Source: Cercospora beticola (lineage: Eukaryota > Ascomycota > Dothideomycetes > Mycosphaerellales > Mycosphaerellaceae). Taken from it: DNA of 64,000 bases. Where the stretch lies: contig NC_088939.1 of NCBI RefSeq assembly GCF_033473495.1, positions 1,922,001 to 1,986,000 on the forward strand, in the 5' to 3' direction. The position numbers and the translations under genes are program-made. Position 1 is the first letter of the stretch. Each line of letters begins with the position of its first letter. The notes below the pieces were generated by a model. The model did no database searches, had not been told where the DNA came from, and worked only from the letters and a program-made list of their open reading frames with translations. Of this stretch, positions 1 through 64,000 are shown one piece after another.

Positions 1-190
1 AGTGTCCCTGAAAATGGTGGTTGAGTTCACTCCCGCTTTCCTTCCAACAGCTCGCGTGCTGAGCTCTTTCTGAGTTCAGCTTTGCCATGGAACCAGAAAC
101 TCTTCTGCCTAGCCGTTCCAGCTTCTTTCTCGTTGTTGAGCTGTCATATACAACACGGAGATCTCTCGGCACATACTTTCAACCATATCT

Positions 191-286
191 GGAGTGGTGT
201 CCGAGTGGTTATGGAGCTGCGTTTAGGCCTATCTAAGCATTCTCCGCAGTGGCTTTGCCTCGTGGGTTCGAATCCCACCCGCTTCA
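191..286 (+). tRNA. tRNA-Leu (anticodon UAG) with a 16-nt intron
   Basis: The sequence folds as a class II tRNA. The 7-bp acceptor stem GGAGTGG pairs with CCGCTTC (two G-U pairs), followed by discriminator A. Box A (TCCGAGTGG) and the T arm GTGGG-TTCGAAT-CCCAC are canonical. Anticodon stem CTGCG pairs with CGCAG. The 7-nt loop TTTAGGC, with anticodon TAG at 224-226, is restored only when 228-243 is removed, the standard intron position after base 37. A GGC/GCC variable arm fits leucine. It decodes CUA and wobble CUN codons. The intron length is by eye. Confidence 0.93.
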
Positions 287-864
287 ACGATTCTTTTGCT
301 CCCGGAGAGCACACAGCTGAAGAAATCGTGTCAATTGGATCATTTTTGGTCGAGATATGGGGTGATGAAGTGAAAATGTAGTTGGTGAGTGTGAACCTCG
401 CTTCCAGTCTGGGAATCTATTTTTAGCACTACTGCTATGAGATGCTCGCTCTTGCCTCCAACCATATCTCCTAGGTCGAATGACATCAGAGCATCTGCTG
501 TTTACACATCCTACAGTACATTTCTACCTCAGATGAAGACCGAACCATTGAGGCTATCCTCGCTCGCCGAAATGACACGAGAGCCCTGTTTTGGCTATCG
601 TCCGCTCAATTTCTGGCTCAAGTAGCGGAAGTTCAAGCGACCGACAACAACTGAAAATCGCACAATCTCTCGTCCGCAGGCAGCGGCAAGAGTCTGATTT
701 CAGTCCTGCACTTTCTGTTAGCTGTACACTAATCCCATAGCTAACATGTCGGAGTACTTACAAGCCAGAACCATACGCCTGAAGAAACGAATTGGGCCAG
801 GCAGCGGACGTAATACTAAGACGACTTGGTCAGCCCAAAAACTACCACAAGATCTCCGCTCAAC
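287..864. other. Intergenic, 578 bp
   Basis: This stretch lies between the tRNA and the 3' end of the leftward gene that follows. Only short frames without family resemblance are present. A T-rich run just after the tRNA could serve as its Pol III terminator, but nothing else stands out. Confidence 0.5.
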
Positions 865-3078
865 TCACCGAACACAAAGCGGATCAATCGGTGACTTGCT
901 GATATACCAGCGCTGCAGGCTGGCCTTGTCATCTGCTTTCGGATTGAGCACGCGAGACAACAATTTGTCATCACTGGCAACATGGTTCATCTCGAGTGCG
1001 CCTGTGTGGCAACGAAGTCAGCAACTTGCAGAAGCGAAACGACACAATCTACAAAAAGCACTCACCAATCTTTGTCCGTAACATCCAGCTATTAATGGCG
1101 AGCGGATCGTTCAAGCGAGGCAGGTTCTCACATTCGAGTGTCATGGTCTGATTCTCGTGACCGTGAAGCAGAGTATGATAGAGCCATGTCATGCCACCTG
1201 CTCCGCCAAAGTCGAGCACTTTACGCGTGCCTGCGTGCAGCAGCTGGATTCGCGAGCCATGCCATACGGGATGAAGCGCCAAGGTGTTGGTACGTGTCGT
1301 TCTGCTAATCGAAACGCCAATCTCGTTGTACTCGGCGCTGTATTGTTGGGTGTCTTGAGTTTTGATCGGACTGGTTCTCCATGCCCCTTCAGGCGCCACT
1401 TGATTTGCTTTGGGTATCACAGCCTTGGGCACAAGCAGTCGGAAGATTGCAGGGCTGAGGAAGACGTGCTTACGATCGGGATCGATGGCGACTTTGGGAT
1501 CGAAAGTGACTGCATCAACCTCCCGCACGATCTTGATCATTTCGAAGCGGCAGTCCGTGTGCGCTTGATCCAGGCCATAAAGATCCGGTTCGTAGACTTT
1601 CACCTCGTTAGGTTCCAGAGGCTGTAGGAGTTTACGCTCCTCGGCTGCGAGTTCTCTTTGGTACTTGACCAGGGCATCATGGTCAGCTTCCGTCGGCTTC
1701 TTCTCCTGCATCGCAGTGAAGCTGGCGTTTCTCGTGTTGTAGCTCGTCTTGAGTTTGTCATAGCTGGATTTCAGACTTGTCCGATAGGTCGCTTGCGCGG
1801 CAGTCTCAGTCCCCTTCTCCAATTCGATCAACTTGTGTTCCAGATCCCAGCTCATCATTTGCAAGTCTTTCAAAATGGACTTGTACTCAAGATATGCTTC
1901 GAGAAGCGTGCTTGTATACACGCCAGCATTCTCATAGTCGAGAGGTGTTCCGCGAACCGTCTTCTCCTGGAAGCTTCGCAAAGCCGTGTATTTCGTGACG
2001 ATGGCGCTGTGCTGATCAGTAGGGTGCTCACATTCTTCTGATCGTGATCAACTCACTAGGTCCTCTGCGGAGTCTGCGCGACTCGTGAGGGGAAGTTGAA
2101 TGCAGCATCTTTCAGCGCATCGATAGTCCAGTCGGTGGCACTCTGGCCCTTGATATCCCCACCTCCCAACCAAGACACGCTGATTGTCCTCTCGCCTTGG
2201 ACGCTCGATTCGTTGTTCTTCATTGCCACGCTGCCTTCGCCACTCACGTCGATAGCCCCGCCAGCGAATGGGGCATTGATCTTGAGCTCGGCTTGCAGGT
2301 CTCGGGCTTTCGAACGATCTTTGAGCTTGATAGATACAAGGCCGTTAAGCTCGCCGCCCTCGATGAAGCCAGAGATGAAGCTATCGCCATAGACTTCAGT
2401 GAACTGACTTGGCACAACGTTCTCGATTGGGATAAACTCGGTTACGTCGTCTGCGATCAACTTTGAGTTCATGACTTTTACCTGGACGAGGCAGTTGAGA
2501 TCGCTGTCCTTGAATTTGTCAGTATCGCTTTAAGCTGGGTCAGTGGATATTCTCGTATTGAATCTGGTCAATGGTCTCACACGAAGCCTGTGCATGGTCA
2601 GTTGACAATAATGTATGGAAGCGAGGCAACATGTCATACTCGCTTTCGCCTGTCCGCCGGCGCCGATCGACTGCAGCTTGATCTCTAGAGAGCCTTGGAT
2701 TTTGTGAGCTTTTGGAGAAACACATCACCAGTGCCCTCCACGAACCGCTAATGTTCAAAGAGCTCATGACGTCCGACACTTTGTCTACGTATTTCGAAGA
2801 GTATGTCTGAACGATTAGCCTGGACGTTTGAAGAAACCATAGGTTTTGCGACATACGACTTTCTGCGAGACGGTACTAAAGTCCTCTTTATTTTTGAGGT
2901 CATCCTCCGTGGCCTTGACACCTCCAGGCTTCTGGACCGCATCGTTGATACACAGTGCGTGTGTGTAAGTGTTGAATCTACATTTTGTCAACACTGTGAG
3001 GAGAGGTGAAGGAGTGAGCTGCACGCACCCCATGCCCAAGCGCATGGCATTTTCGTATGGAACCAGTATGCTCGTCAT
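865..3078 (-). CDS. Conserved fungal protein of unknown function, seven coding exons
   Basis: I do not recognise a named family. The start is ATG at 3076-3078. Exons I can place are 3078-3029, 2977-2857, 2806-about 2745, a short exon near 2690-2645, about 2529-2057, 2006-1066 and 1001-865, with stop TGA at 865-867. Introns have GTGAGT or GTATGT donors. The N-terminal half is Gly/Ser-rich and beta-like, with the landmark YGDSFISGFIEGGEL. A middle segment after the sixth exon boundary looks helical and may be a coiled coil (LEYKSILKDLQ onward). The C-terminal part is again beta-rich and ends KSPIDPLCVR. The frame of the fourth exon is ambiguous: the reading that best resembles the neighbouring paralogue does not join the next exon in phase. 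The gene faces a related gene across about 370 bp. No signal peptide is evident. Confidence 0.68.
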
Positions 3079-3449
3079 GGCGGGCGTATGGAAAGGTGAT
3101 GATTGTGATCACAGAGGGAACAAAGGACAGCGAAAGTACTTGCACGGCCGCAGAGGACCCAGGCCTTCATGACGGACCTTGTGCAGCGCCGGGCGTGCTG
3201 TTAGACCGCATGCCAATGCGCCGGGCCATGCACTGCAGGCGGTGACCGGCGACGCCGTTCATCTTTCGAGCTGTTGGTGACTGCTTCAGCCAGCCACAAC
3301 GACAGCGCGTGGAGGTGGAAGAGGATATGCGGAACTCTGTCCGTGCATGTAGAAGACGAGCTGGTGCGTCGATTACGGCAATTACGATCCCGGTCCTTGG
3401 CGTGTGTTGTGTTGCCCTCCCTTCACGCTCTGTGCTTCCGAAGGCAAGC
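3079..3449. promoter_or_regulatory. Shared promoter region of two divergent related genes
   Basis: About 370 bp separate the two start regions, so both promoters must lie here. I see no clear TATA box or repeated operator. Short frames in this stretch do not resemble any protein family. Confidence 0.45.
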
Positions 3450-4463
3450 ATGCACGCACGCACATACCTGTCGCCAATGCCAGACACCATCCTCCGACAT
3501 CCCAATGCCTCCGATGGCCTTCCAGTGCATGTGCCATGGCATAGTCGCGCCATGTTCCTGGGCTGCGGCTTCGATTCTCACACCTTGACATTCAAGCCGT
3601 CGTCTCCGTTCTCACACACCGAAGACATCGCCATCTTCCACGCGGACCAAGATGCGAGCGGAAGTTGCGTTCAGGCGTCAAGCAGCCAGAGCAGGCACTC
3701 TACCGAACACGTCGACTTGCGATTCCGAGGCTCGATTGGGAACGCCATTGTTGGCGGCTCCGCGCACGGCTCGTACACCAAGTCCGTCTCCGAGAATGGT
3801 GATGTGCGTGGACTGATCCTCATGACACGCAAGCTTGAGCTGAATGCGAAATAGTCAGCCAAACTGTCTACGCGTTCATCTCTGCGCATTGGCACCATTC
3901 GCATGAAACATGTGCCACAGCTTTCCTCAGAGGCCATCACCATGCTACAACGAGTCGGCGGCCACGACCATTTCCTGCATGCATACGGCGACTTCTACGT
4001 CGCAAGCATGCTTGTTGGCGCTGACAACGCGCTGTTTCTCTCCTACAATTCCCACGACTCCGCAAAGCTGGAGGATTTCAATGTCAAGATCGAAGGCCAT
4101 CTGCTGGGAGTCGGAGTCGACAAAACTATCGCATCACTAGAGAAAGCTGCAGCTGCGGGATGCGACATTGCTCTCGAGGCGTTTGATTCACTATGGGACA
4201 AGACTGAGTCTCAGCAGTTCGCAGCCGCAACTTCACAACATCCACAATACGAAGGAATACGCGACTCTGCCATGCTATACGATGAGGCCGGTAAACTGCT
4301 GTCTGCGCGGCTTCGGCAGAAGACGGGTCTGAGCAATGCCGACCAGGAGTTGAATAGTCGCGACGTTGTGCGATTATCCACAGAAGGCACCATTGCTGAG
4401 ATTGTCTTGTTGCCGATTCGCAATCTGAGGCAGTTTGCAGAACTACGAGCTGCTGTTGCTTAA
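3450..4463 (+). pseudogene. Shorter paralogue of the divergent neighbour, with an in-frame stop
   Basis: Two open segments in the same frame, up to 3851 and from 3855 to 4463, are separated only by TAG at 3852-3854. Their landmarks match the leftward neighbour in order: MFLGCGFDSHTL with MRLGMGFNTYTH at the N-terminus, a Gly-rich stretch with a repeated SIG motif, and YGDFYVASMLVGADNALF with YGDSFISGFIEGGELNGL. Candidate starts are ATG at 3450 and 3477. It lacks the helical and C-terminal beta regions of the neighbour. Removing an intron with donor GTGCGT near 3804 and acceptor TAG or CAG near 3854-3858 could bypass the stop, but would delete residues that look conserved. It is either a decaying copy, a gene with a small intron, or a sequence error. 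Confidence 0.45.
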
Positions 4464-4753
4464 CTTGGTCGCAGTAATGTCAATATTCGGAAATGGTTAA
4501 AGCATAACGTGCACCGCACCCGTCTCAGCTGGAGTGGCGCGCGCTATGGCGCTGAATCGCGTCCAAAGATGGCTTGTCTTCCCCACTACCAAGACTGCAC
4601 TCCCACGATACTGTACGAACTAGGAACGCGGCCGAAAATATGCAGGCGCCACTGCACATTGGGAGTGCTGAACCAGATTAATGTACTGGAAAGCCCGCGG
4701 AGTCGACCTCACTGTGAAGACACACTTACATTCCGGACCTTTCTCAGCATAAC

Positions 4754-7181
4754 ATGTCGTCCCTGGAGATCTACTCGATCACATCTCCACCAACCGACAT
4801 TCCGCTATTCGAACATGTTGGCGACTTGCGAAGGTGTCACTTCACCACAAGTCCAGTCGAACATTTTGTACTCGGAAAAGCTCCACCAACACCCGTGGTA
4901 CCGATAGCGTATCAAGGGCAGGCAAACGCACGTCTCAGCGTGACTATCCAGTATACGACACCGAAGACCGCTGCGCAGCGGCGTCTGCGTTGCAAGATCA
5001 TCGGCGAGGGACGGGAGATCTCGGAAACCATTTCTTTCGAGACGACCAACTTACCCCAACAGACGCTCCCACCTCTCCAACTCAAGGCACCGATCGTTGG
5101 TGGCAAGGATAGAGGATTCCCGTGGAAGTTTGGGGGCACAGGCCGGCGATCTGCTACGGCCCGGGTCGAGGATGATTCTGGCATCGAGTTGTCATCCAGC
5201 ACGTTCGAGATCGAAATTTATGTGCTGCACGCCAATCTCCCACCATACTACACACGTGATGGCATACCTCTGGACCTGCTGCGTTTTAATGCCTTCATCC
5301 CGAAATGGCTGAGTCCGCAGCAAGATTCTGACCGGGATCCGGATAGACCGCTCGATACTGATGACTGGGCAGCATGCGTGATCAAAGCCTTGTTTCGCGA
5401 TCGTCGCCTGACATACAACGCATCCGGGGGCGGAGGAAAGTACATCAGTGAGGGTTCGCTGATGATGGAGTTATTTCTGTCCGATCTTGTGAGTAGGGTT
5501 CAAGATATCATCTTAAGCTAAGATTCTCACATCATGCTAGACAGGACTATCATATCGTCCTGACGATCGCACAAAATATGCAGTCAACTGCTACGACCTT
5601 GCCCGTCTGGCCGAGTCAATCATACCTTTGGGGACGGGTTACGGGACGGTGAAACCAGTGTTTTTAGAGCCATATGGGTAGGTCGCGATGTTGAGCTTGC
5701 AGTGTGCGTTCACTCCGACTGACCCTCATAGCTGGATGAAAACCACACGCCTGATCGGAGACCGATTGGAAACAAACAACCCATTCTATACTCAACCTAG
5801 GTGGCGCAAGAGCGATGGCACTGTACGACTGATATGTGATCAGAAGGATACAGAGGAGGGCAGACGTTCCGCCTTTGCAAACCACATGTTCCTGACCATA
5901 GACAAGTCGGGAGGCACATATGCCTTGGACAGGTCCGTAGGCGTGGTCGAAGCACACATGGTGACCATACTGACAAGTATTTTCAGCACTTGTGGTCCTG
6001 TGACGGGCGAAATGAGAGTTATCGACTACCCGAACAGATGCATCGCCCAAGACCCGTATATTCACGACATTTACAAGGGTACCAGGAGTAAGCAGGGTAC
6101 TGTTATGGACATACGAACCAACACGCCCGTCTTGTCAGGTCTGATGCCGCGAGTCAGCCAATTCGCTGGAGCTCAAACAATATCTGATAATAACGAGAAG
6201 AGCCGCATGAAGCCACTTCAGGCAAAAATGGAGGAAAAATTTCCGCCGCCCAGGAACGCTCGCGGAGGCAAGAATCGTCTTTCCATCGGCACCTTGCAGC
6301 TACCAATAATCAGTACCATGCTCCTGCCAAGCTCTGCGCCTATGAAAAAAAGACCGGCGGACGTCCCCTGCACCTCCTGGACATTTCAGTACGATAATGG
6401 ATCTCTGAGTGAACCGGTCTTGGTCATGATATACGTCTGGACGTATCCACGAGAAAAATATTCGACGGTGTCTACGATTACGCCTTTGAAACGTTTCACA
6501 GATGCATGGGTAGATCTGAGAGATCGCTATGGAGTCCATCCCATGGGTCAGTGGGATTCTGCGGCAACGTCTCAAGATGGTCTTGCCGTGCGACTCTTTG
6601 CCGACCCTCTTGCATGGGCTATAACAGCGATTGTCAGCCAAAGCCCTTCGACTGAGATATTGCAACTGGTTTGCAACAGAGTGGAGAGAGCCTTGAGAGT
6701 GCTGCGTAACGATGGTACAGACATAGTACTTCTCAAGGTCCCCATAAAGGAGACTTTGGAAAAGGCCACCATTGTCCTCCCGCCCTCTGCCCACGTGGGC
6801 GAGCAGTTCATCATGACTGTCGAGGCAAGTCCCCTGTTCATCTAAATCTCCAAAGTTTTGCGAACAAATCTTTAGCTAATTAATGTGATCCCCGCAGGCC
6901 GATTACCGGACTCCAGAATATGCCTGGTATGGCTACACGATCAGTATGTACAAGAACACCTGTCCACTCCTCATCATTGAGATGACTTTGCTAATCGACT
7001 GCTGCGTTGTTGTACAGACTCTGCTGGTGGGCACGTCGTTTTGGTGAATGCCCAAGACGACAAGAACAACCTCATCTTTACATTCGTGGCTCGAAGCGTA
7101 GGTCTCGATACGGTGAAATTAACCCTTTATGATCATGGTCTTGGCCCGTACCAGCGCACGATCAGTATAGGAATTGTTTAG
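4754..7181 (+). CDS. Uncharacterised protein with a transglutaminase-like Cys-His-Asp pattern
   Basis: Five exons (4754-5488, 5541-5677, 5732-6824, 6898-6943, 7018-7181) join in phase to about 724 residues. The N-terminal 250 residues look like a beta-sandwich. The middle holds NCYDLARLAE, then FANHMFLTI, then YALD. The order and spacing of Cys, His and Asp recall transglutaminase-like/papain-fold hydrolases, where these form the catalytic triad; the activity is inference. The C-terminal part is again beta-rich. Intron 3 begins GCAAGT and ends CCCCGCAG, a GC-AG intron. A further stretch of about 54 nt near 5934-5986 ends in TTTTCAG and could be spliced out in frame, giving 706 residues. No signal peptide is seen, so it is probably intracellular. 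Confidence 0.72.
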
Positions 7182-7446
7182 AGAGGTTAACAGATGTAAA
7201 CGACAGACACGCAGAGACGTTGTCGAAGATTTGAATAGATGTTGTTAAAAGTAGCTCATCTGTTGTGTCGTGCATTGTCTTGTACTGGCACTCAAGTCTT
7301 CTTCCTGAAGGTCCGCAATCTCGACCTCGGTGATACTTCATGTTCAGCTTTCGGTAGTATCGAAAGCTTTGTTGTTTCGAGCCATGCTAATCTCCATCTC
7401 ATGATATGTACAGTTCATGGTCCAGCCTTCCGCTGCTGTCTCCCTC

Positions 7447-8640
7447 TCAAATGCCAAAGTATGTCTTCATCCTCTCGTAAACATAGAAGCTCGTTGCGAC
7501 CATGGGTATCACCTTCACATATCCAATTCCAAGTCCCACAAAGAAGCCTTTGAAGCCCTTGTCTGCTTGTATGCTCCTCGCGACTTCAATCATCGTCAGT
7601 CGATGCCCGTCACCGACCACTCCTCCGACTTGCATTCGCCTTCGAATGACTTCAAGAGGGTATGACACTGTCTGGCTGACGAAACCTGCAAAGGCTCCCG
7701 TAGATAATTCTGCCCATGCTCGTAAAGGAGGAGGTTTCCCAGGTGCGAGCTGCCTTTCTGATCGTTCGTTACGCGGGAGGACTGTGTAGGGCGCGAGGGC
7801 TGGTATTCGCATGAAGTCACCTGCTGCATCATGTGTGAGGAAAGATGCCCCGGCGTAGGGGATCATGCCCCAGAGCGTGGGTGTGAATCCTCTGAAGAAG
7901 TTGCTCAGCCCACTCGCAGGCGTGGCCGTCCGTATCGCGGCCTGTGTTGCTTCTACTGTTGCTGCCACCGGTCTTGGCATTGTGGCGGTATTTGTGGGCA
8001 CCGGCTCAGGCGGACGCTCTAGGTATATCTTTCTGCATATCTGCCGTACTGTGACGCGTTTGCTGGACTTCGTTTCAAAGGCGAGTCGCACGCGTATCAC
8101 TTCCAGTGGGTACGTGCAGAAGACGGAACATATCCCAGCCAGACTGCCTGCCGCAAATCTTCGTTGTGGTGTCTCGTGCGCTTTTGTAGGTATTACCACT
8201 GCGCGTATTTGCTCATAGGCCAGGAACTTGATCCCGCCATAGGGGAAAATACGTAGAAGTGTTGCCGAGTGCCCTCTGAAGAGTCCTCCCACTCCGCTTG
8301 AAGCGTGGATATCTCGAATCGCCTTCGCAGCGCCACTCCACGACCCAATATACTTCTCGAATCTTGGATTGTTCGCCTGGAAGAGGATCTTAACGCGATC
8401 GAGAGGCGCTACGACCGTCTTCGCCGCGCATGCTGCCAGTCCACCTGCGACACCGGACCGTACAACATATTCCCAGCTTTGTTTTGGTATCTTTCGCTGC
8501 CCTTCGGGTGCTTGTCTCGGGATGATCGTTTCCTCGTCCGTCGGGCACACTCCTGGGACATTCGGTTTCATCGTATGTGGTTCGTGGGTCGACGGTGCTG
8601 TGACATGGCTGGCATGCTGCCCAGAGGCCAGTGTGGTCAT
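7447..8640 (-). CDS. leu5: Mitochondrial carrier, Leu5-type coenzyme A / dephospho-CoA transporter
   Basis: This single-exon gene encodes 397 residues and starts at ATG 8638-8640. Three mitochondrial carrier repeats are present, each with the PX[D/E]XX[R/K] signature: PLDRVKILFQ, PLEVIRVRLAF and PLEVIRRRMQ. Each is followed by a second transmembrane helix, giving the usual six. The RSGVAGGLAACAAKTVVAPL segment and the FRGHSATLLRIFPYGGIKF stretch match Leu5/SLC25A16 proteins, which are needed for CoA accumulation in the mitochondrial matrix. The loop in the second repeat carries a Pro/Ala/Thr-rich insert (about residues 215-245) longer than in yeast. The N-terminal 45 residues are hydrophilic. 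Assignment to Leu5 rather than another CoA-type carrier is by overall resemblance. Confidence 0.87.
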   Translation of the reverse strand: MTTLASGQHASHVTAPSTHEPHTMKPNVPGVCPTDEETIIPRQAPEGQRKIPKQSWEYVVRSGVAGGLAACAAKTVVAPLDRVKILFQANNPRFEKYIGSWSGAAKAIRDIHASSGVGGLFRGHSATLLRIFPYGGIKFLAYEQIRAVVIPTKAHETPQRRFAAGSLAGICSVFCTYPLEVIRVRLAFETKSSKRVTVRQICRKIYLERPPEPVPTNTATMPRPVAATVEATQAAIRTATPASGLSNFFRGFTPTLWGMIPYAGASFLTHDAAGDFMRIPALAPYTVLPRNERSERQLAPGKPPPLRAWAELSTGAFAGFVSQTVSYPLEVIRRRMQVGGVVGDGHRLTMIEVARSIQADKGFKGFFVGLGIGYVKVIPMVATSFYVYERMKTYFGI

Positions 8641-10203
8641 CGATCAGCGTTTGGTGGTATGTTGTTTCGTCGTCGTGCTCGGGAGGTACAGTATATCAGG
8701 GCGATCGTGCTGGCGACATCGGACCAAACGCTATTTCCGGTGGCTGAGTTGGATTGTTTATGCCCGGTCCATGTCAGTAGGTTCGGTCGTCTTGCTGGGT
8801 GTGAGGTCCTGGCGAAGAAGAGACAGCTGGCGGAATGGTAGGTATGGGCACAAGAGGTCGCTGGCAATAGTGCAGTGCGATAACCGGACGGCAGTGCGGC
8901 AGACGACAATGACGATCTCAAAGCCGAAAGCTTGAACCGAGGCCGCGTGCGCGGAAGAGCCGCATCTCATCACCTGCATTTTGTCTCGGAAGCGACGCTG
9001 ACATGTTGTTCCATTCCGGGCTTACATTACATCGCATTGATTGGTGCACAATACACGACATTGCCTCCCTAACCTTTGCCCACCAGCACACTGCAAACTA
9101 CACTGTAAAGACAGCCCACTCGCGTCCATCGATTCTTCCCATCCACCCACTGATCTGGTCCTCCTTCATTCACGAGGCTGCCGCCTGCGGCCATCACTCT
9201 ACATCGTCGAAGGCGATGGCACCAAGCGTGTTCAGCGCCAATAATGCCATGGCTACGTTTCTACGGGCTAGCGTGTAGAGCCGGGAAAGAGATGGAAGAT
9301 GTTGGCGACTTATTCTGGGACTGATGACAACGAGGGAACTTGGGTCTTGTCCGCCAGGACTATCTACATTCCTGGACGCTTCTTGCTTCTGCCTGACATC
9401 GAGGTGCCCGTGAGGCTCGTGATACAACGCATGCCAAACGCAGTGCATACAACCTCTCTTGATTCGGGCCTTGGCCTCTGGCCTCAAGAATCCTGGTGTT
9501 GGACTTTCGCGTCGATGGGTGCCAATGATCGTCACGCTCTGGCGTTATTCGAGAAGCATTTCTGGATACCAACCTCTGCATATTCCCGCGACGATAAAAT
9601 TGGCAACAGTCTTCTCAATCATAGGTCTCTGCGTCACGTCATTTCCCTCGCACTTCTCAGAAAGCGGTCCTGTTGGCATTGGCTGCAATATTGCGGCACA
9701 GACGCTAGGGTCAAGGTAGGTCAGACCTCTACTTCAATTCCCCGGAGCCAAGCGCGCTGGCCTGCTGCATACGGTAATAAGCGACCAAACCCCAAAGACT
9801 TTGGACGGCATGATCGTGATAGACTTTCGCACTCCAAGTGGTGCTCGCATTGGTTGTGCTCGTGGTTTGCCTATGCATTCATTGCGAATGTGCTACGCCT
9901 CTCCAGGCAAGCGATGGCCCGAAGGGCGTAGCACTCACTGAAGCGATAAAACAGGATCACATGCGTTGATAGGAAGCGCTTCGCTCTTGGTCACGGGTCA
10001 TTGTGATCATGCATATTGATCCATCAGCTAAGGAAGTATGACCAGCATCTTGGCATGGGTGGTTATGGTCAAAGTTCTCCCTCGGTCTCTCTCTGGCAAT
10101 TATCTCACCTCCAAGGCTCCAAACATTGTTCCGCCGGACTTTCAGACCTGACCTCCAGGAATCAGTCTTGATCAACCCTCTGGCCCGCAGTTCCCCACTC
10201 GCG
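8641..10203. other. Gene-poor stretch, 1.56 kb
   Basis: This stretch separates the carrier from the next secreted-protein gene. Several frames of 60-210 codons are open on the plus strand (the longest about 9299-9931), but their compositions are rich in Trp, His, Cys and Arg and they show no domain, signal peptide or plausible intron pattern. I see no repeat or RNA gene. The segment next to 8640 must contain the carrier promoter. Confidence 0.5.
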
Positions 10204-10914
10204 ATGCAGAATTTCCGAGGCTTAGTGCTGTGGTCGCTTCTCGTCTTTTCCCCCTACGGACAAGCACAGTCATCGAACCTGACAATCGCTTTTTCGCCAG
10301 CTATCAGTGAAAGCTGCGCATCATCGTCTAATGCGTCAGAAGTCGGAGCGGTGACATTCACTACTGCCGACGTTCCTATTTTGAATCATTGCTTCAATCT
10401 CGACGAAGTCTTCCGAGGCTCAGACAGCGGAAACAACACGTTCACGGTGCCCACAGGCTTCACAACGTCGGGCGATCCTTCCCTCGTACATTATGTCCTG
10501 TCGAACCAAGAAGCTTTCGACCCCGCGGCAAACTACAGTCATGTCTATTATCAGCAAAGCTTTCCGGTGTCGCGCTCACAAGGCAGTGAAGAGGACGATC
10601 TGCCAGACAACACGGCAGCTCGGCTATTCCAGCTGTACTCTGGGCAGAACTGCGAAAACGCCATCGAGATTTCCGCTTCTGAAGGACAGAACACCCGGCC
10701 GTGGTATGCATATAGCTGCGTCAGCGATGGTCAATGCAACGTCGCTGCGTTCAGCGTGAAGAGCTTCTTGGTGGGTGATGCTACCACAAGATTGAATCTA
10801 GGTTGGGGAGACAAATGTCGAGACTTTGTGTATTCAGGGGATGGAGCGAGATTGAGAGGAAAGGTTGGATGGGCAGGCGCTACGGTGATCGTGGTGTTGA
10901 CGTGGTGGATGTAG
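10204..10914 (+). CDS. Secreted, possibly GPI-anchored protein with six cysteines
   Basis: The start at ATG 10204 is chosen because it places a signal peptide first (MQNFRGLVLWSLLVF, predicted cleavage after the Gln-Ala-Gln region near residue 23). An upstream ATG in the same frame would add 26 hydrophilic residues. The mature protein is about 213 residues with six Cys and several N-glycosylation sequons (NLT, NAS, NNT, NYS). The C-terminus ends in a short hydrophobic run, AGATVIVVLTWWM, preceded by small residues. That is compatible with a GPI-attachment signal, although the run is short. I do not recognise a family. The single exon and lone setting give no functional hint. Confidence 0.7.
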   Translation: MQNFRGLVLWSLLVFSPYGQAQSSNLTIAFSPAISESCASSSNASEVGAVTFTTADVPILNHCFNLDEVFRGSDSGNNTFTVPTGFTTSGDPSLVHYVLSNQEAFDPAANYSHVYYQQSFPVSRSQGSEEDDLPDNTAARLFQLYSGQNCENAIEISASEGQNTRPWYAYSCVSDGQCNVAAFSVKSFLVGDATTRLNLGWGDKCRDFVYSGDGARLRGKVGWAGATVIVVLTWWM

Positions 10915-11127
10915 AGCACGTCGTGACCTGGAGAAGGACGTGAAATGTAGATAACAAAGTCAATAACTCTGCATAATCACCATCCAGCTGCCAATTTTGT
11001 CTGGGAGCGAATTCCTTCCTCTTGCCTTCCCAACCCAGTACGCCTCACATCAGCAAGCACGACCGCACCATGGCAGGAGGGTGCGTTGACTTGCAGTGTC
11101 CCAATCAGTACATGTGTCTCTTGCATA

Positions 11128-12381
11128 ATGGCGTCTGACATTCTCTGGCAGAATGCTGAGAACACCATTATCCTGATTGATATCCCGCGATCAATTGCAG
11201 CAGCGCAAAGCACGAAAGAGGGGCCTTGCACGGATTTCATGCTGTCAGTGGTAGCGTTGGAGACGCCTTTCCCGGCTCAGAAATGCAACAATACAAGAAC
11301 TGTCAAAAGCCTTGCAAACAGCGCCGCGGACGATTTTCTACACCAAGAATACCATACTTTGCTCCAGCGAGCTCTAGACGAGGTTCGGTCTTGCCACAAA
11401 GATGGTTGGTGCCAAGAGCGGCCTTTCATCTCGTCCAGAGGTGTGCGCAATGCTAAGCGCAAGGCAAGTGATGTCCTCGCGGATAATCGGAGCAGCGAAT
11501 TGCCCACAAATATTCTCCGGAACATAACACAGCCATGTCTCACACCTCCGGACGTCCGCTTTGGGAGAGAGGAAGGCATCGAAGACGGCGAATACGAGCC
11601 TGGGTCCCATCTATGGAACTACAGCAGAAACGCTGGCACGATGATTTTGACGCATCATGATTTGAACACTGCCAGTTCCACAGACTATGGGTTCCGCATA
11701 CCAGCGGATGCGACTTTCTTTTTGGCAAATTGTTCAAATACTGAAGTGTTCCACGACATAGTCGAGCAGCGAAAGCTCAAGTTCGACTTCATTCTCCTGG
11801 ATCCACCTTGGCCGAATCGTTCAGTGAAGCGGACACACAAGACTCCAGGAACTTCATATGCAACGATTTCGACTTTGCAAGATATTTCAAATTTACTGTT
11901 GAACATGAATCTATCACAATTACTTTCGGAAACAGGTTATGTGGGCGTTTGGATCACGAATAAAGCTGCCATACGGGCCTTGGTACTTGGTCCTGGAGGT
12001 CTGTTTGAGCATTGGGGTGTTGATTTATGTGAAGAATGGATTTGGTTGAAGACTACAGTACATGGAGAGCCTGTCACGCCACTTGAAGGTATGTGGAATG
12101 GAAAGAAGCCTTATGAGGTTCTTCTCGTTGGCAAGAAGAAAGTCACAGGTACGGCAGAGGCTGGAAATATCACGCGCAGAGTCATGATAGCTGTGCCAGA
12201 CTTGCATTCGAGGAAACCATGCTTGAAGAAGATGATCGAGACATTGGTCGGGACGAACGGAAATGTCCTAGAAGTCTTTGCCAGACATCTCGTCACTGGT
12301 TGGTGGAGCTGGGGCGACGAATGCTTCAAATTCAATTGGCAGGGGTATTGGCAGGGCGCGGAAGAGTGCAAGAGACCATGA
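11128..12381 (+). CDS. MT-A70 family adenine-N6 methyltransferase, METTL4-like
   Basis: The start is ATG 11128, giving 417 residues; the frame is open further upstream but without an ATG. The C-terminal half holds the MT-A70 fold: FILLDPPWPNRSVKR with the catalytic DPPW at about residues 225-228, then VGVWITNKAAIRAL, EEWIWLKTTVHGEP, GKKPYEVLLVGKK, and the C-terminal VLEVFARHLVTGWWSWGDE. The DPPW followed by PNRSVKR and the closing GWWSWGDE block are characteristic of METTL4 rather than METTL3/14. METTL4 proteins methylate adenosine in U2 snRNA or, debated, in DNA. The N-terminal 200 residues are poorly conserved and contain a basic patch (RNAKRKASD) that could direct nuclear import. The substrate in this fungus is unknown. 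Confidence 0.88.
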   Translation: MASDILWQNAENTIILIDIPRSIAAAQSTKEGPCTDFMLSVVALETPFPAQKCNNTRTVKSLANSAADDFLHQEYHTLLQRALDEVRSCHKDGWCQERPFISSRGVRNAKRKASDVLADNRSSELPTNILRNITQPCLTPPDVRFGREEGIEDGEYEPGSHLWNYSRNAGTMILTHHDLNTASSTDYGFRIPADATFFLANCSNTEVFHDIVEQRKLKFDFILLDPPWPNRSVKRTHKTPGTSYATISTLQDISNLLLNMNLSQLLSETGYVGVWITNKAAIRALVLGPGGLFEHWGVDLCEEWIWLKTTVHGEPVTPLEGMWNGKKPYEVLLVGKKKVTGTAEAGNITRRVMIAVPDLHSRKPCLKKMIETLVGTNGNVLEVFARHLVTGWWSWGDECFKFNWQGYWQGAEECKRP

Positions 12382-13019
12382 CAGAACAATGACATGAAGT
12401 CTATCGTGATAGGGCAAGCACGACAACCAATGAGTCCCGGCCTGATCTGAAACTCTGAACAGGACATCCTCGACTTTGCACTCATCTCACTTTTGACAGT
12501 ACGAGCACCACTGTTCTCCCGAAACATTAAACTCGGCCCGATCGACATCGGCATCACCAGCAGCACCGGCCGAGAGCAAGGCCCGCCACTTCTCCGACCA
12601 GGGTGTCCCAGAAAGCGGAAACAGATCCGCAAAGCTAGAACACGGGGGTCTCGCGAGAGAACCAACACCGCTAGCATCTCCCTCCCTCCAAATCCAAGCT
12701 TCCTTATCGGGACCAGTCACAACGCCAGAATGTATCGGAGCGGTGTCCTAAAGCACTGACGACAAGTTCCCAGATACCAGGATAGCATCACCATTACCGA
12801 GCAGTCCCAGGAATCATCATGATGTTGTCTCCGGCAATTCCAGAAGTTTGATAACGCTCGTTTGAATCTTGTAGGCTTATAGAGCTTTGAGCTCACGATG
12901 AGCCTTGTCGTTGTCGTGTGACTGGAATGCCACATTCGGATGTAAAGTGTCCAATGGGCTGTTCAGCCGGGGAGTTATGTCGGGGAGGAGTGAGATGTGG
13001 CTTGGGTAGGTGAAGGACA
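12382..13019. other. Intergenic, 638 bp
   Basis: This lies between the methyltransferase and the next rightward gene. It holds only short frames with no family resemblance, and no repeat. It presumably contains the terminator of one gene and the promoter of the next. Confidence 0.45.
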
Positions 13020-13766
13020 ATGGAGACTTCAGCCCGTACTCATCAGCAGACAATTGCGCGTCCTTCCCCTCTTTCACCTCTCTCGCAGCCACGTCAACTA
13101 AACATGCCGATCACACATACAATTCCACCACCGCCAAATCCGCAATACCTCTATCGCGTCACGGATAGCACATCACATATTCGAGCCAATTCATCTTCGG
13201 GAGATTTCGACACGGGAACTCATACGGGAGCTTCTTGGGAGGATATCATTTCTACCGCGACACTTGACCGACACTTCACCTCACCAAGCGAACAATTCTT
13301 ACTTTCATCATCATCTTCTTTATCATCCTCCTCATCCAACACTTCAGAAGAACATACCGAAGAATATGGAGCCCCATCCCGGCCCTTGCTGATATCAACA
13401 ACCACATCATCCACCTGGGCCTCCTCAGAACATCGCAGAAGACTATACAAAAAACGCCGAAGTGATGTCCGGACGTACAAAATCGATCTGAGTAAATTTG
13501 AATGGGAATATGTGGAAGTTGCTGGAGTGAGCGGCAACGATGGCAGAAGCATTGCAGGGGAAGCCGAGAAGATCAGATTCCCAATCCTGAGATCACCGGG
13601 TTGGGAGTGTGTGGTTTTCTCGACGGATTGTGCGACGCAAGGGTTGGATTGGTGGAATCATCGGAGAGATAGTGAGGAGTGGTTCGCGGTCGTTTGTATT
13701 CCGAGGAAATTCGTTGAGTTGTTGGAGGTTGATGGAGTAGATGTTGGCCGGAAAGGGAGGAGGTGA
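13020..13766 (+). CDS. Hypothetical protein with a YLYRVTD N-terminal motif
   Basis: The frame is open for 248 residues from ATG 13020; a second ATG at 13104 would give 220 residues and starts nearer the conserved-looking region. The segment PQYLYRVTDSTSHIRA, followed by SWEDIISTATLDRHF and later YKIDLSKFEWEYVEV and WFAVVCIPRKFVELLEV, recalls short fungal proteins of unknown function that begin with an LYRV motif (DUF7587-like). That resemblance is from memory and weak. A serine-rich run (about residues 95-115) interrupts the two conserved parts. There is no signal peptide or membrane segment. It is likely real because the frame is long and the motif spacing is plausible. Confidence 0.55.
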   Translation: METSARTHQQTIARPSPLSPLSQPRQLNMPITHTIPPPPNPQYLYRVTDSTSHIRANSSSGDFDTGTHTGASWEDIISTATLDRHFTSPSEQFLLSSSSSLSSSSSNTSEEHTEEYGAPSRPLLISTTTSSTWASSEHRRRLYKKRRSDVRTYKIDLSKFEWEYVEVAGVSGNDGRSIAGEAEKIRFPILRSPGWECVVFSTDCATQGLDWWNHRRDSEEWFAVVCIPRKFVELLEVDGVDVGRKGRR

Positions 13767-14205
13767 GAGATGCAAGTCGTGATGATGTTGGTGAAAGTCG
13801 ATCGAGCACTCTTCTTACTAGATGGTTTCGCTCGACATCATGCGAATTCGAGTGAGCGATGACTGCAAGTTTGTGGGCGTTGGAACGTCGATCGAAGTAG
13901 CGAGAGGCTACAGTTTGTCAAAGGCACAGGATTTGGTCAGCTGTGGAAAGTGTAGGCATGCAAGCCATGACACAAGAGAGAAAAAAAAAGGTAATGTCTT
14001 GACAAGAGTCCAATGTCTTGTATTACATCGAGGGCAAGTCATATGCCAGCAAGCATTTCTTATGCTCATGCTCGAGTGAAGCTATCATCTACACATCTAA
14101 TCGTAAAGCGCTGGTGTCGAGCGCAGAAGGCAGCCCAATGCCCTATTTCCTTACGCCAATGCTGAATTGTAGTAAAGTGCTGTTGGAAGTGGGTCCGTGA
14201 ACAAT
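13767..14205. other. Intergenic, 439 bp, between convergent genes
   Basis: This stretch holds the 3' flanks of the two convergent neighbours. A run of nine to ten A at about 13981 is the only notable feature. No gene or repeat is supported. Confidence 0.5.
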
Positions 14206-14697
14206 CTAGTTCGCAGCAGCTGGACCGAAGTTGCCCTTCTTCTTGAGCTCGGCCTCCTCTTCCTCCTTGAGTTCTTGGTCAATCTTAGCGCCCTTTGATG
14301 GCTCGTTGCCGTGGTTGATGGCCTGGTAGGAAGAGATTGTGTTAGTATTGGCGTGCTTTAGTGAAGCAGCCGTGTACGTGTTGACTTACTGGCTTCGTTG
14401 AATCAATCTTGCTCTCCAGAGTCTCCTGGTCCTTCTCACCCTCTGACTCCTTCTCCTTCTTCTCCTCGTTCGCTAGGCGGTTGGCGATGGAGCGCTCATC
14501 CTTTGGGTCGTTTGGCTTGTGCGAGTTCTCCTTGCCCTCGTTGTAGCGGTCGGCCTCGCGAAGCTCAGAGTCCTTGTAGTTTCTCTGAGGAAAAGAGTCA
14601 GTCACCTAGTCTCATGAAGGAGGGGTGGTGGGGTAATGCGTACCTGGTCGCCAGCCTCGTATGTGCGGCGGTCACCAACGTTGGATTGAGAAGACAT
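14206..14697 (-). CDS. Small, highly charged disordered protein
   Basis: Three exons (14697-14644, 14584-14390, 14322-14206) join in phase 0 each time to give 121 residues. Donors are GTACGC and GTAAGT; acceptors end CAG. The protein begins MSSQSNVGDRRTYEAGDQRN and is about half Lys, Glu, Asp and Arg, with no hydrophobic core. A Glu/Lys-rich block (ANEEKKEKESEGEKDQE) and the C-terminal GNEPSKGAKIDQEL are its landmarks. It resembles small hydrophilic fungal proteins often linked with stress or sporulation, but I cannot name a family. It is likely intrinsically disordered and cytoplasmic or nuclear. Confidence 0.75.
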
Positions 14698-15542
14698 TGT
14701 GATGTGTGGTGATCGAGGAGATGCGATATGTGTTGGAAGAAGCTTTCCACGTTCGAATTCGTGGTGTGTGAGCAAAGATGCAGAGCAGTGGAATGGAGCA
14801 CGAGACTGCTATTAAAACCGTGGAACTTTCACTTGGAGGTGACATCACAATTTGTCGTCATGATCCACAGAAATGGCTTGGATGTTCAGGAACGCCCGCT
14901 GAGCACGGCTTGCACTGGTGGAGTCGACTGCATCACAGCACGACAAGTTCATCGTGAAATGTCGTTTCAACAGATGGATGCCATGCCGACTATGACATCT
15001 TGGGCACCGGCCGGGGCAGAAGACCATGTTTACGAGCGACTGATCGTGACCTGAAGGCGCACGGCCGGCCCCGTGGACGTCGAATATCTTATATCGTTTG
15101 AGGCGCAATTCTTATGGCCAGGCTGACTTGTGCATCGAAAAAGTGGTCTCTCCGCGATACAGGAACATGTGAAGCTGAAGAGGAAATCTTGGCGTGTGCA
15201 GCGTGCGTACCAGTGAGCGTACGTACAAGAAGAGAGTGCGTACATGCGAACGTCAGTTAGCGCCGGCTGCCGCCGATTGGCTTATGAGAACTGCCTGTCC
15301 GTCAACGCCTAGTTAGTCTCATAGCCACCAGAATACAGTACACAAATCATCAATCTTGCAAAGGCCGTACCTCGGTATTGAGAGGGACTGCAGATACATC
15401 TGATCAAACCAAAATTCATTCCTGGGGTATCATTGGATCGTAGCCTTGTCCTTCGGTCTATGTATCCTTGCTCTAATGCATCATATTTTCATCGCCCAAA
15501 CGCCTCGCTAGGTTCTTTACCAGGTCAATGTACCATCTTTCC
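14698..15542. other. Intergenic, 845 bp
   Basis: This contains the promoter of the small charged protein (leftward) and the 3' flank of GMP synthase. Short frames present have no family resemblance. No repeat or RNA gene is seen. Confidence 0.5.
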
Positions 15543-17183
15543 CTACTCCAGTTCGATCGTAGCAGGAGGCTTGCTGGTCGTCTCATACACCACTCTCGCC
15601 ACGCCTTGCACCTCATTGGCAATGCGATCGCTGACGCTCGCGAACCAGTCCATCGGCGCCCCCGTGAAGACGTTGGCGGTCATGAAATCGGTGGTTTGCA
15701 CGGCCCGCAAATGAACAATCTCGCCATGCAATCTCTGATCACCAACCACAGCCACGGACTTGACGCCAAGAACTGCAGCGTACGCTTGGGAGATCTCCCG
15801 GTAAAAGCCAGCCTTCCTGATCTCCTCAATCCAGATCTTGTCCGCCTCTTGAGCGATGCGAATTCGGTCAGGAGTGACTTCACCAATGATGCGAATTGCG
15901 AGGCCAGGACCAGGGAAGGGGTGTCGCCAGACTAGATTCTCTGGAATACCGAGTTCGGTACCAAGAGCGCGGACCTCGTCCTTGAACAATTCGCGAAGAG
16001 GCTCGATGAGCTTGAGGTCCATCTTCTCGGGAAGACCGCCGACGTTGTGGTGCGTCTTGATCGTGGCACTAGGTCCCTTGAACGAAATGGATTCGATGAC
16101 GTCCGGGTACAGAGTGCCTTGCAGAAACCATTCGACTTTGCCAGCACGTTCGGTGTTCTCAGCGGCAGCGGCAATCTTCTTCGCTTCCTCCTGAAAGATC
16201 TCGATGAACTCGTTGCCAATAATCTTGCGCTTCCTCTCTGGGTCTGAGACGCCGGAGAGCTTTCCGAGGAAACGATCCTTGGCGTCGATGACTGTTAAGT
16301 TGACCTTGAGACCTTCCTTGAGAGTCGCTTCGACCTCGTTGGCCTCATTCAAGCGCAGACAGCCGTTGTCAACCATGACTGCGTGAAAGCGATCACCGAT
16401 CGCAGTCTGCATCAGTTTCGCGGCTACAGTAGAGTCGACGCCTCCACTGACAGCACCGATGACCTGCTGCTTGTCTCCGACCAGGGTCCTGATTCGGGCA
16501 ACCTCTTGATCCACGAATGCGCCCATTGTCCAATTCGTCTGCGCTTTGCAGATTCCAACAGCAAAGTTCTTGATCAATGTAATGCCCTTGGGCGTGTGCG
16601 ACACTTCTGGATGGAATTGAATCCCATAGAGGTGTTTTGTGTCGTGTGCAATGCCGGCGAATGGTGCATTGGCAGTGCTGGCAATTGTGTGGAAATTGTC
16701 GGGCAGCTTCGACACTTTGTCGCCGTGCGACATCCAAACCACCTCATTCTCTAGCCCTTCGAACAGTTGATCGATGTGGGAGTTCTTGTCTGCATGCTTC
16801 TGCAACTGTAGGGTGGCCTTGCCGTATTCTCTCTTTTCACCTGCAGCAACGCCCTTTCCAAAGTGCCAGGCGAGCTCCTGCAGGCCATAACAGATGCCGA
16901 GAATGGGAACGTCAAGATCAAAGATGGCGTCGTCAACGTGTGGAGCGTCAGGAGCGTAGACAGAGTATGGCCCGCCAGAGAGGATGATGCCTTTTGGCTT
17001 GAAGTCGAGGTCTTTCAACTTTTGCGTGCACGGCAGCATTTCTGAGTAGACATTGAGCTCTCTAAGCCGACGCGTGATGAGATGCGTGTATTGCGACCCG
17101 AAGTCAAGCACGAGGATGGTGTCGAAGGTTTTGTGAGGAGCCGCAGGTAGGTCGCCATTGGTGACGCCGTTGGTCGTGGCCAT
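15543..17183 (-). CDS. gua1: GMP synthase (glutamine-hydrolysing)
   Basis: A complete 546-residue single-exon protein that converts XMP to GMP with glutamine and ATP in the cytosol, the last step of guanine nucleotide synthesis. The N-terminal class I glutamine amidotransferase has [13 protein letters not shown], the nucleophile Cys98 in GICYGLQ, and the His/Glu pair in GIQFHPEV. The ATP pyrophosphatase domain follows with SGGVDST (PP-loop). The C-terminal dimerisation part contains [22 protein letters not shown] and the closing block near the Glu C-terminus. Length and domain order match the family. The gene is divergent from vps15 with a 386-bp shared upstream region. Confidence 0.98.
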
Positions 17184-17569
17184 GTTGGCTGAAATTGTAT
17201 TTATTAGGAATTTGGTAGGATGAGTGAGTGTTGGTTGTATTGACTCCGATTCGCAAGAAATTCTTCCACCGCGACGTGCATCGAGGGGCCCGATAAGGGA
17301 CCTCGCTTGTGATAGCCAGAAGTCGTGGTCACAGATCTCACGTCCGTGTCACTTCATCGCGTACTCCAACACGCGGACGCATCAGGCGCCGACATGACCG
17401 CCATCAGACACCAACACACGGAGATCTGCAGTTGCACATACTGAGATTTGTTTGCGACCTTGGTTTGCCGCGTCTCGTCTTGTCATCCAGAACCAACATG
17501 TCTGGCAGTCGCTTTCAGCAAGAACCACGACACTTCCTACGGCACTCGGCGGTGCGAGAGCCTTAAAGC
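17184..17569. promoter_or_regulatory. Shared upstream region of gua1 and vps15
   Basis: This 386-bp region must contain both promoters. I see no strong TATA box and no inverted repeat that would suggest a specific regulator, as expected for housekeeping genes. Confidence 0.45.
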
Positions 17570-20500
17570 ATGGGACAAGGAAACTCATCGATCACGCTGC
17601 CGGCGGGGCCCAGTGTCATAGAGACATCGGAATCATCCGACTTGACCTTTGAGAAGCCGCTAGGAGGGCCGCGCTTCCTCCGCACTGTCCGCGCCCGACA
17701 TCACACGGGTGTGGTTGTCGTGAAGGTGTGCAACAAGGTCGATTCCAAAGTCTCGTTCGCCAAGTATGCCAAAGCCCTGAAGCAAGAACGAAAGCTATTG
17801 AGGGATATCCCCAATGTCCTGTCCTATGCCAGGATCCGAGAGACGAACACCATCGGTGTACTAGTCCGCCAATTCATCCACACGTCGCTCTACGATCGCG
17901 TCAGCATTCGCCCTTTCTTGGAAGAGGTCGAGAAGAAATGGATCGCTTATCAGCTGTTGTGCGCCGTCAAAGACTGCCACGATCGGGGAGTCTATCATGG
18001 CGACATCAAGTCCGAGAACGTGCTGGTAACGTCTTGGGGATGGGTCTACTTGACCGACTTCGCGTCAGCTTTCAAGCCCGTCTATCTGCCCGAGGACAAC
18101 CCTGCGGACTTCACATTCTACTACGACACCTCGGGACGTCGTATATGCAATCTTGCACCGGAACGCTTCTTCATGCCTGGTCAGCGGCCACAAGACGACG
18201 ATGTGGTACAGTGGAACATGGACGTCTTCAGCCTTGGCTGTGTTTTGGCTGAACTCTTCACTGAATCCTCAACTTTCACTCTCACTCAGATGTACAGGTA
18301 CAAGCGAGGTGAATACGACCCGACCGTATCATTGCTCAGCAAGATAGACGACGATCAAGTGCGTGCCATGATCACTAGCATGATCAAGCTAGATCCGTCC
18401 GATCGTTGGCATGCGGATGACTACCTCGAGGAGTACAAGGGAAAGGTGTTTCCGTTGTATTTCTACAACCACTTTCACACCTTGATGCGAGAAATCACAA
18501 ATCCTGGCTTTGGGCACAAGCCGATACCCTCCGACGATTTCAACAATGGTGAAGCTGATGCGCGGATCGACAAGATCTATGAAGATTTCGAGATGCTATC
18601 AGTGTCACTCGGATATGGCAATGCCACACTGCCGGAACTTGTGGCGCCGCAAGCTTCCTATCTTCGCGGCCTTTTCCCTCTTCAGGTCGATTTGCCAAAC
18701 AGCCGCCACACCGCTCACGCAGCTGATATGGAAGAAGGAGACAACGGTACGTTCATCTTGCTGAATGTGATAACGGCCTCAATGCGGAGCTCGGCTCGAG
18801 CAGCCTCAAAAATGCGAGCTTGTGAGCTCCTGCTGGCGTTCGCCGAGCACGTGCCTGATGAAGCCAAGCTGGATAGGATCTTGCCATACCTGATGCCTTT
18901 ACTGGACGATTTCAGCGAGATGGTTCAAGTTGCTGGCCTCCGGACGATGACGCAACTTCTGGCCCTGGTCAGAGTAGTCGCCCCTATCAACTCTTCTCTC
19001 TTTACACAATACATCTTTCCCAGATTGCAGATGTTCGTAAAGAGCAATGGCTTCTTACATACTCCGCTGGTTCGAGCGACATACGCAGCTTGCCTTGCAA
19101 GCCTTGCTGAAACCGCTTCGCGCTTTCTGGATGTCACGCAAGCGCTAAGAGTAGGAGGCTCACTTTCTTCAACCGAGAGAGACGACATGGGCGCAGATTC
19201 TGTCACTAGCGCGGATGCGTACGACACAGCACGCACGGCTCTGCAGGAGCAATTCGAAGCCCAGACCAAAGTCTTTCTCACAGACACAGACAACTCAGTT
19301 CGACGAGCATTTTTGACATCTGTTCCGAGTCTATGCGTGTTCTTCGGTGAAGCCAGATCCGCCGATGTCATCCTGAGTCATCTGAATACCTACTTGAACG
19401 ACCAAGACTGGCTGCTCAAATGCGCCTTCTTCAAAACCATAGTCGGCATTGCAGTGTACATTGGCAGTGCCAACGTGGAAAACTTTGTGCTGCCACTCAT
19501 GCTTCAAGCCTTGACTGATCCGCAGGAGTTTGTCGTTGAGCAGGCGCTCCGGTCTTTGGCAACCATGGCCGAGGTCGGCTTATTGCAACGTGCAAAGACT
19601 TGGGAGCTTATGGACACTGTTGCCCGCTTCGAGATGCATCCGAATATCTGGATCAAGGAAGCGGCTTCGCACTTTGTTGCAGCAGCGACAACCTACTTAT
19701 CGCTGGCTGACATACGAATCCTTGTTGCGCCATTGATTCAGCCATACTTGAAGGTACCCGTGGGAACGCTTTCAGAATCAGAATTGCTGGATGCTCTGAA
19801 GAAGCCTATCCCGAGGACTGTACTTGACCTTGCTGCACAGTGGGCAGGCAAAGTTGACAAAAGCTTGTTCTGGAAGACCGCAAGAGACTCGAAGCAACTT
19901 TCGTACGCCGCGACAGGTCAAATGCCGCCGCAATCCTCAGTGGCCGAGCTTGGTCCGAAGGCACTAGCAAAAATACCCAAGACCGATGAGGACGAACAAT
20001 GGCTAGGGCGGCTGCGTAATGCTGGAATGAGGAGCGAGGATGAGATGAAAATTCTGGCATTCCGCGAGTATTTGTGGAGGTCTGCTCAACGCGTCAAACG
20101 AGGCGACTCGGACGAGAAGGACAGCATATACGACCAACTCATCAGCTTGTCTAAACTCGGAGTTCAGCCTCGGACCGTCATATTTGACACAGACCTCAAG
20201 GCGTATGAGCAAAAAGTTGAGAAACAGAATCGAACGATCGCCGAAGCTATAGAAGAGGCATCCAAAGCCGAAGGCAAGCAAGTGGCAGCGCCGGAGAGCA
20301 GTTCTGTTGAGGACAGTAGGACAGATGCTCAAACACAGGCTCCTGTGTCGATACCTGAGGCCACCCGTCGCCTATCCGGATTGAAGCACAATCAGTCAGG
20401 CAGTCTTTCGTCTTCTCCAAATTCTGGAATCGGCCTACTAGGCAACGTGGACCATGCTTTACGACAAAAGGGCAATGCGGCTGGCCTTCTTGGCGCTGCA

Positions 20501-22144
20501 GGGAAAGCTCAACCTGCGGTGGCAACGAATGATACGACGGCGCATGGGAAGTTAGACCGACCGCAGTCGTCAAGTCGTCGGGCTTCACCTGTGCCAGAGG
20601 TCTCAGAGAGACGGAAAGCGTTGGAGAGAACAGCGAGTCAGCGGCTAGGCCACACCTACACTGGAAGCGACCCAACAGTCTTGAAACTCCTCGATGCCGT
20701 CTACGTGGACAACTTCCCTATCGATGCGGCAGACTTCGGTCCCTTTGTGCAACCCGCCAACGGCGTGATTCCGATGAACGCAAATCACCCAAGCCCTGGG
20801 CCATGGAGGCCGCAGGGCAGATTGGTGGCGGTGCTTGGCGAGCACACTGCGAAAGTGACACACATTGCTGTTGCACCAGATCACGTCTTCTTCTTGACTG
20901 CGTCAGAAGACGGATCAATCAGAGTTTGGGATACCTCGCGACTGGAACGAAATGTAACCTATCGCTCACGGCAGTCCTACAGGCTCGGGCCTGGCGTGAC
21001 TGTTACCAGTCTCTGTTTTGTCGACGCGACGCACTCTTTCGTCTGCGCTGGCTCTGACGGCTCAGTGCACGTCGTGAGAGTGGACGTCCACGAGTCACAA
21101 GACAAGTCAACTCGCTATGGCAAACTTCGCATCATCAGAGAGTGGCATGTGCCAACGACAAACGCGGCCGGAGAGCATGCAGTCTTCTCCGAGCACTTTC
21201 GAGGCGAGTCGGCAAGCACATTAGTACTTGCTACAAACCTGGGGCGCATATTGGCTATCGACTTGCGATACATGTCTATCATCTTCGATTTGCAAAATCC
21301 GCCACATCATGGGACGCCAACCTCTTTCTGCATGGGCCGCAAACATGACTGGCTGATCGTGGGCACGTCCTTGGGAGTGTTAGATCTCTGGGACATACGA
21401 TTCCATTGCAGGCTGCGATCATGGACCTTCCCCAATGCAACGCCCATAACTCGCTTGCAGCTACATCCCAGCCGGCGATCCTCAAAACGTAATAGGTTCT
21501 GTGTGACAGGAGGGACAGGTCCTGGCGAGATCACCGTTTGGGACGCGGAGAAGGGCATATGTCTGGAAGTGATTCGACCCTCATTTCCTGGTGGAGAGGA
21601 ACGAAACAACATACGAGACTACGAGCTCAAGAATGTGGAGGACGAGCGCGATGGCCTGCTCGGTCGGATCGCAGCAGAGAGCAGCACGAAAGCTGTTCAT
21701 CATACTGTTTCGTTCTTTGGAGCGCAGCCTTCTGTCAAGGATCCGGATGTCCAGCATTCCTATGCGATCACCGGCGGGCCCGACGGCAAGGTTCGATTCT
21801 GGGATACTGATCGCCTAGAAGGCTGTCGTCTCGTCTGCGGCGCTTCCTCCCCTGACGAGAAGCCTGTCTACACTTTCAGTCAGCTGAGCATGGATTGTCG
21901 CCTCTTATCTGAGAAGCCACCCGATGCCACTGTGAGCGCCAGCGTGGTCAACTCACCTTCAGGGAAGAAGATTGCTGGATCTTCGGCGAACAAGGCTGCC
22001 GGCAGATACGAGACGATTCGATTGGCGAGTCAGAATCTGATGAGAGGGCATTTGGATCTGATCACGGATGTGAAGATGCTGGAGAGGCCGTTTGGAATGG
22101 TGATTAGTGCAGACCGGAGCGGCATGGTTTGCGTGTGGCAGTGA
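17570..22144 (+). CDS. vps15: Vps15 regulatory kinase of the class III PI3-kinase complex
   Basis: A single exon encodes 1524 residues. The start gives MGQGNSS, a myristoylation signal expected for Vps15. The kinase domain spans about residues 28-310, with Lys52 in VVKVC, the catalytic loop HGDIKSENV at 143-151, and DFA at 163-165 in place of DFG, as is usual in Vps15. The flanking YLPEDNPADFTFYYDTSG and IAPERF-like segment (NLAPERF) are also typical. HEAT repeats fill about 390-800. A low-complexity linker (about 880-1050) precedes a C-terminal WD40 propeller, about 1080-1524, ending in a WD repeat with GMVCVWQ. Vps15 with Vps34 makes PI3P on endosomes and in autophagy. No truncation is seen. 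Confidence 0.97.
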   Translation: MGQGNSSITLPAGPSVIETSESSDLTFEKPLGGPRFLRTVRARHHTGVVVVKVCNKVDSKVSFAKYAKALKQERKLLRDIPNVLSYARIRETNTIGVLVRQFIHTSLYDRVSIRPFLEEVEKKWIAYQLLCAVKDCHDRGVYHGDIKSENVLVTSWGWVYLTDFASAFKPVYLPEDNPADFTFYYDTSGRRICNLAPERFFMPGQRPQDDDVVQWNMDVFSLGCVLAELFTESSTFTLTQMYRYKRGEYDPTVSLLSKIDDDQVRAMITSMIKLDPSDRWHADDYLEEYKGKVFPLYFYNHFHTLMREITNPGFGHKPIPSDDFNNGEADARIDKIYEDFEMLSVSLGYGNATLPELVAPQASYLRGLFPLQVDLPNSRHTAHAADMEEGDNGTFILLNVITASMRSSARAASKMRACELLLAFAEHVPDEAKLDRILPYLMPLLDDFSEMVQVAGLRTMTQLLALVRVVAPINSSLFTQYIFPRLQMFVKSNGFLHTPLVRATYAACLASLAETASRFLDVTQALRVGGSLSSTERDDMGADSVTSADAYDTARTALQEQFEAQTKVFLTDTDNSVRRAFLTSVPSLCVFFGEARSADVILSHLNTYLNDQDWLLKCAFFKTIVGIAVYIGSANVENFVLPLMLQALTDPQEFVVEQALRSLATMAEVGLLQRAKTWELMDTVARFEMHPNIWIKEAASHFVAAATTYLSLADIRILVAPLIQPYLKVPVGTLSESELLDALKKPIPRTVLDLAAQWAGKVDKSLFWKTARDSKQLSYAATGQMPPQSSVAELGPKALAKIPKTDEDEQWLGRLRNAGMRSEDEMKILAFREYLWRSAQRVKRGDSDEKDSIYDQLISLSKLGVQPRTVIFDTDLKAYEQKVEKQNRTIAEAIEEASKAEGKQVAAPESSSVEDSRTDAQTQAPVSIPEATRRLSGLKHNQSGSLSSSPNSGIGLLGNVDHALRQKGNAAGLLGAAGKAQPAVATNDTTAHGKLDRPQSSSRRASPVPEVSERRKALERTASQRLGHTYTGSDPTVLKLLDAVYVDNFPIDAADFGPFVQPANGVIPMNANHPSPGPWRPQGRLVAVLGEHTAKVTHIAVAPDHVFFLTASEDGSIRVWDTSRLERNVTYRSRQSYRLGPGVTVTSLCFVDATHSFVCAGSDGSVHVVRVDVHESQDKSTRYGKLRIIREWHVPTTNAAGEHAVFSEHFRGESASTLVLATNLGRILAIDLRYMSIIFDLQNPPHHGTPTSFCMGRKHDWLIVGTSLGVLDLWDIRFHCRLRSWTFPNATPITRLQLHPSRRSSKRNRFCVTGGTGPGEITVWDAEKGICLEVIRPSFPGGEERNNIRDYELKNVEDERDGLLGRIAAESSTKAVHHTVSFFGAQPSVKDPDVQHSYAITGGPDGKVRFWDTDRLEGCRLVCGASSPDEKPVYTFSQLSMDCRLLSEKPPDATVSASVVNSPSGKKIAGSSANKAAGRYETIRLASQNLMRGHLDLITDVKMLERPFGMVISADRSGMVCVWQ

Positions 22145-22709
22145 GTGAATGAGGAGATGAGACAACCCGTTATGAGTTGCGCGCCTTAGCGGCTCTCCGT
22201 TACAATTCTGATTCTTCGCCTCTCAGTTAGGCTCTAAGGATACCCTTGCCTATACCGCAATGAATGACACTAGTCTCTCTTGCCAGATATTGACCTAAGC
22301 ACGATAAGTCTACTCCACCTTTGCTGCCTCGCTGTATCATTCCACAAACCAGTAAAGGCGTCTTCTATGTTCTTGTCATGTCGGAGTTTCTGTGCCATCG
22401 CGTATATAACATGTCGCACTTTTAAACCAATGCGATACGTGCAGAACCTGGCACTCGAATGGACAAGTTGTTGGAAGACATCGAAGAAGCTGACGATACA
22501 ACACGTCTTGTTGGTTCATACACTATGCTACACACTAATAGTTCAGACTGAACTTGGTTCAGCGACTGCCTCCTCGCCTACTATGCACAAAAGCCATCGT
22601 TCATGGCACGCCCAAAAAAGCCCAAAAATTTTCCACATCAAGACATTACATTTCTTCGAAGCTGAAAGTAGAAAGGTTTGTCAGGCATGTTTTGCCTTCG
22701 AGAAACGAA
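22145..22709. other. Convergent intergenic region, 565 bp
   Basis: This lies between the stop codons of vps15 and the leftward TBC gene. Only short frames without resemblance are found. It should hold both 3' untranslated regions. Confidence 0.5.
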
Positions 22710-25700
22710 TCACTTCGGCTCTTCCGCAGCCGGGCTCACGTTGGAGCTCTTAGATGCTGTTCGCCGCTGCCAGAACCAGCCGCCAGGTGTAGGGGCGTCG
22801 GGCTTCTTGGCTACGTGAAGTTCGTCGGACTTCTCGTCAGACGGTGTTGTGCTCGCGGGCGTGTTCTTTCCGGACGACGCCACGCTCGCTAGAGGGTTGC
22901 TAAAAGGCGTCGTTGGCAACGAGAATATCTGCGTGGCGGCAGCGAGCGTAGATGTGCCTGTGGCATCCTGCTCGCCAGCTTTGCTAGCTGCATCAGCTTT
23001 GTCGGCTGCGAGTTTGGCTTCCGCCTTTACGGCATCAATTTCCGCTTGCATACGGGCCATCATCTCTTCTTGCTTTCGCTTCGAGACAGAGAGTGCTTTC
23101 TTGACTTCGTCGAGCTCTTGTAATGCCTGTGCCTCAGCAGTTTTCGCATTCACCAGCTCGACCAGCAGCGCTTCTTCCGGCACAGCCTCGTGTTGCTTCG
23201 TTGCAAAGATGTCTTGCGTAGCAAGTGACGATGTTCGTTTCGAGAAGCCTCGTCGGGCGGTCGGTGCACTCAGCTGTTCGCCAGCAGATGCATCTGTAGC
23301 AGGAGAGATCAGGTCCGAAGGCGAAACACCGGTTGAGCCTTCTGGAGATGCGAACTCCGTTCGCAAAGTCGGAGCAGCGAGGTCTGTTGCGATTGGCGAC
23401 GTGTTGCGCAGGATTGAATGTCGCACGCTCTGCACAGATGAGCTGGATTCGCGTCGGCCGAGCTTCAGCTCCCGCAGTCCACCGGGCACGCTGTGGGAGC
23501 TGGCAGTCCTGCTGCGAACGTCGGAAGAATTGCCCAGCGTCGGTACTTGCTGCAAGCTCTCTGCCCTCACCATTCGTTCTTTACGTTCGATGGATCGCGC
23601 TTGAGCGCTGAGCTCGCTGATTTTGTGTTCGAGTTTCTGCCGCGACTTGAACTCATCAGCCACCCTGATCCTCAACTCCTTCACCTCCGCTCGCAAATCG
23701 TCGCTCTCGTCCTGTACGGCGGAAATCGCAGTCTGCGATGCTTCGAGCCGCAAGGCAAGATCTTGTGCTTGCGCTTCAGCTGCGGCTAATTGCTCGCGAG
23801 TCCGGGCAAGCGTGCTTCGCAGGTGGGCTTTGGTTTCTAGGCCCACAGAAAACCGGACATTGGTCTGCAGTCGCTCTTGTGCTTGTTGAACAAGATCCTC
23901 CATCTCGTCTTTTTCTGGTGTTGCGCTGTCGACACCTTCTATTTGCACTTCGGTCCAGTCTCCGACGCTCAGCGGCCGACTGTTAGGTAGTGGCACTTCC
24001 AGTGGAGATAGCTTCTTGGGTGGAGGCGGCATTGTTCTTCTCCGATCTTCCTTGTCCTTGCGAAGTTTGGTGACCATCTGCCTCATTATTCTGTGATCCT
24101 CACTCCGATCCTCCCGCTCCTTCTGCAGCATAGCCGCGAGCTGTGCTTGTTCGCGTTGCATCTCGCCCATGGCCAAAAGGAGATCCTCGATCTGGGCCTG
24201 CAAGTCACGCTGCTGTGAGACCAACATAGATGAGGTCTGTGGATACAGCGAATCTGCTTTCGATTTCGTGCTCATGTTGTCAGCTACGCTTTCCCGAACG
24301 TCGTTACGAGGATCTGGCTCTGTGATGATGGTAGACGCCAGACTGACCGCGCTTGAGCCATTAGTAGACGCACTGTCGCCGCTGCTGGAGCTATCATGTG
24401 CGTCTGTCAGGTCTTGTTTGCTCGGAGTGCGCCTCAGGAACGATCCAGGTCTGCCGAAGAAGCCAGGCCGTGCCTGAGCCCTGTCGGCCGTCTCAGGTGA
24501 CAACGTGGTGGTGCTTGCATTGTGCGTGTGATTTGTGACGGGCTTGCTGGGAGTGGAAGCGTGTCCAGGAGCCCAGAGTCGTCCCAAGAAACCAGATGCT
24601 GCAGCCTGCACAGTGGGCAAGAAGCCAGCACTCTGGCCGACAGCTTCGGCGGACTGCTTCTCAAACTCTTTCTCCAACTCCGCCAGCCGCGCGTGGGTAA
24701 CGATGTCTCCGAGAGAGGTGAAGTCGTCTACCAGCTCGTCCGCGTCACCGCCATAGCAGTCCCACATCTCACGTCCCAGCAAGAGGCTCATGACTTCCTC
24801 GAATTCCTCCGTGGCAAGCATTCGCTCCTCGTGTCGCCTCATCAGAGCAAGCGCCACTCTCATAACGGTCTCGTTGGCGCCCTCGGCGAAAATGACGTCG
24901 TAAATGCGGAAAAGCATGCTCAGCGGACAGGACACGGCAAAGCATGACAAGAACCATTGGGACAAGTACGCTGGCTCGATGCCATGCTTGGCCAGGTGTT
25001 CTTGGAGTTTGGGGTGATGCTGTTTCAGAAGAGCGGAGAACTGGTAAATGCGCATATGCAAGCCCGAAAGAGAGGGCAGGAACGAGGCACGCAGTGAGAA
25101 GTGGTCCATGAGTCTAAAGTGAAATTAGTGAAGCCCGGACGCGTGCAACCATGCGGACACACTCACCGAACAAGCACACAGAATGCATCCCGCTCGCCCA
25201 TATTCATGAGCAGCGGTCCTACCAGAAAGCCTAGGCCCTGGCAATAGCCAATGTCCTTGTCGTGAAGCGAGAAGCACTTCAACACTCGCCCTAGCATCTT
25301 CTGGCCTTCGCCATCTGCGTCGCGGAATAGTTCGACTCCGGGAAAGCTGCGGCCCACGTCTTTATTGATGATGCCTTCGTAGGAGCTCTTCTCGTGCAAA
25401 AGCCGCTCGTAGGCGTCTTCCAGGTCACGGTCTCTGGCGCCTGCCATGGACGACCATACCACGCCTCGCAACGGTGGTGGTACGCCCGATCTGATCTTCG
25501 ATGTGGTTAATGTGGGCAGGCGGGCAGCAGTGCTCGGGTAGTCCTGCACGAGTGCGACCCAGAACTCCAGCTCCGTCATGGGTGGTGTTTCTTGAGGCGA
25601 AGGCGGAAACCCAGTATCGGACGCGAGGCTATATCGGATTGAAGGTGCATCGCTCGCAGACACGAGCTTCTTCAGCTGCGCCATGCTTGGAGGGCGACTG

Positions 25701-26740
25701 TAGGCTCGCGTCTTCCGGCGTATAGGCTTGCTCGCGGAAGCCTTGGGGTCTGCTGCGAACTTTGCGTTCTCCTGCTCGAGTCGCGCCAGCAGGAATGCGG
25801 TTGCATCGTCCTCGGCACCCTCCTGTGTCGCTTTGTCCTCTTTCTCCTGCTCTTCATTCTTGTCAAGTTTTTGCCAATCCACCTGCACACTCCCTGAGCT
25901 GTCAGAGTCGCGCGTGCCAATGCTGCTGGTCCTGCTCATCGGCGTCACCGGGGTGAGGGAGGGCTGGTCCAGCATGTCGATGGTGTCAATGGTGGCATTG
26001 CTCGCTCGACGTGCCACGGGTTGCTCCTGCTGGTGCTCCCTCTGCTGCCAGCCCTGCAGGTCTTTGTCTGTCTGGCCGAGCTCGATGGCAGACATGGGCG
26101 GAGCGGCGGCAGAGTCGTCGTCCTTGTCGGTGTCAAAGAGCGTGCTGGGCCTGTCTAGGTCGGCAAACTTGTTCTGCAGGATGTCGAGGCTGCTAACTTT
26201 GCGCAGGTGTCGGCGAGAGCCATTGACTCTTGGCGTGGCCAGCACGTCGTCGATGGTGTCGGTGCTCAGGTTGTTCCAGTCCATGCTGGTGTCAGACAGG
26301 GCGAAGCTAGCCATGGAGTCGCGCGTCGGATCATGGGGCGTCGTCGGCGTTCGCGGGCCCGTGGGCGTCTCGGGCTGAGGAGAAGTTGACAAAGCACGAT
26401 CGTCCAGGGGCTCGTGGTGCAGCGTGACGGTCTCGATGAAGACGGGTTTGGCGAGCTCCTGGGTTGGCGTGGACACGCTGTCGCTGTCAATGCTGCTGGC
26501 TATCGACACGGTGATGCTGTGCGGGCTGCCTGGCCGGCTGTGCTCGTCGATGTCACTCTCTCCCTCGTCCGAATCCCTCCCCTCCTGCTGCTCCTGATTG
26601 TCCTGCACATCCTGCTTGGGAGGTGCTATTGTTGCTGCAAGTGTTGGTCCAGCCGTTGCAAGCGCAGCCTCCTGCTCATCTCCGGCGGCGGTGGTGGGCA
26701 CGGCGGGCACCTTTTCCGCTGGCCCCGTTGCGCTCTCCAT
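22710..26740 (-). CDS. TBC-domain Rab GTPase-activating protein, Gyp5/Evi5-like
   Basis: Two exons (26740-25167 and 25113-22710) join across a 53-bp intron with GTGAGT donor and TTTAG acceptor to give about 1325 residues. The first 390 residues are acidic, Ser/Thr-rich and probably disordered. The TBC domain begins at MTELEFWVALVQDYP. It contains the arginine finger in IINKDVGRSFPG and the glutamine finger in IGYCQGLGFLVG, with the domain crossing the intron into MDHFSLRASFLPSLSGLH. After it comes a long coiled coil (two runs, with KEREDRSEDHRIM and TRTREQLAAAEAQAQ-like heptads). TBC followed by coiled coil matches Gyp5/Gyl1 and Evi5, which act on Rabs of the secretory and endocytic route. 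The exact Rab target is not inferable. Confidence 0.9.
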
Positions 26741-28178
26741 CCTCCTCCTCGCTGATGGAGGGCGTGTTGAGTTCGCTGGCTGTTCTCTTTTCCGCTATCC
26801 TCCTCCGATCTCCTCTGTGTATGGGTGTGAGCTCTGGACCAGCAGAGCCCCGTGCCGCGTGCAAGGATGTGGTTCGCGCTATGTGATTAGCAGGCGTATG
26901 TCGATAATGCAATATCAATGGCCCTCCCCGCCGTCTGCTTCAATGCCGCCGGCTGTGCACGAACAAAGAACGAAGGAAAGGTGGAATGAGTGGGTTGGTG
27001 CAGCGGCCGAATGAATGGAGACCGTCTACACGCACACGCGTTGGCGAAACACAGAGCACGAAGCAGAGGAGGGTGGAGCGGCGGTGGTGGTGAAACACAG
27101 GTCAATCACAGGCCCGCGCCAAAACGAGTGGTCGGTGGTCGCTGGAGCCCCTGGAAGCTTAACAGTCGCCTAGTTAGTGCGCGCAACATCTTCATCTCCT
27201 GCGCGACAATCATCCCTCCGCGTGCCGTCTTGTACAACACAGCAGCAGAACGTGTGGCGCGCTGCTCTCCTCGGCGCCGTGGTCCGCTTCACGCGTGCAG
27301 CCACTACATGTACAAACACGCTCAGGAGAGCACTCCGCTCGCTGCCTGTTTGGGCGACACGGCAAATGGCGAGCGGCGGCAGCGTCGACCCTGGTCCCCG
27401 CGAGACTTGCCAAACTCCTGCACGTCGGAAAGTCAGAGCCTCCTTCTCGCCCACTCATCCTCAGAACAATCATGCACTCACCTGAGCAGAACAACGCCCG
27501 TCTCCCATGTGGTCTGACGTACTGTACGCCTTTGCAGCGATATGAACAGCCCACGTCAGCCACGGGTTCCGAAGCCATGGCCATATAACAGAGCACACTT
27601 CCAAAACACTCATCTGCACAGCCCATCATGATTCAACTCGGCCTGCAAGAAGAATGGCTCTCGAATGCCGTCGTCCCGCTCGCTCACCTGCGGGACTGCT
27701 TTTCCATATTGTACGCAGCTGGCGTGCTGGTCGTCAAGGATACCATCGCCTCGGCAATAGTGCCAACCACCAACGCACACCTCCAGCATTGACCGAATTG
27801 GGAGACGCACGAGCTTCGTGGAGCAGCACCTTTCAATTCATCCTCTTCTAACATATCGTCACCACTTTTGACAATCGTCTGTGAATCTAGAAGCAAGCAC
27901 GCGGCTTACGAGAGATCGAGACCAGGACCTCATCACTGCAGCTAACAAACTTCCGGACAAATCTCGCTCTGAAATCTCGACATCATCGCTGGAGAGACGT
28001 CCTTCTCGTGCTGTGCTTGACCATGCCTGGCTGGGGGAATCCTGACAGACGGCGACTGAAAGGCTTTGGATGAGCGGCCCGACAGCAGCGTCAGGTCAGC
28101 TTCCATTTACCATCGCGCTGTTGTTCGAGCTTTGCAAGTCTATTTCGCTCGCACTAACAGCTTTGCAATAGGGCAAAT
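26741..28178. other. Intergenic, 1.44 kb
   Basis: This holds the upstream regions of the leftward TBC gene and the rightward hydrolase. Many short frames overlap in all phases, with compositions rich in Arg, Cys and His typical of non-coding GC-rich DNA. A CAATAG acceptor-like site just before the hydrolase start (about 28170) suggests a 5' UTR intron. No other feature is supported. Confidence 0.5.
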
Positions 28179-28913
28179 ATGCCCCATGAACCGCACCGCT
28201 GGACGATCATACTCGTTCCTGGCGCCTGGCATGTTGACTTTCACTGCCAGCCACCGATCCCATTCTTCAAGGATGCCGGTTACGACATTGTACCTCTCCC
28301 ACTGGCAGCGGCAGGAGACAGCAACAGCACACTAGAGCAAAATATCTCAAAGATCTCACAAGCGATCACGACACAACTGGAGCGTCCACATCAGCACGTT
28401 GCGGTCATCTTCCACTCAGCTTCCGGCTTCCTCGGCACAGAAGCAGTCAATCGCGCACTCGTCACACACCATTCAGCGACTGAACGTGTTCGCATCATCT
28501 ACCTCGCCTCAGTCCTCGATTGGACGCCCATCGTAGCCCACCTGGCCCAAGGCGGTTTTCTACGTCTCGACCTGGACGCTGGCTACTTCTGGTGCGACGA
28601 CGGCTACAAGCTATACGACGATATGAGCAGAGAAGACGCACGACCATTTGTCGAAGCCCTCACATTTCAGAGAGTCATCGATACGCCAGTTCTTAGCTCT
28701 GAAGCTTGGCGGAAATGTGATTTGACCCACGTAGTGACTACCAAAGACAAAGCAAATCCGCTGGAGTGGCAAATCAAAATGGCAAAGGATTATGGAATGA
28801 GAATCGCGAAGATGGAGACTTCGCACTGCCCGTTCATCAGTGCTCCGGAGTATTTTGTACGGACTATTGATGGGGTGCTGAGGGAAGGGTCAACGTCAAC
28901 ACCAGTGCCATGA
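28179..28913 (+). CDS. Alpha/beta hydrolase of the small esterase-like group
   Basis: This encodes 244 residues from ATG 28179. The N-terminal strand and oxyanion motif IILVPGAWH is typical of the AB_hydrolase_6 group. The nucleophile elbow is VAVIFHSASGF, with Ser in the HSASG context instead of the usual GHSxGG. The acid is likely Asp in TKDKANPLEWQ, and the catalytic His is in TSHCPFISAPE, close to the family pattern GHSPFLS.P. These positions support a serine hydrolase acting on a small ester or amide, but no substrate can be named. There is no signal peptide, so it should be cytosolic. Confidence 0.85.
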   Translation: MPHEPHRWTIILVPGAWHVDFHCQPPIPFFKDAGYDIVPLPLAAAGDSNSTLEQNISKISQAITTQLERPHQHVAVIFHSASGFLGTEAVNRALVTHHSATERVRIIYLASVLDWTPIVAHLAQGGFLRLDLDAGYFWCDDGYKLYDDMSREDARPFVEALTFQRVIDTPVLSSEAWRKCDLTHVVTTKDKANPLEWQIKMAKDYGMRIAKMETSHCPFISAPEYFVRTIDGVLREGSTSTPVP

Positions 28914-29118
28914 GTCAGCTGCGACAGTCTATTCAAATAAGAAGCCGCTGCAAGCTTGTCACCGACTTGGCGCATTCATTTATGGAATCCTGCAATGCGA
29001 GACCGAATTTGTCGCAAAGTGGTTTTCATCAACACGTTCAAGATATGCATTAGGCTGTGTCTATGTGTACATACTATCATCGCAACACCGCGTCGTTCGT
29101 GACTCCGTTCAGTGTCAC

Positions 29119-30777
29119 TCACTGCTCCTTCTTCTTTCCCTTCTTCTTGTTCTTCTTCTTCTTGCCCACGGCGGCCTTGCCTTGCCCGCCTGCTCCTCCA
29201 CCAATAACAGCCAGTAGTGCACCAAACGCGCCTAGTCCAAGTGTGATCAGATCGGCCACATGCACAGCCCACCAAATGTGCTGCACACCAGCCTGGCAAC
29301 TCTCGTACTCAAACTTCCACTCCTGCTTCTCCTGGTCCCACCATGCACTCAGCAGGCCCGCATTCCCGCCGAATTCGCCCATCATGCTCCTCACTGTGAC
29401 CTCTCGCACGCCTGTCAGATTCGCATTCTTCATCCGACTTTTCCTGGCATCCGGATATTTCTGAATCATCCATTTCTCAGGCACATAAGGCGGCGGGCGT
29501 GGAGGTTCATCCCGAGCTTCACGGGGTTTGCGTTCTGGTCGAGAGTCTGCTTCGCCATCGTCGTGCTCGTTCTCATCGTCCTCGTAGTCCAACCTCGGTT
29601 GTGGTTCAGGCGGAGGCGGAATGTCCTCGATAATGGTCCGCGAATGGTACGTATCGCACCCTGCATGATCGTGGCCATTGAGAATGATAGATTTCCTAGT
29701 GCGTTCAGGTCCTACAATGCCCTCCAAAAGTCTGGTGCTGACGGCCTCACTGAGGTGGTTTTGCTCTTTGATACCACCGGAGAAGAACGAGCCGTGCTCT
29801 TGAGGGAAGTAGTCGAAGAATGGCCCGTCTGTGCAGATCCCAGCTGGTTTGTAGAGAGGGATGTGAGTGAGGAGGATTGTGCCAGCTGTGGGGTCTTGCG
29901 GAATCTCCCAGTAGAGCCGTTGATTCAGATGATTGTTGCTGTCTAGATGAAGATCATAATTGGACACGGGCGCGTCGAGGTTCATGGAGTTGAGGATCAT
30001 GAGTCGCAGATTGGGAGTGGAGGGTTTTCCGGTTGTGGTGTCCACGGTAGAGGTATCGTTGAGGAAGAAGGGAATTTCGTAGTTGACACGACCGAAGGCT
30101 TTCTCGAAACGCTCGATGCGCTCGAAATCGATATCGCCGGCATATCCAATGTCGTGATTACCTGCCACGGTGATGATTCTGTTCTTCCAGCTCTTATCCT
30201 TGCCCAGCGCTTCTGCGGGAGTGTCTTTGAATTCTGCAACATGGCTAGGCACTTTCACCGCGCCTGTGAAGACTGTATTCCAAAATCGTTCTGCTCTTCG
30301 TCCAAACTCGGCATCGTCTATCCATTGACTGCCCAGCAAATCTCCCAGCACCACGACGTGGGTCGGGTCTGTATCCCTTTTGATAGTCCTGTAGATATGC
30401 GCCAAATAACGATCATTGCCCCAAAGATCCAACTTCTTATGATATGTTCTAAATGCTCTCGGCAAATCCTCATGCCATAGTCTCCTGCTCTCGCTGCTCA
30501 AACTGGTCGTGGTCTGTCCGAGGCCATGCTTCTGGATACTGTCGATAACGCGTCGTATGCTGGGGAAGAGTTCTGTGTGTCCATGATCAGGCAGACTGGT
30601 ATCGCCCTCCAACTGCGGATCACCGAATGCGAGAAGTCGAAAGGGCGCTGGCTGGCCGGTGCTGGTGTTGCTGGGAAAGCTGCATTGGTGAACAATGGGA
30701 TAGAAGTAAAGGTATAATGTTGCGATCAAGGTAGGAAGCAGAAGCAAGCGGTGCACGCGAAGGAAAAGAGCGGACAT
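29119..30777 (-). CDS. ted1: Ted1/Cdc1-family metallophosphoesterase (GPI-anchor remodelling)
   Basis: This encodes 552 residues from ATG 30775-30777. An N-terminal signal anchor (LLLLPTLIATLYLYFYPIV, residues 11-29) is followed by a calcineurin-type phosphoesterase domain. Motifs in order are FGDPQLEG, VVLGDLLGSQW, TVAGNHDIGY, LLTHIPLYKPAG and ILNGHDHAGCD. A charged, Pro/Glu-rich insert (about 395-445) separates this from a C-terminal hydrophobic segment (ADLITLGLGAFGALLAVIGG). The protein ends in a Lys-rich tail with terminal KKEQ, a KKXX-type ER retrieval signal. Ted1 removes ethanolamine phosphate from GPI glycans in the ER so that anchored cargo can leave. Family choice among Ted1, Cdc1 and MPPE1 is by layout; Ted1 fits best. 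Confidence 0.88.
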   Translation of the reverse strand: MSALFLRVHRLLLLPTLIATLYLYFYPIVHQCSFPSNTSTGQPAPFRLLAFGDPQLEGDTSLPDHGHTELFPSIRRVIDSIQKHGLGQTTTSLSSESRRLWHEDLPRAFRTYHKKLDLWGNDRYLAHIYRTIKRDTDPTHVVVLGDLLGSQWIDDAEFGRRAERFWNTVFTGAVKVPSHVAEFKDTPAEALGKDKSWKNRIITVAGNHDIGYAGDIDFERIERFEKAFGRVNYEIPFFLNDTSTVDTTTGKPSTPNLRLMILNSMNLDAPVSNYDLHLDSNNHLNQRLYWEIPQDPTAGTILLTHIPLYKPAGICTDGPFFDYFPQEHGSFFSGGIKEQNHLSEAVSTRLLEGIVGPERTRKSIILNGHDHAGCDTYHSRTIIEDIPPPPEPQPRLDYEDDENEHDDGEADSRPERKPREARDEPPRPPPYVPEKWMIQKYPDARKSRMKNANLTGVREVTVRSMMGEFGGNAGLLSAWWDQEKQEWKFEYESCQAGVQHIWWAVHVADLITLGLGAFGALLAVIGGGAGGQGKAAVGKKKKNKKKGKKKEQ

Positions 30778-31491
30778 TGAAACGGCATTCTTGTCATGGT
30801 CACAAGAAGCGCCTCAGCTGCGGGAGTCTGGTCTTTTGGTATCGGCGGGCATGGTTCAGGGGGATGGATCGCGCTTTGCGGCTTGCCGAAAAATAGTGCC
30901 TGCGCCTGGCCTGAGGCAGGAGTTTCGGAGCCGGCGGGCAGGCGCGAGAGATGGTTATGCTTTACACTTCACTTGTTCATCCTTCATCTTCTCGCCATGC
31001 GCAGACCACCACTTCCATCGTGACGCAAGAAGGGAATGCCTCAGAGGATGAAGGTCGCATCTCAAGCAAACTTGGGTCGGCACGACATCTTGCAGGCCCT
31101 TCCTACACTGCATACAGATCGGTTTTTGACTCCAAGACATTGAACGGCTCCCGAGATTGCTGCTGCGGCTCTATCATCATCAAATCAACACCAAATGGAT
31201 GACGGAGATCGAGTTTCCCGAGCAGCAGTAATGCACGAGGAGCGAGGCTTGGATAATCGCGATGTGCTTCGATGTGCCCGTCCGGCGGCACATCTCTCTC
31301 CCCGATGATGCCGAACCAGCTTTTTGGCACTGCCCCAACAAAGATTCGCCGTGGTAAAGGACGACCAGCCCCTTGTGTTCTGAGTGCGAGCTTATATATA
31401 CCGACCGCCGCACGGCAGAGACATCACCACATTTCGTTTTCATTTTCGTCTCGCATTCTCACCACAGTCACTCATTTGAATTGTGCTCACA
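30778..31491. other. Divergent intergenic region, 714 bp
   Basis: This contains the promoters of the leftward phosphoesterase and the rightward small secreted gene. TATATA at about 31391-31397, roughly 100 bp upstream of the secreted gene's ATG, is a candidate TATA element. No gene is supported here. Confidence 0.5.
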
Positions 31492-32148
31492 ATGAAGACC
31501 GGCAGTCTCTTTGCTTTCTTCGCGCTATGCGCTTCTCTCGTTTTCGCGCTTCCTTTGGGCGTTTCAGAGAATGTCGAAACTGGCTACAATAGTGAGTTCC
31601 GCAAGGCTACATGAGGCTTCTCTCCGCCATCCATTCTGCTGACCCGCTATCACAATGGTACAGTCAAGTTGAGAGTCAGAAGCGCACGAGCTGTGGACGA
31701 GGTCGTGCCAGACCACGCGAAGCCAGCCGCGTTCAAGCCTTCGATCGAAACTCCACGTAAGTGCTTTCCCATTAGAAGATGTCCTCACTGCAGCCTAGGG
31801 CATAATTGATTGAGCCTCAGAGCTCGAAACTGTGCTCCGTTGAGACTGATAGAGGGATCTATCGAATTGCCAGTAGGGACGTTACATACTGACGGAACTT
31901 TCCCAGGTACGCGTCCTGTACCTGAACTCCTATCTACATTTCCAGATCCGGCTGAAACCTCTCCATCCAAGCGCCAGTTGGGTATCCTCGCTAGTGAGTT
32001 ATGACGACTGAACGATTTCATGTGCCGGCAAGATCTGAACCCAAAAACCTTACCAGGCTCGGGAGAGGTCATTGATCAAGCGACTGCGCCGCTCGCGAGT
32101 GAAGACGGCAAAAAGTTCATCGACCTGAACATGCCTCAGCCAAATTGA
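31492..32148 (+). CDS. Small secreted protein, 123 residues, four exons
   Basis: ATG at 31492 opens a signal peptide (MKTGSLFAFFALCASLVFALP). Exons are 31492-31591, 31664-31756, 31907-31993 and 32057-32148. They join in phase with every intron in phase 1, using GTGAGT, GTAAGT and GTGAGT donors. The mature part is hydrophilic, with no cysteine, a single dibasic site in SPSKRQLGILA near residue 88, and the C-terminus KKFIDLNMPQPN. The phase-1 arrangement and dibasic site recall secreted peptide precursors cut by Kex2, but there is no repeated peptide unit as in alpha-factor-like pheromones. A small extra exon between 31850 and 31906 is possible if the acceptor near 31849 is used. Function is unknown. 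Confidence 0.68.
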
Positions 32149-32431
32149 GCAAACATCCAAGATTTGAAATAGCGATGAGTAGAGCGCGCTCAAGTCGCTG
32201 GGACGGCTTATGACGCGATGGAGGGTTCAGTATGGGACAACCGAAAGCCACAGCAGGCGAAAAGCAAAGCAGCAGTATTACGCATGCGGTATAGAAGCTT
32301 GGAGTTGTAGGATAAGACGGGGACGAAGTTCGGCATGTACAGGAAGCATTGTAGCAGGGACTAATCAATTGCTAACCATATCCTTGGACGAACATAGCGT
32401 CGAGAAGTCGAATTTTGAACAGACTGCTTCT

Positions 32432-33906
32432 CTAGAAGCTCAGCTCTGTACAATTGATCCCTTGCAAGAGGCCTTCGTCCACATTCCCGCATCGAAACGA
32501 ATTCTTCGCTCCAGCTGGCGACACAACATCTACATCTGCCAAGCTAATATTGCTGCACACATTCGGCGAGCTGCAAACCACATATCCGCTGTATGGGTTG
32601 TATTTCTTGCTTGTCTTTCCATGTATGCCACTGATGTCAATCCCAGAGATGGTGAGATTGCTTGGGAAAGCATTGCACAGTGTCAGGTTCTTCTGGCCAT
32701 AGCATTGTGTAACCTCAACGGCGTAGTCGACGTTCTCGATGTACATGTCTTTGTAGGTGACTCTGTTGACACGACCGAGACCTCCGCCGCCTTGTAGGTC
32801 AACAGACATGGCTGCGGAAGCACCTGGCCAGACTTTGATTCGAGCTCCGTCCGATGCGTTGTACATGCTGATATTGACGACCATGATGTCTTCCACGATA
32901 TCAACTTCTCCAGGATACTGGCCAAGAGAGCCGACTGAGATGCCGTGAGAGCCATTGCAGTACAGGTTTTGGACCAGGACCTCGGTGCTGTTGGGTTTAA
33001 AGGACACGCAATCGTCTCCGTTATTGATAACCGAGTTCTGGATAACGACGTTAGAAGAGCGGTACCTGGCCAAATGTTAGCTGCTTGAAAAATTCGACAT
33101 GATGACTCTGACTTACGTATCCCATCCATCGGTATTCTTCGCTTCGTGCGAGCTCTGACTATACCCGCTGATCGTGAGGCCATCAAAGACGACATCCGTG
33201 CTGTTCGCCACGAAATTGTACCACTGCGGAGAATACCGCAAATTGAGATTCGAGATGATGCCGGAGTTCAGTCCGACGGTGCCGAAGATGATCGGTCTGA
33301 GGATCAGAGGATCTGCTGCGTATAGATCGTACCAGACCTGGCCGTTGCCATCGAGCATGCCGCCACCATAGACGAAAACATCACGACCTCCGAGTTCGAA
33401 GAATGTGGTTGCATTCTGGAAGACTTGCTTGAAGGATTGTGCTTGCCAGTAGTCGGTGTCATTGGTGAACTGTATGTAGCCTTGGATATCTAATGGCATG
33501 CAACAGTCAGTATAAACGGAGTCTGTCAGCAGAGAGATGGGAACACACCTAGATCGACTTGATCCAAGAATGTCAAGTCCAACGCCTGCCCGATGACGTA
33601 TGTCGTTCCTTGGGGAAACACCACATGTCCTCCGTGGTTGCACTTTTTCAGCGCGTCAAGAATGTATGTTGAATCATCCGTCTTCAGATCGTCGTGACTC
33701 TTGACATAGCAAGTCTTTGTTCTTTTGCCAGCGCTCGGCAGAGGTCGGTAAGGCTGCACGCTATCGAAGCTGATCTTCGGTCGTGGGCTTGGGCTTGGTC
33801 TCTTGGAAAGCTTCTTTGGCAGGCTATCGAGGTACTCCTTGTACGCTGTCCAGGTTGCGGTAACGCTCAGTGCTTGCAGCACCAGGAGCAGAGTCTTCGG
33901 CAACAT
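32432..33906 (-). CDS. Secreted glycoside hydrolase family 28 (exo-polygalacturonase-type pectinase)
   Basis: Three exons (33906-33549, 33489-33117, 33065-32432) join in phase to 454 residues. The signal peptide is [21 protein letters not shown]28 motifs are intact: NTDGWDT, the catalytic pair in [19 protein letters not shown] and ARIKVW. The region FNSEANNWELGG-like of exo enzymes is represented by [19 protein letters not shown] and [18 protein letters not shown]. Many N-glycosylation sequons are present. The order of motifs and the NNGDDC context suggest an exo-acting enzyme releasing galacturonic acid, though endo/exo choice is inference. It lies 650 bp beyond the end of the transporter of the sugar-acid cluster and might supply its substrate. 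Confidence 0.93.
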
Positions 33907-34565
33907 GCTGATCGCGAAAATGCGAAAGGTGAAGTTGGAGCGGCATCCAGAGGAGTCGGCATTGTGAGCCTCTCATATACTGCCCGGCTCGCTCTAGACC
34001 TGCTGAATGCTTGAGCTACCCCGTGGCCTGTACGACACTGAGACTGCAGAAGAAGACCCATATTGCCCCCAAAAGCGCGAGGGGTAGTGGCAATTTGGGG
34101 GCTGCCGCTTGGCTCTCATTGGTGGGCAAATCTGCGAATCTGGACGACCTGGAATTCACGGCACGTCTTCACAACAATCGCACCTCTTTCGGCTTCACCA
34201 GGATGGTCGTGCAGGCGCACAGGATTCAAGCTGCATCTCTCCGCATCACAGGTCGTCGCCACGAGGCTACTAAACGACCACGTCCCGCGTGCGCGGAATG
34301 CTGGTCTTGCGCTTCAGTGTCCTTCAGGAGGTGAGCCAGCGAGAGCACATACGCATGGTGCGGCAGCTTTAGACAAGCGACTGCGAGCACGGCTGCAAAA
34401 AGCCCGTGCCGTGATTATGAATCTTCCAGGCCGAAAAGGCACGAACTCTGCAGAACAGCCAGGACAGAGTTGCCGGGCTTAGGTCCTCACGCACGCCTGG
34501 TAACAAACACTCTTGTCAGAAACGTCAGAGACCATTGCGCTTGGACTTGGGAGGCTCTATACCAT
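33907..34565. other. Intergenic, 659 bp
   Basis: This is upstream of the leftward pectinase and downstream of the leftward transporter. No gene, repeat or convincing operator was seen; the CGGA-N8/9-TCCG element found at the cluster genes was not noticed here. Confidence 0.45.
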
Positions 34566-36708
34566 CTATCGATCTGATACGGTTTCTATGTGGACTGCAG
34601 CTCCACCCTTGTCGACAGTGGAGTCGCCACGCTCCACCTTGCCAGCGTGGATCATGTCTTGAACATCGTGCCGGATCTTTTCTTCCTCCGTTGGATAAGC
34701 ATGGCGCCACATGGTGTACAGAGGTCGCGCAAAGAGGTCGTCCATCGACTCTATTGAACGACCCTTCATCTCCGGGAGGCAGAAGAATATGAACACCACT
34801 CCGCCGTAAGTCAACATGGAGTAGAGAAGGAACGTTCCCCTGCACAGCTTGTCAGTCTATCTGCTCAAACATGCTTGCAGAAGGAGTCACTCACCAGCCC
34901 ATCTCGGACAGCATCACTGGAGTCGCCTTGGTGATGCCATAGTCCACTATCCAGTTGATGAAGAAGCAGAAGGACATGCAGAAAGATCTGATTCGCGTCG
35001 GGAATATCTCCGCTGCAACGACGTAGCATGCGACAGAGTGGCCGAAACTCCAGCCAAATGCATAGATGTAGATGAAAACTATTCCGACAATACCACCTGC
35101 CGGCGTGCCTCCGACCGCGTCTTCACTGGCGTTGCCACCTGCGTACTTTATGTACAATGCCAGGTACAACATTGCAGTGGCCTGAAGACTTGCACCTATC
35201 AGGAGCGGCAGTCGGCGACCGATGCGACTGATTGAATATCAGTATTACGTGAACTATATTTGCGACGGTTGTACGACTTACTCGACAAGATATGCCACAT
35301 AAAAGATCGTAGTAACGAACTTCACAATGCCGTACACACCCTGGAGACCGGTGAGCTACTCGTTAAATGACCATTATACGGCGCACGACTTACGGTGGTA
35401 AGCAATGTATTGCTGTTGCCCTTTACCCCAATGAGCTTGAATATGGAAGGAGCATAATCTAGAGTCAGGAACCACTGCATCAGCGAATACTCTCTCCAAA
35501 ATCTCAACGTGTCCAAGGCAAGGAGTGTTCCGATACGTACAGTTCAAACTGTCTGTTCCGGTGAACTTGTGGAAAAGGAACAGCATCACTGCAAGAAAAA
35601 ATCGTTGAAAGTTGCTCTTGTTCCCGAATACGTCCTGAATGATCGTCCAGACGTTGTGTCCTTGGTGTGCCTGGAAGATGTCAGCTTCACGATAAAGAGC
35701 CAGACCATGGACGAGTGCAGGATACCGCTTGCTCGAAGCGCACTTGTGCTTCAATCTCCTGGTATTCCGTCTGGATATATGGATGATTTGCAGGCAGCTT
35801 CCGCAAAGCCATCAAGTTTTTCAGCCCTTGTTCAGACTTCCCGCGGTTGATCAAGTAGCGAGGTGTTTCTGGAATGAACGGGATCATAAGACACATGAGA
35901 GCTCCCGGAATCAGCTGGATCCCCATTGCGAGCCTCCACTGTGTATGGTTATGCTCGGCATTGTGCCAAAGTGACACACAATAATTGACCCAGAACGCTA
36001 AGGCAAGCGAGAACACGATCATGAGGTTGTACGTTGCCGTCATGGATCCACGGACGCTTTTTGGGGCGTTCTCTGCCAGAAATTGGGGACTTGCAAAGCT
36101 GGTCAGTGGCAGGCACAACGATATCTTAGGCACATTTTCGTGCATTTAAGATGCCTTCTAGCGACCAAACTTACCTCAACATCGAGCTGGCGCCAACGCC
36201 CATACCGCCGATGAATCGTCCGGCCAGGAGTGTGTCGTAGTCGGCGATCATTTGCATCACAGCACCGATGAGGAAGACTATGCCCCAAAGGAATACGGAC
36301 CATTTGCGACCCAGGACATCGGATGTAGGCCAGGCGCAGAGCGCTCCAGCAGAGCCCTACAACGGAGATCAGTCTTGCTCCCCATGGTTGTAATGCTTGG
36401 CCAACTCACTCCTGCTGCAAGCATAGCAGCGATGGTTCCCTGAGCGAAAATCAGCGCAATTCTGAATGCAGGTACGACTGGAAATATACGCTTTTCGCAT
36501 CAACCGCCTCTTGAGATAGCCCGCTGAGTCCGAACGCATTCTCAAACGAAGGGAGTGTGAGGATTCCGCCGATATTTCCCGAGTCGAAGCCATAGAAGCA
36601 GCCCGCCCACGCGAGAGTTACCAACAGGTAGAGGAGTCGGCCGTTGAAGATTGCCTTTGGATCAGTCCTGGCCTCTTTGCTGGCCCAGATGCTCGTTCCA
36701 CCAGCCAT
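34566..36708 (-). CDS. MFS sugar/quinate-type transporter, copy 1
   Basis: The start is ATG 36706-36708 (MAGGTSIWASKEA). The gene is split by several short introns; coding blocks read by eye run from RLLYLLVTLAWAGCFYGFD through DVLGRKWSVF, LAGRFIGGMGVGASSM, the block around PETPRYLINRG, FLFHKFTGTDSLN, GWSFGHSVACYVVAAEIFP and EMKGRSIESMDDLF, ending HIETVSDR. These are the sugar-porter signatures (GRK loop, RFIGG, PETPRYL, PE.KGRS). Twelve membrane segments are expected in the plasma membrane with proton symport. It is a close paralogue of the transporter at 55.1-57.0 kb and shares its leading MAGG, DSLN junction and C-terminal RSIESMDDLF. It is divergent from the Asp-box gene across a region holding two CGGA/TCCG elements. 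The substrate is probably a sugar acid, quinate-like compound or sugar. Confidence 0.85.
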
Positions 36709-36814
36709 CTTTTCGAGCACTCAAGCCAAGTCTTCGTGTGCTTGGGAGCCCGTGGCAGATGCGCCCAAGAAAAGCTTAGAGACCCCAAGGGCACCAGGCC
36801 AAGATATAAACACG

Positions 36815-36831
36815 CGGAACCACTCACTCCG
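36815..36831. promoter_or_regulatory. Inverted repeat CGGA-N9-TCCG (candidate Zn2Cys6 site)
   Basis: Half-sites CGGA at 36815-36818 and TCCG at 36828-36831 are separated by 9 bp; the flanking bases extend the palindrome to GCGGA/TCCGC. Gal4-type regulators bind such CGG inverted pairs. Confidence 0.65.
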
Positions 36832-36898
36832 CAACTCCAGATTACCCCACAACGTGTGTTAGGCGAGGTGTGGAGAGGCCTCCACGTGGTTTTTGTGT

Positions 36899-36914
36899 CG
36901 GAGAGGAGGTTCCG
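36899..36914. promoter_or_regulatory. Inverted repeat CGGA-N8-TCCG (candidate Zn2Cys6 site)
   Basis: Half-sites at 36899-36902 and 36911-36914 with 8 bp between; flanks extend it to TCGGA/TCCGA, identical to the halves of the element at 52461-52476. Confidence 0.7.
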
Positions 36915-37116
36915 AGTACGTACGGCATGGACCGAGAAGCGGATTTGAGACAATCGACTCTCCCCCGGCCGGCTGAAGGTCGCCGAGCTCACTGTTCACA
37001 CTGATCGATGCTGATCAAAGTGAAAGTTAACGTCGACCCTGGTTACCAACGTCCTCACTCAAGCTATCCGATAACTCAGTGTCGAGCACCTCTGCTTCAT
37101 TGAACAGGCAACCAAG

Positions 37117-38298
37117 ATGGCAGCAATCTTCGAGGAACCAGCACCCGATTTTGAGAACTTCGTTCTGACACCGAAGTCGCATCCCGTACAACACACAGAA
37201 TGCTTCATTCCGGCAGCGACACCGCAATGTCATGCTTCCAATCTCTTGATCCTAGATAATGGCGAGATGCTCTGCGCTTGGTTTGGAGGCACACAAGAAG
37301 GCAAACCAGACATCAGCATTTATCTCTCTCGTCGATCAATAGGCTCAACATCCTGGACCAAAGCCAAGAAAGTCACATTCGATACCACGAGAAGTGAGCA
37401 GAATCCTGTTTTGTTCCAGACTCCATCTGGCGAGGTCTGGTTGCTGTACACATCCCAACACCTTGGTGATCAAGACTCCGCTTTCGTCAAGAAGCAAGTC
37501 TCGCTTGATAATGGCTATACATGGAGCGAGCCAGAGGCGCTCTTTACCGAACCTGGAACATTTATTCGACAGCCTGTCGTCATTCTCGAGAATGGCTCGT
37601 GGGTCGTGCCAACGTTCAGATGTCGCTCAGAACCAGGCGAGCGATGGGTCGGCAACGATGATATATCAGCCATCCGCGTCTCTCAGGATCAAGGCAAGAC
37701 GTGGATCGAAAGAGAAGTGCCCAATAGCTTTGGTGCAGTACACATGGAGATCAAGCAACTCAAGGATAGAAGCTACCTTGCCCTATTCCGCAGTAGGTGG
37801 GCCGATTTTGTCTACAAAGCGACTTCTTCCAATGGTATCGATTGGTCTGAGCCAACGGCAACAACTCTCCCCAACCCAAACGCCGGAATCTGCTTCGATG
37901 TTCTGCCGTCAGGGCGAGTGCTTGCCGTCTACAATCACTCCTCCCGCCTCAATGCACAGGGTCGAAGAGAAGGACTGTACGACGATATCGCAGCTGCAGA
38001 CGATGTTCGATCCAACCAAGCAAGCAAACATGCTGGCAAGGAGGCATTCTGGGGCGCACCAAGAGCTCCTTTGTGTCTCGGATGGAGTGATGATGACGGA
38101 AAATCGTGGAAACACAGGATTCTGGAGGAAGGTGATGGATACTGCATGACGAATAACAGTGAGCAGAAGCTGAATCGGGAGTTGAGCTATCCGAGTATGG
38201 TACTGGGAGAGGACGAGGTGGTGCATGTCGCTTTCACATTCTGGAGGCAAGGGATAAAATATGTACAGCTGAGTTCAGATGTGGTGAACAGCTTGTAG
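37117..38298 (+). CDS. Asp-box (BNR) sialidase-like protein, cytoplasmic
   Basis: A single exon gives 393 residues from ATG 37117. The protein has a beta-propeller of the sialidase type. Asp-box-like turns recur: SLDNGYTWSEP, SQDQGKTWIER, SSNGIDWSEP and SDDDGKSWKHR. The N-terminal CHASNLLILDNGEMLCAWFGG and the later FIRQPVVILENG match the BNR_2 group found near sugar-acid genes in bacteria and fungi. There is no signal peptide, unlike secreted sialidases. Arg and Asp/Tyr residues that could make a sialidase site exist but cannot be assigned by eye. It may hydrolyse or isomerise a sugar-acid conjugate in the cytosol. Its promoter is shared with transporter 1. Confidence 0.82.
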   Translation: MAAIFEEPAPDFENFVLTPKSHPVQHTECFIPAATPQCHASNLLILDNGEMLCAWFGGTQEGKPDISIYLSRRSIGSTSWTKAKKVTFDTTRSEQNPVLFQTPSGEVWLLYTSQHLGDQDSAFVKKQVSLDNGYTWSEPEALFTEPGTFIRQPVVILENGSWVVPTFRCRSEPGERWVGNDDISAIRVSQDQGKTWIEREVPNSFGAVHMEIKQLKDRSYLALFRSRWADFVYKATSSNGIDWSEPTATTLPNPNAGICFDVLPSGRVLAVYNHSSRLNAQGRREGLYDDIAAADDVRSNQASKHAGKEAFWGAPRAPLCLGWSDDDGKSWKHRILEEGDGYCMTNNSEQKLNRELSYPSMVLGEDEVVHVAFTFWRQGIKYVQLSSDVVNSL

Positions 38299-38928
38299 GT
38301 AAATCACTTAATGATGGATGGTTGATCATGGTCGCTCACGCTGCAATGCTGGTCACCAAGCAAGCACTGCTCCAGACTGAGCCATTTAGCTTCGTAAGCA
38401 TCGCGGAAGGACAGGCGGATTCTGCAAAGGGTAACTTTTAACCAGCGGCCAACATAAAATCACCTGCAGCGAACTTGTGGCCTTCGCATTGTGACTCGTT
38501 TAGATCATTGTTTCGTCCGTTGCAGTGAGCCTACATGTGCCTATTGCCTGCGCACTGCTCGCCTTATCGCCGTCAAGGTAAAATCATAAGCCATTGCCAG
38601 ACGTGGTCTACCTTTAAACAAACATTAAAGTGTGGCACCAAACCCAGACACGCATCGCTGGCGAACACCTCGCTGCGATTCACCTTCCGTCTATTAGACC
38701 ATTACTCGTATCGCTCTTGCGCAAGAGACCTGAAGACGCGATTTTTGCACTTCAGCCTCTAAACAGGAGGAGCGCCGGACATCCCCCTCATGGCGCTCAA
38801 TCGACTCCACCTCAGCTTGCTTGTTCTGAGCGCTTTCCAGGCGGATTCGAAGGGGCCCTGAGCGTTATGGAATTGGTCATGCTGATGAGGTGCAATGGTT
38901 GCTCGCGATTTACTATGTACCTGTATGC
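38299..38928. other. Convergent intergenic region, about 630 bp
   Basis: This follows the Asp-box gene and precedes a leftward region of disrupted coding sequence. No gene or repeat is supported. Confidence 0.45.
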
Positions 38929-40594
38929 TCACATCGATGCCTTGACAAACGAACGCTCTTTGTGAAGAAACGCATGTCCATGCAAAGCTCTACTTCTTGT
39001 GATTGGGGTCGCCCGCTGTCGCGACGCCCGTGGTTCCCGGGTCAGCATCATCTCCTTCGCTCTCCTCATCTTCAAGCACTTGAATTTACCCCCGACAACT
39101 GAGTGAGAGTTCACAAGCGCTTCTGATCTCTTGCGCACAGCTTTGTTGAATGGCAACTTGTAGTCTTGGTAGTTTCTCGTGGCTGCAGTGAAGTGCATGT
39201 TCTTGAAGAAAAGATTGAGGTCAGTCAGAACACCTCGTTCCAGCATGATATGCTCGAAGTACTCGTTCACTCCGTTGGTGAGGGGAAACAGGGTGGTGCA
39301 GTCAGTCGGCTCAACCCGATATTGACTCGCAACATCGAAGAAGCCGTGAATCTTGCGTGAGCCGGTTCTGAGGTGATGGTTCCAGCCGGCGCCGCATTTA
39401 CCGATTTCCTTTTCGAAAAAGAAATACATGGTGAAATGCAACATGACTTCGGGCCTTGCATCATTGCCTCCCAACACCTGTTTCGTCCGCCGTTGTTGCC
39501 CGTGGAGTTGAAGTGCCAATGAAAAGCGCATACCGGGTCTGGACAGTCGATGTGATAGGCAGCATTCGCAAGGCTCTTGGGTGGCTTGATGTAGTGGACC
39601 TGTACAAAACGATCTCTGCACTGCAGCCGTGTTCGAGACACAAAGCAGGAATGAGAATGTCTCTGCTGTATTGCTCGACCATCTCGTGGTGACTCTGTTC
39701 AAAGTCAAACCTGAATGCATACTGCATGAGGCAATCAGGCTGGTTTCCATAACCGCGGCAGTTTCCCACACGAGTGCATTGCGTCCGGGCGTTATTGATG
39801 TTCCTCAGCTCGTATAGAGCATGTAATGTGTTGATGCAGGAGGTCTGACTGTTCAAATGCGAATATTCTGGCTTGCCACTGACACTGAGCCTCGCAAGCA
39901 TTTCGCCAGTAAGTCGTCCGAGCCAGACTTGAAGGACGAAATGGACCTGGAACTCGCCGTGGCAGGCGTTGCAACCGTCCCGTGGACATTTGTGGCCAAG
40001 TGGAAGCACGAAGACCTTGCCACTGATGCCGGCATAATCCGAGTACCTGACGTAGGGGTACAGGTCGCTCAGCGGCGAAAGAACGTATCCATCAAGGCAG
40101 CCGACTTCGTCAAGCCAATACTCGACAGCCTCACGTCGGAAAGGACCACGGTACCACAAGCGGCGAACGATTTCGAATGCCCGAAGCCCACACATGTACA
40201 TGAAGTCGCGGTCGCCAAGCAACGCTATCTTGCACACTGTCTCTGGGTCTTTGTGTCGGTATGCGCTCATGTACTCTTCGGCGCGTTCAACCGCAGTCGC
40301 CCGCACCCGATTGTGAGTCGGGCCAAACGGGCATGTCGGATATGCAGTTTTTGTGGGTATGTTTCCATCGACGAGTGGGTTTGTCTGGCACATCCATGCA
40401 AGTTGGAGGACATCTGGCAAGTCTTTGAACCAATCTTGTTGCTGGAATGCACACACATATTTTTCCTCGTTGCAGTGCTTGCATATCTTGTCGCTGGACG
40501 AGAGGAGAGCTCTCATGCCGATCCAGTTGCGGAGAGCAAAATGGAAGCTCCAGAAATGCACAAGTTGCGAGATCTCTCGCAGACTTGCTCCCAC
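38929..40594 (-). pseudogene. Hypothetical protein region using three frames in succession
   Basis: The open frame 40594-39461 (about 377 codons, no ATG at its start) reads like protein, with Cys/His-rich segments (KICKHCNEEKYVC, GHKCPRDGCNACHGEFQ) that may bind zinc, and LHALYELRNINNA. Near 39690 the plausible reading moves to a second frame (DRFVQVHYIKPPKSLANA, then FHWHFNSTGNNGG), and near 39500 to a third (TKQVLGGNDARPEVMLHF to LPFNKAVRKR). The shifts are not accompanied by introns long enough to be spliced at the second site. It may be a decayed gene, a gene with unseen introns, or carry sequence errors. I do not recognise a family. Confidence 0.4.
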
Positions 40595-40744
40595 AACTAC
40601 ATCGCTTGTCGAGACGGAGCGCCTTAGCTACGCTGCATAATGCAGAGATACGAGGATCGGAAGGGCACTCGACTTCCCCGGGCCGAGTAGTACGCAGTGT
40701 TCGTAGTTCCTGTTTCGCAAGGTCTCCAACTGATGCGGTATGGT

Positions 40745-40945
40745 TTAGTGCGATGTGGCACCGAACGCGATACAAGAAGGGATACCTCCGTATTTGGCAG
40801 CATCGGCTTTCAGCACATCGATCTGCTGTCGGAATTCATCGAACGACGAGGATGCGCCATTGGCTGAATATTGCTGGAACAGACCTCGGACGCCATTCGT
40901 GATGTAGGCGCACCGGCGGATCTGTTCAGCTGCACCAGGAGCCAT
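40745..40945 (-). CDS. Possible small protein, 66 residues
   Basis: ATG at 40943-40945 opens a frame beginning MAPGAAEQIRRCAYITNG and ending AFGATSH. The composition is protein-like and the frame continues upstream for 70 more codons without an ATG beyond a weak start. An adjacent frame encodes a hydrophobic run (ILVLGYLFVTLLINLRAQL), so an upstream exon with a membrane segment is possible. Evidence is limited to composition. Confidence 0.25.
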   Translation of the reverse strand: MAPGAAEQIRRCAYITNGVRGLFQQYSANGASSSFDEFRQQIDVLKADAAKYGGIPSCIAFGATSH

Positions 40946-41248
40946 TGAATGGATGTCGAGGTTGCGGAAGACAAGTGACGCTGTGTCCGAGCTGAGCACG
41001 GAGATTGATGAGAAGGGTGACGAATAAGTACCCGAGCACGAGAATTGCTGAGAAAGAAGTGAAGGGCTCGGAAATGAAGGCGGAGAGGTGGTGGTGTTGG
41101 TGGCATGTCGATTTCTGTAAATGTAAGCAGGCAGAAGTTTCGAAACGGAAGCCACTACGTGTCACTCACGCGTATTCTTCACCCTCTCTTTCTCTGATTC
41201 ACGATCATGCCTGCGATGCCGCACGTCTCCCATGATGTCTGGACGCCT

Positions 41249-41590
41249 ACACACATGGCCGCCGCATCTTGCCTTCAGTTCTTTCTCGTGAACTCCAGCA
41301 TGTTACGATGGATCGCAAGACTACACCCATGGCGACCGCATCTTGTCTTCAGTTTTCTCCCGCATTCTCCAGCATGTTACGATGGATCGCAAGACCACAC
41401 ACCTGTCCCATGCTGCTCTTCTTTCTGCTTGTACTTGTCGTACTGTTATTCAAGCTGCCGAGCATGGTACGATGGATAGCAAGAGCACACGCATCTCGAA
41501 CACTGCTCTGCTACTTTTGGCTCGTACTGATTTTGCTGCTCCTCGGGCTGCCGAGTATGCTACGATGGATAGCAAGACCACACGCATGCC
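41249..41590 (+). repeat. Degenerate direct repeats, at least four copies
   Basis: A core resembling CATGTTACGATGGATCGCAAG recurs at about 41299, 41373, 41463 and 41556 (intervals 74, 90 and 93 bp), each followed by an ACAC...CGCATC-like stretch and spaced by pyrimidine-rich DNA. A partial unit lies near 41249. Copies 2-4 are in phase, and one frame across them repeats a SMLRWIARPH-type motif alternating with hydrophobic runs (LFFLLVLVVLLF, FWLVLILLLLGLP). Whether this is expressed is unknown. Confidence 0.7.
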
Positions 41591-41994
41591 GACCGCATCT
41601 GATCTACCGCATGGAGCAAGTGACAGTGAGTGTGGTGCAGTCGTGGAAAATATGCGTTGAACAGAGCGGCGACTATGTACTCACTGTCCCGAACGGCAAC
41701 CACAAGGCGCCGTCACAAGGAACTCAATGCTTCCGATCAGGGCTGCTCGCTATTCTTCGCATCGCATTTCGTTGCCAAGTGACTTTCGGTGCTAGTGAGT
41801 GGCATTAGGCCACTTTGTTGCTTGTTCTTGAGAATTTGAGATTCTGTTGCGACAATTTGAGGCTCTGCCAATTCTTCCATCCTCTGCCTTCGATTCGCAA
41901 AAGCGGATCCTATATCTCCGAATCATTGAAGGCTCTCAGCTGTCCGGTTTGGCCTTGGGCAAGACTGCGCCGCAGAGCACTATTGGAAACACCA
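41591..41994. other. Intergenic, about 400 bp
   Basis: This runs from the last repeat to the stop codon of the DenD-like gene. The frame that crosses the repeats stays open to 41808 but loses any repeated pattern. Nothing else is supported. Confidence 0.4.
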
Positions 41995-42987
41995 TTATCT
42001 TCCGCCATTGGCTTTAGGCATGTAGTCTTCAATATAATCCCTGAAAGCCTGTTCCAGCTCCACATCCTCATCAAAACCCAGCTCTCTCGCTCTCGTGGTG
42101 TTGAAGTTGGCCGGCCATGATCCTACAATACTAGAAACCTTCTCGTCGTGTCTTTCTTGCACCAATTCCACAGCCTTCTCGCCACCCACAACGCGAAGAC
42201 TATCCAGCATCTCCTCTATCGAGACCGTCTTCCCGGGCAAGTTGACAATTCGACTTGCTCCTTGGAACTTGGCTTCCGGAATGTCTTTCGCTTTTACCAG
42301 GTTCCGTATCACAGTCCGAGACGAACAGACCCAAGCTTTCAGATCTCTGCTTACAGGAAGTGTGCTCCTCTCTCCATTTAGCGGCTCGCGAATGATGCCG
42401 GAGAAGAAAGAAGAGGCAGCACCTGTAGGCTTTCCAGGCCGCACGATAATGGTCGGCAACCGCACAATCCGTGCGTCGAGCAGTCCGCGTCGAGAGAAAT
42501 CATTTAGAAGAATTTCTGTGATGGACTTTTCTGCTCCGTATGAAGATTGTGGCAGAGGCATAGTATTCTCAGTCACGACTTCGTTCTCCTTGGCGGGCCC
42601 AAAAACAGCAAGACTGGAAGGAAAGACCACTCGAATCGGCTTAGAGCGTTGATCTTGTTGCTTGCGGATCGCATCTGTGATGAATCGCATAGAATCTATA
42701 TTGACACGTAGTCCAAGTTCTAGATCTGCTTCGGCTTGGCCTGACATAATCCCGTGTAGCAAATAAATCGTGGTGACCTCGGGCGTGATCAGTCGCGAGC
42801 AGGTTTCCGGGTCAGTCAGGTCGGCCGCAAAGGTTGAAATATCAACGGGCGCGCTTTTGGTCGGAACCTTTGGCGGAAGCACGTCTGTCAGAATGAGCCT
42901 TCGAACGTTTTTATCTTCGAGGAGCGAAGTGGCAAGAGCTTGTCCGATGAACCCGCCGGCGCCAGTAATCAGTATATGTTCGGCCAT
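41995..42987 (-). CDS. NAD-dependent sugar-acid dehydrogenase, DenD-like (SDR extended)
   Basis: The start MAEHILITGAGGFIGQ at ATG 42985-42987 is chosen because the Rossmann motif follows at once; the frame extends upstream without resemblance. The product has 330 residues. TGAGGFIG binds NAD. The active-site Tyr/Lys is in SSYGAEK, with Ser in VFPSSLAVFG. The segments YLLHGIMSGQAEADLELG and VRLPTIIVRPGKPTGAASSFFSGI closely follow D-erythronate dehydrogenase (DenD), which oxidises D-erythronate in bacterial acid-sugar pathways that also use a DUF1537 kinase. Here the DUF1537 gene is next upstream in the same direction, 372 bp away. The precise substrate is inference. Confidence 0.87.
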   Translation of the reverse strand: MAEHILITGAGGFIGQALATSLLEDKNVRRLILTDVLPPKVPTKSAPVDISTFAADLTDPETCSRLITPEVTTIYLLHGIMSGQAEADLELGLRVNIDSMRFITDAIRKQQDQRSKPIRVVFPSSLAVFGPAKENEVVTENTMPLPQSSYGAEKSITEILLNDFSRRGLLDARIVRLPTIIVRPGKPTGAASSFFSGIIREPLNGERSTLPVSRDLKAWVCSSRTVIRNLVKAKDIPEAKFQGASRIVNLPGKTVSIEEMLDSLRVVGGEKAVELVQERHDEKVSSIVGSWPANFNTTRARELGFDEDVELEQAFRDYIEDYMPKANGGR

Positions 42988-43359
42988 TGTTCTTCTGTGA
43001 CGGCAATATTGAGTGCGTGTAGCTGATTGTCGTTTATGGCGAGAGTTGAGAGCAATACTATATCTTGATTTCGTGATGACTTGGCGAATATACGTGTCGA
43101 TAAATGGCCAGTTCGTTTTCGCATACTGACCAACTCCGGTACACATGACAAACCTCAGTCTGCTCCGATCCAGTCGCTGGAACCGGAGTAGTCAAGCCTG
43201 GGCACGCGAAACCACTTCCGACTCTAGCGCGGAGCCTCTTCCCGGTCACGGAAGTCACAGGTCCGCAGTCGAAATCCTCAATTGGGTGGAAAGTCTGCGC
43301 CTAATAGATGGGAAGGAAAGGCAAGGATATGGCGAGTTGAAGATGGGTCTTTCGCTTCA
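42988..43359. promoter_or_regulatory. Promoter region of the DenD-like gene
   Basis: These 372 bp follow the stop codon of the kinase-reductase fusion gene. One CGGA-N9-TCCG element lies at 43249-43265, about 260 bp upstream of the DenD-like start codon. Confidence 0.55.
43249..43265. promoter_or_regulatory. Inverted repeat CGGA-N9-TCCG (candidate Zn2Cys6 site)
   Basis: CGGA at 43249-43252 and TCCG at 43262-43265, spacer 9 bp. The flanking base pair does not extend the palindrome, so this is the weakest of the five. Confidence 0.5.
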
Positions 43360-45849
43360 TTACATAGCCTGCACTGCCAGTGGCTGATAGAGCTCTTCAA
43401 GGTGCGTCATGTCTGCCGCGGTTAACCTCACACTCAGGGCCTCAGAAGCGGCTTTGATGCGCGAGATACTGTTCAGTCCAACTATCGGACAGGCCCCCTT
43501 GTGTAAAAGCCATGACAGCGCCAGATCTGACATTGTGCAGCCCTTTTCTCTGGCCATTGCTTCAACTCTGTTGACAATACTTGAGTTTTGATCACCTTGA
43601 AACCACTTTTTGGTCTTCGCGTCTTTTGCACTTCGGTCCGTCTGTGCTGATTGCGGTCGACTCAACAAACCCCTTGCAAGTGGAGACCACGGAATGAGGC
43701 CGATCCCTTCTGCCTGACAGAAGTTTACCATTTCCCGCTCCTCTTCGCGGTAGAGCAGATTGTACAACCCAGACATACTGGTGAAGGTTGTCCAGTTGTT
43801 CATTTTCGCCGTGTACTGCAAGCGAGCGAATTGCCAGCAGTACATGCTCGAGGCACCGAGGTAGTGAATTTTGCCCATCTGCACGAGATCATGTAGGGCC
43901 CGCATGATCTCTTCGGGGCTTGTGTCCACATCGAGGCGATGAAGCTGTAAGACGTCGATGTAGGACGTGCCGAGCCGTCGCAGAGAGCCTTCCACCGCAT
44001 CGAATATGTGCTTGCGGCTGAGTCCCATTTGATTGACGAGAGGTCCATCATTGAGTGCTGGCTGAGGCCGACGATTTGGCTCATCTTCAAGGACTGGATA
44101 ATAGAGCTTTGTCATAATCACAACTTTGCTGCGTGGAATATCGTACTGCTTCAGAGCTTTGCCAATGATGATCTCCGACCACCCGTTTGAGTACGTGTTT
44201 GCGGTTTCCCAAGTGTTGATCCCAGAGTCGAACGCTTGCTTCAAGAGCGGTAGAGCGTCTTCCTCGGGCAGGACCCAAGGACTGCCTTCCCAGTCCGGAT
44301 TACCAAATGTCATGCACCCCAGAATTAATCGCGAGACTTTGAGGCCACTGTTCCCCAGTCTTTGATACTGCATCGGCGGCGGTACATTCTCGCCATGCTC
44401 AGGTTTTGCCCAATCTGCTACCAGATCTCGAAGTGTGTCCCGCTCACCAACGTTTCCAGGAAAGACGACGTACGGAATGTCGGGGAATTTGCATGTCTTC
44501 TCGGCGCATTGCCAAAGAGGCACTCCAGGCGCAGCTTGACCACAGATTTTGGCGCGCTTGAACATGAGACCAGCAGTGGCGGCATCGGAGCTGGTAATGC
44601 CACCTTTAGCGATTATGTACCGTGGTCGTGGGATCAAGAAGCGGAGGAAGGACACAAGAGCTGCTGCGACAACATTGCCTATCTTCAAGCTGGAAAGTTC
44701 ATCACTGCCAGTGATGAGCTTGCGGCTGGTCATGAGAAGCACATCTTGGCCGCGAGAGATATGATCACCGGCTTTGTTGGCGGCGGCGAGCACAACAGCA
44801 GAGGTTGACTCAGACTCATGTAGCAGTGCGGCGGCATCGAGCTCTATGGTGATCAATCTGGCACCTCGGCCTTGAATCAGAGACTCGAGCTGCTCCGTAG
44901 TCTTGGGCACGTAAGAACCAGTCATGATCAGGCCGCCGGGCGCCGATGGTGACAGATCCATGTTGAGCTCGCATGGCTTCAGTGGCAATATTTGCTGAAT
45001 ACCGAGGCGTGATGACACAAACGCAGCGCCGGTGCGATAGATGAATGTCTTCCCGGTTGCGCGAGCGCGGATCAGTCCTGCCACAAATATGTCGAGGTCG
45101 GCAGTGACCACAGCATTGACGATGACGACTGAGCGCCGCCCGACTGACAGTAATTTGGCCTCCACCGCATCAGCTCCTCCTACCCGAATGTCGTGAAGCG
45201 AAATGGAGTGAATTCGCTCTGCCGATATCGCGCCCTTGGACTTTTCTCGAATGTACTCTCGCAAGTTGGACTGCGTATACCCAAAAGTCGCATCCCTGGC
45301 AAAGGGCGTCTGCGCGGCAGGAACGAGCTGTCCATCCGGGCTGGCGACATAATGCACATCATCAATGGTCAAGCGGCCACCCTGCTCGAAGAATGGCGCG
45401 AGAATCCAGACATCTGCTTCGCCGAGCACTTCCTCTGCGGCTTCAGGTTCGTCCGGAAAGTGGCCTCGCAATGTCGAATCGCCTCTCAAGACGACCTCAA
45501 ACTCCTTTGCGGCGCTGGCGGCGGCATTCTTGACGGCCTGGCATATTTCTCGGATGAGCTGACGCGCTTTGATGGGCGGCAGAGCGCGTGAATTCGAGAG
45601 GATAAAGAAGCCGGCGCAGTGGGACTGGAACTCGCGGCGGAGGGTGTTCTCATCCCAGACGGTCAACACGTTGACATTGTGACAGGTTTGAGTGCCGGTG
45701 GGGTCATCATCGACGACTACAACGACCGGCTGTTGTGATGGCACTCGTGTCGAGGTTGCCGATGCTGGCCGCGGCGGGAGACGAGCCAACACTTCTGCTT
45801 TGGACACAGCACGAACTTCCTCCTGTACACTCATCTCGATATCGCCCAT
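43360..45849 (-). CDS. Fusion of a DUF1537 four-carbon acid-sugar kinase with an aldo-keto reductase
   Basis: One uninterrupted frame encodes 829 residues from ATG 45847-45849. Residues about 40-485 are a DUF1537 kinase: VVVVVDDDPTGTQTCHNV, FFILSNSRALP, VVLRGDSTLRGHFPDEPEA, YIIAKGGITSSDAATAGL and VVFPGNVGERDTL. Bacterial members (DtnK, DenK, OtnK) phosphorylate threonate or 3-oxo-tetronate at C4. Residues about 494-825 are an aldo-keto reductase: QRLGNSGLKVSRLILGCMTFG, YSNGWSEIIIGKAL, VIMTKLYYP, LQLHRLD, and the NADP-binding region near the C-terminus. The tetrad Asp is Glu here (WETANTYS), while Tyr, Lys and His are present. The gene shares 372 bp of upstream DNA with the FMN dehydrogenase gene. 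Confidence 0.9.
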   Translation of the reverse strand: MGDIEMSVQEEVRAVSKAEVLARLPPRPASATSTRVPSQQPVVVVVDDDPTGTQTCHNVNVLTVWDENTLRREFQSHCAGFFILSNSRALPPIKARQLIREICQAVKNAAASAAKEFEVVLRGDSTLRGHFPDEPEAAEEVLGEADVWILAPFFEQGGRLTIDDVHYVASPDGQLVPAAQTPFARDATFGYTQSNLREYIREKSKGAISAERIHSISLHDIRVGGADAVEAKLLSVGRRSVVIVNAVVTADLDIFVAGLIRARATGKTFIYRTGAAFVSSRLGIQQILPLKPCELNMDLSPSAPGGLIMTGSYVPKTTEQLESLIQGRGARLITIELDAAALLHESESTSAVVLAAANKAGDHISRGQDVLLMTSRKLITGSDELSSLKIGNVVAAALVSFLRFLIPRPRYIIAKGGITSSDAATAGLMFKRAKICGQAAPGVPLWQCAEKTCKFPDIPYVVFPGNVGERDTLRDLVADWAKPEHGENVPPPMQYQRLGNSGLKVSRLILGCMTFGNPDWEGSPWVLPEEDALPLLKQAFDSGINTWETANTYSNGWSEIIIGKALKQYDIPRSKVVIMTKLYYPVLEDEPNRRPQPALNDGPLVNQMGLSRKHIFDAVEGSLRRLGTSYIDVLQLHRLDVDTSPEEIMRALHDLVQMGKIHYLGASSMYCWQFARLQYTAKMNNWTTFTSMSGLYNLLYREEEREMVNFCQAEGIGLIPWSPLARGLLSRPQSAQTDRSAKDAKTKKWFQGDQNSSIVNRVEAMAREKGCTMSDLALSWLLHKGACPIVGLNSISRIKAASEALSVRLTAADMTHLEELYQPLAVQAM

Positions 45850-46221
45850 TGTCGCAGTCTATTGCCCTCATACTACACACAGCTACAGCGTCATGATGTA
45901 TGCTCTGCACATCCGCCATTCTCGTTGCTGCGAGATCCCCATCGCTGCGTTGCCGACGCGAGCAGGATCCACCGGAAAGAGCCCTCCGGTATGCGGCATG
46001 CCTCCGACCGACGATGCACAACAATTCGACCGCTGCGTCCAGAGCTGTGACCTTTCGACATCGGCTTTTGGCCCAGAGCCCGTATGATGCCACGAGCAAA
46101 ATGTAACAGCAGTGTAAAAACGACAGTCAGGTAGGCAAGAGGTTACATTTCATCAGTCCTTCACTCGAGCACTTTCCGCATCCCACATTTCCGCCCACTA
46201 TACCAGCTTCTCGCAGCAGCC
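45850..46221. promoter_or_regulatory. Shared promoter of the kinase fusion and the FMN dehydrogenase
   Basis: This 372-bp divergent intergenic region contains one CGGA-N8-TCCG element at 45973-45988, near its centre-left. No other operator stands out. Confidence 0.65.
45973..45988. promoter_or_regulatory. Inverted repeat CGGA-N8-TCCG (candidate Zn2Cys6 site)
   Basis: The palindrome extends to ACCGGA/TCCGGT with an 8-bp spacer, the longest half-sites of the set. It lies about 125 bp from one start codon and 235 bp from the other. Confidence 0.7.
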
Positions 46222-47562
46222 ATGAGCAGGTCTACGATATCCTACGAGGATGTTCGCGAAGGAAAGAGCGGAGGAATCAACCCAGACACCAGCACCATCG
46301 CCCCACGGGAAGAGCAATCCCTCGAACGAGTCCATCAACTGTTACCAGAAGCTGGCGAGAAACCAGACCTCTACAGCTTGATCTCTGTGCACGACTTCGA
46401 AGATGTCGCTCGGAACGCTTTAGCGCCCAAAACATGGGCCTTCTACTCGTCTGCAGCTACCGATCTTGTCTCACATCAGGCCAATCTCATGTGCCATCGA
46501 AGGTTGTTGCTGCGCCCACGCGTCCTTCGCGATGTAAGGCAGGTGAAGACGAAGCGCAAGATCCTTGGCCACGAGTCCAGCATACCAGTGTTCTTCAGTC
46601 CAGCTGCGATTGCCAAATTAGCGCATCCTGAGGGCGAGATCGCTGTAGCGAGAGCCTGTGGTAATCAAGGGATTGTCCAGATTGTATGTCGTGAACACAA
46701 TCCGCCATCTTGAATGATGCTAACAGAGGCGTTGTAGGTATCAAGCAACGCTTCCTACCCCCTCGCCGACATCGTCTCCGCAGGCTCACCCGACCAACAC
46801 TTTTGGCTGCAACTGTATGTCAACTCTGAACGACACAAGACCGAGCAACTGCTGCACCACGCTCGAGAACTTGGCGTCAAAGCTGTCGTGGTCACCGTCG
46901 ATGCTCCTGTCCCAGGCAAGCGCGAAGCGGATGAGCGGATAGCAGCAGAGAATGTTGCGGCAGCTATCAGTGGTGCAATGGCTACGAATGACAAGAAAGG
47001 AGGAGGTCTGGGTCGAGTGATGGCAAAATACATTGATGCGTCGCTGAACTGGGAGGATCTCGCTTGGATAAGGCGAGTCTCTGGACTCCCGGTTGTCTTG
47101 AAAGGCATTCAGACTGCGAGCGATGCACAGAGAGCAGCGGACTATGGCGTGGAGGCAATCTTGCTCAGCAATCACGGCGGGAGATCTCTCGACACGACAC
47201 AACCTGCGTTGGTGACCCTGCTTGAGATGCACAAGTGTTGTCCGGACGTGTTCCAGAAATTGGAGGTCTACGTCGATGGGGGCTTCACTCGCGGCACAGA
47301 CGTTCTCAAGGCTGTAGCACTGGGTGCCACGGCTGTTGGGATCGGGAGGCCATGGCTATATAGCTTGTGCTACGGACAGGAGGGTGTGGAACACCTGATC
47401 GATATCGTGAAAGACGAGCTCGAGACGTCGATGAAGCTAAGTGGCATCACGGACATCGATGAGGCTTCTCCGGGCATGGTGAATACATCGATGCTGGAGC
47501 CTTTGATCCGTGAATCGGACAGCCATCCTTGGATCAAATGGAAGCCGATCGCGAGGTTGTAG
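46222..47562 (+). CDS. FMN-dependent 2-hydroxyacid dehydrogenase (lactate dehydrogenase/glycolate oxidase family)
   Basis: Two exons (46222-46683, 46738-47562) joined by a 54-bp GTATGT intron give 428 residues. The family motifs are present: AFYSSAATD near the N-terminus, PVFFSPAAIAKLAHP, WLQLYVNSE, VVVTVDAPVPGKRE, PVVLKGIQ with the catalytic Lys, ILLSNHGGRSLD with the active-site His and Arg, YVDGGFTRGTDVLKA and ATAVGIGRPWLY for FMN phosphate. There is no cytochrome b5 domain and no obvious mitochondrial presequence, unlike yeast Cyb2, so electrons probably go to oxygen or another carrier. It would oxidise a 2-hydroxyacid to a 2-oxoacid; in this setting a sugar acid is a plausible substrate, by inference. 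Confidence 0.9.
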
Positions 47563-47725
47563 ATGTAGTGATTAATGCTTCTTATCCATAGAATTGATCG
47601 TGATAGAGTAACGAATGAGAGGATCTTTCGGAATTTGACATGTTTCTCTACAGTAAACCCAATAACTTAGAGCAGGCAGGAGTGTGTGGCTGAAGTTCGG
47701 CAGAACACCTCCGCACTTCTCTCCA
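47563..47725. other. Spacer between the FMN dehydrogenase and the inserted element
   Basis: This stretch of 163 bp would be the terminator of the dehydrogenase and, before the insertion, part of the regulator's promoter. No CGGA/TCCG element was seen. Confidence 0.4.
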
Positions 47726-47733
47726 CTTCCAAG

Positions 47734-48189
47734 CATAGATTTTGAATCCTGAATATTCAATTCAACTCGGCTAAATTCAAATTCAATTCAGAAACTAAAT
47801 TGAACATTCAAATTCAATTCAATATATTCAGCTTATAAATCAGTCTCCTATGACGTATTCTCGGTTTACGACGACGATATCGAGGTAAAGAGTAGTCTAT
47901 AGGCAGAGTAATATACGTACTAAGCTCCTAACGATAAGAGCCCGGATAAGAGCCCTAGTACTAGAGAAGTAGCAAAGCAGAGCGGAGAAGGGACTATAGA
48001 GCAGAGCGGAGAGCGACTATAGCAGGGTATCGCTAAGCCTAGCCTCCGAGTACACCGCCGAGAGCACTATTTTTAGTACAAGCTTTGAATTGAATTTGAA
48101 TTTGAACATTCAAAAAGCCGGATTCATATTCAATTCAACTCTGAATTTGAATTGAATTTGAATAATCAATTCAGTATTCAAAATCTATG
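47734..48189. mobile_element. MITE-like element with terminal inverted repeats and 8-bp target duplications
   Basis: The element is 456 bp. Its ends are inverted repeats starting CATAGATTTTGAAT; over 21 bp they differ at one position. Identical 8-bp direct repeats CTTCCAAG flank it (47726-47733 and 48190-48197). Eight-bp target duplications are typical of the hAT superfamily. Inside the ends, both arms are built of short AATTCAA/TTGAATT repeats, and the 220-bp core is nearly free of TG dinucleotides. No transposase frame is present, so it would be non-autonomous. It lies about 100 bp upstream of the ATG of the Zn2Cys6 gene. Confidence 0.82.
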
Positions 48190-48291
48190 CTTCCAAGGCC
48201 GAGAGAATACATCGCGACATCTCAATCGACCTCGCCTCACCAACACCAGACTCCGTGCTGTTCCATCGGATGGAGGCAAGGCGTTCCCAAC

Positions 48292-50278
48292 ATGTCGTCA
48301 AACGCAAAGCGCAAGCACAGCGAGATTGCAAACCTGGACGATGAGCGGCCAGAGCCGAGCAAGCGCCTGGCGGCGGCATGCACCGCATGCAGAAGACAGA
48401 AAATCAAGTGCGACATGATCAATGAAGAGCCGCCGTGTTCACGCTGCCAAAGACGCGGTATCACCTGTGTTCTCCATACCGCAGTGCGTCACCCTATGGC
48501 GGACGCCAAGCAGGTCGGTTTGATGGGCAAAGACCTGGCCAACATCCATGCCACTCTGGAGAAGATATGCCAACATCTGAATCTCGAACTGCCGAGACCT
48601 TTGGCGACAGGGCAGCAGAACGATGCAGGTGCTCGAGCCGCCCCCAGGACTGGGGAAGAAGATGATGATCCAGAAGACACATGTGAGCTGTCGCCACCGG
48701 CATCGCCTTCTACAGCCCACGCCCCGATGGACATGTACTTGACAAGCACACAAGAGCCTTCATTGGGTGTAAATAGCCCTCGCAGGCTTCGTCGCAGAGG
48801 AAGCGAACGAGTCGACATGATTAGCAAAGGCCTGATCTCTCTGGAAGACGCAGAGACGTTGGTGCACAAATACCTGGAGCATTTGGACCCTTTCGTGTAC
48901 GGAATCACAGGCGGATACAAGGATGCGACGCACGTTCGTCGAGCATCACCAGCCCTCTTGGCCGCGATGTGCACCGTTGCTGCGTTTCATGATCCTACCA
49001 ACAAGCATCTATTTGAGATCTGCAATCGCGAGTACAGATCGATCATCTCAAGCTCGCTTTTCGAAAAACGAGATTTGAAGTTCGTGGAAGCGTTGTGTAT
49101 TGGAGCTTTTTGGCTGCCAGATGCATCGCGAATCCTGCTCAACGATGCCATCCGCAGGGCGAAAGATCTCAAGCTGCACCGGAACTTTCTAAGACTCACA
49201 GAGCCAGCGCTGCTGGCAGCCACCTCGCCCGGCTCAGTGGTGGACATTACTGAGATTCGAGACAGAGTCCGCCTTTGGTACTTGCTGTACATCTGCGATC
49301 AGCACTTGAGTATACTGCATAATCGAGACCGGATTCTGAGGCAAGAAAAGGAAGCCGTTGAGAATAGAGAACTCTTTATCGCAGGCGGAGAGCCTGTGAC
49401 AGCCCAAGACGTTCGAGTCATGTCCCAAGTCTGCTTGCTGGTAATTATGGGCCAGGTCAGAGATGTCTTTGGCAGCGAATCCATCAAACCAGTGTCAAGG
49501 ACCTTGACTGTGCAATTAGCACACTTCGCGCGAGAACTGGATGCTTGGTATGCTAGATGGTCTTCCATCTTCGGTGCGTTCACAGATCACAGCTTGCTTA
49601 GTGCACTTTGCTAACCCGCTTTACCTAGAACCTGATAAGCATATTGGATCTTTCCCTCTGTCTGGCCTCACCGTTCACTGGCAATTTGCCAAACTCTACC
49701 TCGGTCATCATGTCTTTCGCGGGATCGAGAACGACCCAATCCCGACACACTTTCTCACCGCCGCGACTACAGCACGCGATGCTGCAATTACAATCTTTAC
49801 GATGATTGCCGAAGACGAATCCTTTCGCAACCATCTAAACGGCATGCCAATATACTTCCATGTCATGATCTCCTTCGCCGGACAGTTCCTGATGGGGATT
49901 TGCCTGAAGTATGGACAGCAACTCGGCATCGATGTGGAAGGGGAATTTCGGCGCATCAGTGCTGCACTCGCAGTGTTCGCTCGCACACCAGCATTACCTT
50001 CACATCCAATCTCGCGTATGACCGCCGGATTGACAAGGAAGTTGAACGAATGCGCAGCTGCTCTGGGGATAACGTCAATATTGACTGAAAGTCCCTTCGC
50101 ACACAACCAAGACCTCTTGGCAAGCAGGGCAGACCTGGCCGCGGCAAATGCCAACGGAGACAACATTCACAGCACAGTGTTCGATCTTCAAGCTGCAAAC
50201 GGGTTGCCGGAAGACTTCTTGTACGCTGGCTTTGGAGATATGACGTTTCCTGATACGCAGTTCCACTATACGACTTGA
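48292..50278 (+). CDS. Zn2Cys6 transcription factor, likely regulator of the cluster
   Basis: Two exons (48292-49573, 49629-50278) joined by a GTGCGT intron give 643 residues. ATG 48292 is chosen over an upstream ATG at 48187 that lies in the end of the inserted element. The zinc cluster has Cys at 30, 33, 40, 49, 52 and 59 (CTACRRQKIKCD, CSRCQRRGITC). A short linker and helix (LANIHATLEKICQHLNLEL) may be the dimerisation coil. The fungal-specific middle domain follows from about 165, with LHRNFL and RLWYLLYICDQHLSI-like motifs. A CGG-pair inverted repeat occurs at the neighbouring promoters. Its stop codon is 11 bp from that of the convergent aldolase fusion. Confidence 0.92.
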
Positions 50279-50289
50279 AGCAGTTCCCA

Positions 50290-52251
50290 CTACGCTACAT
50301 TTGCATCGGCATCATCATGAAAGATGATTGCTCCCCAATCTGGTCGGTTAAAGCGCTTGCCTTGTTTTCTTGCCAGCTCATCGATAGCCTGCATCTCGGC
50401 TGGGCTTGGCACAAAGTTGTCCTCTAGGTTCGCAGCGATTCGCTTCGGACTGATGGACTTGGGTATCACGGACCAGCCCTTTGCAATACCCCAGGAAAGC
50501 ATTACATTGCCCGTCGCGACGCCTCTCTTCTCAGCAATCTGGACAATGACGGGCTCCTCGTGCAAGGTGCTCCCTGTGCCACCTAAGGGCCCGAAAGCTG
50601 TTTGGTGAATACCCTTCGACGAACAGAACGTGTGTAACTTGTCTTGAGGTAGAAGAGGTTGAATCTCAGTCTGGTTAACAGCTGGCACGGTCCTCGCTGT
50701 TTGGAGGAGCTTTTCGAGATTCACGGTCGAGAAGTTCGCGACACCAATCGCACGGACTTTGCCAGTGTCTAGCAGCTTCTCCATCTCCCTCCACGTATCT
50801 CGGAAATCCCAGCCTTCGACATGGACATTTCGATCTTCTTTGCCGTACTCTGCTCCTGTGTCTGGACTCAGCGTGACAGGCCAGTGCATGAGGTAGAGAT
50901 CGACATAGTTCAATCCAAGATCTTGGAGAGACTTGTCTAAGGCTTGCTGTACGCGTTGATGGTCCGAGGACCAGAGCTTCGTTGTGACGAAGAATTCTGA
51001 TCGAGGGATCGGCGCGCTCTTGAATACTTCACCGATTTCCGCTTCGTTGAAGTACAGCGGCGCGCAGTCGAAATGGCGATATCCTGCTGCAAACGCCTCT
51101 TTTACAGCTTTTGCTGCATCACCAGGTGCAGCTTTCCAGGTACCAAACCCGACAGCAGGGATTTGAGCACCTGTGTTGAGTGTAAAATGGCTTCGAACAG
51201 ATTCCTGCCCGACAGAATGCCCATTCGTTCCATTGCTGAGCTTAGAAGCTGGTGGAGGCCGAGAGATCACATCGGGAAGAGATTGCTCGAGCTCAGCCAA
51301 AGGTTGCATCGTGACGATTGTCGACTCTTGCAGTGCTTTTCCGGCTGGCTGATAAGGCTTTCTTGTACTGAAAGACGCATGACTCGAAAGACCAGCTACT
51401 GGACCAGCGAAGTACGCTGTGCCAAATTTGGTTGCCGAGAGACCTTTCTTGCAAGCGCCTTCGGCCAGCGCGACTTTCCCTTGGAGCTCTCTCGCTTCCT
51501 CGATCTTACCTTCTTGCCATAGCGAGTAAAGCTTCGACACCGATTTTGGGAATACATTGCCGATACCAGTCACACAGCCAATCCCGCCTCCGATCAAACA
51601 GGGAAGAAGCCAATCCGATTGTCCAGAGAAGACCGCGAATTCCGAAGGCTTGAACTTGGCAGTAAGTGAGGTCACTTTGCCAGCGTTCGCACAAGTGAGC
51701 TTCACGCCAACGATATTGGGATGTGGCGCTAGTTGCGAGAGAATGTCGACACTGAGGTCAATGCCTGACGTGACGCCTGGAAAGTTGTAACAGATTATCG
51801 GAATCCTCGAGTTATCCGCCACCTCGCGATAAAACTCTACAATCGCATCGTTCGTTATCACCTTGGGCCAATAACTCGGAGGTAGCAAAAGTCCAAAATC
51901 TGCTCCAGCAGCTGCTGCATCTTCTGCGAGTCGGATTGATTCATTCGTGGATTGCCCGCTGATTCCAGCAGCTAAAGGAAAATCCGGGACTCCGAGGTCG
52001 ATTGCTGCTTTTCGAGCTGTGCGAGTGATATCTATTCTTTCTTCTCGGGATAGCAGAGCTGCCTCAGCTGTGGAACCTTGGAGCACCAGGCCATTTACGC
52101 CGCCTTTGATGAGGTGGCAGAAGTATGTGTAGCTTGCTTCGAGGTCGATTTCTTGGCGAGGTGTGTCTTTGTATAATGAGATGACGGGACACCAAACGCC
52201 GGCTGGGACGGCGGGTGACGTTGTAGAAGGCGATTGCTGGAAGTGTGGCAT
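50290..52251 (-). CDS. Fusion of a DapA/KDG-type aldolase with an aldo-keto reductase
   Basis: A single frame encodes 653 residues from ATG 52249-52251. Residues about 15-315 form a DHDPS-family class I aldolase: VLQGSTAEAALLSREER, the Tyr in ICYNFPGVTSG, and the Schiff-base Lys in IVGVKLTCAN. After a Ser/Gly/Asn-rich linker (about 315-352), residues 353-640 are an aldo-keto reductase with FTLNTGAQIPAVGFGTW, the tetrad Asp/Tyr in YRHFDCAPLYFNE, Lys in VTTKLW, His in LYLMHWP, and IPKSISPKR for NADP. In fungal galacturonate catabolism a similar aldolase makes pyruvate and L-glyceraldehyde, and a separate reductase makes glycerol. The fusion joins an aldolase and an aldehyde reductase. The actual substrate is unproven. 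Confidence 0.92.
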   Translation of the reverse strand: MPHFQQSPSTTSPAVPAGVWCPVISLYKDTPRQEIDLEASYTYFCHLIKGGVNGLVLQGSTAEAALLSREERIDITRTARKAAIDLGVPDFPLAAGISGQSTNESIRLAEDAAAAGADFGLLLPPSYWPKVITNDAIVEFYREVADNSRIPIICYNFPGVTSGIDLSVDILSQLAPHPNIVGVKLTCANAGKVTSLTAKFKPSEFAVFSGQSDWLLPCLIGGGIGCVTGIGNVFPKSVSKLYSLWQEGKIEEARELQGKVALAEGACKKGLSATKFGTAYFAGPVAGLSSHASFSTRKPYQPAGKALQESTIVTMQPLAELEQSLPDVISRPPPASKLSNGTNGHSVGQESVRSHFTLNTGAQIPAVGFGTWKAAPGDAAKAVKEAFAAGYRHFDCAPLYFNEAEIGEVFKSAPIPRSEFFVTTKLWSSDHQRVQQALDKSLQDLGLNYVDLYLMHWPVTLSPDTGAEYGKEDRNVHVEGWDFRDTWREMEKLLDTGKVRAIGVANFSTVNLEKLLQTARTVPAVNQTEIQPLLPQDKLHTFCSSKGIHQTAFGPLGGTGSTLHEEPVIVQIAEKRGVATGNVMLSWGIAKGWSVIPKSISPKRIAANLEDNFVPSPAEMQAIDELARKQGKRFNRPDWGAIIFHDDADANVA

Positions 52252-52460
52252 CTTCGCTAAAGTTCTGGGATGGATCAGATGTCTGTCCGGCCAGAGAGCA
52301 TTTCAGAGCAACGAGACGATGTCAGAATAAAGTGAGCCAATGCGGATTACTAGAGCAATTCCGCGCGGCGAGACTGGTGCCGGCCTTCTTCCTGGCATCG
52401 GTGGACCTTTGGTTTGGTGGATAGAGAGCTCGGCGGGCATGCCGACTTGTTGATTACCGT

Positions 52461-52476
52461 CGGAGGAAGCCTTCCG
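52461..52476. promoter_or_regulatory. Inverted repeat CGGA-N8-TCCG (candidate Zn2Cys6 site)
   Basis: Half-sites at 52461-52464 and 52473-52476, spacer 8 bp, flanks TCGGA/TCCGA. It lies 210 bp upstream of the aldolase fusion start. A wider pair, GCGGA-N13-TCCGC, occurs nearby at about 52342-52362. Confidence 0.7.
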
Positions 52477-53973
52477 AGGTCTGTCCCGAGCAGGTCGAAT
52501 TGTCTGATGTGGTGTCACAAGGCTCATTGCTTTGGTGAAAGTGTACGTGGAGAGCTGTGGGGTATTTCACTCTCTGCCGAGCCTGCCGCTGATCGATGTC
52601 TGGTCTAAATGCCATTCAAGTCGACGACTACACATCTCAATGTACGACCATCGACACTTCATGAAGCGCAGCAAGCTATGATGGACGTGATGGGGCTGAA
52701 GTTGACTTGAGCATGGTCACCAATTTGATCGCCGGATGGACATTGAAGCGGGCGCTCCTGAGGCTTCGCGACGCGATTTCCCAGGACCCGTCGCACCGTT
52801 CCTCGCCAAGTTGTGACGGGACGACCGATGTACAGCAAGATTCTGGATAGTGGCGGCATTGAATGGCATAAAAGCCTGTGTACAGCCTGCCTGGCTGCGT
52901 AGGACGGACTCTCCTCTGGACGCCCGGTATCTTAAAATATCCAAAGGCACCAAGTGGATCTATTCCTCCGCCTATAACTCTTGTGGCATGTACTGGGTGT
53001 GCATGAAAGATGCGGTGCAGTGAGATGTTTTTGGAGACTGCGTCCCGAGTATGTGACCAGCTCCGTCAGATCCCAGCTCTCTCAGTCGACCATGCTCTTG
53101 AATAGTCAACGATGTCTGTTCAAGATCTTCTGCACTATTGGAAGCTCTCAACGGGCGCTTTCGTCGGAGAGATGAAGCAGCTACTGCCGTCTCGTGTGGC
53201 TGGTTACTGGTGTCCTCGATTCAGCAAATTTTTGGTCGTGTCCTGGATGAGAGCAGAATTTACGACCTCGACACAGGTGTCGTGGCCTGGGCTGGGAATT
53301 GAAATGTCTGCCAAGATTCAGTTGCACATGACCGCAACTGGTATCAAGGACTTGTATTCAGAGATGCAGATGAGTTCTGGTAGCCACGACAGTCAATGGT
53401 GCAACGCTTCTGACGTACTGACACGTCGATCTGAGTAGAAGGCATCGGGCCGTCGTCGTTTCCGATTCCTTTGCGCGGTCGAATATCATCCGTTCCCGGG
53501 CCGGGCATGTCGTCGGCCCTAAGGGTTTCCAGCCTGTTCACAACCCCGACTACGGTGGAGCAACAAGCTTCTCCTGATAGCTTCTGAAAGTCAAGCTGAG
53601 TCTATCTGTCCCGATGTCGTCCAGTATCAGACCACCTACATCAGCCTATTTACTATGCCTCTCAGCAAAGCAAGAAGCCCTTCGACTTATGTTATGCCCA
53701 ACACTGAAACGCAACCAGAGATTACGTACGAATCCGCCCGAGGGCGAAATTCTCTATATGGCGCAACGTGCTCAGCCTCGGGGACGCGTCTAATGTGATA
53801 TGTGCGAGGAGCAGAAATAGCAACCCTTTCAGAACTCCACCACGTGTTTCATGATGCGGCCGCAGTTCCGATTCATCCTACAAAGTTTTCTAAAATGGGA
53901 GATTTTGGCTTTCCACCCGTGCACAAAGCTCCTTCTTGACCTAACACAAGCTAATTGTACTAGCTTAGGGCTG

Positions 53974-53999
53974 AAGACCAGTGGACTAGAACTGGTCTT
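53974..53999. repeat. Perfect 9-bp inverted repeat with 8-nt loop
   Basis: AAGACCAGT and ACTGGTCTT flank GGACTAGA. A second weaker inverted pair, AAGCTA/TAGCTT, lies about 20 bp to the left. No gene end or T-run accompanies them, and no function can be assigned. Confidence 0.5.
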
Positions 54000-54587
54000 A
54001 TAGGCGCAGTAAAGTAAGTGAGAAGCCACAAAATTAGGGAACATCTATACGCTGGGCATCGAGCATCGCCAGCTCGACACCACGTAACCTGTGCAGATAC
54101 ACGGAATAGAAAGGCGTACTTGGTATAGCAGTGCCGTAGGTTATCTCACCCTAGCACAACGAACCTGGCGGCGTAGTCTTCGTTGTCTCAGGCTTGAAGT
54201 TTTGTGGATTCTCTCCCTACTCTCTCAGTCCGCTGCTTGGCATCTGCTCGTATTCCTTTTCCTTGTAGCTGATGATGGTCTGTCAAAGTAGCTAGCAGTC
54301 GTAACAGCGATCTTATTGCGGAATAGGGTGTCGATCACTCCCGTATTCTGGACATGAAACAGTCTGATCGCTGTCGTGCCTTGCGCGTACATGCCAAGAT
54401 TCCGTAGTAGACTAAAACACAGGCTGGATATATTTGAGGCTTCCTGGTGGTGACTGCCTACTCTCCAGTAAGTCAACATTACAATACGTCTTTCACATAC
54501 AACATCACTGTACGTATTAACTCTTTGCGTCCGACTATCAGCTTCGTACTGACTCCTTCGAAGCGTCAGACCTCACAAAGAACCAGG

Positions 54588-54943
54588 ATGCAGTTCAACG
54601 CAGTCATCGCTCTGGCAATTGCCACATTCTCAGCAACTCCAGCTCTGGCCGAGCAAGTAAGTGCAGCCATTGAGATTGTATCTGCAGATTCTAACCGGTG
54701 AAGGTACAATGCTGGTACGACTTGGATTGCCAGAACGGGCTCTACTGCGGCCCAGGCAACATTTGCGCGGATGCTGTCCAGGGAAACGCCAACAGACAGC
54801 AGGGCCTTTGCGTGTTCGACCAGGAGTGCACCGTCGAAGATCCAAAAGTGGTCGATTTCTGCTGGGATGGTTCATGCACAGATCCTGCCTCCGCCAACGC
54901 TGTGGCTGCTGGCGTGCCTCTTACTCCTCCACAGCAAAACTAA
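54588..54943 (+). CDS. Small secreted cysteine-rich protein
   Basis: Two exons (54588-54656, 54704-54943) joined in phase 0 across a 47-bp GTAAGT intron give 102 residues. The signal peptide is MQFNAVIALAIATFSATPALA. The mature part of about 80 residues has eight Cys in the pattern QC-x5-DC, YC, IC, LC, EC, FC, SC, an even number suited to four disulfides, and ends in a Pro/Gln tail. Small size, secretion and Cys content fit a candidate effector or an apoplastic protein. I do not recognise a family. It lies between the gene-poor stretch and transporter 2. Confidence 0.82.
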
Positions 54944-55115
54944 GTCCTGAGATATCAGAGTCCTCTTGTTCAGTAAGGCAAGTTGAGCAATCAGTTGAGG
55001 CGCTATGCCGTGATTCAGCATGCCAGACGAGATACAATCATATAGAGCGTGCTGTATGGCAAGCTATCACTGTCTAACCACCGCATGAGCTCTGCGACAA
55101 ACTCCACGCTGACAA

Positions 55116-56982
55116 TCATGTCCTCTCCACTCTCTCAGTTACCGTTGCGGCCGAGCCCTTAGCATCGGCATGTGACTCTTCGAAATCTACCGTTTTCTCC
55201 ATCATAGTATCCTGAACGTCTCTTCGCACCTTATCCTCTTCTTTTGGGTACGCAAATTTCCACATCATCCACAGAGGATGTTGGAAGAGGTCATCCATAG
55301 ATTCAATGGATCTGCCCTGTAGGTTTGTCAGTAATTGTGGTGGATCAAGCTAGAAGGAAGAGACCTCTGCCTACCTTGGTTTCTGGCAAGCACAGCCATA
55401 CGAAGCCGACCCCGAGGTAGGTCAAGACCGCGTACATCAGAAAGATGCCCCAGCCCATCGTTGTAATCATGTTTGGTGTTGCACGCGTGATACCTGGCTC
55501 AGCTGTCAGCAGACAATTGTAAACACATGTGAAGCGATCTTACCATAGTTCACGATCCAATTTGTGAAGAAGCAGAAGGACATGCAAAACGAGCGCTGGA
55601 GAGTAGTCAGTAACAGATCATATCAAATCAAAACTGTCGTTTGATGGCTTACGATACGAGCAGGAAATATTTCTGCAGCAACCACATAACATGCGACTGA
55701 GTGTCCGAACGACCATCCGAAAGCGTAGAGGTAGATAGCAATGATGCCAACGATGCCTCCAGCTGGAGTACCGCCAGTAACAGTCTCTGGGTCAGGGCCG
55801 AATCTGACGTAAAGTGCCAGGTAGAGCATGCAAGAAGCCTGGATGGTCGCACCCACGATGAGGGGTAGACGGCGTCCAACATGTTCGACGAGGTAGCCAA
55901 CGTAGAAGATAGTGGTGACAAACTTGACGACACCGTACACGCCCGTTGTGAGAAGTGAGTTGCCGTCACTGACGCCGATGATCTGGAAGATGCGAGGGGC
56001 GAAGTACTATGACATGTCAGTAAGCCGAACGAAGTTACTAAATCGTTCCTCTTACATTGAGCGAGTCAGTTCCGGTCAGCTTGTGAAACAAGAAGAGCAT
56101 AACAGCGAGGACAAATCTCTGAAAGTTACTCGGAATCGTGAAGATGTCCTTCAGGATTTGCCAGTAGCTGTTGCCAGCATGAATTTCCTGCTCCGCTGCG
56201 ATCTGGTTGTACGTCTCATTGTATTCGAGTTGAACATAAGGATGATCGGCAGGAAGACCTCTGAGCTTGCTGAGATTGGCAAGCCCTCTTTCGTTCTTCC
56301 CAATACGGATCAGGTACCGCGGCGTCTCGAGGAGAAATGGCACCATCAAGCACATGAATCCGCCGGGAATAAGCTGAATGGACATCGCAGTCTGCCATTG
56401 GGAAGTGTTATATTCGATATTGGGTCCAGACCACAAGGAAACTCCGTAATTGACCCAAAAGGCAATCATCAAAGCCACAATGATGCAGAGGTTATACGTG
56501 CATACCATTGAGCCTCGGACCGATCGTGGAGCATTCTCTGACAGGAACTGCGGTACTAGCATGCTGCAACTGCCGACGCCCAAGCCACCAATGAATCTTC
56601 CAGCAAGCAAGACGTCAAAATTCGGTACCATCTGTAGTGCAGCTCCGAGCATGAAGACAAGCCCGTAAGTGAAGACCGACCATTTCCGTCCCAGGTAATC
56701 CGAGGATGGAGCAGCCATCAGAGCCCCAAGAGAACCACCTGCTGCGAGCATGGCTGCGATGGTACCCTTCTTGTCGTCGCGTTGCTGCTGAGTATCGTCG
56801 ACCAAGCCGAAAGACCGTTCGAAAGAGGGAAGTTCCATGATACCGCCGATGTTGCCTTGATCGAAGCCATAGAACATGCCCGCCCAAGCTACTGCCACCA
56901 ATAGGTAGAGTAAGCGGCCATTGAAGATCTCGCTGGGGTCCTTTTTCGCATCATTGCTCAAGAATAAAGAGCCTCCAGCCAT
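55116..56982 (-). CDS. MFS sugar/quinate-type transporter, copy 2
   Basis: The start is ATG 56980-56982 (MAGGSLFLSNDAKKD). The first exon runs to about 56055 and covers the first half: YLGRKWSVF, LLAGRFIGGLGVGSCSM, ENAPRSVRGSM and LLETPRYLIRIGKNERG. Later exons hold YFAPRIFQIIGVSDGNSLLTTG, VGYLVEHVGRRLPLIVG and GWSFGHSVACYVVAAEIFPARI. Short terminal exons give the RSIESMDDLF motif and end TERVERT. It is the paralogue of transporter 1 in sequence and probably in intron position (both break after DSLN). No CGGA/TCCG element was seen in its upstream 500 bp, so it may not be under the same control. Confidence 0.87.
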
Positions 56983-58942
56983 CTTGACAAGTTCGATTCA
57001 GAAGTGTGAAGGATGAATAAGATGGCTATGGCCTCTTCTCGAGCCTCATACCACTCTTTAAAACATGACAGCGAGTGCACTTCGGATTCGGAATAATGCT
57101 GCAACGAACATCCCCGGCTGCCATGATCCGATGTTGTTTTCTGATGCCGTAGCTTCGCCGACAGGGCATATTGACAGGGGATGAACCTTGATGATGGCCA
57201 AGAGCATCGTTGAAGCAGTTATGGGAAGAGGAACGAAGACCAGTCGTCGCTAAGCCTGTGGCCAAGAGCGCTATGCACGCCAAGGCATGGCATTTGGGGT
57301 TTCTCCCCACGGGGAGGAGAGGAGAGGCATGAGTGCGGAGACAGCTTCCGATATTGTTCTCTGCCGTGTCTCGAAGCATGAAATCTGAAGTCGTGCGAAG
57401 TGTAGGAAGGTCACAGGAGCATGTCGTCTTCTTGTGGGTCAAATTTTCAGGTCAAACTCGGCCGATGGAAACTGGGCGTATCTAGGTTTCGGGATATGGT
57501 AACCAAGGCTTCGACTTTCCTGAAGTGCCTGTGCAATGAATGTGTACAGTCGGGTATTAATTTCTCATATCAAATACGACTGGGCGAACACTGACCGCCT
57601 AACTGTGACACCAAGAGGATTGGCGAGAAACTCGCTGTCGAGAATATATGTTAGAAGATCGTCAATTGCGTCGTCGAGCGGCGAGGAAGTAGCTGAGCTT
57701 GAGCACCTGTGGCAGTGTGCGGCGGATGATCGAGACTCATCGATACATGGTCTGTGTCGAGCTGAACGGACAGGCCACAGGTGGCGTTGGTGCCAGATTT
57801 GGACCTTTAGAACGACTTTTGCGTTCTGAGATGGTAATTTTGTGCCGAGTCCTTCAATCTGCTGCAGCAAAAGGAAATGTAAGTGCGCTCTGGAAGCCAT
57901 ACAATGGACATTGCGCCTGAAATGGCAGCCGACGTGTCCGTGTTCGATATTTTTCAGACGTTACGCTTTGGAAAATGGACAATGCTATCTCTCGAATGCT
58001 TGCGGAGCAGTCTCAGTTACCGTCAGAGCTTCGTTAGCAGACGGAGCAGTTGCTGGTCTGGAACGGACCCTCACAAAGGCTGGAGGCAAGTGAGAGTGCC
58101 AAGAAGGAAAAAATTTCACCTCAACTTCGAATGCAGATATCTCGTCAACCAGCAGACGTAGTGGGCTCAAAAAGACAGGGCTGTTGCTTTTGATATGCTA
58201 AAAAGATGGGGCTTGATCTTTGAAGGTCTGCCTGGGGATCTGGATGACTGTTAGCTGCAATTCATACTCACAACTGCTGATTTTACAACGTACCGAACCC
58301 AGAATCTCCTGATAACGTGGAATCGTAGTCAGACGCCTTACCATTGGGCCAACAGACCCCATATGTTGATGGTGAGCTTGCCGGGTAGCTGCAATATAAA
58401 GATTCAATGTTTTGGAGGTGGCCGGCGTAGGTGATCGGAGGTCAAAATTTCGCCGAAAAACGGGAACAGCCGACCTGTTGTGCTCAATGCGAGCTGTTGC
58501 AGCTGCCTCGCTACGCCCTAGGCACGAGCGTATCATGCTGGGAGTGTAGCCAGCAAAGCTGCGTAGATTTTGTGGGAAGTGATCGGAATTTGCCGATGAC
58601 CAAAATGCTTGCTTGAAAGGAGCGACGAAGGATCCGGGCCAAGACCAACCGCAGCAAACTGCCTTCAGCATCGTAGCTGCTTCCATGCTCCATGCCAATA
58701 TGGACACAACATCAATGGTGGATGTGATATCGTTATACGATGGCCATGAAAGACTTCACCTCATCGCCGCTCTCGTATATTGCATGCTTGTACCATCGGG
58801 CGACCAAAGCTGCCACTGACGCGATGCGAAACTCAAATTTGCGCCTTGATGCGAGTGCGACAACGCGAGTGCGAGAGAAGAGTCTTGACTGATCTTGAGT
58901 CCTCACAGTGGCCGCCCTGCTTACCACCAAGCCAGTGCCAAC
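56983..58942. other. Gene-poor stretch, 1.96 kb
   Basis: This contains the promoter of transporter 2 and that of the next rightward secreted gene. Frames of 60-170 codons on both strands have no recognisable content. A near-direct repeat TTCGGATTCGGAA occurs at about 57081. No gene, RNA or element is supported. Confidence 0.45.
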
Positions 58943-59894
58943 ATGACGGTACTACGAAGTGCACTGCTGGCCGCCGCCATTCTGAGTACCACAACGGCAC
59001 TTCCCGGGTTGCTCTGCAAGACTCAATCACAGCCCAATCCCATCGCCAAAGACCGCCCGACAGAAGTCACCGGCACTATCAATGGCACGTCAGCCATCGT
59101 CCCGATACCGTACGATGTAGCGCGTAGTGTCATTCCGGCTCAATATGGCATTCTTCGAGAGGCGTACGAGAAACTTATTCCAGGATTCCCGAAGGACATG
59201 TACCCTGCGGAATTCGAGGGCTTGCTAGATCACGACGTGCAGAGCTTCGGCATAAAGATACCAGACTTTCAGGTAAGGGATTACACTTGCGCGAGCTTGA
59301 AAGAGCTTTGTATTGACCAGTATCCAGCGCATGGCACTCCGTTTCCCATTCGTGGACAGACTTAACGACGGCTATTCTTGCTTCCGATATACAGCACCGC
59401 AGCTTATCAGCGTGTCCAACCCGGTCGCCATAATTGGCTCTACTGCTTATGGGAAGACGATACCCGCCACTTTTGATCCCCCATGCGATGGCTACGCAAA
59501 TGATAAGGCTGGCTCCACATACCTGTCGGGCTATGCAGTGCCAGAATCAAAACTTGTTGGTTCCGAGCCAACCTTCGATTCGCATTTCAGGACCGTAGCG
59601 AGCATCCCATACAGCCAAAAGCTGTTCGTCAACATCACGAATCAACCAGCCTTCGGCTCTGGACTGCCAGTCTGTGACAATTATATCACGCTCTACAATA
59701 CAAGTGTCACACAGGGACAATTTGCGCCAGTGCCGGTTCAAGGAGAACTCAAAGTCGAACCGCCATATTATCCACAGAAGACAACATTGAAAGCGTGGGG
59801 CTACAGAATGGACAACGCATTCATAGAGAAGAACAACGTGCCATGTGAGAGTCTGAAGGGATATAGCGGAACAGGCCCGGGGGATTCAGGGTGA
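58943..59894 (+). CDS. Secreted protein of unknown function
   Basis: ATG 58943 is used because a signal peptide follows (MTVLRSALLAAAILSTTTALPG); the frame is open further upstream. Exons 58943-59272 and 59328-59894 join in phase 0 across a 55-bp GTAAGG intron, giving 298 residues. Landmarks are GTINGTSAIVPIPYDVARSV, PAEFEGLLDHDVQSFGIKIPDFQ, FPFVDRLNDGYSCFRYTAPQ and the C-terminal GYSGTGPGDSG. The VPIPYDVARSVIP and LDHDV segments resemble a fungal secreted group seen in many plant-associated ascomycetes, perhaps with an acetoacetate-decarboxylase-like fold, but I cannot name it with confidence. Confidence 0.75.
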
Positions 59895-60020
59895 GAATGT
59901 TGCACTTTAGTAGAGAGCTAATGAAACATTTGCAAATTAGATTCTTCTCATCAAGAGAAGTTTACTAGACACTAATAATTATTTCGCCCACGCTCAAGCC
60001 AGCTTTCAGCGGCCGTACTC

Positions 60021-60626
60021 TCAAGGACAGTACACCACCTTAAAGTCCGTCTTTCCTTTATAACAAACAGTATCAGCCGGACTCCCAATATTAACCTGCT
60101 CCGGCTCCGTCCATCCTTGATCAGCAGGACAATCCCACGGCGAACAACTCTTACTCTCACAACTCTTACTCCCCTTCCCATTATCAATCGGATAAATCGC
60201 AACCCCAATATCCGCATCCGAACCCTTCATCACAGAAGCATCGTACGCACTACCAGCAAGCGAAGCTCCACCATATTCCATAGCGGCATAGCCGAATTCG
60301 AAAAGTGCTTGAGCTTTCCATTGGCCTCCGGTTCCCCATTCGGCGTGGCCGGAGAGGCGCATGCCGAGGGCTTTGTAGGGAGCATCGATGATGGAGGATT
60401 TTTTGGATTCGACGTTGAGGGGTTTGGACATTTCGTTCATGCCGAAGGAGGGGGTGATTTGGTAGAGGGCGAATTGTTTGGCCCAGGGGCAGTTGTTGTA
60501 GATGTGGATTTTGAAGGTGTCGGGGTCGTCGTTGCGGGTTGTGAGGGATGAGTAGGTGTTTGCTGGGGCTGTGTATGCGGTTTGCACGAGAGCGGGCAAG
60601 ATGTAGAGGAGGTTTGATGTACGCAT
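60021..60626 (-). CDS. Secreted protein with an osmotin/thaumatin-like appearance
   Basis: ATG 60624-60626 gives 201 residues; a longer frame exists but starts without ATG. The signal peptide is MRTSNLLYILPALVQTAYTAP. The mature protein begins with a strand and IHIYNNCPWAKQFALYQITP, close to the thaumatin/Bys1-type opening in which NNC starts a beta-sandwich. It continues with HAEWGTGGQWKAQALFEFGYAA and a Cys-containing C-terminal half (SKSCESKSCSPWDCPADQGW, VCYKGKTDFKVVYCP). Such proteins are often induced in fungi under stress or in contact with plants. The family name is inference from the opening motif and Cys pattern. Codon use on the complementary strand leaves a long open shadow frame. 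Confidence 0.72.
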   Translation of the reverse strand: MRTSNLLYILPALVQTAYTAPANTYSSLTTRNDDPDTFKIHIYNNCPWAKQFALYQITPSFGMNEMSKPLNVESKKSSIIDAPYKALGMRLSGHAEWGTGGQWKAQALFEFGYAAMEYGGASLAGSAYDASVMKGSDADIGVAIYPIDNGKGSKSCESKSCSPWDCPADQGWTEPEQVNIGSPADTVCYKGKTDFKVVYCP

Positions 60627-61059
60627 TTTTGATATCAATGCTCAGTGTTGCGAGATGCCGATTGCAGTCGTTCTTCTTTTTGCTTATGCTGGTATGAATA
60701 CAGTATATTAATCGTTCGTGTCAAGCGTATAACGGCACCAGGCCTGAAAGAGAGAGTATACGAAACGAAGAATAAGAATGAAAATATGAAAACTCGTGCT
60801 GAAGTGTGCAGCAAGGCTGCCACGAGCAATTCTGGTATATGTACTGCTTCGTTGTTCGCCAAGAATAGACATTAATCTACCACAGACAAAGAATTGCTAT
60901 CGTGGCTGACACGTGCTGCTCATAGAACCACGGTAACAAAGCATTGAGACTTGCCAAGAACAAAAAACGCATGTCGTCAATAAGGTCGTCAGGTCTTGTT
61001 AACTCCCGTGCGCCATGCTTCGCTGAACCACCAAGTGGCAGTGTAGCAGTGCCAGAGCA
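60627..61059. other. Intergenic, 433 bp
   Basis: This is the upstream region of the leftward secreted gene and the 3' flank of the leftward acidic protein gene. No gene or repeat is supported. Confidence 0.45.
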
Positions 61060-62115
61060 TTATGTCCTCTCATCACGACTGCTCTTCCTCAGACTATTTC
61101 TCATCCTCCGGAGTAAGCCATTCTTATCGTTATACCGTTCACTCTTCGGACTGATCGGTCTCTCGCTCGGGGACTGCAAGCTTCTGATAGTGAGGCTTGT
61201 TCTCCTCTCACTGGGTGATACGGAGCGTTCCTCGATATCCGTCTTTGTTGCTGCATTGACTTCCACGTTTTTTGCAGCAGGCGTAGTTGGAGATGGCTGG
61301 TCTTGATCCTCTTCAATATCGTCTTGTTTTGAGTTGTGCTTTTGATCCTCATTCTGTTCGTCTTTTGAGCTGTTGGCAAGGTATTCGGGCTTCGATTCGG
61401 GCTTCACGTCTGCAGTAGTCGTGCCCGGGAATGTGAAATCGAAGTCCGCCCCGGCATCAGAGTGCCTTGGCATTTCCTCTTCCTCCTCTTCATCGTCATT
61501 ATAATCACCGTCCACACTCCCAACAGGAGAATTTACCCTCGAATCGATATTCCCATCCAAGATCCTGAATGCACCAGCACTAGAGTTGCTTGGCATATCA
61601 GGAAGTGTCTGTCGGAATATGTCTTCATCCACCACCGTTTCAGCTGTAAAGACTTCTGGCGGAGGTCGCTGAACATTTGGAAGAGTGTCCCGAGCGAAAT
61701 TCTCAGGGATTTCCATGGGTTCCGAGATCTGGAAGCCCAGTTCCAGTTCATCTGACGTTCCTTGATCATGGGAAGGTCCGTAGAAGCGTTCTGCTTTCGG
61801 GCCGGCTTCTGGTTCGAACCAGCGTTCCTCTCCATGTGTCATTACTTCATCCTCATGCTCTTGCACTTCTTGATTGGCGGGCTTTTGTGTCGATGGTGAT
61901 GATGACTGCTTCAATATTTGTGCCAGGGGCTCTGAAGCTGGAGTTGTTGTAAGATCGGCAGACAACGAGGGCTTGCTTTCGGGTTCTGGCTCTCGCTCCA
62001 CAGCAGTACTGTCTGCCCTCGTCTCTCCTGCAACTTCCGAGCTTTCTGCCAACGAAGGTGGAAGGGTGCTCGTCGACACATATTCCGCATTTGAGGAACT
62101 ACTGAATCGCACCAA
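61060..62115 (-). CDS. Acidic, Ser/Pro-rich disordered protein
   Basis: The frame is open for 351 codons to the stop at 61060, but its upstream end has no ATG: the first in-frame ATG is at 61840-61842 (260 residues). An AG acceptor-like site (GAAATGTAG) directly precedes the frame at about 62120, which suggests a missing first exon. The sequence is rich in Glu, Asp, Ser, Pro, with a run of acidic residues (DDEEEEEEMPRH) and a basic C-terminus (RRMRNSLRKSS). No domain is recognisable; it is likely disordered. It lies only 100 bp downstream of the flavin monooxygenase stop, in the same direction, so the upstream exon would have to lie in or near that gene. Confidence 0.5.
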   Translation of the reverse strand: MVRFSSSSNAEYVSTSTLPPSLAESSEVAGETRADSTAVEREPEPESKPSLSADLTTTPASEPLAQILKQSSSPSTQKPANQEVQEHEDEVMTHGEERWFEPEAGPKAERFYGPSHDQGTSDELELGFQISEPMEIPENFARDTLPNVQRPPPEVFTAETVVDEDIFRQTLPDMPSNSSAGAFRILDGNIDSRVNSPVGSVDGDYNDDEEEEEEMPRHSDAGADFDFTFPGTTTADVKPESKPEYLANSSKDEQNEDQKHNSKQDDIEEDQDQPSPTTPAAKNVEVNAATKTDIEERSVSPSERRTSLTIRSLQSPSERPISPKSERYNDKNGLLRRMRNSLRKSSRDERT

Positions 62116-62214
62116 ATTAGACTACATTTCAAGCAAAACAAAACAACTTTCTCAGAGCAGGCGAGCACTGCAAGCCACTGCAACAAGCAACAAGAAGAAG
62201 GAGAATGATCCCGC

Positions 62215-64000
62215 TTACTTCTTCTCCTTCGCCTTGTACACATCTCCCGTCCTTCTGATCTCATCGGCCGTGTCCTTGCCGCGACCTTGTCTCTCCAACT
62301 CTCTGACGAGAGGCAGGACCTCGCGACCGAATTGCTCAATCTCCGTGTCATAGTGCAAGAAAGCTGTCAGGATGATGTTGACACCCAAGCTCTTCAACAG
62401 CACAATACGGTCTGCGATTTGCTCCTTCGTGCCAATCAGCTTGGTCTTGAAGCCATCGTTGTATTGCACCAGATCTTCAAACTTGCTGTTTGCCCACATG
62501 CCAGACTTGTTGCCAGTCGAGGCACCGGCGTTCTGCACCTGTTGTCTGAAACCCTCAACGGCCTCTGGATCAGCCTTGCCTTGGATCTCTTGCAGAACGC
62601 GAATAGCCTCCTCTTCAGTTTCTCTGCAAATGACGAAAGCGTTGAGCGCAAAACCGACTTGTCCCTCGCGGTTGTTCTTCTTAGCCCGCTCTTTGACATC
62701 GCCAATCTGTGCCTGGAAGCCTTCGAGTGTGTTGCCGTTCATGAAGTAGTAATCAGAGACACTGCCTGCGTTCTCTTTCGCATCGTCGGAGTTGCCACCC
62801 TGGAAGATCTCAGGATGTGGGCGCCCAGGCAAGTTGAGCGGCTTCGGCTTCAGTGGGAAATCGTGGAATTGGTAGAAGTCGCCCTTGAAGGTGAACGTGT
62901 CGTTGGTCCAAATGCCCTTGAGGCATCGGATGAACTCGTTGGAACGACGGTATCGCTCGGCGTGATCGAGCCACCATTGACCGATGGCGGTGAACTGTAG
63001 GATGATCAGTTAGCCACAACGACAACAGACCCACATGCACTACTTACCTCTGCCTTGAACCAACCAGAGACGATGTTGACACAAGCTCGGCCTTCACTGT
63101 ACTGATCGATAGAAGCAATGATCTTCGAAGCAACAGCTGGATTCCAGGGTCCGGGCAAAAGTGCGATAATAAGTTTAAGCCTTTGAGTCTCGTGAAGCAG
63201 TGCCTGCGACATGGACACTGGCTCGTGCTGATATTCTGCACCGTATCCAGCCATGAAGCGGATTTGTGAGAGGGCATACTCGAAGCCGACACGTTCGGCG
63301 GTTTTGGCGTATGTAACGTTCGACTTCAGACCCCAATGCGTGTTTTGCTTGATCTTTGAGATGACAAGACCGCCAGACACGTTTGGCACCCAATATGCGA
63401 ATCTGACGCGGTCCGGATCGGAGTTGAGAGAATCTGCGTACTCAAGTGACTGGTTCTCAGTGGCTGTTGCACCGATGCCATTTGGAACAGCGCCATTGCT
63501 GAGTGGCGTGCCTGGGCCAGACTTGCCCTCCTCGCCAACAGGCACAACAACGCGTTTCCCGCCAATCTTCCCAGTGCGCATGCGGTCCAGAGCATCATTG
63601 ATGCCTGCGAGACCACCTTGAGCGATCTCAACCTCAGGCAATTGAAGACTCTTGTGCACGAGCAGATCTTCCAGCCACACTGAAATGGCCTCGCCAACAA
63701 TGGGCGCCTCATGGAAGACCTTGATGGGGAGCTTGTGATGCATAACGCCTCTGCCCACAGACTTTGGTAATCCGTTCAGACCCAGCAAGTGTGAGCGCGC
63801 ACCGGTATCGGATTGGGTGAGAGCTTCTTGCAAGGAAGTTGCTGAGTCTTTGCCATTACAATCGATGCCGAATCGCAGCTTGCCACCAGAAACGGCCTTC
63901 AAGATGTCGATTGCGCGCTTGTCGTCGTACTTGTCAACCATGAAGTCTGCGCCAAGAGTGGACAGCCTTTGGCCTCCGTTTGCCAAATCAGCAATACAGG
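62215..64000 (-). CDS. Fusion of an MDR dehydrogenase with an SfnG-like FMNH2-dependent monooxygenase (5' end off the window)
   Basis: Two exons are visible: from beyond 64000 to 63048, and 62994-62215, joined across a 53-bp GTAAGT intron. The start lies outside. The first 200 residues are the C-terminal half of a medium-chain dehydrogenase/reductase: LGADFMVDKYD, GGKLRFGIDCNGK, GGLAGINDALDRMRTGKIGGKRVVVPV. A linker of about 45 residues leads to a luciferase-type monooxygenase: VRFAYWVPNVSGGLVISKI, YALSQIRFMAGYGAEYQHE, VNIVSGWFKAEF, FQGGNSDDAKENAG, KSGMWANSKFEDLVQYNDGF. These match dimethylsulfone monooxygenase SfnG, which releases sulfite and formaldehyde-type products using FMNH2. A reductase partner and the true substrate are not visible. 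Confidence 0.9.

Follow-up and report, generated by a model that had tools for sequence, protein, structure and literature searches.

A conserved, probable acid-sugar gene cluster in Cercospora beticola and a bacterial operon sharing its sialidase-fold protein: a possible catabolic route for Dha of rhamnogalacturonan II

Introduction

Several described systems for sugar acid catabolism resemble parts of the locus presented here. The bacterial D-erythronate pathway consists of DenD, OtnI, OtnK, and OtnC. In PMC12540250, an LTD-type bypass is described that has three steps, does not need OtnI, and uses a PF01116 aldolase. The fungal D-galacturonate pathway, GaaA to GaaD, ends in an aldolase and a glyceraldehyde reductase, according to the accessible text of PMC6353982. 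A further operon has been described in Escherichia coli BEN2908 as region GR6; in the accessible sections of PMC12928451 its substrate is not named, and its kinase-PdxA pair is tied to pyridoxal phosphate synthesis.

In this study, we analyzed a 64,000-nucleotide stretch of Cercospora beticola DNA (NC_088939.1, positions 1,922,001 to 1,986,000), referred to as the window. Genes between about 34.5 and 57 kb of the window very probably encode a conserved acid-sugar route. The reading that we favor, with about an even chance of being correct, is that the cluster serves uptake and catabolism of a sugar diacid of the seven-carbon 3-deoxy-2-keto type, with Dha of pectic rhamnogalacturonan II as the likeliest candidate. 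Dha is 3-deoxy-D-lyxo-2-heptulosaric acid. The tie of the kinase-PdxA pair to pyridoxal phosphate was counted against the Dha route.

Results

Gene content and conservation of the cluster

Profile matches identified the following genes in the window:

32432..33906, minus strand: GH28 pectinase-type glycoside hydrolase (PF00295, 110.4 bits on the 3' exon)
34566..36708, minus strand: MFS sugar porter 1, multi-exon, ends approximate (PF00083 on exon 35687-36145)
37117..38298, plus strand: BNR_2 sialidase-fold protein, 393 aa, single exon (PF13088, 222.5 bits)
41995..42987, minus strand: DenD-like dehydrogenase of the epimerase-type SDR family, 330 aa (NF043036, 343 bits)
43360..45849, minus strand: DUF1537 kinase fused to an aldo-keto reductase (AKR), 829 aa (PF07005, PF17042, PF00248)
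46222..47562, plus strand: FMN-dependent 2-hydroxyacid dehydrogenase, 428 aa, exons 46222-46683 and 46738-47562 (PF01070 on both exons)
48187..50278, plus strand: Zn2Cys6 transcription factor (PF00172, 39.2 bits)
50290..52251, minus strand: DHDPS-family aldolase fused to a second AKR, 653 aa (PF00701, 133.6 bits; PF00248, 154.7 bits)
55118..56982, minus strand: MFS sugar porter 2, multi-exon, 3' end approximate (PF00083, 189.8 bits on the first exon)

All genes named in an earlier note on this DNA (transporters, BNR_2, DenD, kinase, FMN enzyme, Zn2Cys6 regulator, and aldolase) were present. Its two AKRs were also found, although as parts of the two fusion proteins and not as extra genes. Domain scores of the kinase-AKR fusion were 187.8 bits for SBD_N, 121.3 for NBD_C, and 217.6 for the AKR domain, and the closest solved sequence to the aldolase part of the other fusion was 3qfe. 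The two FMN_dh exons scored 84.2 and 265.3 bits, and their joined model was free of stops. The Zn2Cys6 gene has one intron near 49.6 kb and an uncertain start codon (48187 or 48292); a stretch similar to the regulator (42% over 405 aa) occurs in L019, a contig of another fungus. The GH28 gene, with start and introns read by eye and a hydrophobic stretch at the N-terminus (2.20 KD), is separated from the left porter by 659 bp. It lies just outside the cluster as first stated and possibly belongs to it.

The cluster is real and conserved. As judged from contigs of exactly equal length and locus-tag numbers rather than from direct reading of synteny, homologues of the kinase-AKR fusion and BNR_2 shared a contig in 18 cases (76 kinase against 120 BNR_2 rows), those of the kinase and the aldolase-AKR fusion in 5 (28 aldolase rows), and kinase and AKR-MFS homologues in 11 (23 rows). 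The Zasmidium homologues of BNR_2, kinase, and aldolase carry the tags PRZ48_010228, PRZ48_010230, and PRZ48_010233, respectively. On contig L019, the fusion partners are present as separate neighboring genes. Neither the kinase nor the FMN enzyme was found in the 21 kb examined there, which was counted against the Dha route. Because homologues of both fusions and BNR_2 recur together in other fungi, the gene set represents more than chance.

The BNR_2 sialidase-fold protein

The BNR_2 family yielded 6641 matches among 7998 scored candidates, and the fungal protein is 50-56% identical to its homologues at bacterial loci. A sequence search against solved proteins returned weak matches only, nearly all of them sialidases; fold comparison was therefore used and revealed a sialidase fold. 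Catalytic residues were placed with Neu2 numbering, by motif mapping rather than by residue-level structural alignment: R225, R227, R284, and Y358 were invariant in 49 of 49, with H39 at the position of the first arginine. A histidine seems to replace the first sialidase arginine, which was counted against the Dha route. GH33 sialidases and fungal Kdnase are 15-18% identical to the fungal BNR_2, which differs from them further in this apparent substitution and in that no signal-peptide-like stretch was found in it.

The last two differences also argue against catabolism of a sialic-acid-like compound (Kdn, Kdo, or another ulosonic acid), in which BNR_2 would act as a sialidase or Kdnase and the DHDPS protein as the lyase. 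By established chemistry, moreover, Kdn or Kdo would give mannose or arabinose, and no four-carbon acid kinase would be required. We consider this explanation improbable.

A bacterial operon marked by BNR_2

Bacterial homologues of BNR_2 mark an operon. At the 79 loci closest to the fungal BNR_2 query, many of which come from the same genera, we counted a DUF1537 kinase 66 times, PdxA 65 times, DHDPS 60 times, an SSF symporter 59 times, and an iron-dependent alcohol dehydrogenase (Fe-ADH) 56 times. DHDPS, Fe-ADH, kinase, and PdxA were found all together at 54 of the 79 loci, covering 29 of 35 genus labels, against a whole-genome background of 1-2 PdxA and 1-4 DUF1537 genes per genome in 10 of the bacterial genomes. 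None of the four enzymes was present at 11 loci, which was counted against the Dha route. An SDR, belonging to a common family, occurred at 61 loci and has no role in the scheme proposed below, a further point against it. The acid-sugar context was favored by DUF386, to which a sialic acid anomerase belongs (25 of 79 loci), a TctA-type transporter cluster (7 loci), GH28 near BNR_2 (5 Pantoea loci), and, in the annotated operon of E. coli, the presence of an SLC13 permease and the lack of an aldehyde dehydrogenase. The operon is carried by 1044 of 5426 complete E. coli genomes, roughly one in five. BNR_2 is the only gene clearly common to it and the fungal cluster.

The kinases of Pectobacterium (locus L025) and Escherichia (L093) scored 613 and 533 bits with the D-threonate kinase model DtnK (cut-off, 450), and the D-threonate-4-phosphate dehydrogenase model (cut-off, 583) gave 682 and 679 bits at the same loci. 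Of the 8 kinases tested, 2 reached the DtnK cut-off and 6 missed it; of the 6 PdxA proteins tested, 2 passed the D-threonate-4-phosphate dehydrogenase model, and the remaining 4 passed no model but the general one, TIGR00557 (4-hydroxythreonine-4-phosphate dehydrogenase). These shortfalls were counted against the Dha route. The PdxA result, together with the role assigned to the pair in PMC12928451, would suit a bacterial DUF1537-PdxA pair engaged in making or salvaging a precursor of vitamin B6, in which case the nearness of BNR_2 would be uninformative and the fungal parallel misleading. Of the explanations considered, we rate this as the least probable: it is opposed by the joint occurrence of all four enzymes at 54 loci and by the D-threonate models being passed by the pair in two genera.

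Control of the enterobacterial operon by KdgR was considered and rejected. A palindrome search at L025 gave 2 one-mismatch matches, compared with 0.68 expected; across 16 loci, the strict KdgR consensus had no match and a looser pattern had one, in L038. A conserved dyad of a different type, TGATTATATTCAATCAC-like, is present instead. A link to the pectin regulon via KdgR is therefore not supported, and the lack of a KdgR box was counted against the Dha route.

The four-carbon acid branch

The fungal DenD passed the D-erythronate dehydrogenase model NF043036 (cut-off, 325 bits) by just 18 bits, and this margin was counted against the Dha route. So was the name of the model, which refers to D-erythronate and not D-threonate; both acids give the same 2-oxo acid. 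The fungal kinase remained below the cut-offs of NF047819 (D-threonate kinase DtnK; 53.8 versus 450 bits) and NF043035 (3-oxo-tetronate kinase; 22.4 versus 350 bits), likewise a point against the Dha route. In a tree of 36 rows, with several very long bacterial branches, it fell into a fungal clade of 27 rows (support, 100/100), the members of which are 53-78% identical to it and include kinases fused to PF03446 dehydrogenases. By this placement, it groups with fungal LTD-type (2-OtnK-like) kinases. Operon-level homology between fungal and bacterial kinases was rejected, given approximately 20% identity and separate clades, several bacterial branches being long. Another contig, C6, has a PF01116 match, a candidate 2-OtnC, and a second DenD-like match approximately 120 bp apart. 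Aldolase_II (PF00596, the OtnC fold) gave 13 matches in the genome and none in the window.

A plain four-carbon route would use these proteins alone: dietary D-erythronate or D- or L-threonate would be processed by DenD, the LTD-type kinase, and the PF01116 aldolase, with DHDPS, the AKRs, and BNR_2 unrelated. The DenD score, the kinase clade, the neighboring pair on C6, and the precedent of an OtnI-free bypass (PMC12540250) are consistent with it. However, the kinase homologues keep company with BNR_2 and the aldolase in other fungi, and in bacteria an operon with aldolase and kinase is marked by BNR_2; we regard this route as distinctly unlikely.

The assignment of DenD by model would also fit cleavage of 3-deoxy-D-arabino-heptulosonate to pyruvate and D-erythrose, the latter being oxidized to D-erythronate. 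Against this, no aldehyde dehydrogenase was found in the annotated E. coli operon (the bacterial check covered that operon and chosen ORFs) or among the subset of window ORFs scanned. Reduction of aldehydes is the normal activity of Fe-ADH and AKR enzymes, and at two bacterial loci the kinase and its partner dehydrogenase both pass D-threonate models. We rate the route as highly improbable.

Proposed route

The identities, conservation, and linkage of the genes and the parallel operon of bacteria are observed. In the Dha scheme built on them, for which we infer the substrate of every step and the order of steps, the porters would take up Dha itself or a small glycoside of it, and the cytosolic BNR_2 would free or open the ulosaric acid. 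The DHDPS domain would cleave the latter to pyruvate and D-threuronate, a 4-oxo four-carbon acid, which the AKR fused to the aldolase would reduce to D-threonate. DenD and/or the FMN enzyme would oxidize C2 to yield 2-oxo-D-erythronate, the DUF1537 kinase would phosphorylate C4 of the four-carbon acid, and the PF01116 aldolase (2-OtnC type) encoded on C6 would produce DHAP and CO2. The BNR_2, oxidation, and final aldolase steps are the least certain, as is the role of the second AKR. An aldolase followed by a reductase gives D-threonate solely from a seven-carbon 3-deoxy-2-keto diacid. Stereochemistry worked by hand indicated that C5 and C6 of D-lyxo Dha yield the D-threonate configuration.

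The aldolase and reductase of galacturonate catabolism are DHDPS-family and AKR enzymes. The cluster could cleave a six-carbon 2-keto-3-deoxy acid, 2-keto-3-deoxygluconate (KDG) or 2-keto-3-deoxy-L-galactonate, to pyruvate and glyceraldehyde, the fused AKR forming glycerol and the kinase branch handling a separate four-carbon acid. The aldolase-AKR fusion suits reduction of an aldolase product, the galacturonate pathway ends in this way (PMC6353982, accessible text), and a GH28 gene adjoins the cluster. No sugar-acid dehydratase was detected among the subset of window ORFs scanned, though, and the bacterial grouping of aldolase, Fe-ADH, DUF1537 kinase, and PdxA would be left unexplained, as would the sialidase-fold protein. 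We therefore consider this alternative unlikely.

Discussion

Among plant cell-wall glycans, rhamnogalacturonan II has the most complex structure. The literature searched, which excluded most subscription papers, contained no catabolic route for the Dha residue of this glycan. We tentatively suggest, at somewhat less than even chance, that the first such route has been found twice, in a widespread bacterial operon and in a fungal cluster rebuilt around one BNR_2 of a new, cytosolic, ulosaric-acid-specific kind. If true, this would tell what the thousands of members of a sialidase-fold family do, and likewise an operon that is so far poorly explained and occurs in soil bacteria, plant pathogens, and roughly one in five complete E. 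coli genomes. It would also be a clear example of a single pathway for which bacteria and fungi recruited different families of enzymes. A handful of enzymes would suffice to test the prediction.

The broad idea of the earlier note, a fungal acid-sugar cluster with an ending unlike OtnI/OtnC, gains support from the conservation of the cluster and the parallel bacterial operon. Where it offered a four-carbon or a 2-keto-3-deoxy acid as the substrate, the operon suggests both in one route, cleavage being followed by reduction to the acid of the kinase branch. The aldolase and AKRs would consequently act upstream of the four-carbon branch on the Dha reading, and not, as the note had proposed, as replacements for OtnC and OtnI.

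Compared with the bacterial operon, the fungal cluster likewise combines a DHDPS aldolase, an aldehyde-reductase-type enzyme, a DUF1537 kinase, and a transporter. It differs in having AKRs in place of Fe-ADH and in containing DenD and the FMN enzyme, whereas PdxA (PF04166) had no match in the whole fungal genome and DUF386 is absent. Its LTD-type kinase is approximately 20% identical to the bacterial kinases, and over 222 residues its DHDPS shares 29% identity with one of the bacterial enzymes. As the enzymes are mostly non-orthologous, a shared substrate is a prediction, and this was counted against the Dha route; the best reading is that the fungus follows the same logic as the bacteria with mostly different enzymes. 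With the bacterial D-erythronate pathway, the cluster shares DenD and a DUF1537 kinase, but the window lacks an OtnC-fold match, the kinase is under the curated cut-offs, and an upstream aldolase branch is added. The L-threonate bypass and the plant LTD protein (PMC12540250) resemble it in kinase clade and in the PF01116 aldolase of the fungal genome, whereas the fungus has a DenD-type SDR instead of LtnD, separate polypeptides, and the PF01116 gene on another contig. As in the fungal D-galacturonate pathway (PMC6353982), an aldolase and a reductase would act in sequence; here, however, the two are fused and lie beside a sialidase-fold protein, DenD, and a kinase, with no dehydratase in the ORFs scanned.

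Gene content of the cluster and its conservation in fungi

The earlier note proposed a fungal acid-sugar catabolic cluster with a DUF1537 kinase and a different terminal step, and the genes that it named are all present: porter 1, the sialidase-fold protein BNR_2 (37117..38298, plus strand), DenD, a DUF1537 kinase fused to an aldo-keto reductase (kinase-AKR), an FMN dehydrogenase, a Zn2Cys6 regulator, a DHDPS aldolase fused to a second AKR (aldolase-AKR), and porter 2. The genome measures 36 Mb in 10 contigs, with the window on contig 5, and the closest named proteins are from Cercospora, with 94% identity (P0001 for kinase-AKR and P0121 for aldolase-AKR). Genes of the five-gene block from DenD to aldolase-AKR are spaced by 11 to 624 bp, BNR_2 and DenD by 3.7 kb, and porter 1 and a GH28 gene by 659 bp. 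Neither of the two ORFs scanned in the BNR_2-DenD gap matched a Pfam family. This gap (38300 to 41900) holds a minus-strand ORF (39461 to 40627) without a Pfam match. A small protein rich in cysteine was read by eye at 54588 to 54943 (plus strand), where the aldolase fusion and porter 2 flank it; its gene has one short intron, and its start resembles a signal peptide. BNR_2 is the sole PF13088 match in the genome, which contains two DUF1537 genes.

Linkage in other fungi was evaluated by taking contigs of exactly equal length as one contig. Rows combining kinase and AKR numbered 76 (P0001 to P0076, some partial) among the best 120 of 6,538 matches, and BNR_2 rows were the best 120 of 6,641 matches, so that all counts are lower bounds. 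On contigs inferred to be shared in this way, kinase-AKR occurred with BNR_2 in at least 18 cases, with an AKR-transporter fusion in at least 11, and with aldolase-AKR in at least 5, and BNR_2 occurred with aldolase-AKR in at least 6. Some of the linking contigs are just 9 to 55 kb long; others span megabases and are hence weaker evidence of linkage. The fungi named among linked cases are Pseudocercospora and Zasmidium, Microdochium and Cryphonectria, and Aspergillus, representing three classes. Locus tags of Zasmidium cellare (BNR_2 PRZ48_010228, kinase PRZ48_010230, aldolase PRZ48_010233) and Pseudocercospora eumusae (kinase AC578_10497, aldolase 10500) are consistent with the gene order and the number of intervening genes in the window. 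We consider it very probable that this is a conserved acid-sugar catabolic cluster.

One further locus, L019 (NYXK01000071), is recorded as a deltaproteobacterial MAG, but its content is that of a fungal contig: the DHDPS and DenD matches are broken into pieces, and Zn2Cys6 and MFS proteins are encoded. It is probably a contamination of the MAG. Porter, aldolase-type AKR, BNR_2, DHDPS, regulator, kinase-type AKR, and DenD are separate, adjoining genes in L019, and the domains fused in Cercospora are thus neighbors elsewhere. Neither the kinase nor the FMN enzyme was found in 21 kb of L019, which counts against either being indispensable at the locus.

A bacterial operon around BNR_2

When one genome for each species of bacteria or archaea was scanned, at least 558 relatives of BNR_2 were confirmed, and the best 80 of them were analyzed. 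At first look, DHDPS adjoined BNR_2 in 61 of these 80 loci, L019 included. Without L019, the set comprises 79 bacterial loci, those closest to the fungal protein among the relatives listed (50 to 56% identity). Their gene content was determined by tblastn with bacterial queries in regions of at most 21 kb that include BNR_2. Of the 79 loci, 66 had a DUF1537 kinase near BNR_2, 65 had PdxA, 61 an SDR, 60 DHDPS, 59 an SSF symporter, 56 an iron alcohol dehydrogenase (Fe-ADH), and 25 a DUF386 protein. The full set of DHDPS, Fe-ADH, kinase, and PdxA was present in 54 loci, and 11 had no member of it; the queries were drawn from among the 79 loci, contig ends cut some loci, and many loci share a genus. 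Of 35 genus labels (a few being unnamed MAGs), 29 had at least one four-enzyme locus. Ten of these genomes (2.5 to 9.5 Mb) contained one or two PdxA and one to four DUF1537 matches each, and we therefore estimate the chance of accidental nearness to BNR_2 at about 1% for each. Pantoea L055 has a BNR_2 locus without the kinase-PdxA pair, and such a pair elsewhere in the genome.

The operon is present in 1,044 of 5,426 complete Escherichia coli genomes. It corresponds to region GR6 of strain BEN2908 in PMC12928451, where a similar cluster in Sinorhizobium is noted and the kinase-PdxA pair is linked with pyridoxal phosphate synthesis; the available text names no substrate for GR6.

Eight kinases and six PdxA proteins of bacterial operons were compared with curated models. 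The Pectobacterium (L025) and Escherichia (L093) proteins pass both the D-threonate kinase model (613 and 533 bits; cutoff, 450) and the D-threonate 4-phosphate dehydrogenase model (682 and 679 bits; cutoff, 583). D-Threonate kinase was also the top kinase model for the remaining six kinases, yet at 180 to 323 bits, under the cutoff of 450. The remaining four PdxA proteins were under the D-threonate cutoff of 583 and above that of the general PdxA model. RefSeq names for the pair in E. coli MS 69-1 agree with the D-threonate models. After the pair, this operon encodes Fe-ADH, DHDPS, a TerC protein, a sialidase-family protein, a YhcH-family protein, and an SLC13 permease; the annotated operon contains no aldehyde dehydrogenase.

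In Ralstonia L021 (5882 to 8362), the DUF1537 kinase and PdxA occupy a single 826-amino-acid open frame, a possible kinase-dehydrogenase fusion, and ORF starts in some other Burkholderiales suggest a like frame. One DUF386 member passed the family model; with the N-acetylneuraminate anomerase model it reached 90.8 bits, under the cutoff of 160. A TctA-type transporter cluster was found in seven loci (Pfam on one member) and a GH28 cluster in five Pantoea loci (two ORFs tested). SSF, SLC13, and TctA families include transporters of di- or tricarboxylates or sialic acid. In Pantoea L053 and L055, SSF and BNR_2 are accompanied by GH28 genes and an ABC sugar importer (about 1.5 to 8 kb), without aldolase-kinase genes.

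In most of 16 enterobacterial loci, the Fe-ADH gene is preceded by a conserved dyad, TGATTATATT(C/G)AATCAC followed by TTGATTATATGTGAGCA:

L025, 6203-6438, and the corresponding region in the 15 other loci

It is likely the operon's own operator. A DeoR-family gene is located at the operon in L093.

Candidate substrate of the pathway

DHDPS-family aldolases release pyruvate and an aldehyde. If the only further change to this aldehyde is a reduction and the product is nevertheless a four-carbon acid, the aldehyde must have a carboxylate from the start, which makes the substrate a seven-carbon 3-deoxy-2-keto diacid. Stereochemistry worked by hand leads from D-lyxo at C4 to C6 to D-threuronate and, by reduction, to D-threonate; the same rule gives the known conversion of Kdo to D-arabinose. 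The natural diacid that we take to fit is 3-deoxy-D-lyxo-2-heptulosaric acid (Dha). Dha is among the monomers given for rhamnogalacturonan II of pectin in PMC6353982. A seven-carbon ulosarate, with Dha as the best candidate, is about an even prospect as the substrate, judged from the operon enzymes.

Candidate four-carbon branch elsewhere in the genome

D-Threonate and D-erythronate give a common 2-oxo acid. FMN-dependent 2-hydroxyacid dehydrogenases use (S) at C2, the configuration of D-threonate, and with this match the FMN enzyme of the cluster would have a task, the oxidation of D-threonate. In the three-step bypass described in PMC12540250, a 2-oxo acid is phosphorylated and then yields DHAP through a PF01116 protein, with no need for OtnI. 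On another contig (C6), a PF01116 match and a second DenD-like match are separated by about 120 bp, with the genes tail to tail:

C6:1110951-1112899 (L107): PF01116 aldolase and second DenD-like gene

The DenD-like match (315 bits, under the cutoff of 325) is 41% identical to the DenD of the window. The pair is possibly a stand-alone four-carbon acid module. A monooxygenase-like ORF was seen by eye close to it. On contig C4, the second DUF1537 gene is close to a PF03446 gene, and the two may be a split relative of the LTD fusion of kinase and PF03446 dehydrogenase. A RecA-like ORF lies between them (C4:1254500-1264000, L099).

Comparison of the fungal cluster with the bacterial operon

BNR_2 is the only clearly orthologous gene of the two systems. 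Over 222 residues, the fungal DHDPS shares 29% identity with a Bacillus enzyme, and PdxA and DUF386 had no matches in the whole fungal genome. The window kinase shares about 20% identity with the bacterial operon kinases and groups with fungal kinases (53 to 78% identity), including LTD-type PF03446 dehydrogenase fusions. DenD of the cluster passes the D-erythronate model. The AKRs of the fungal cluster occupy the place of the bacterial Fe-ADH, and the cluster probably follows the pathway logic of the bacterial operon.
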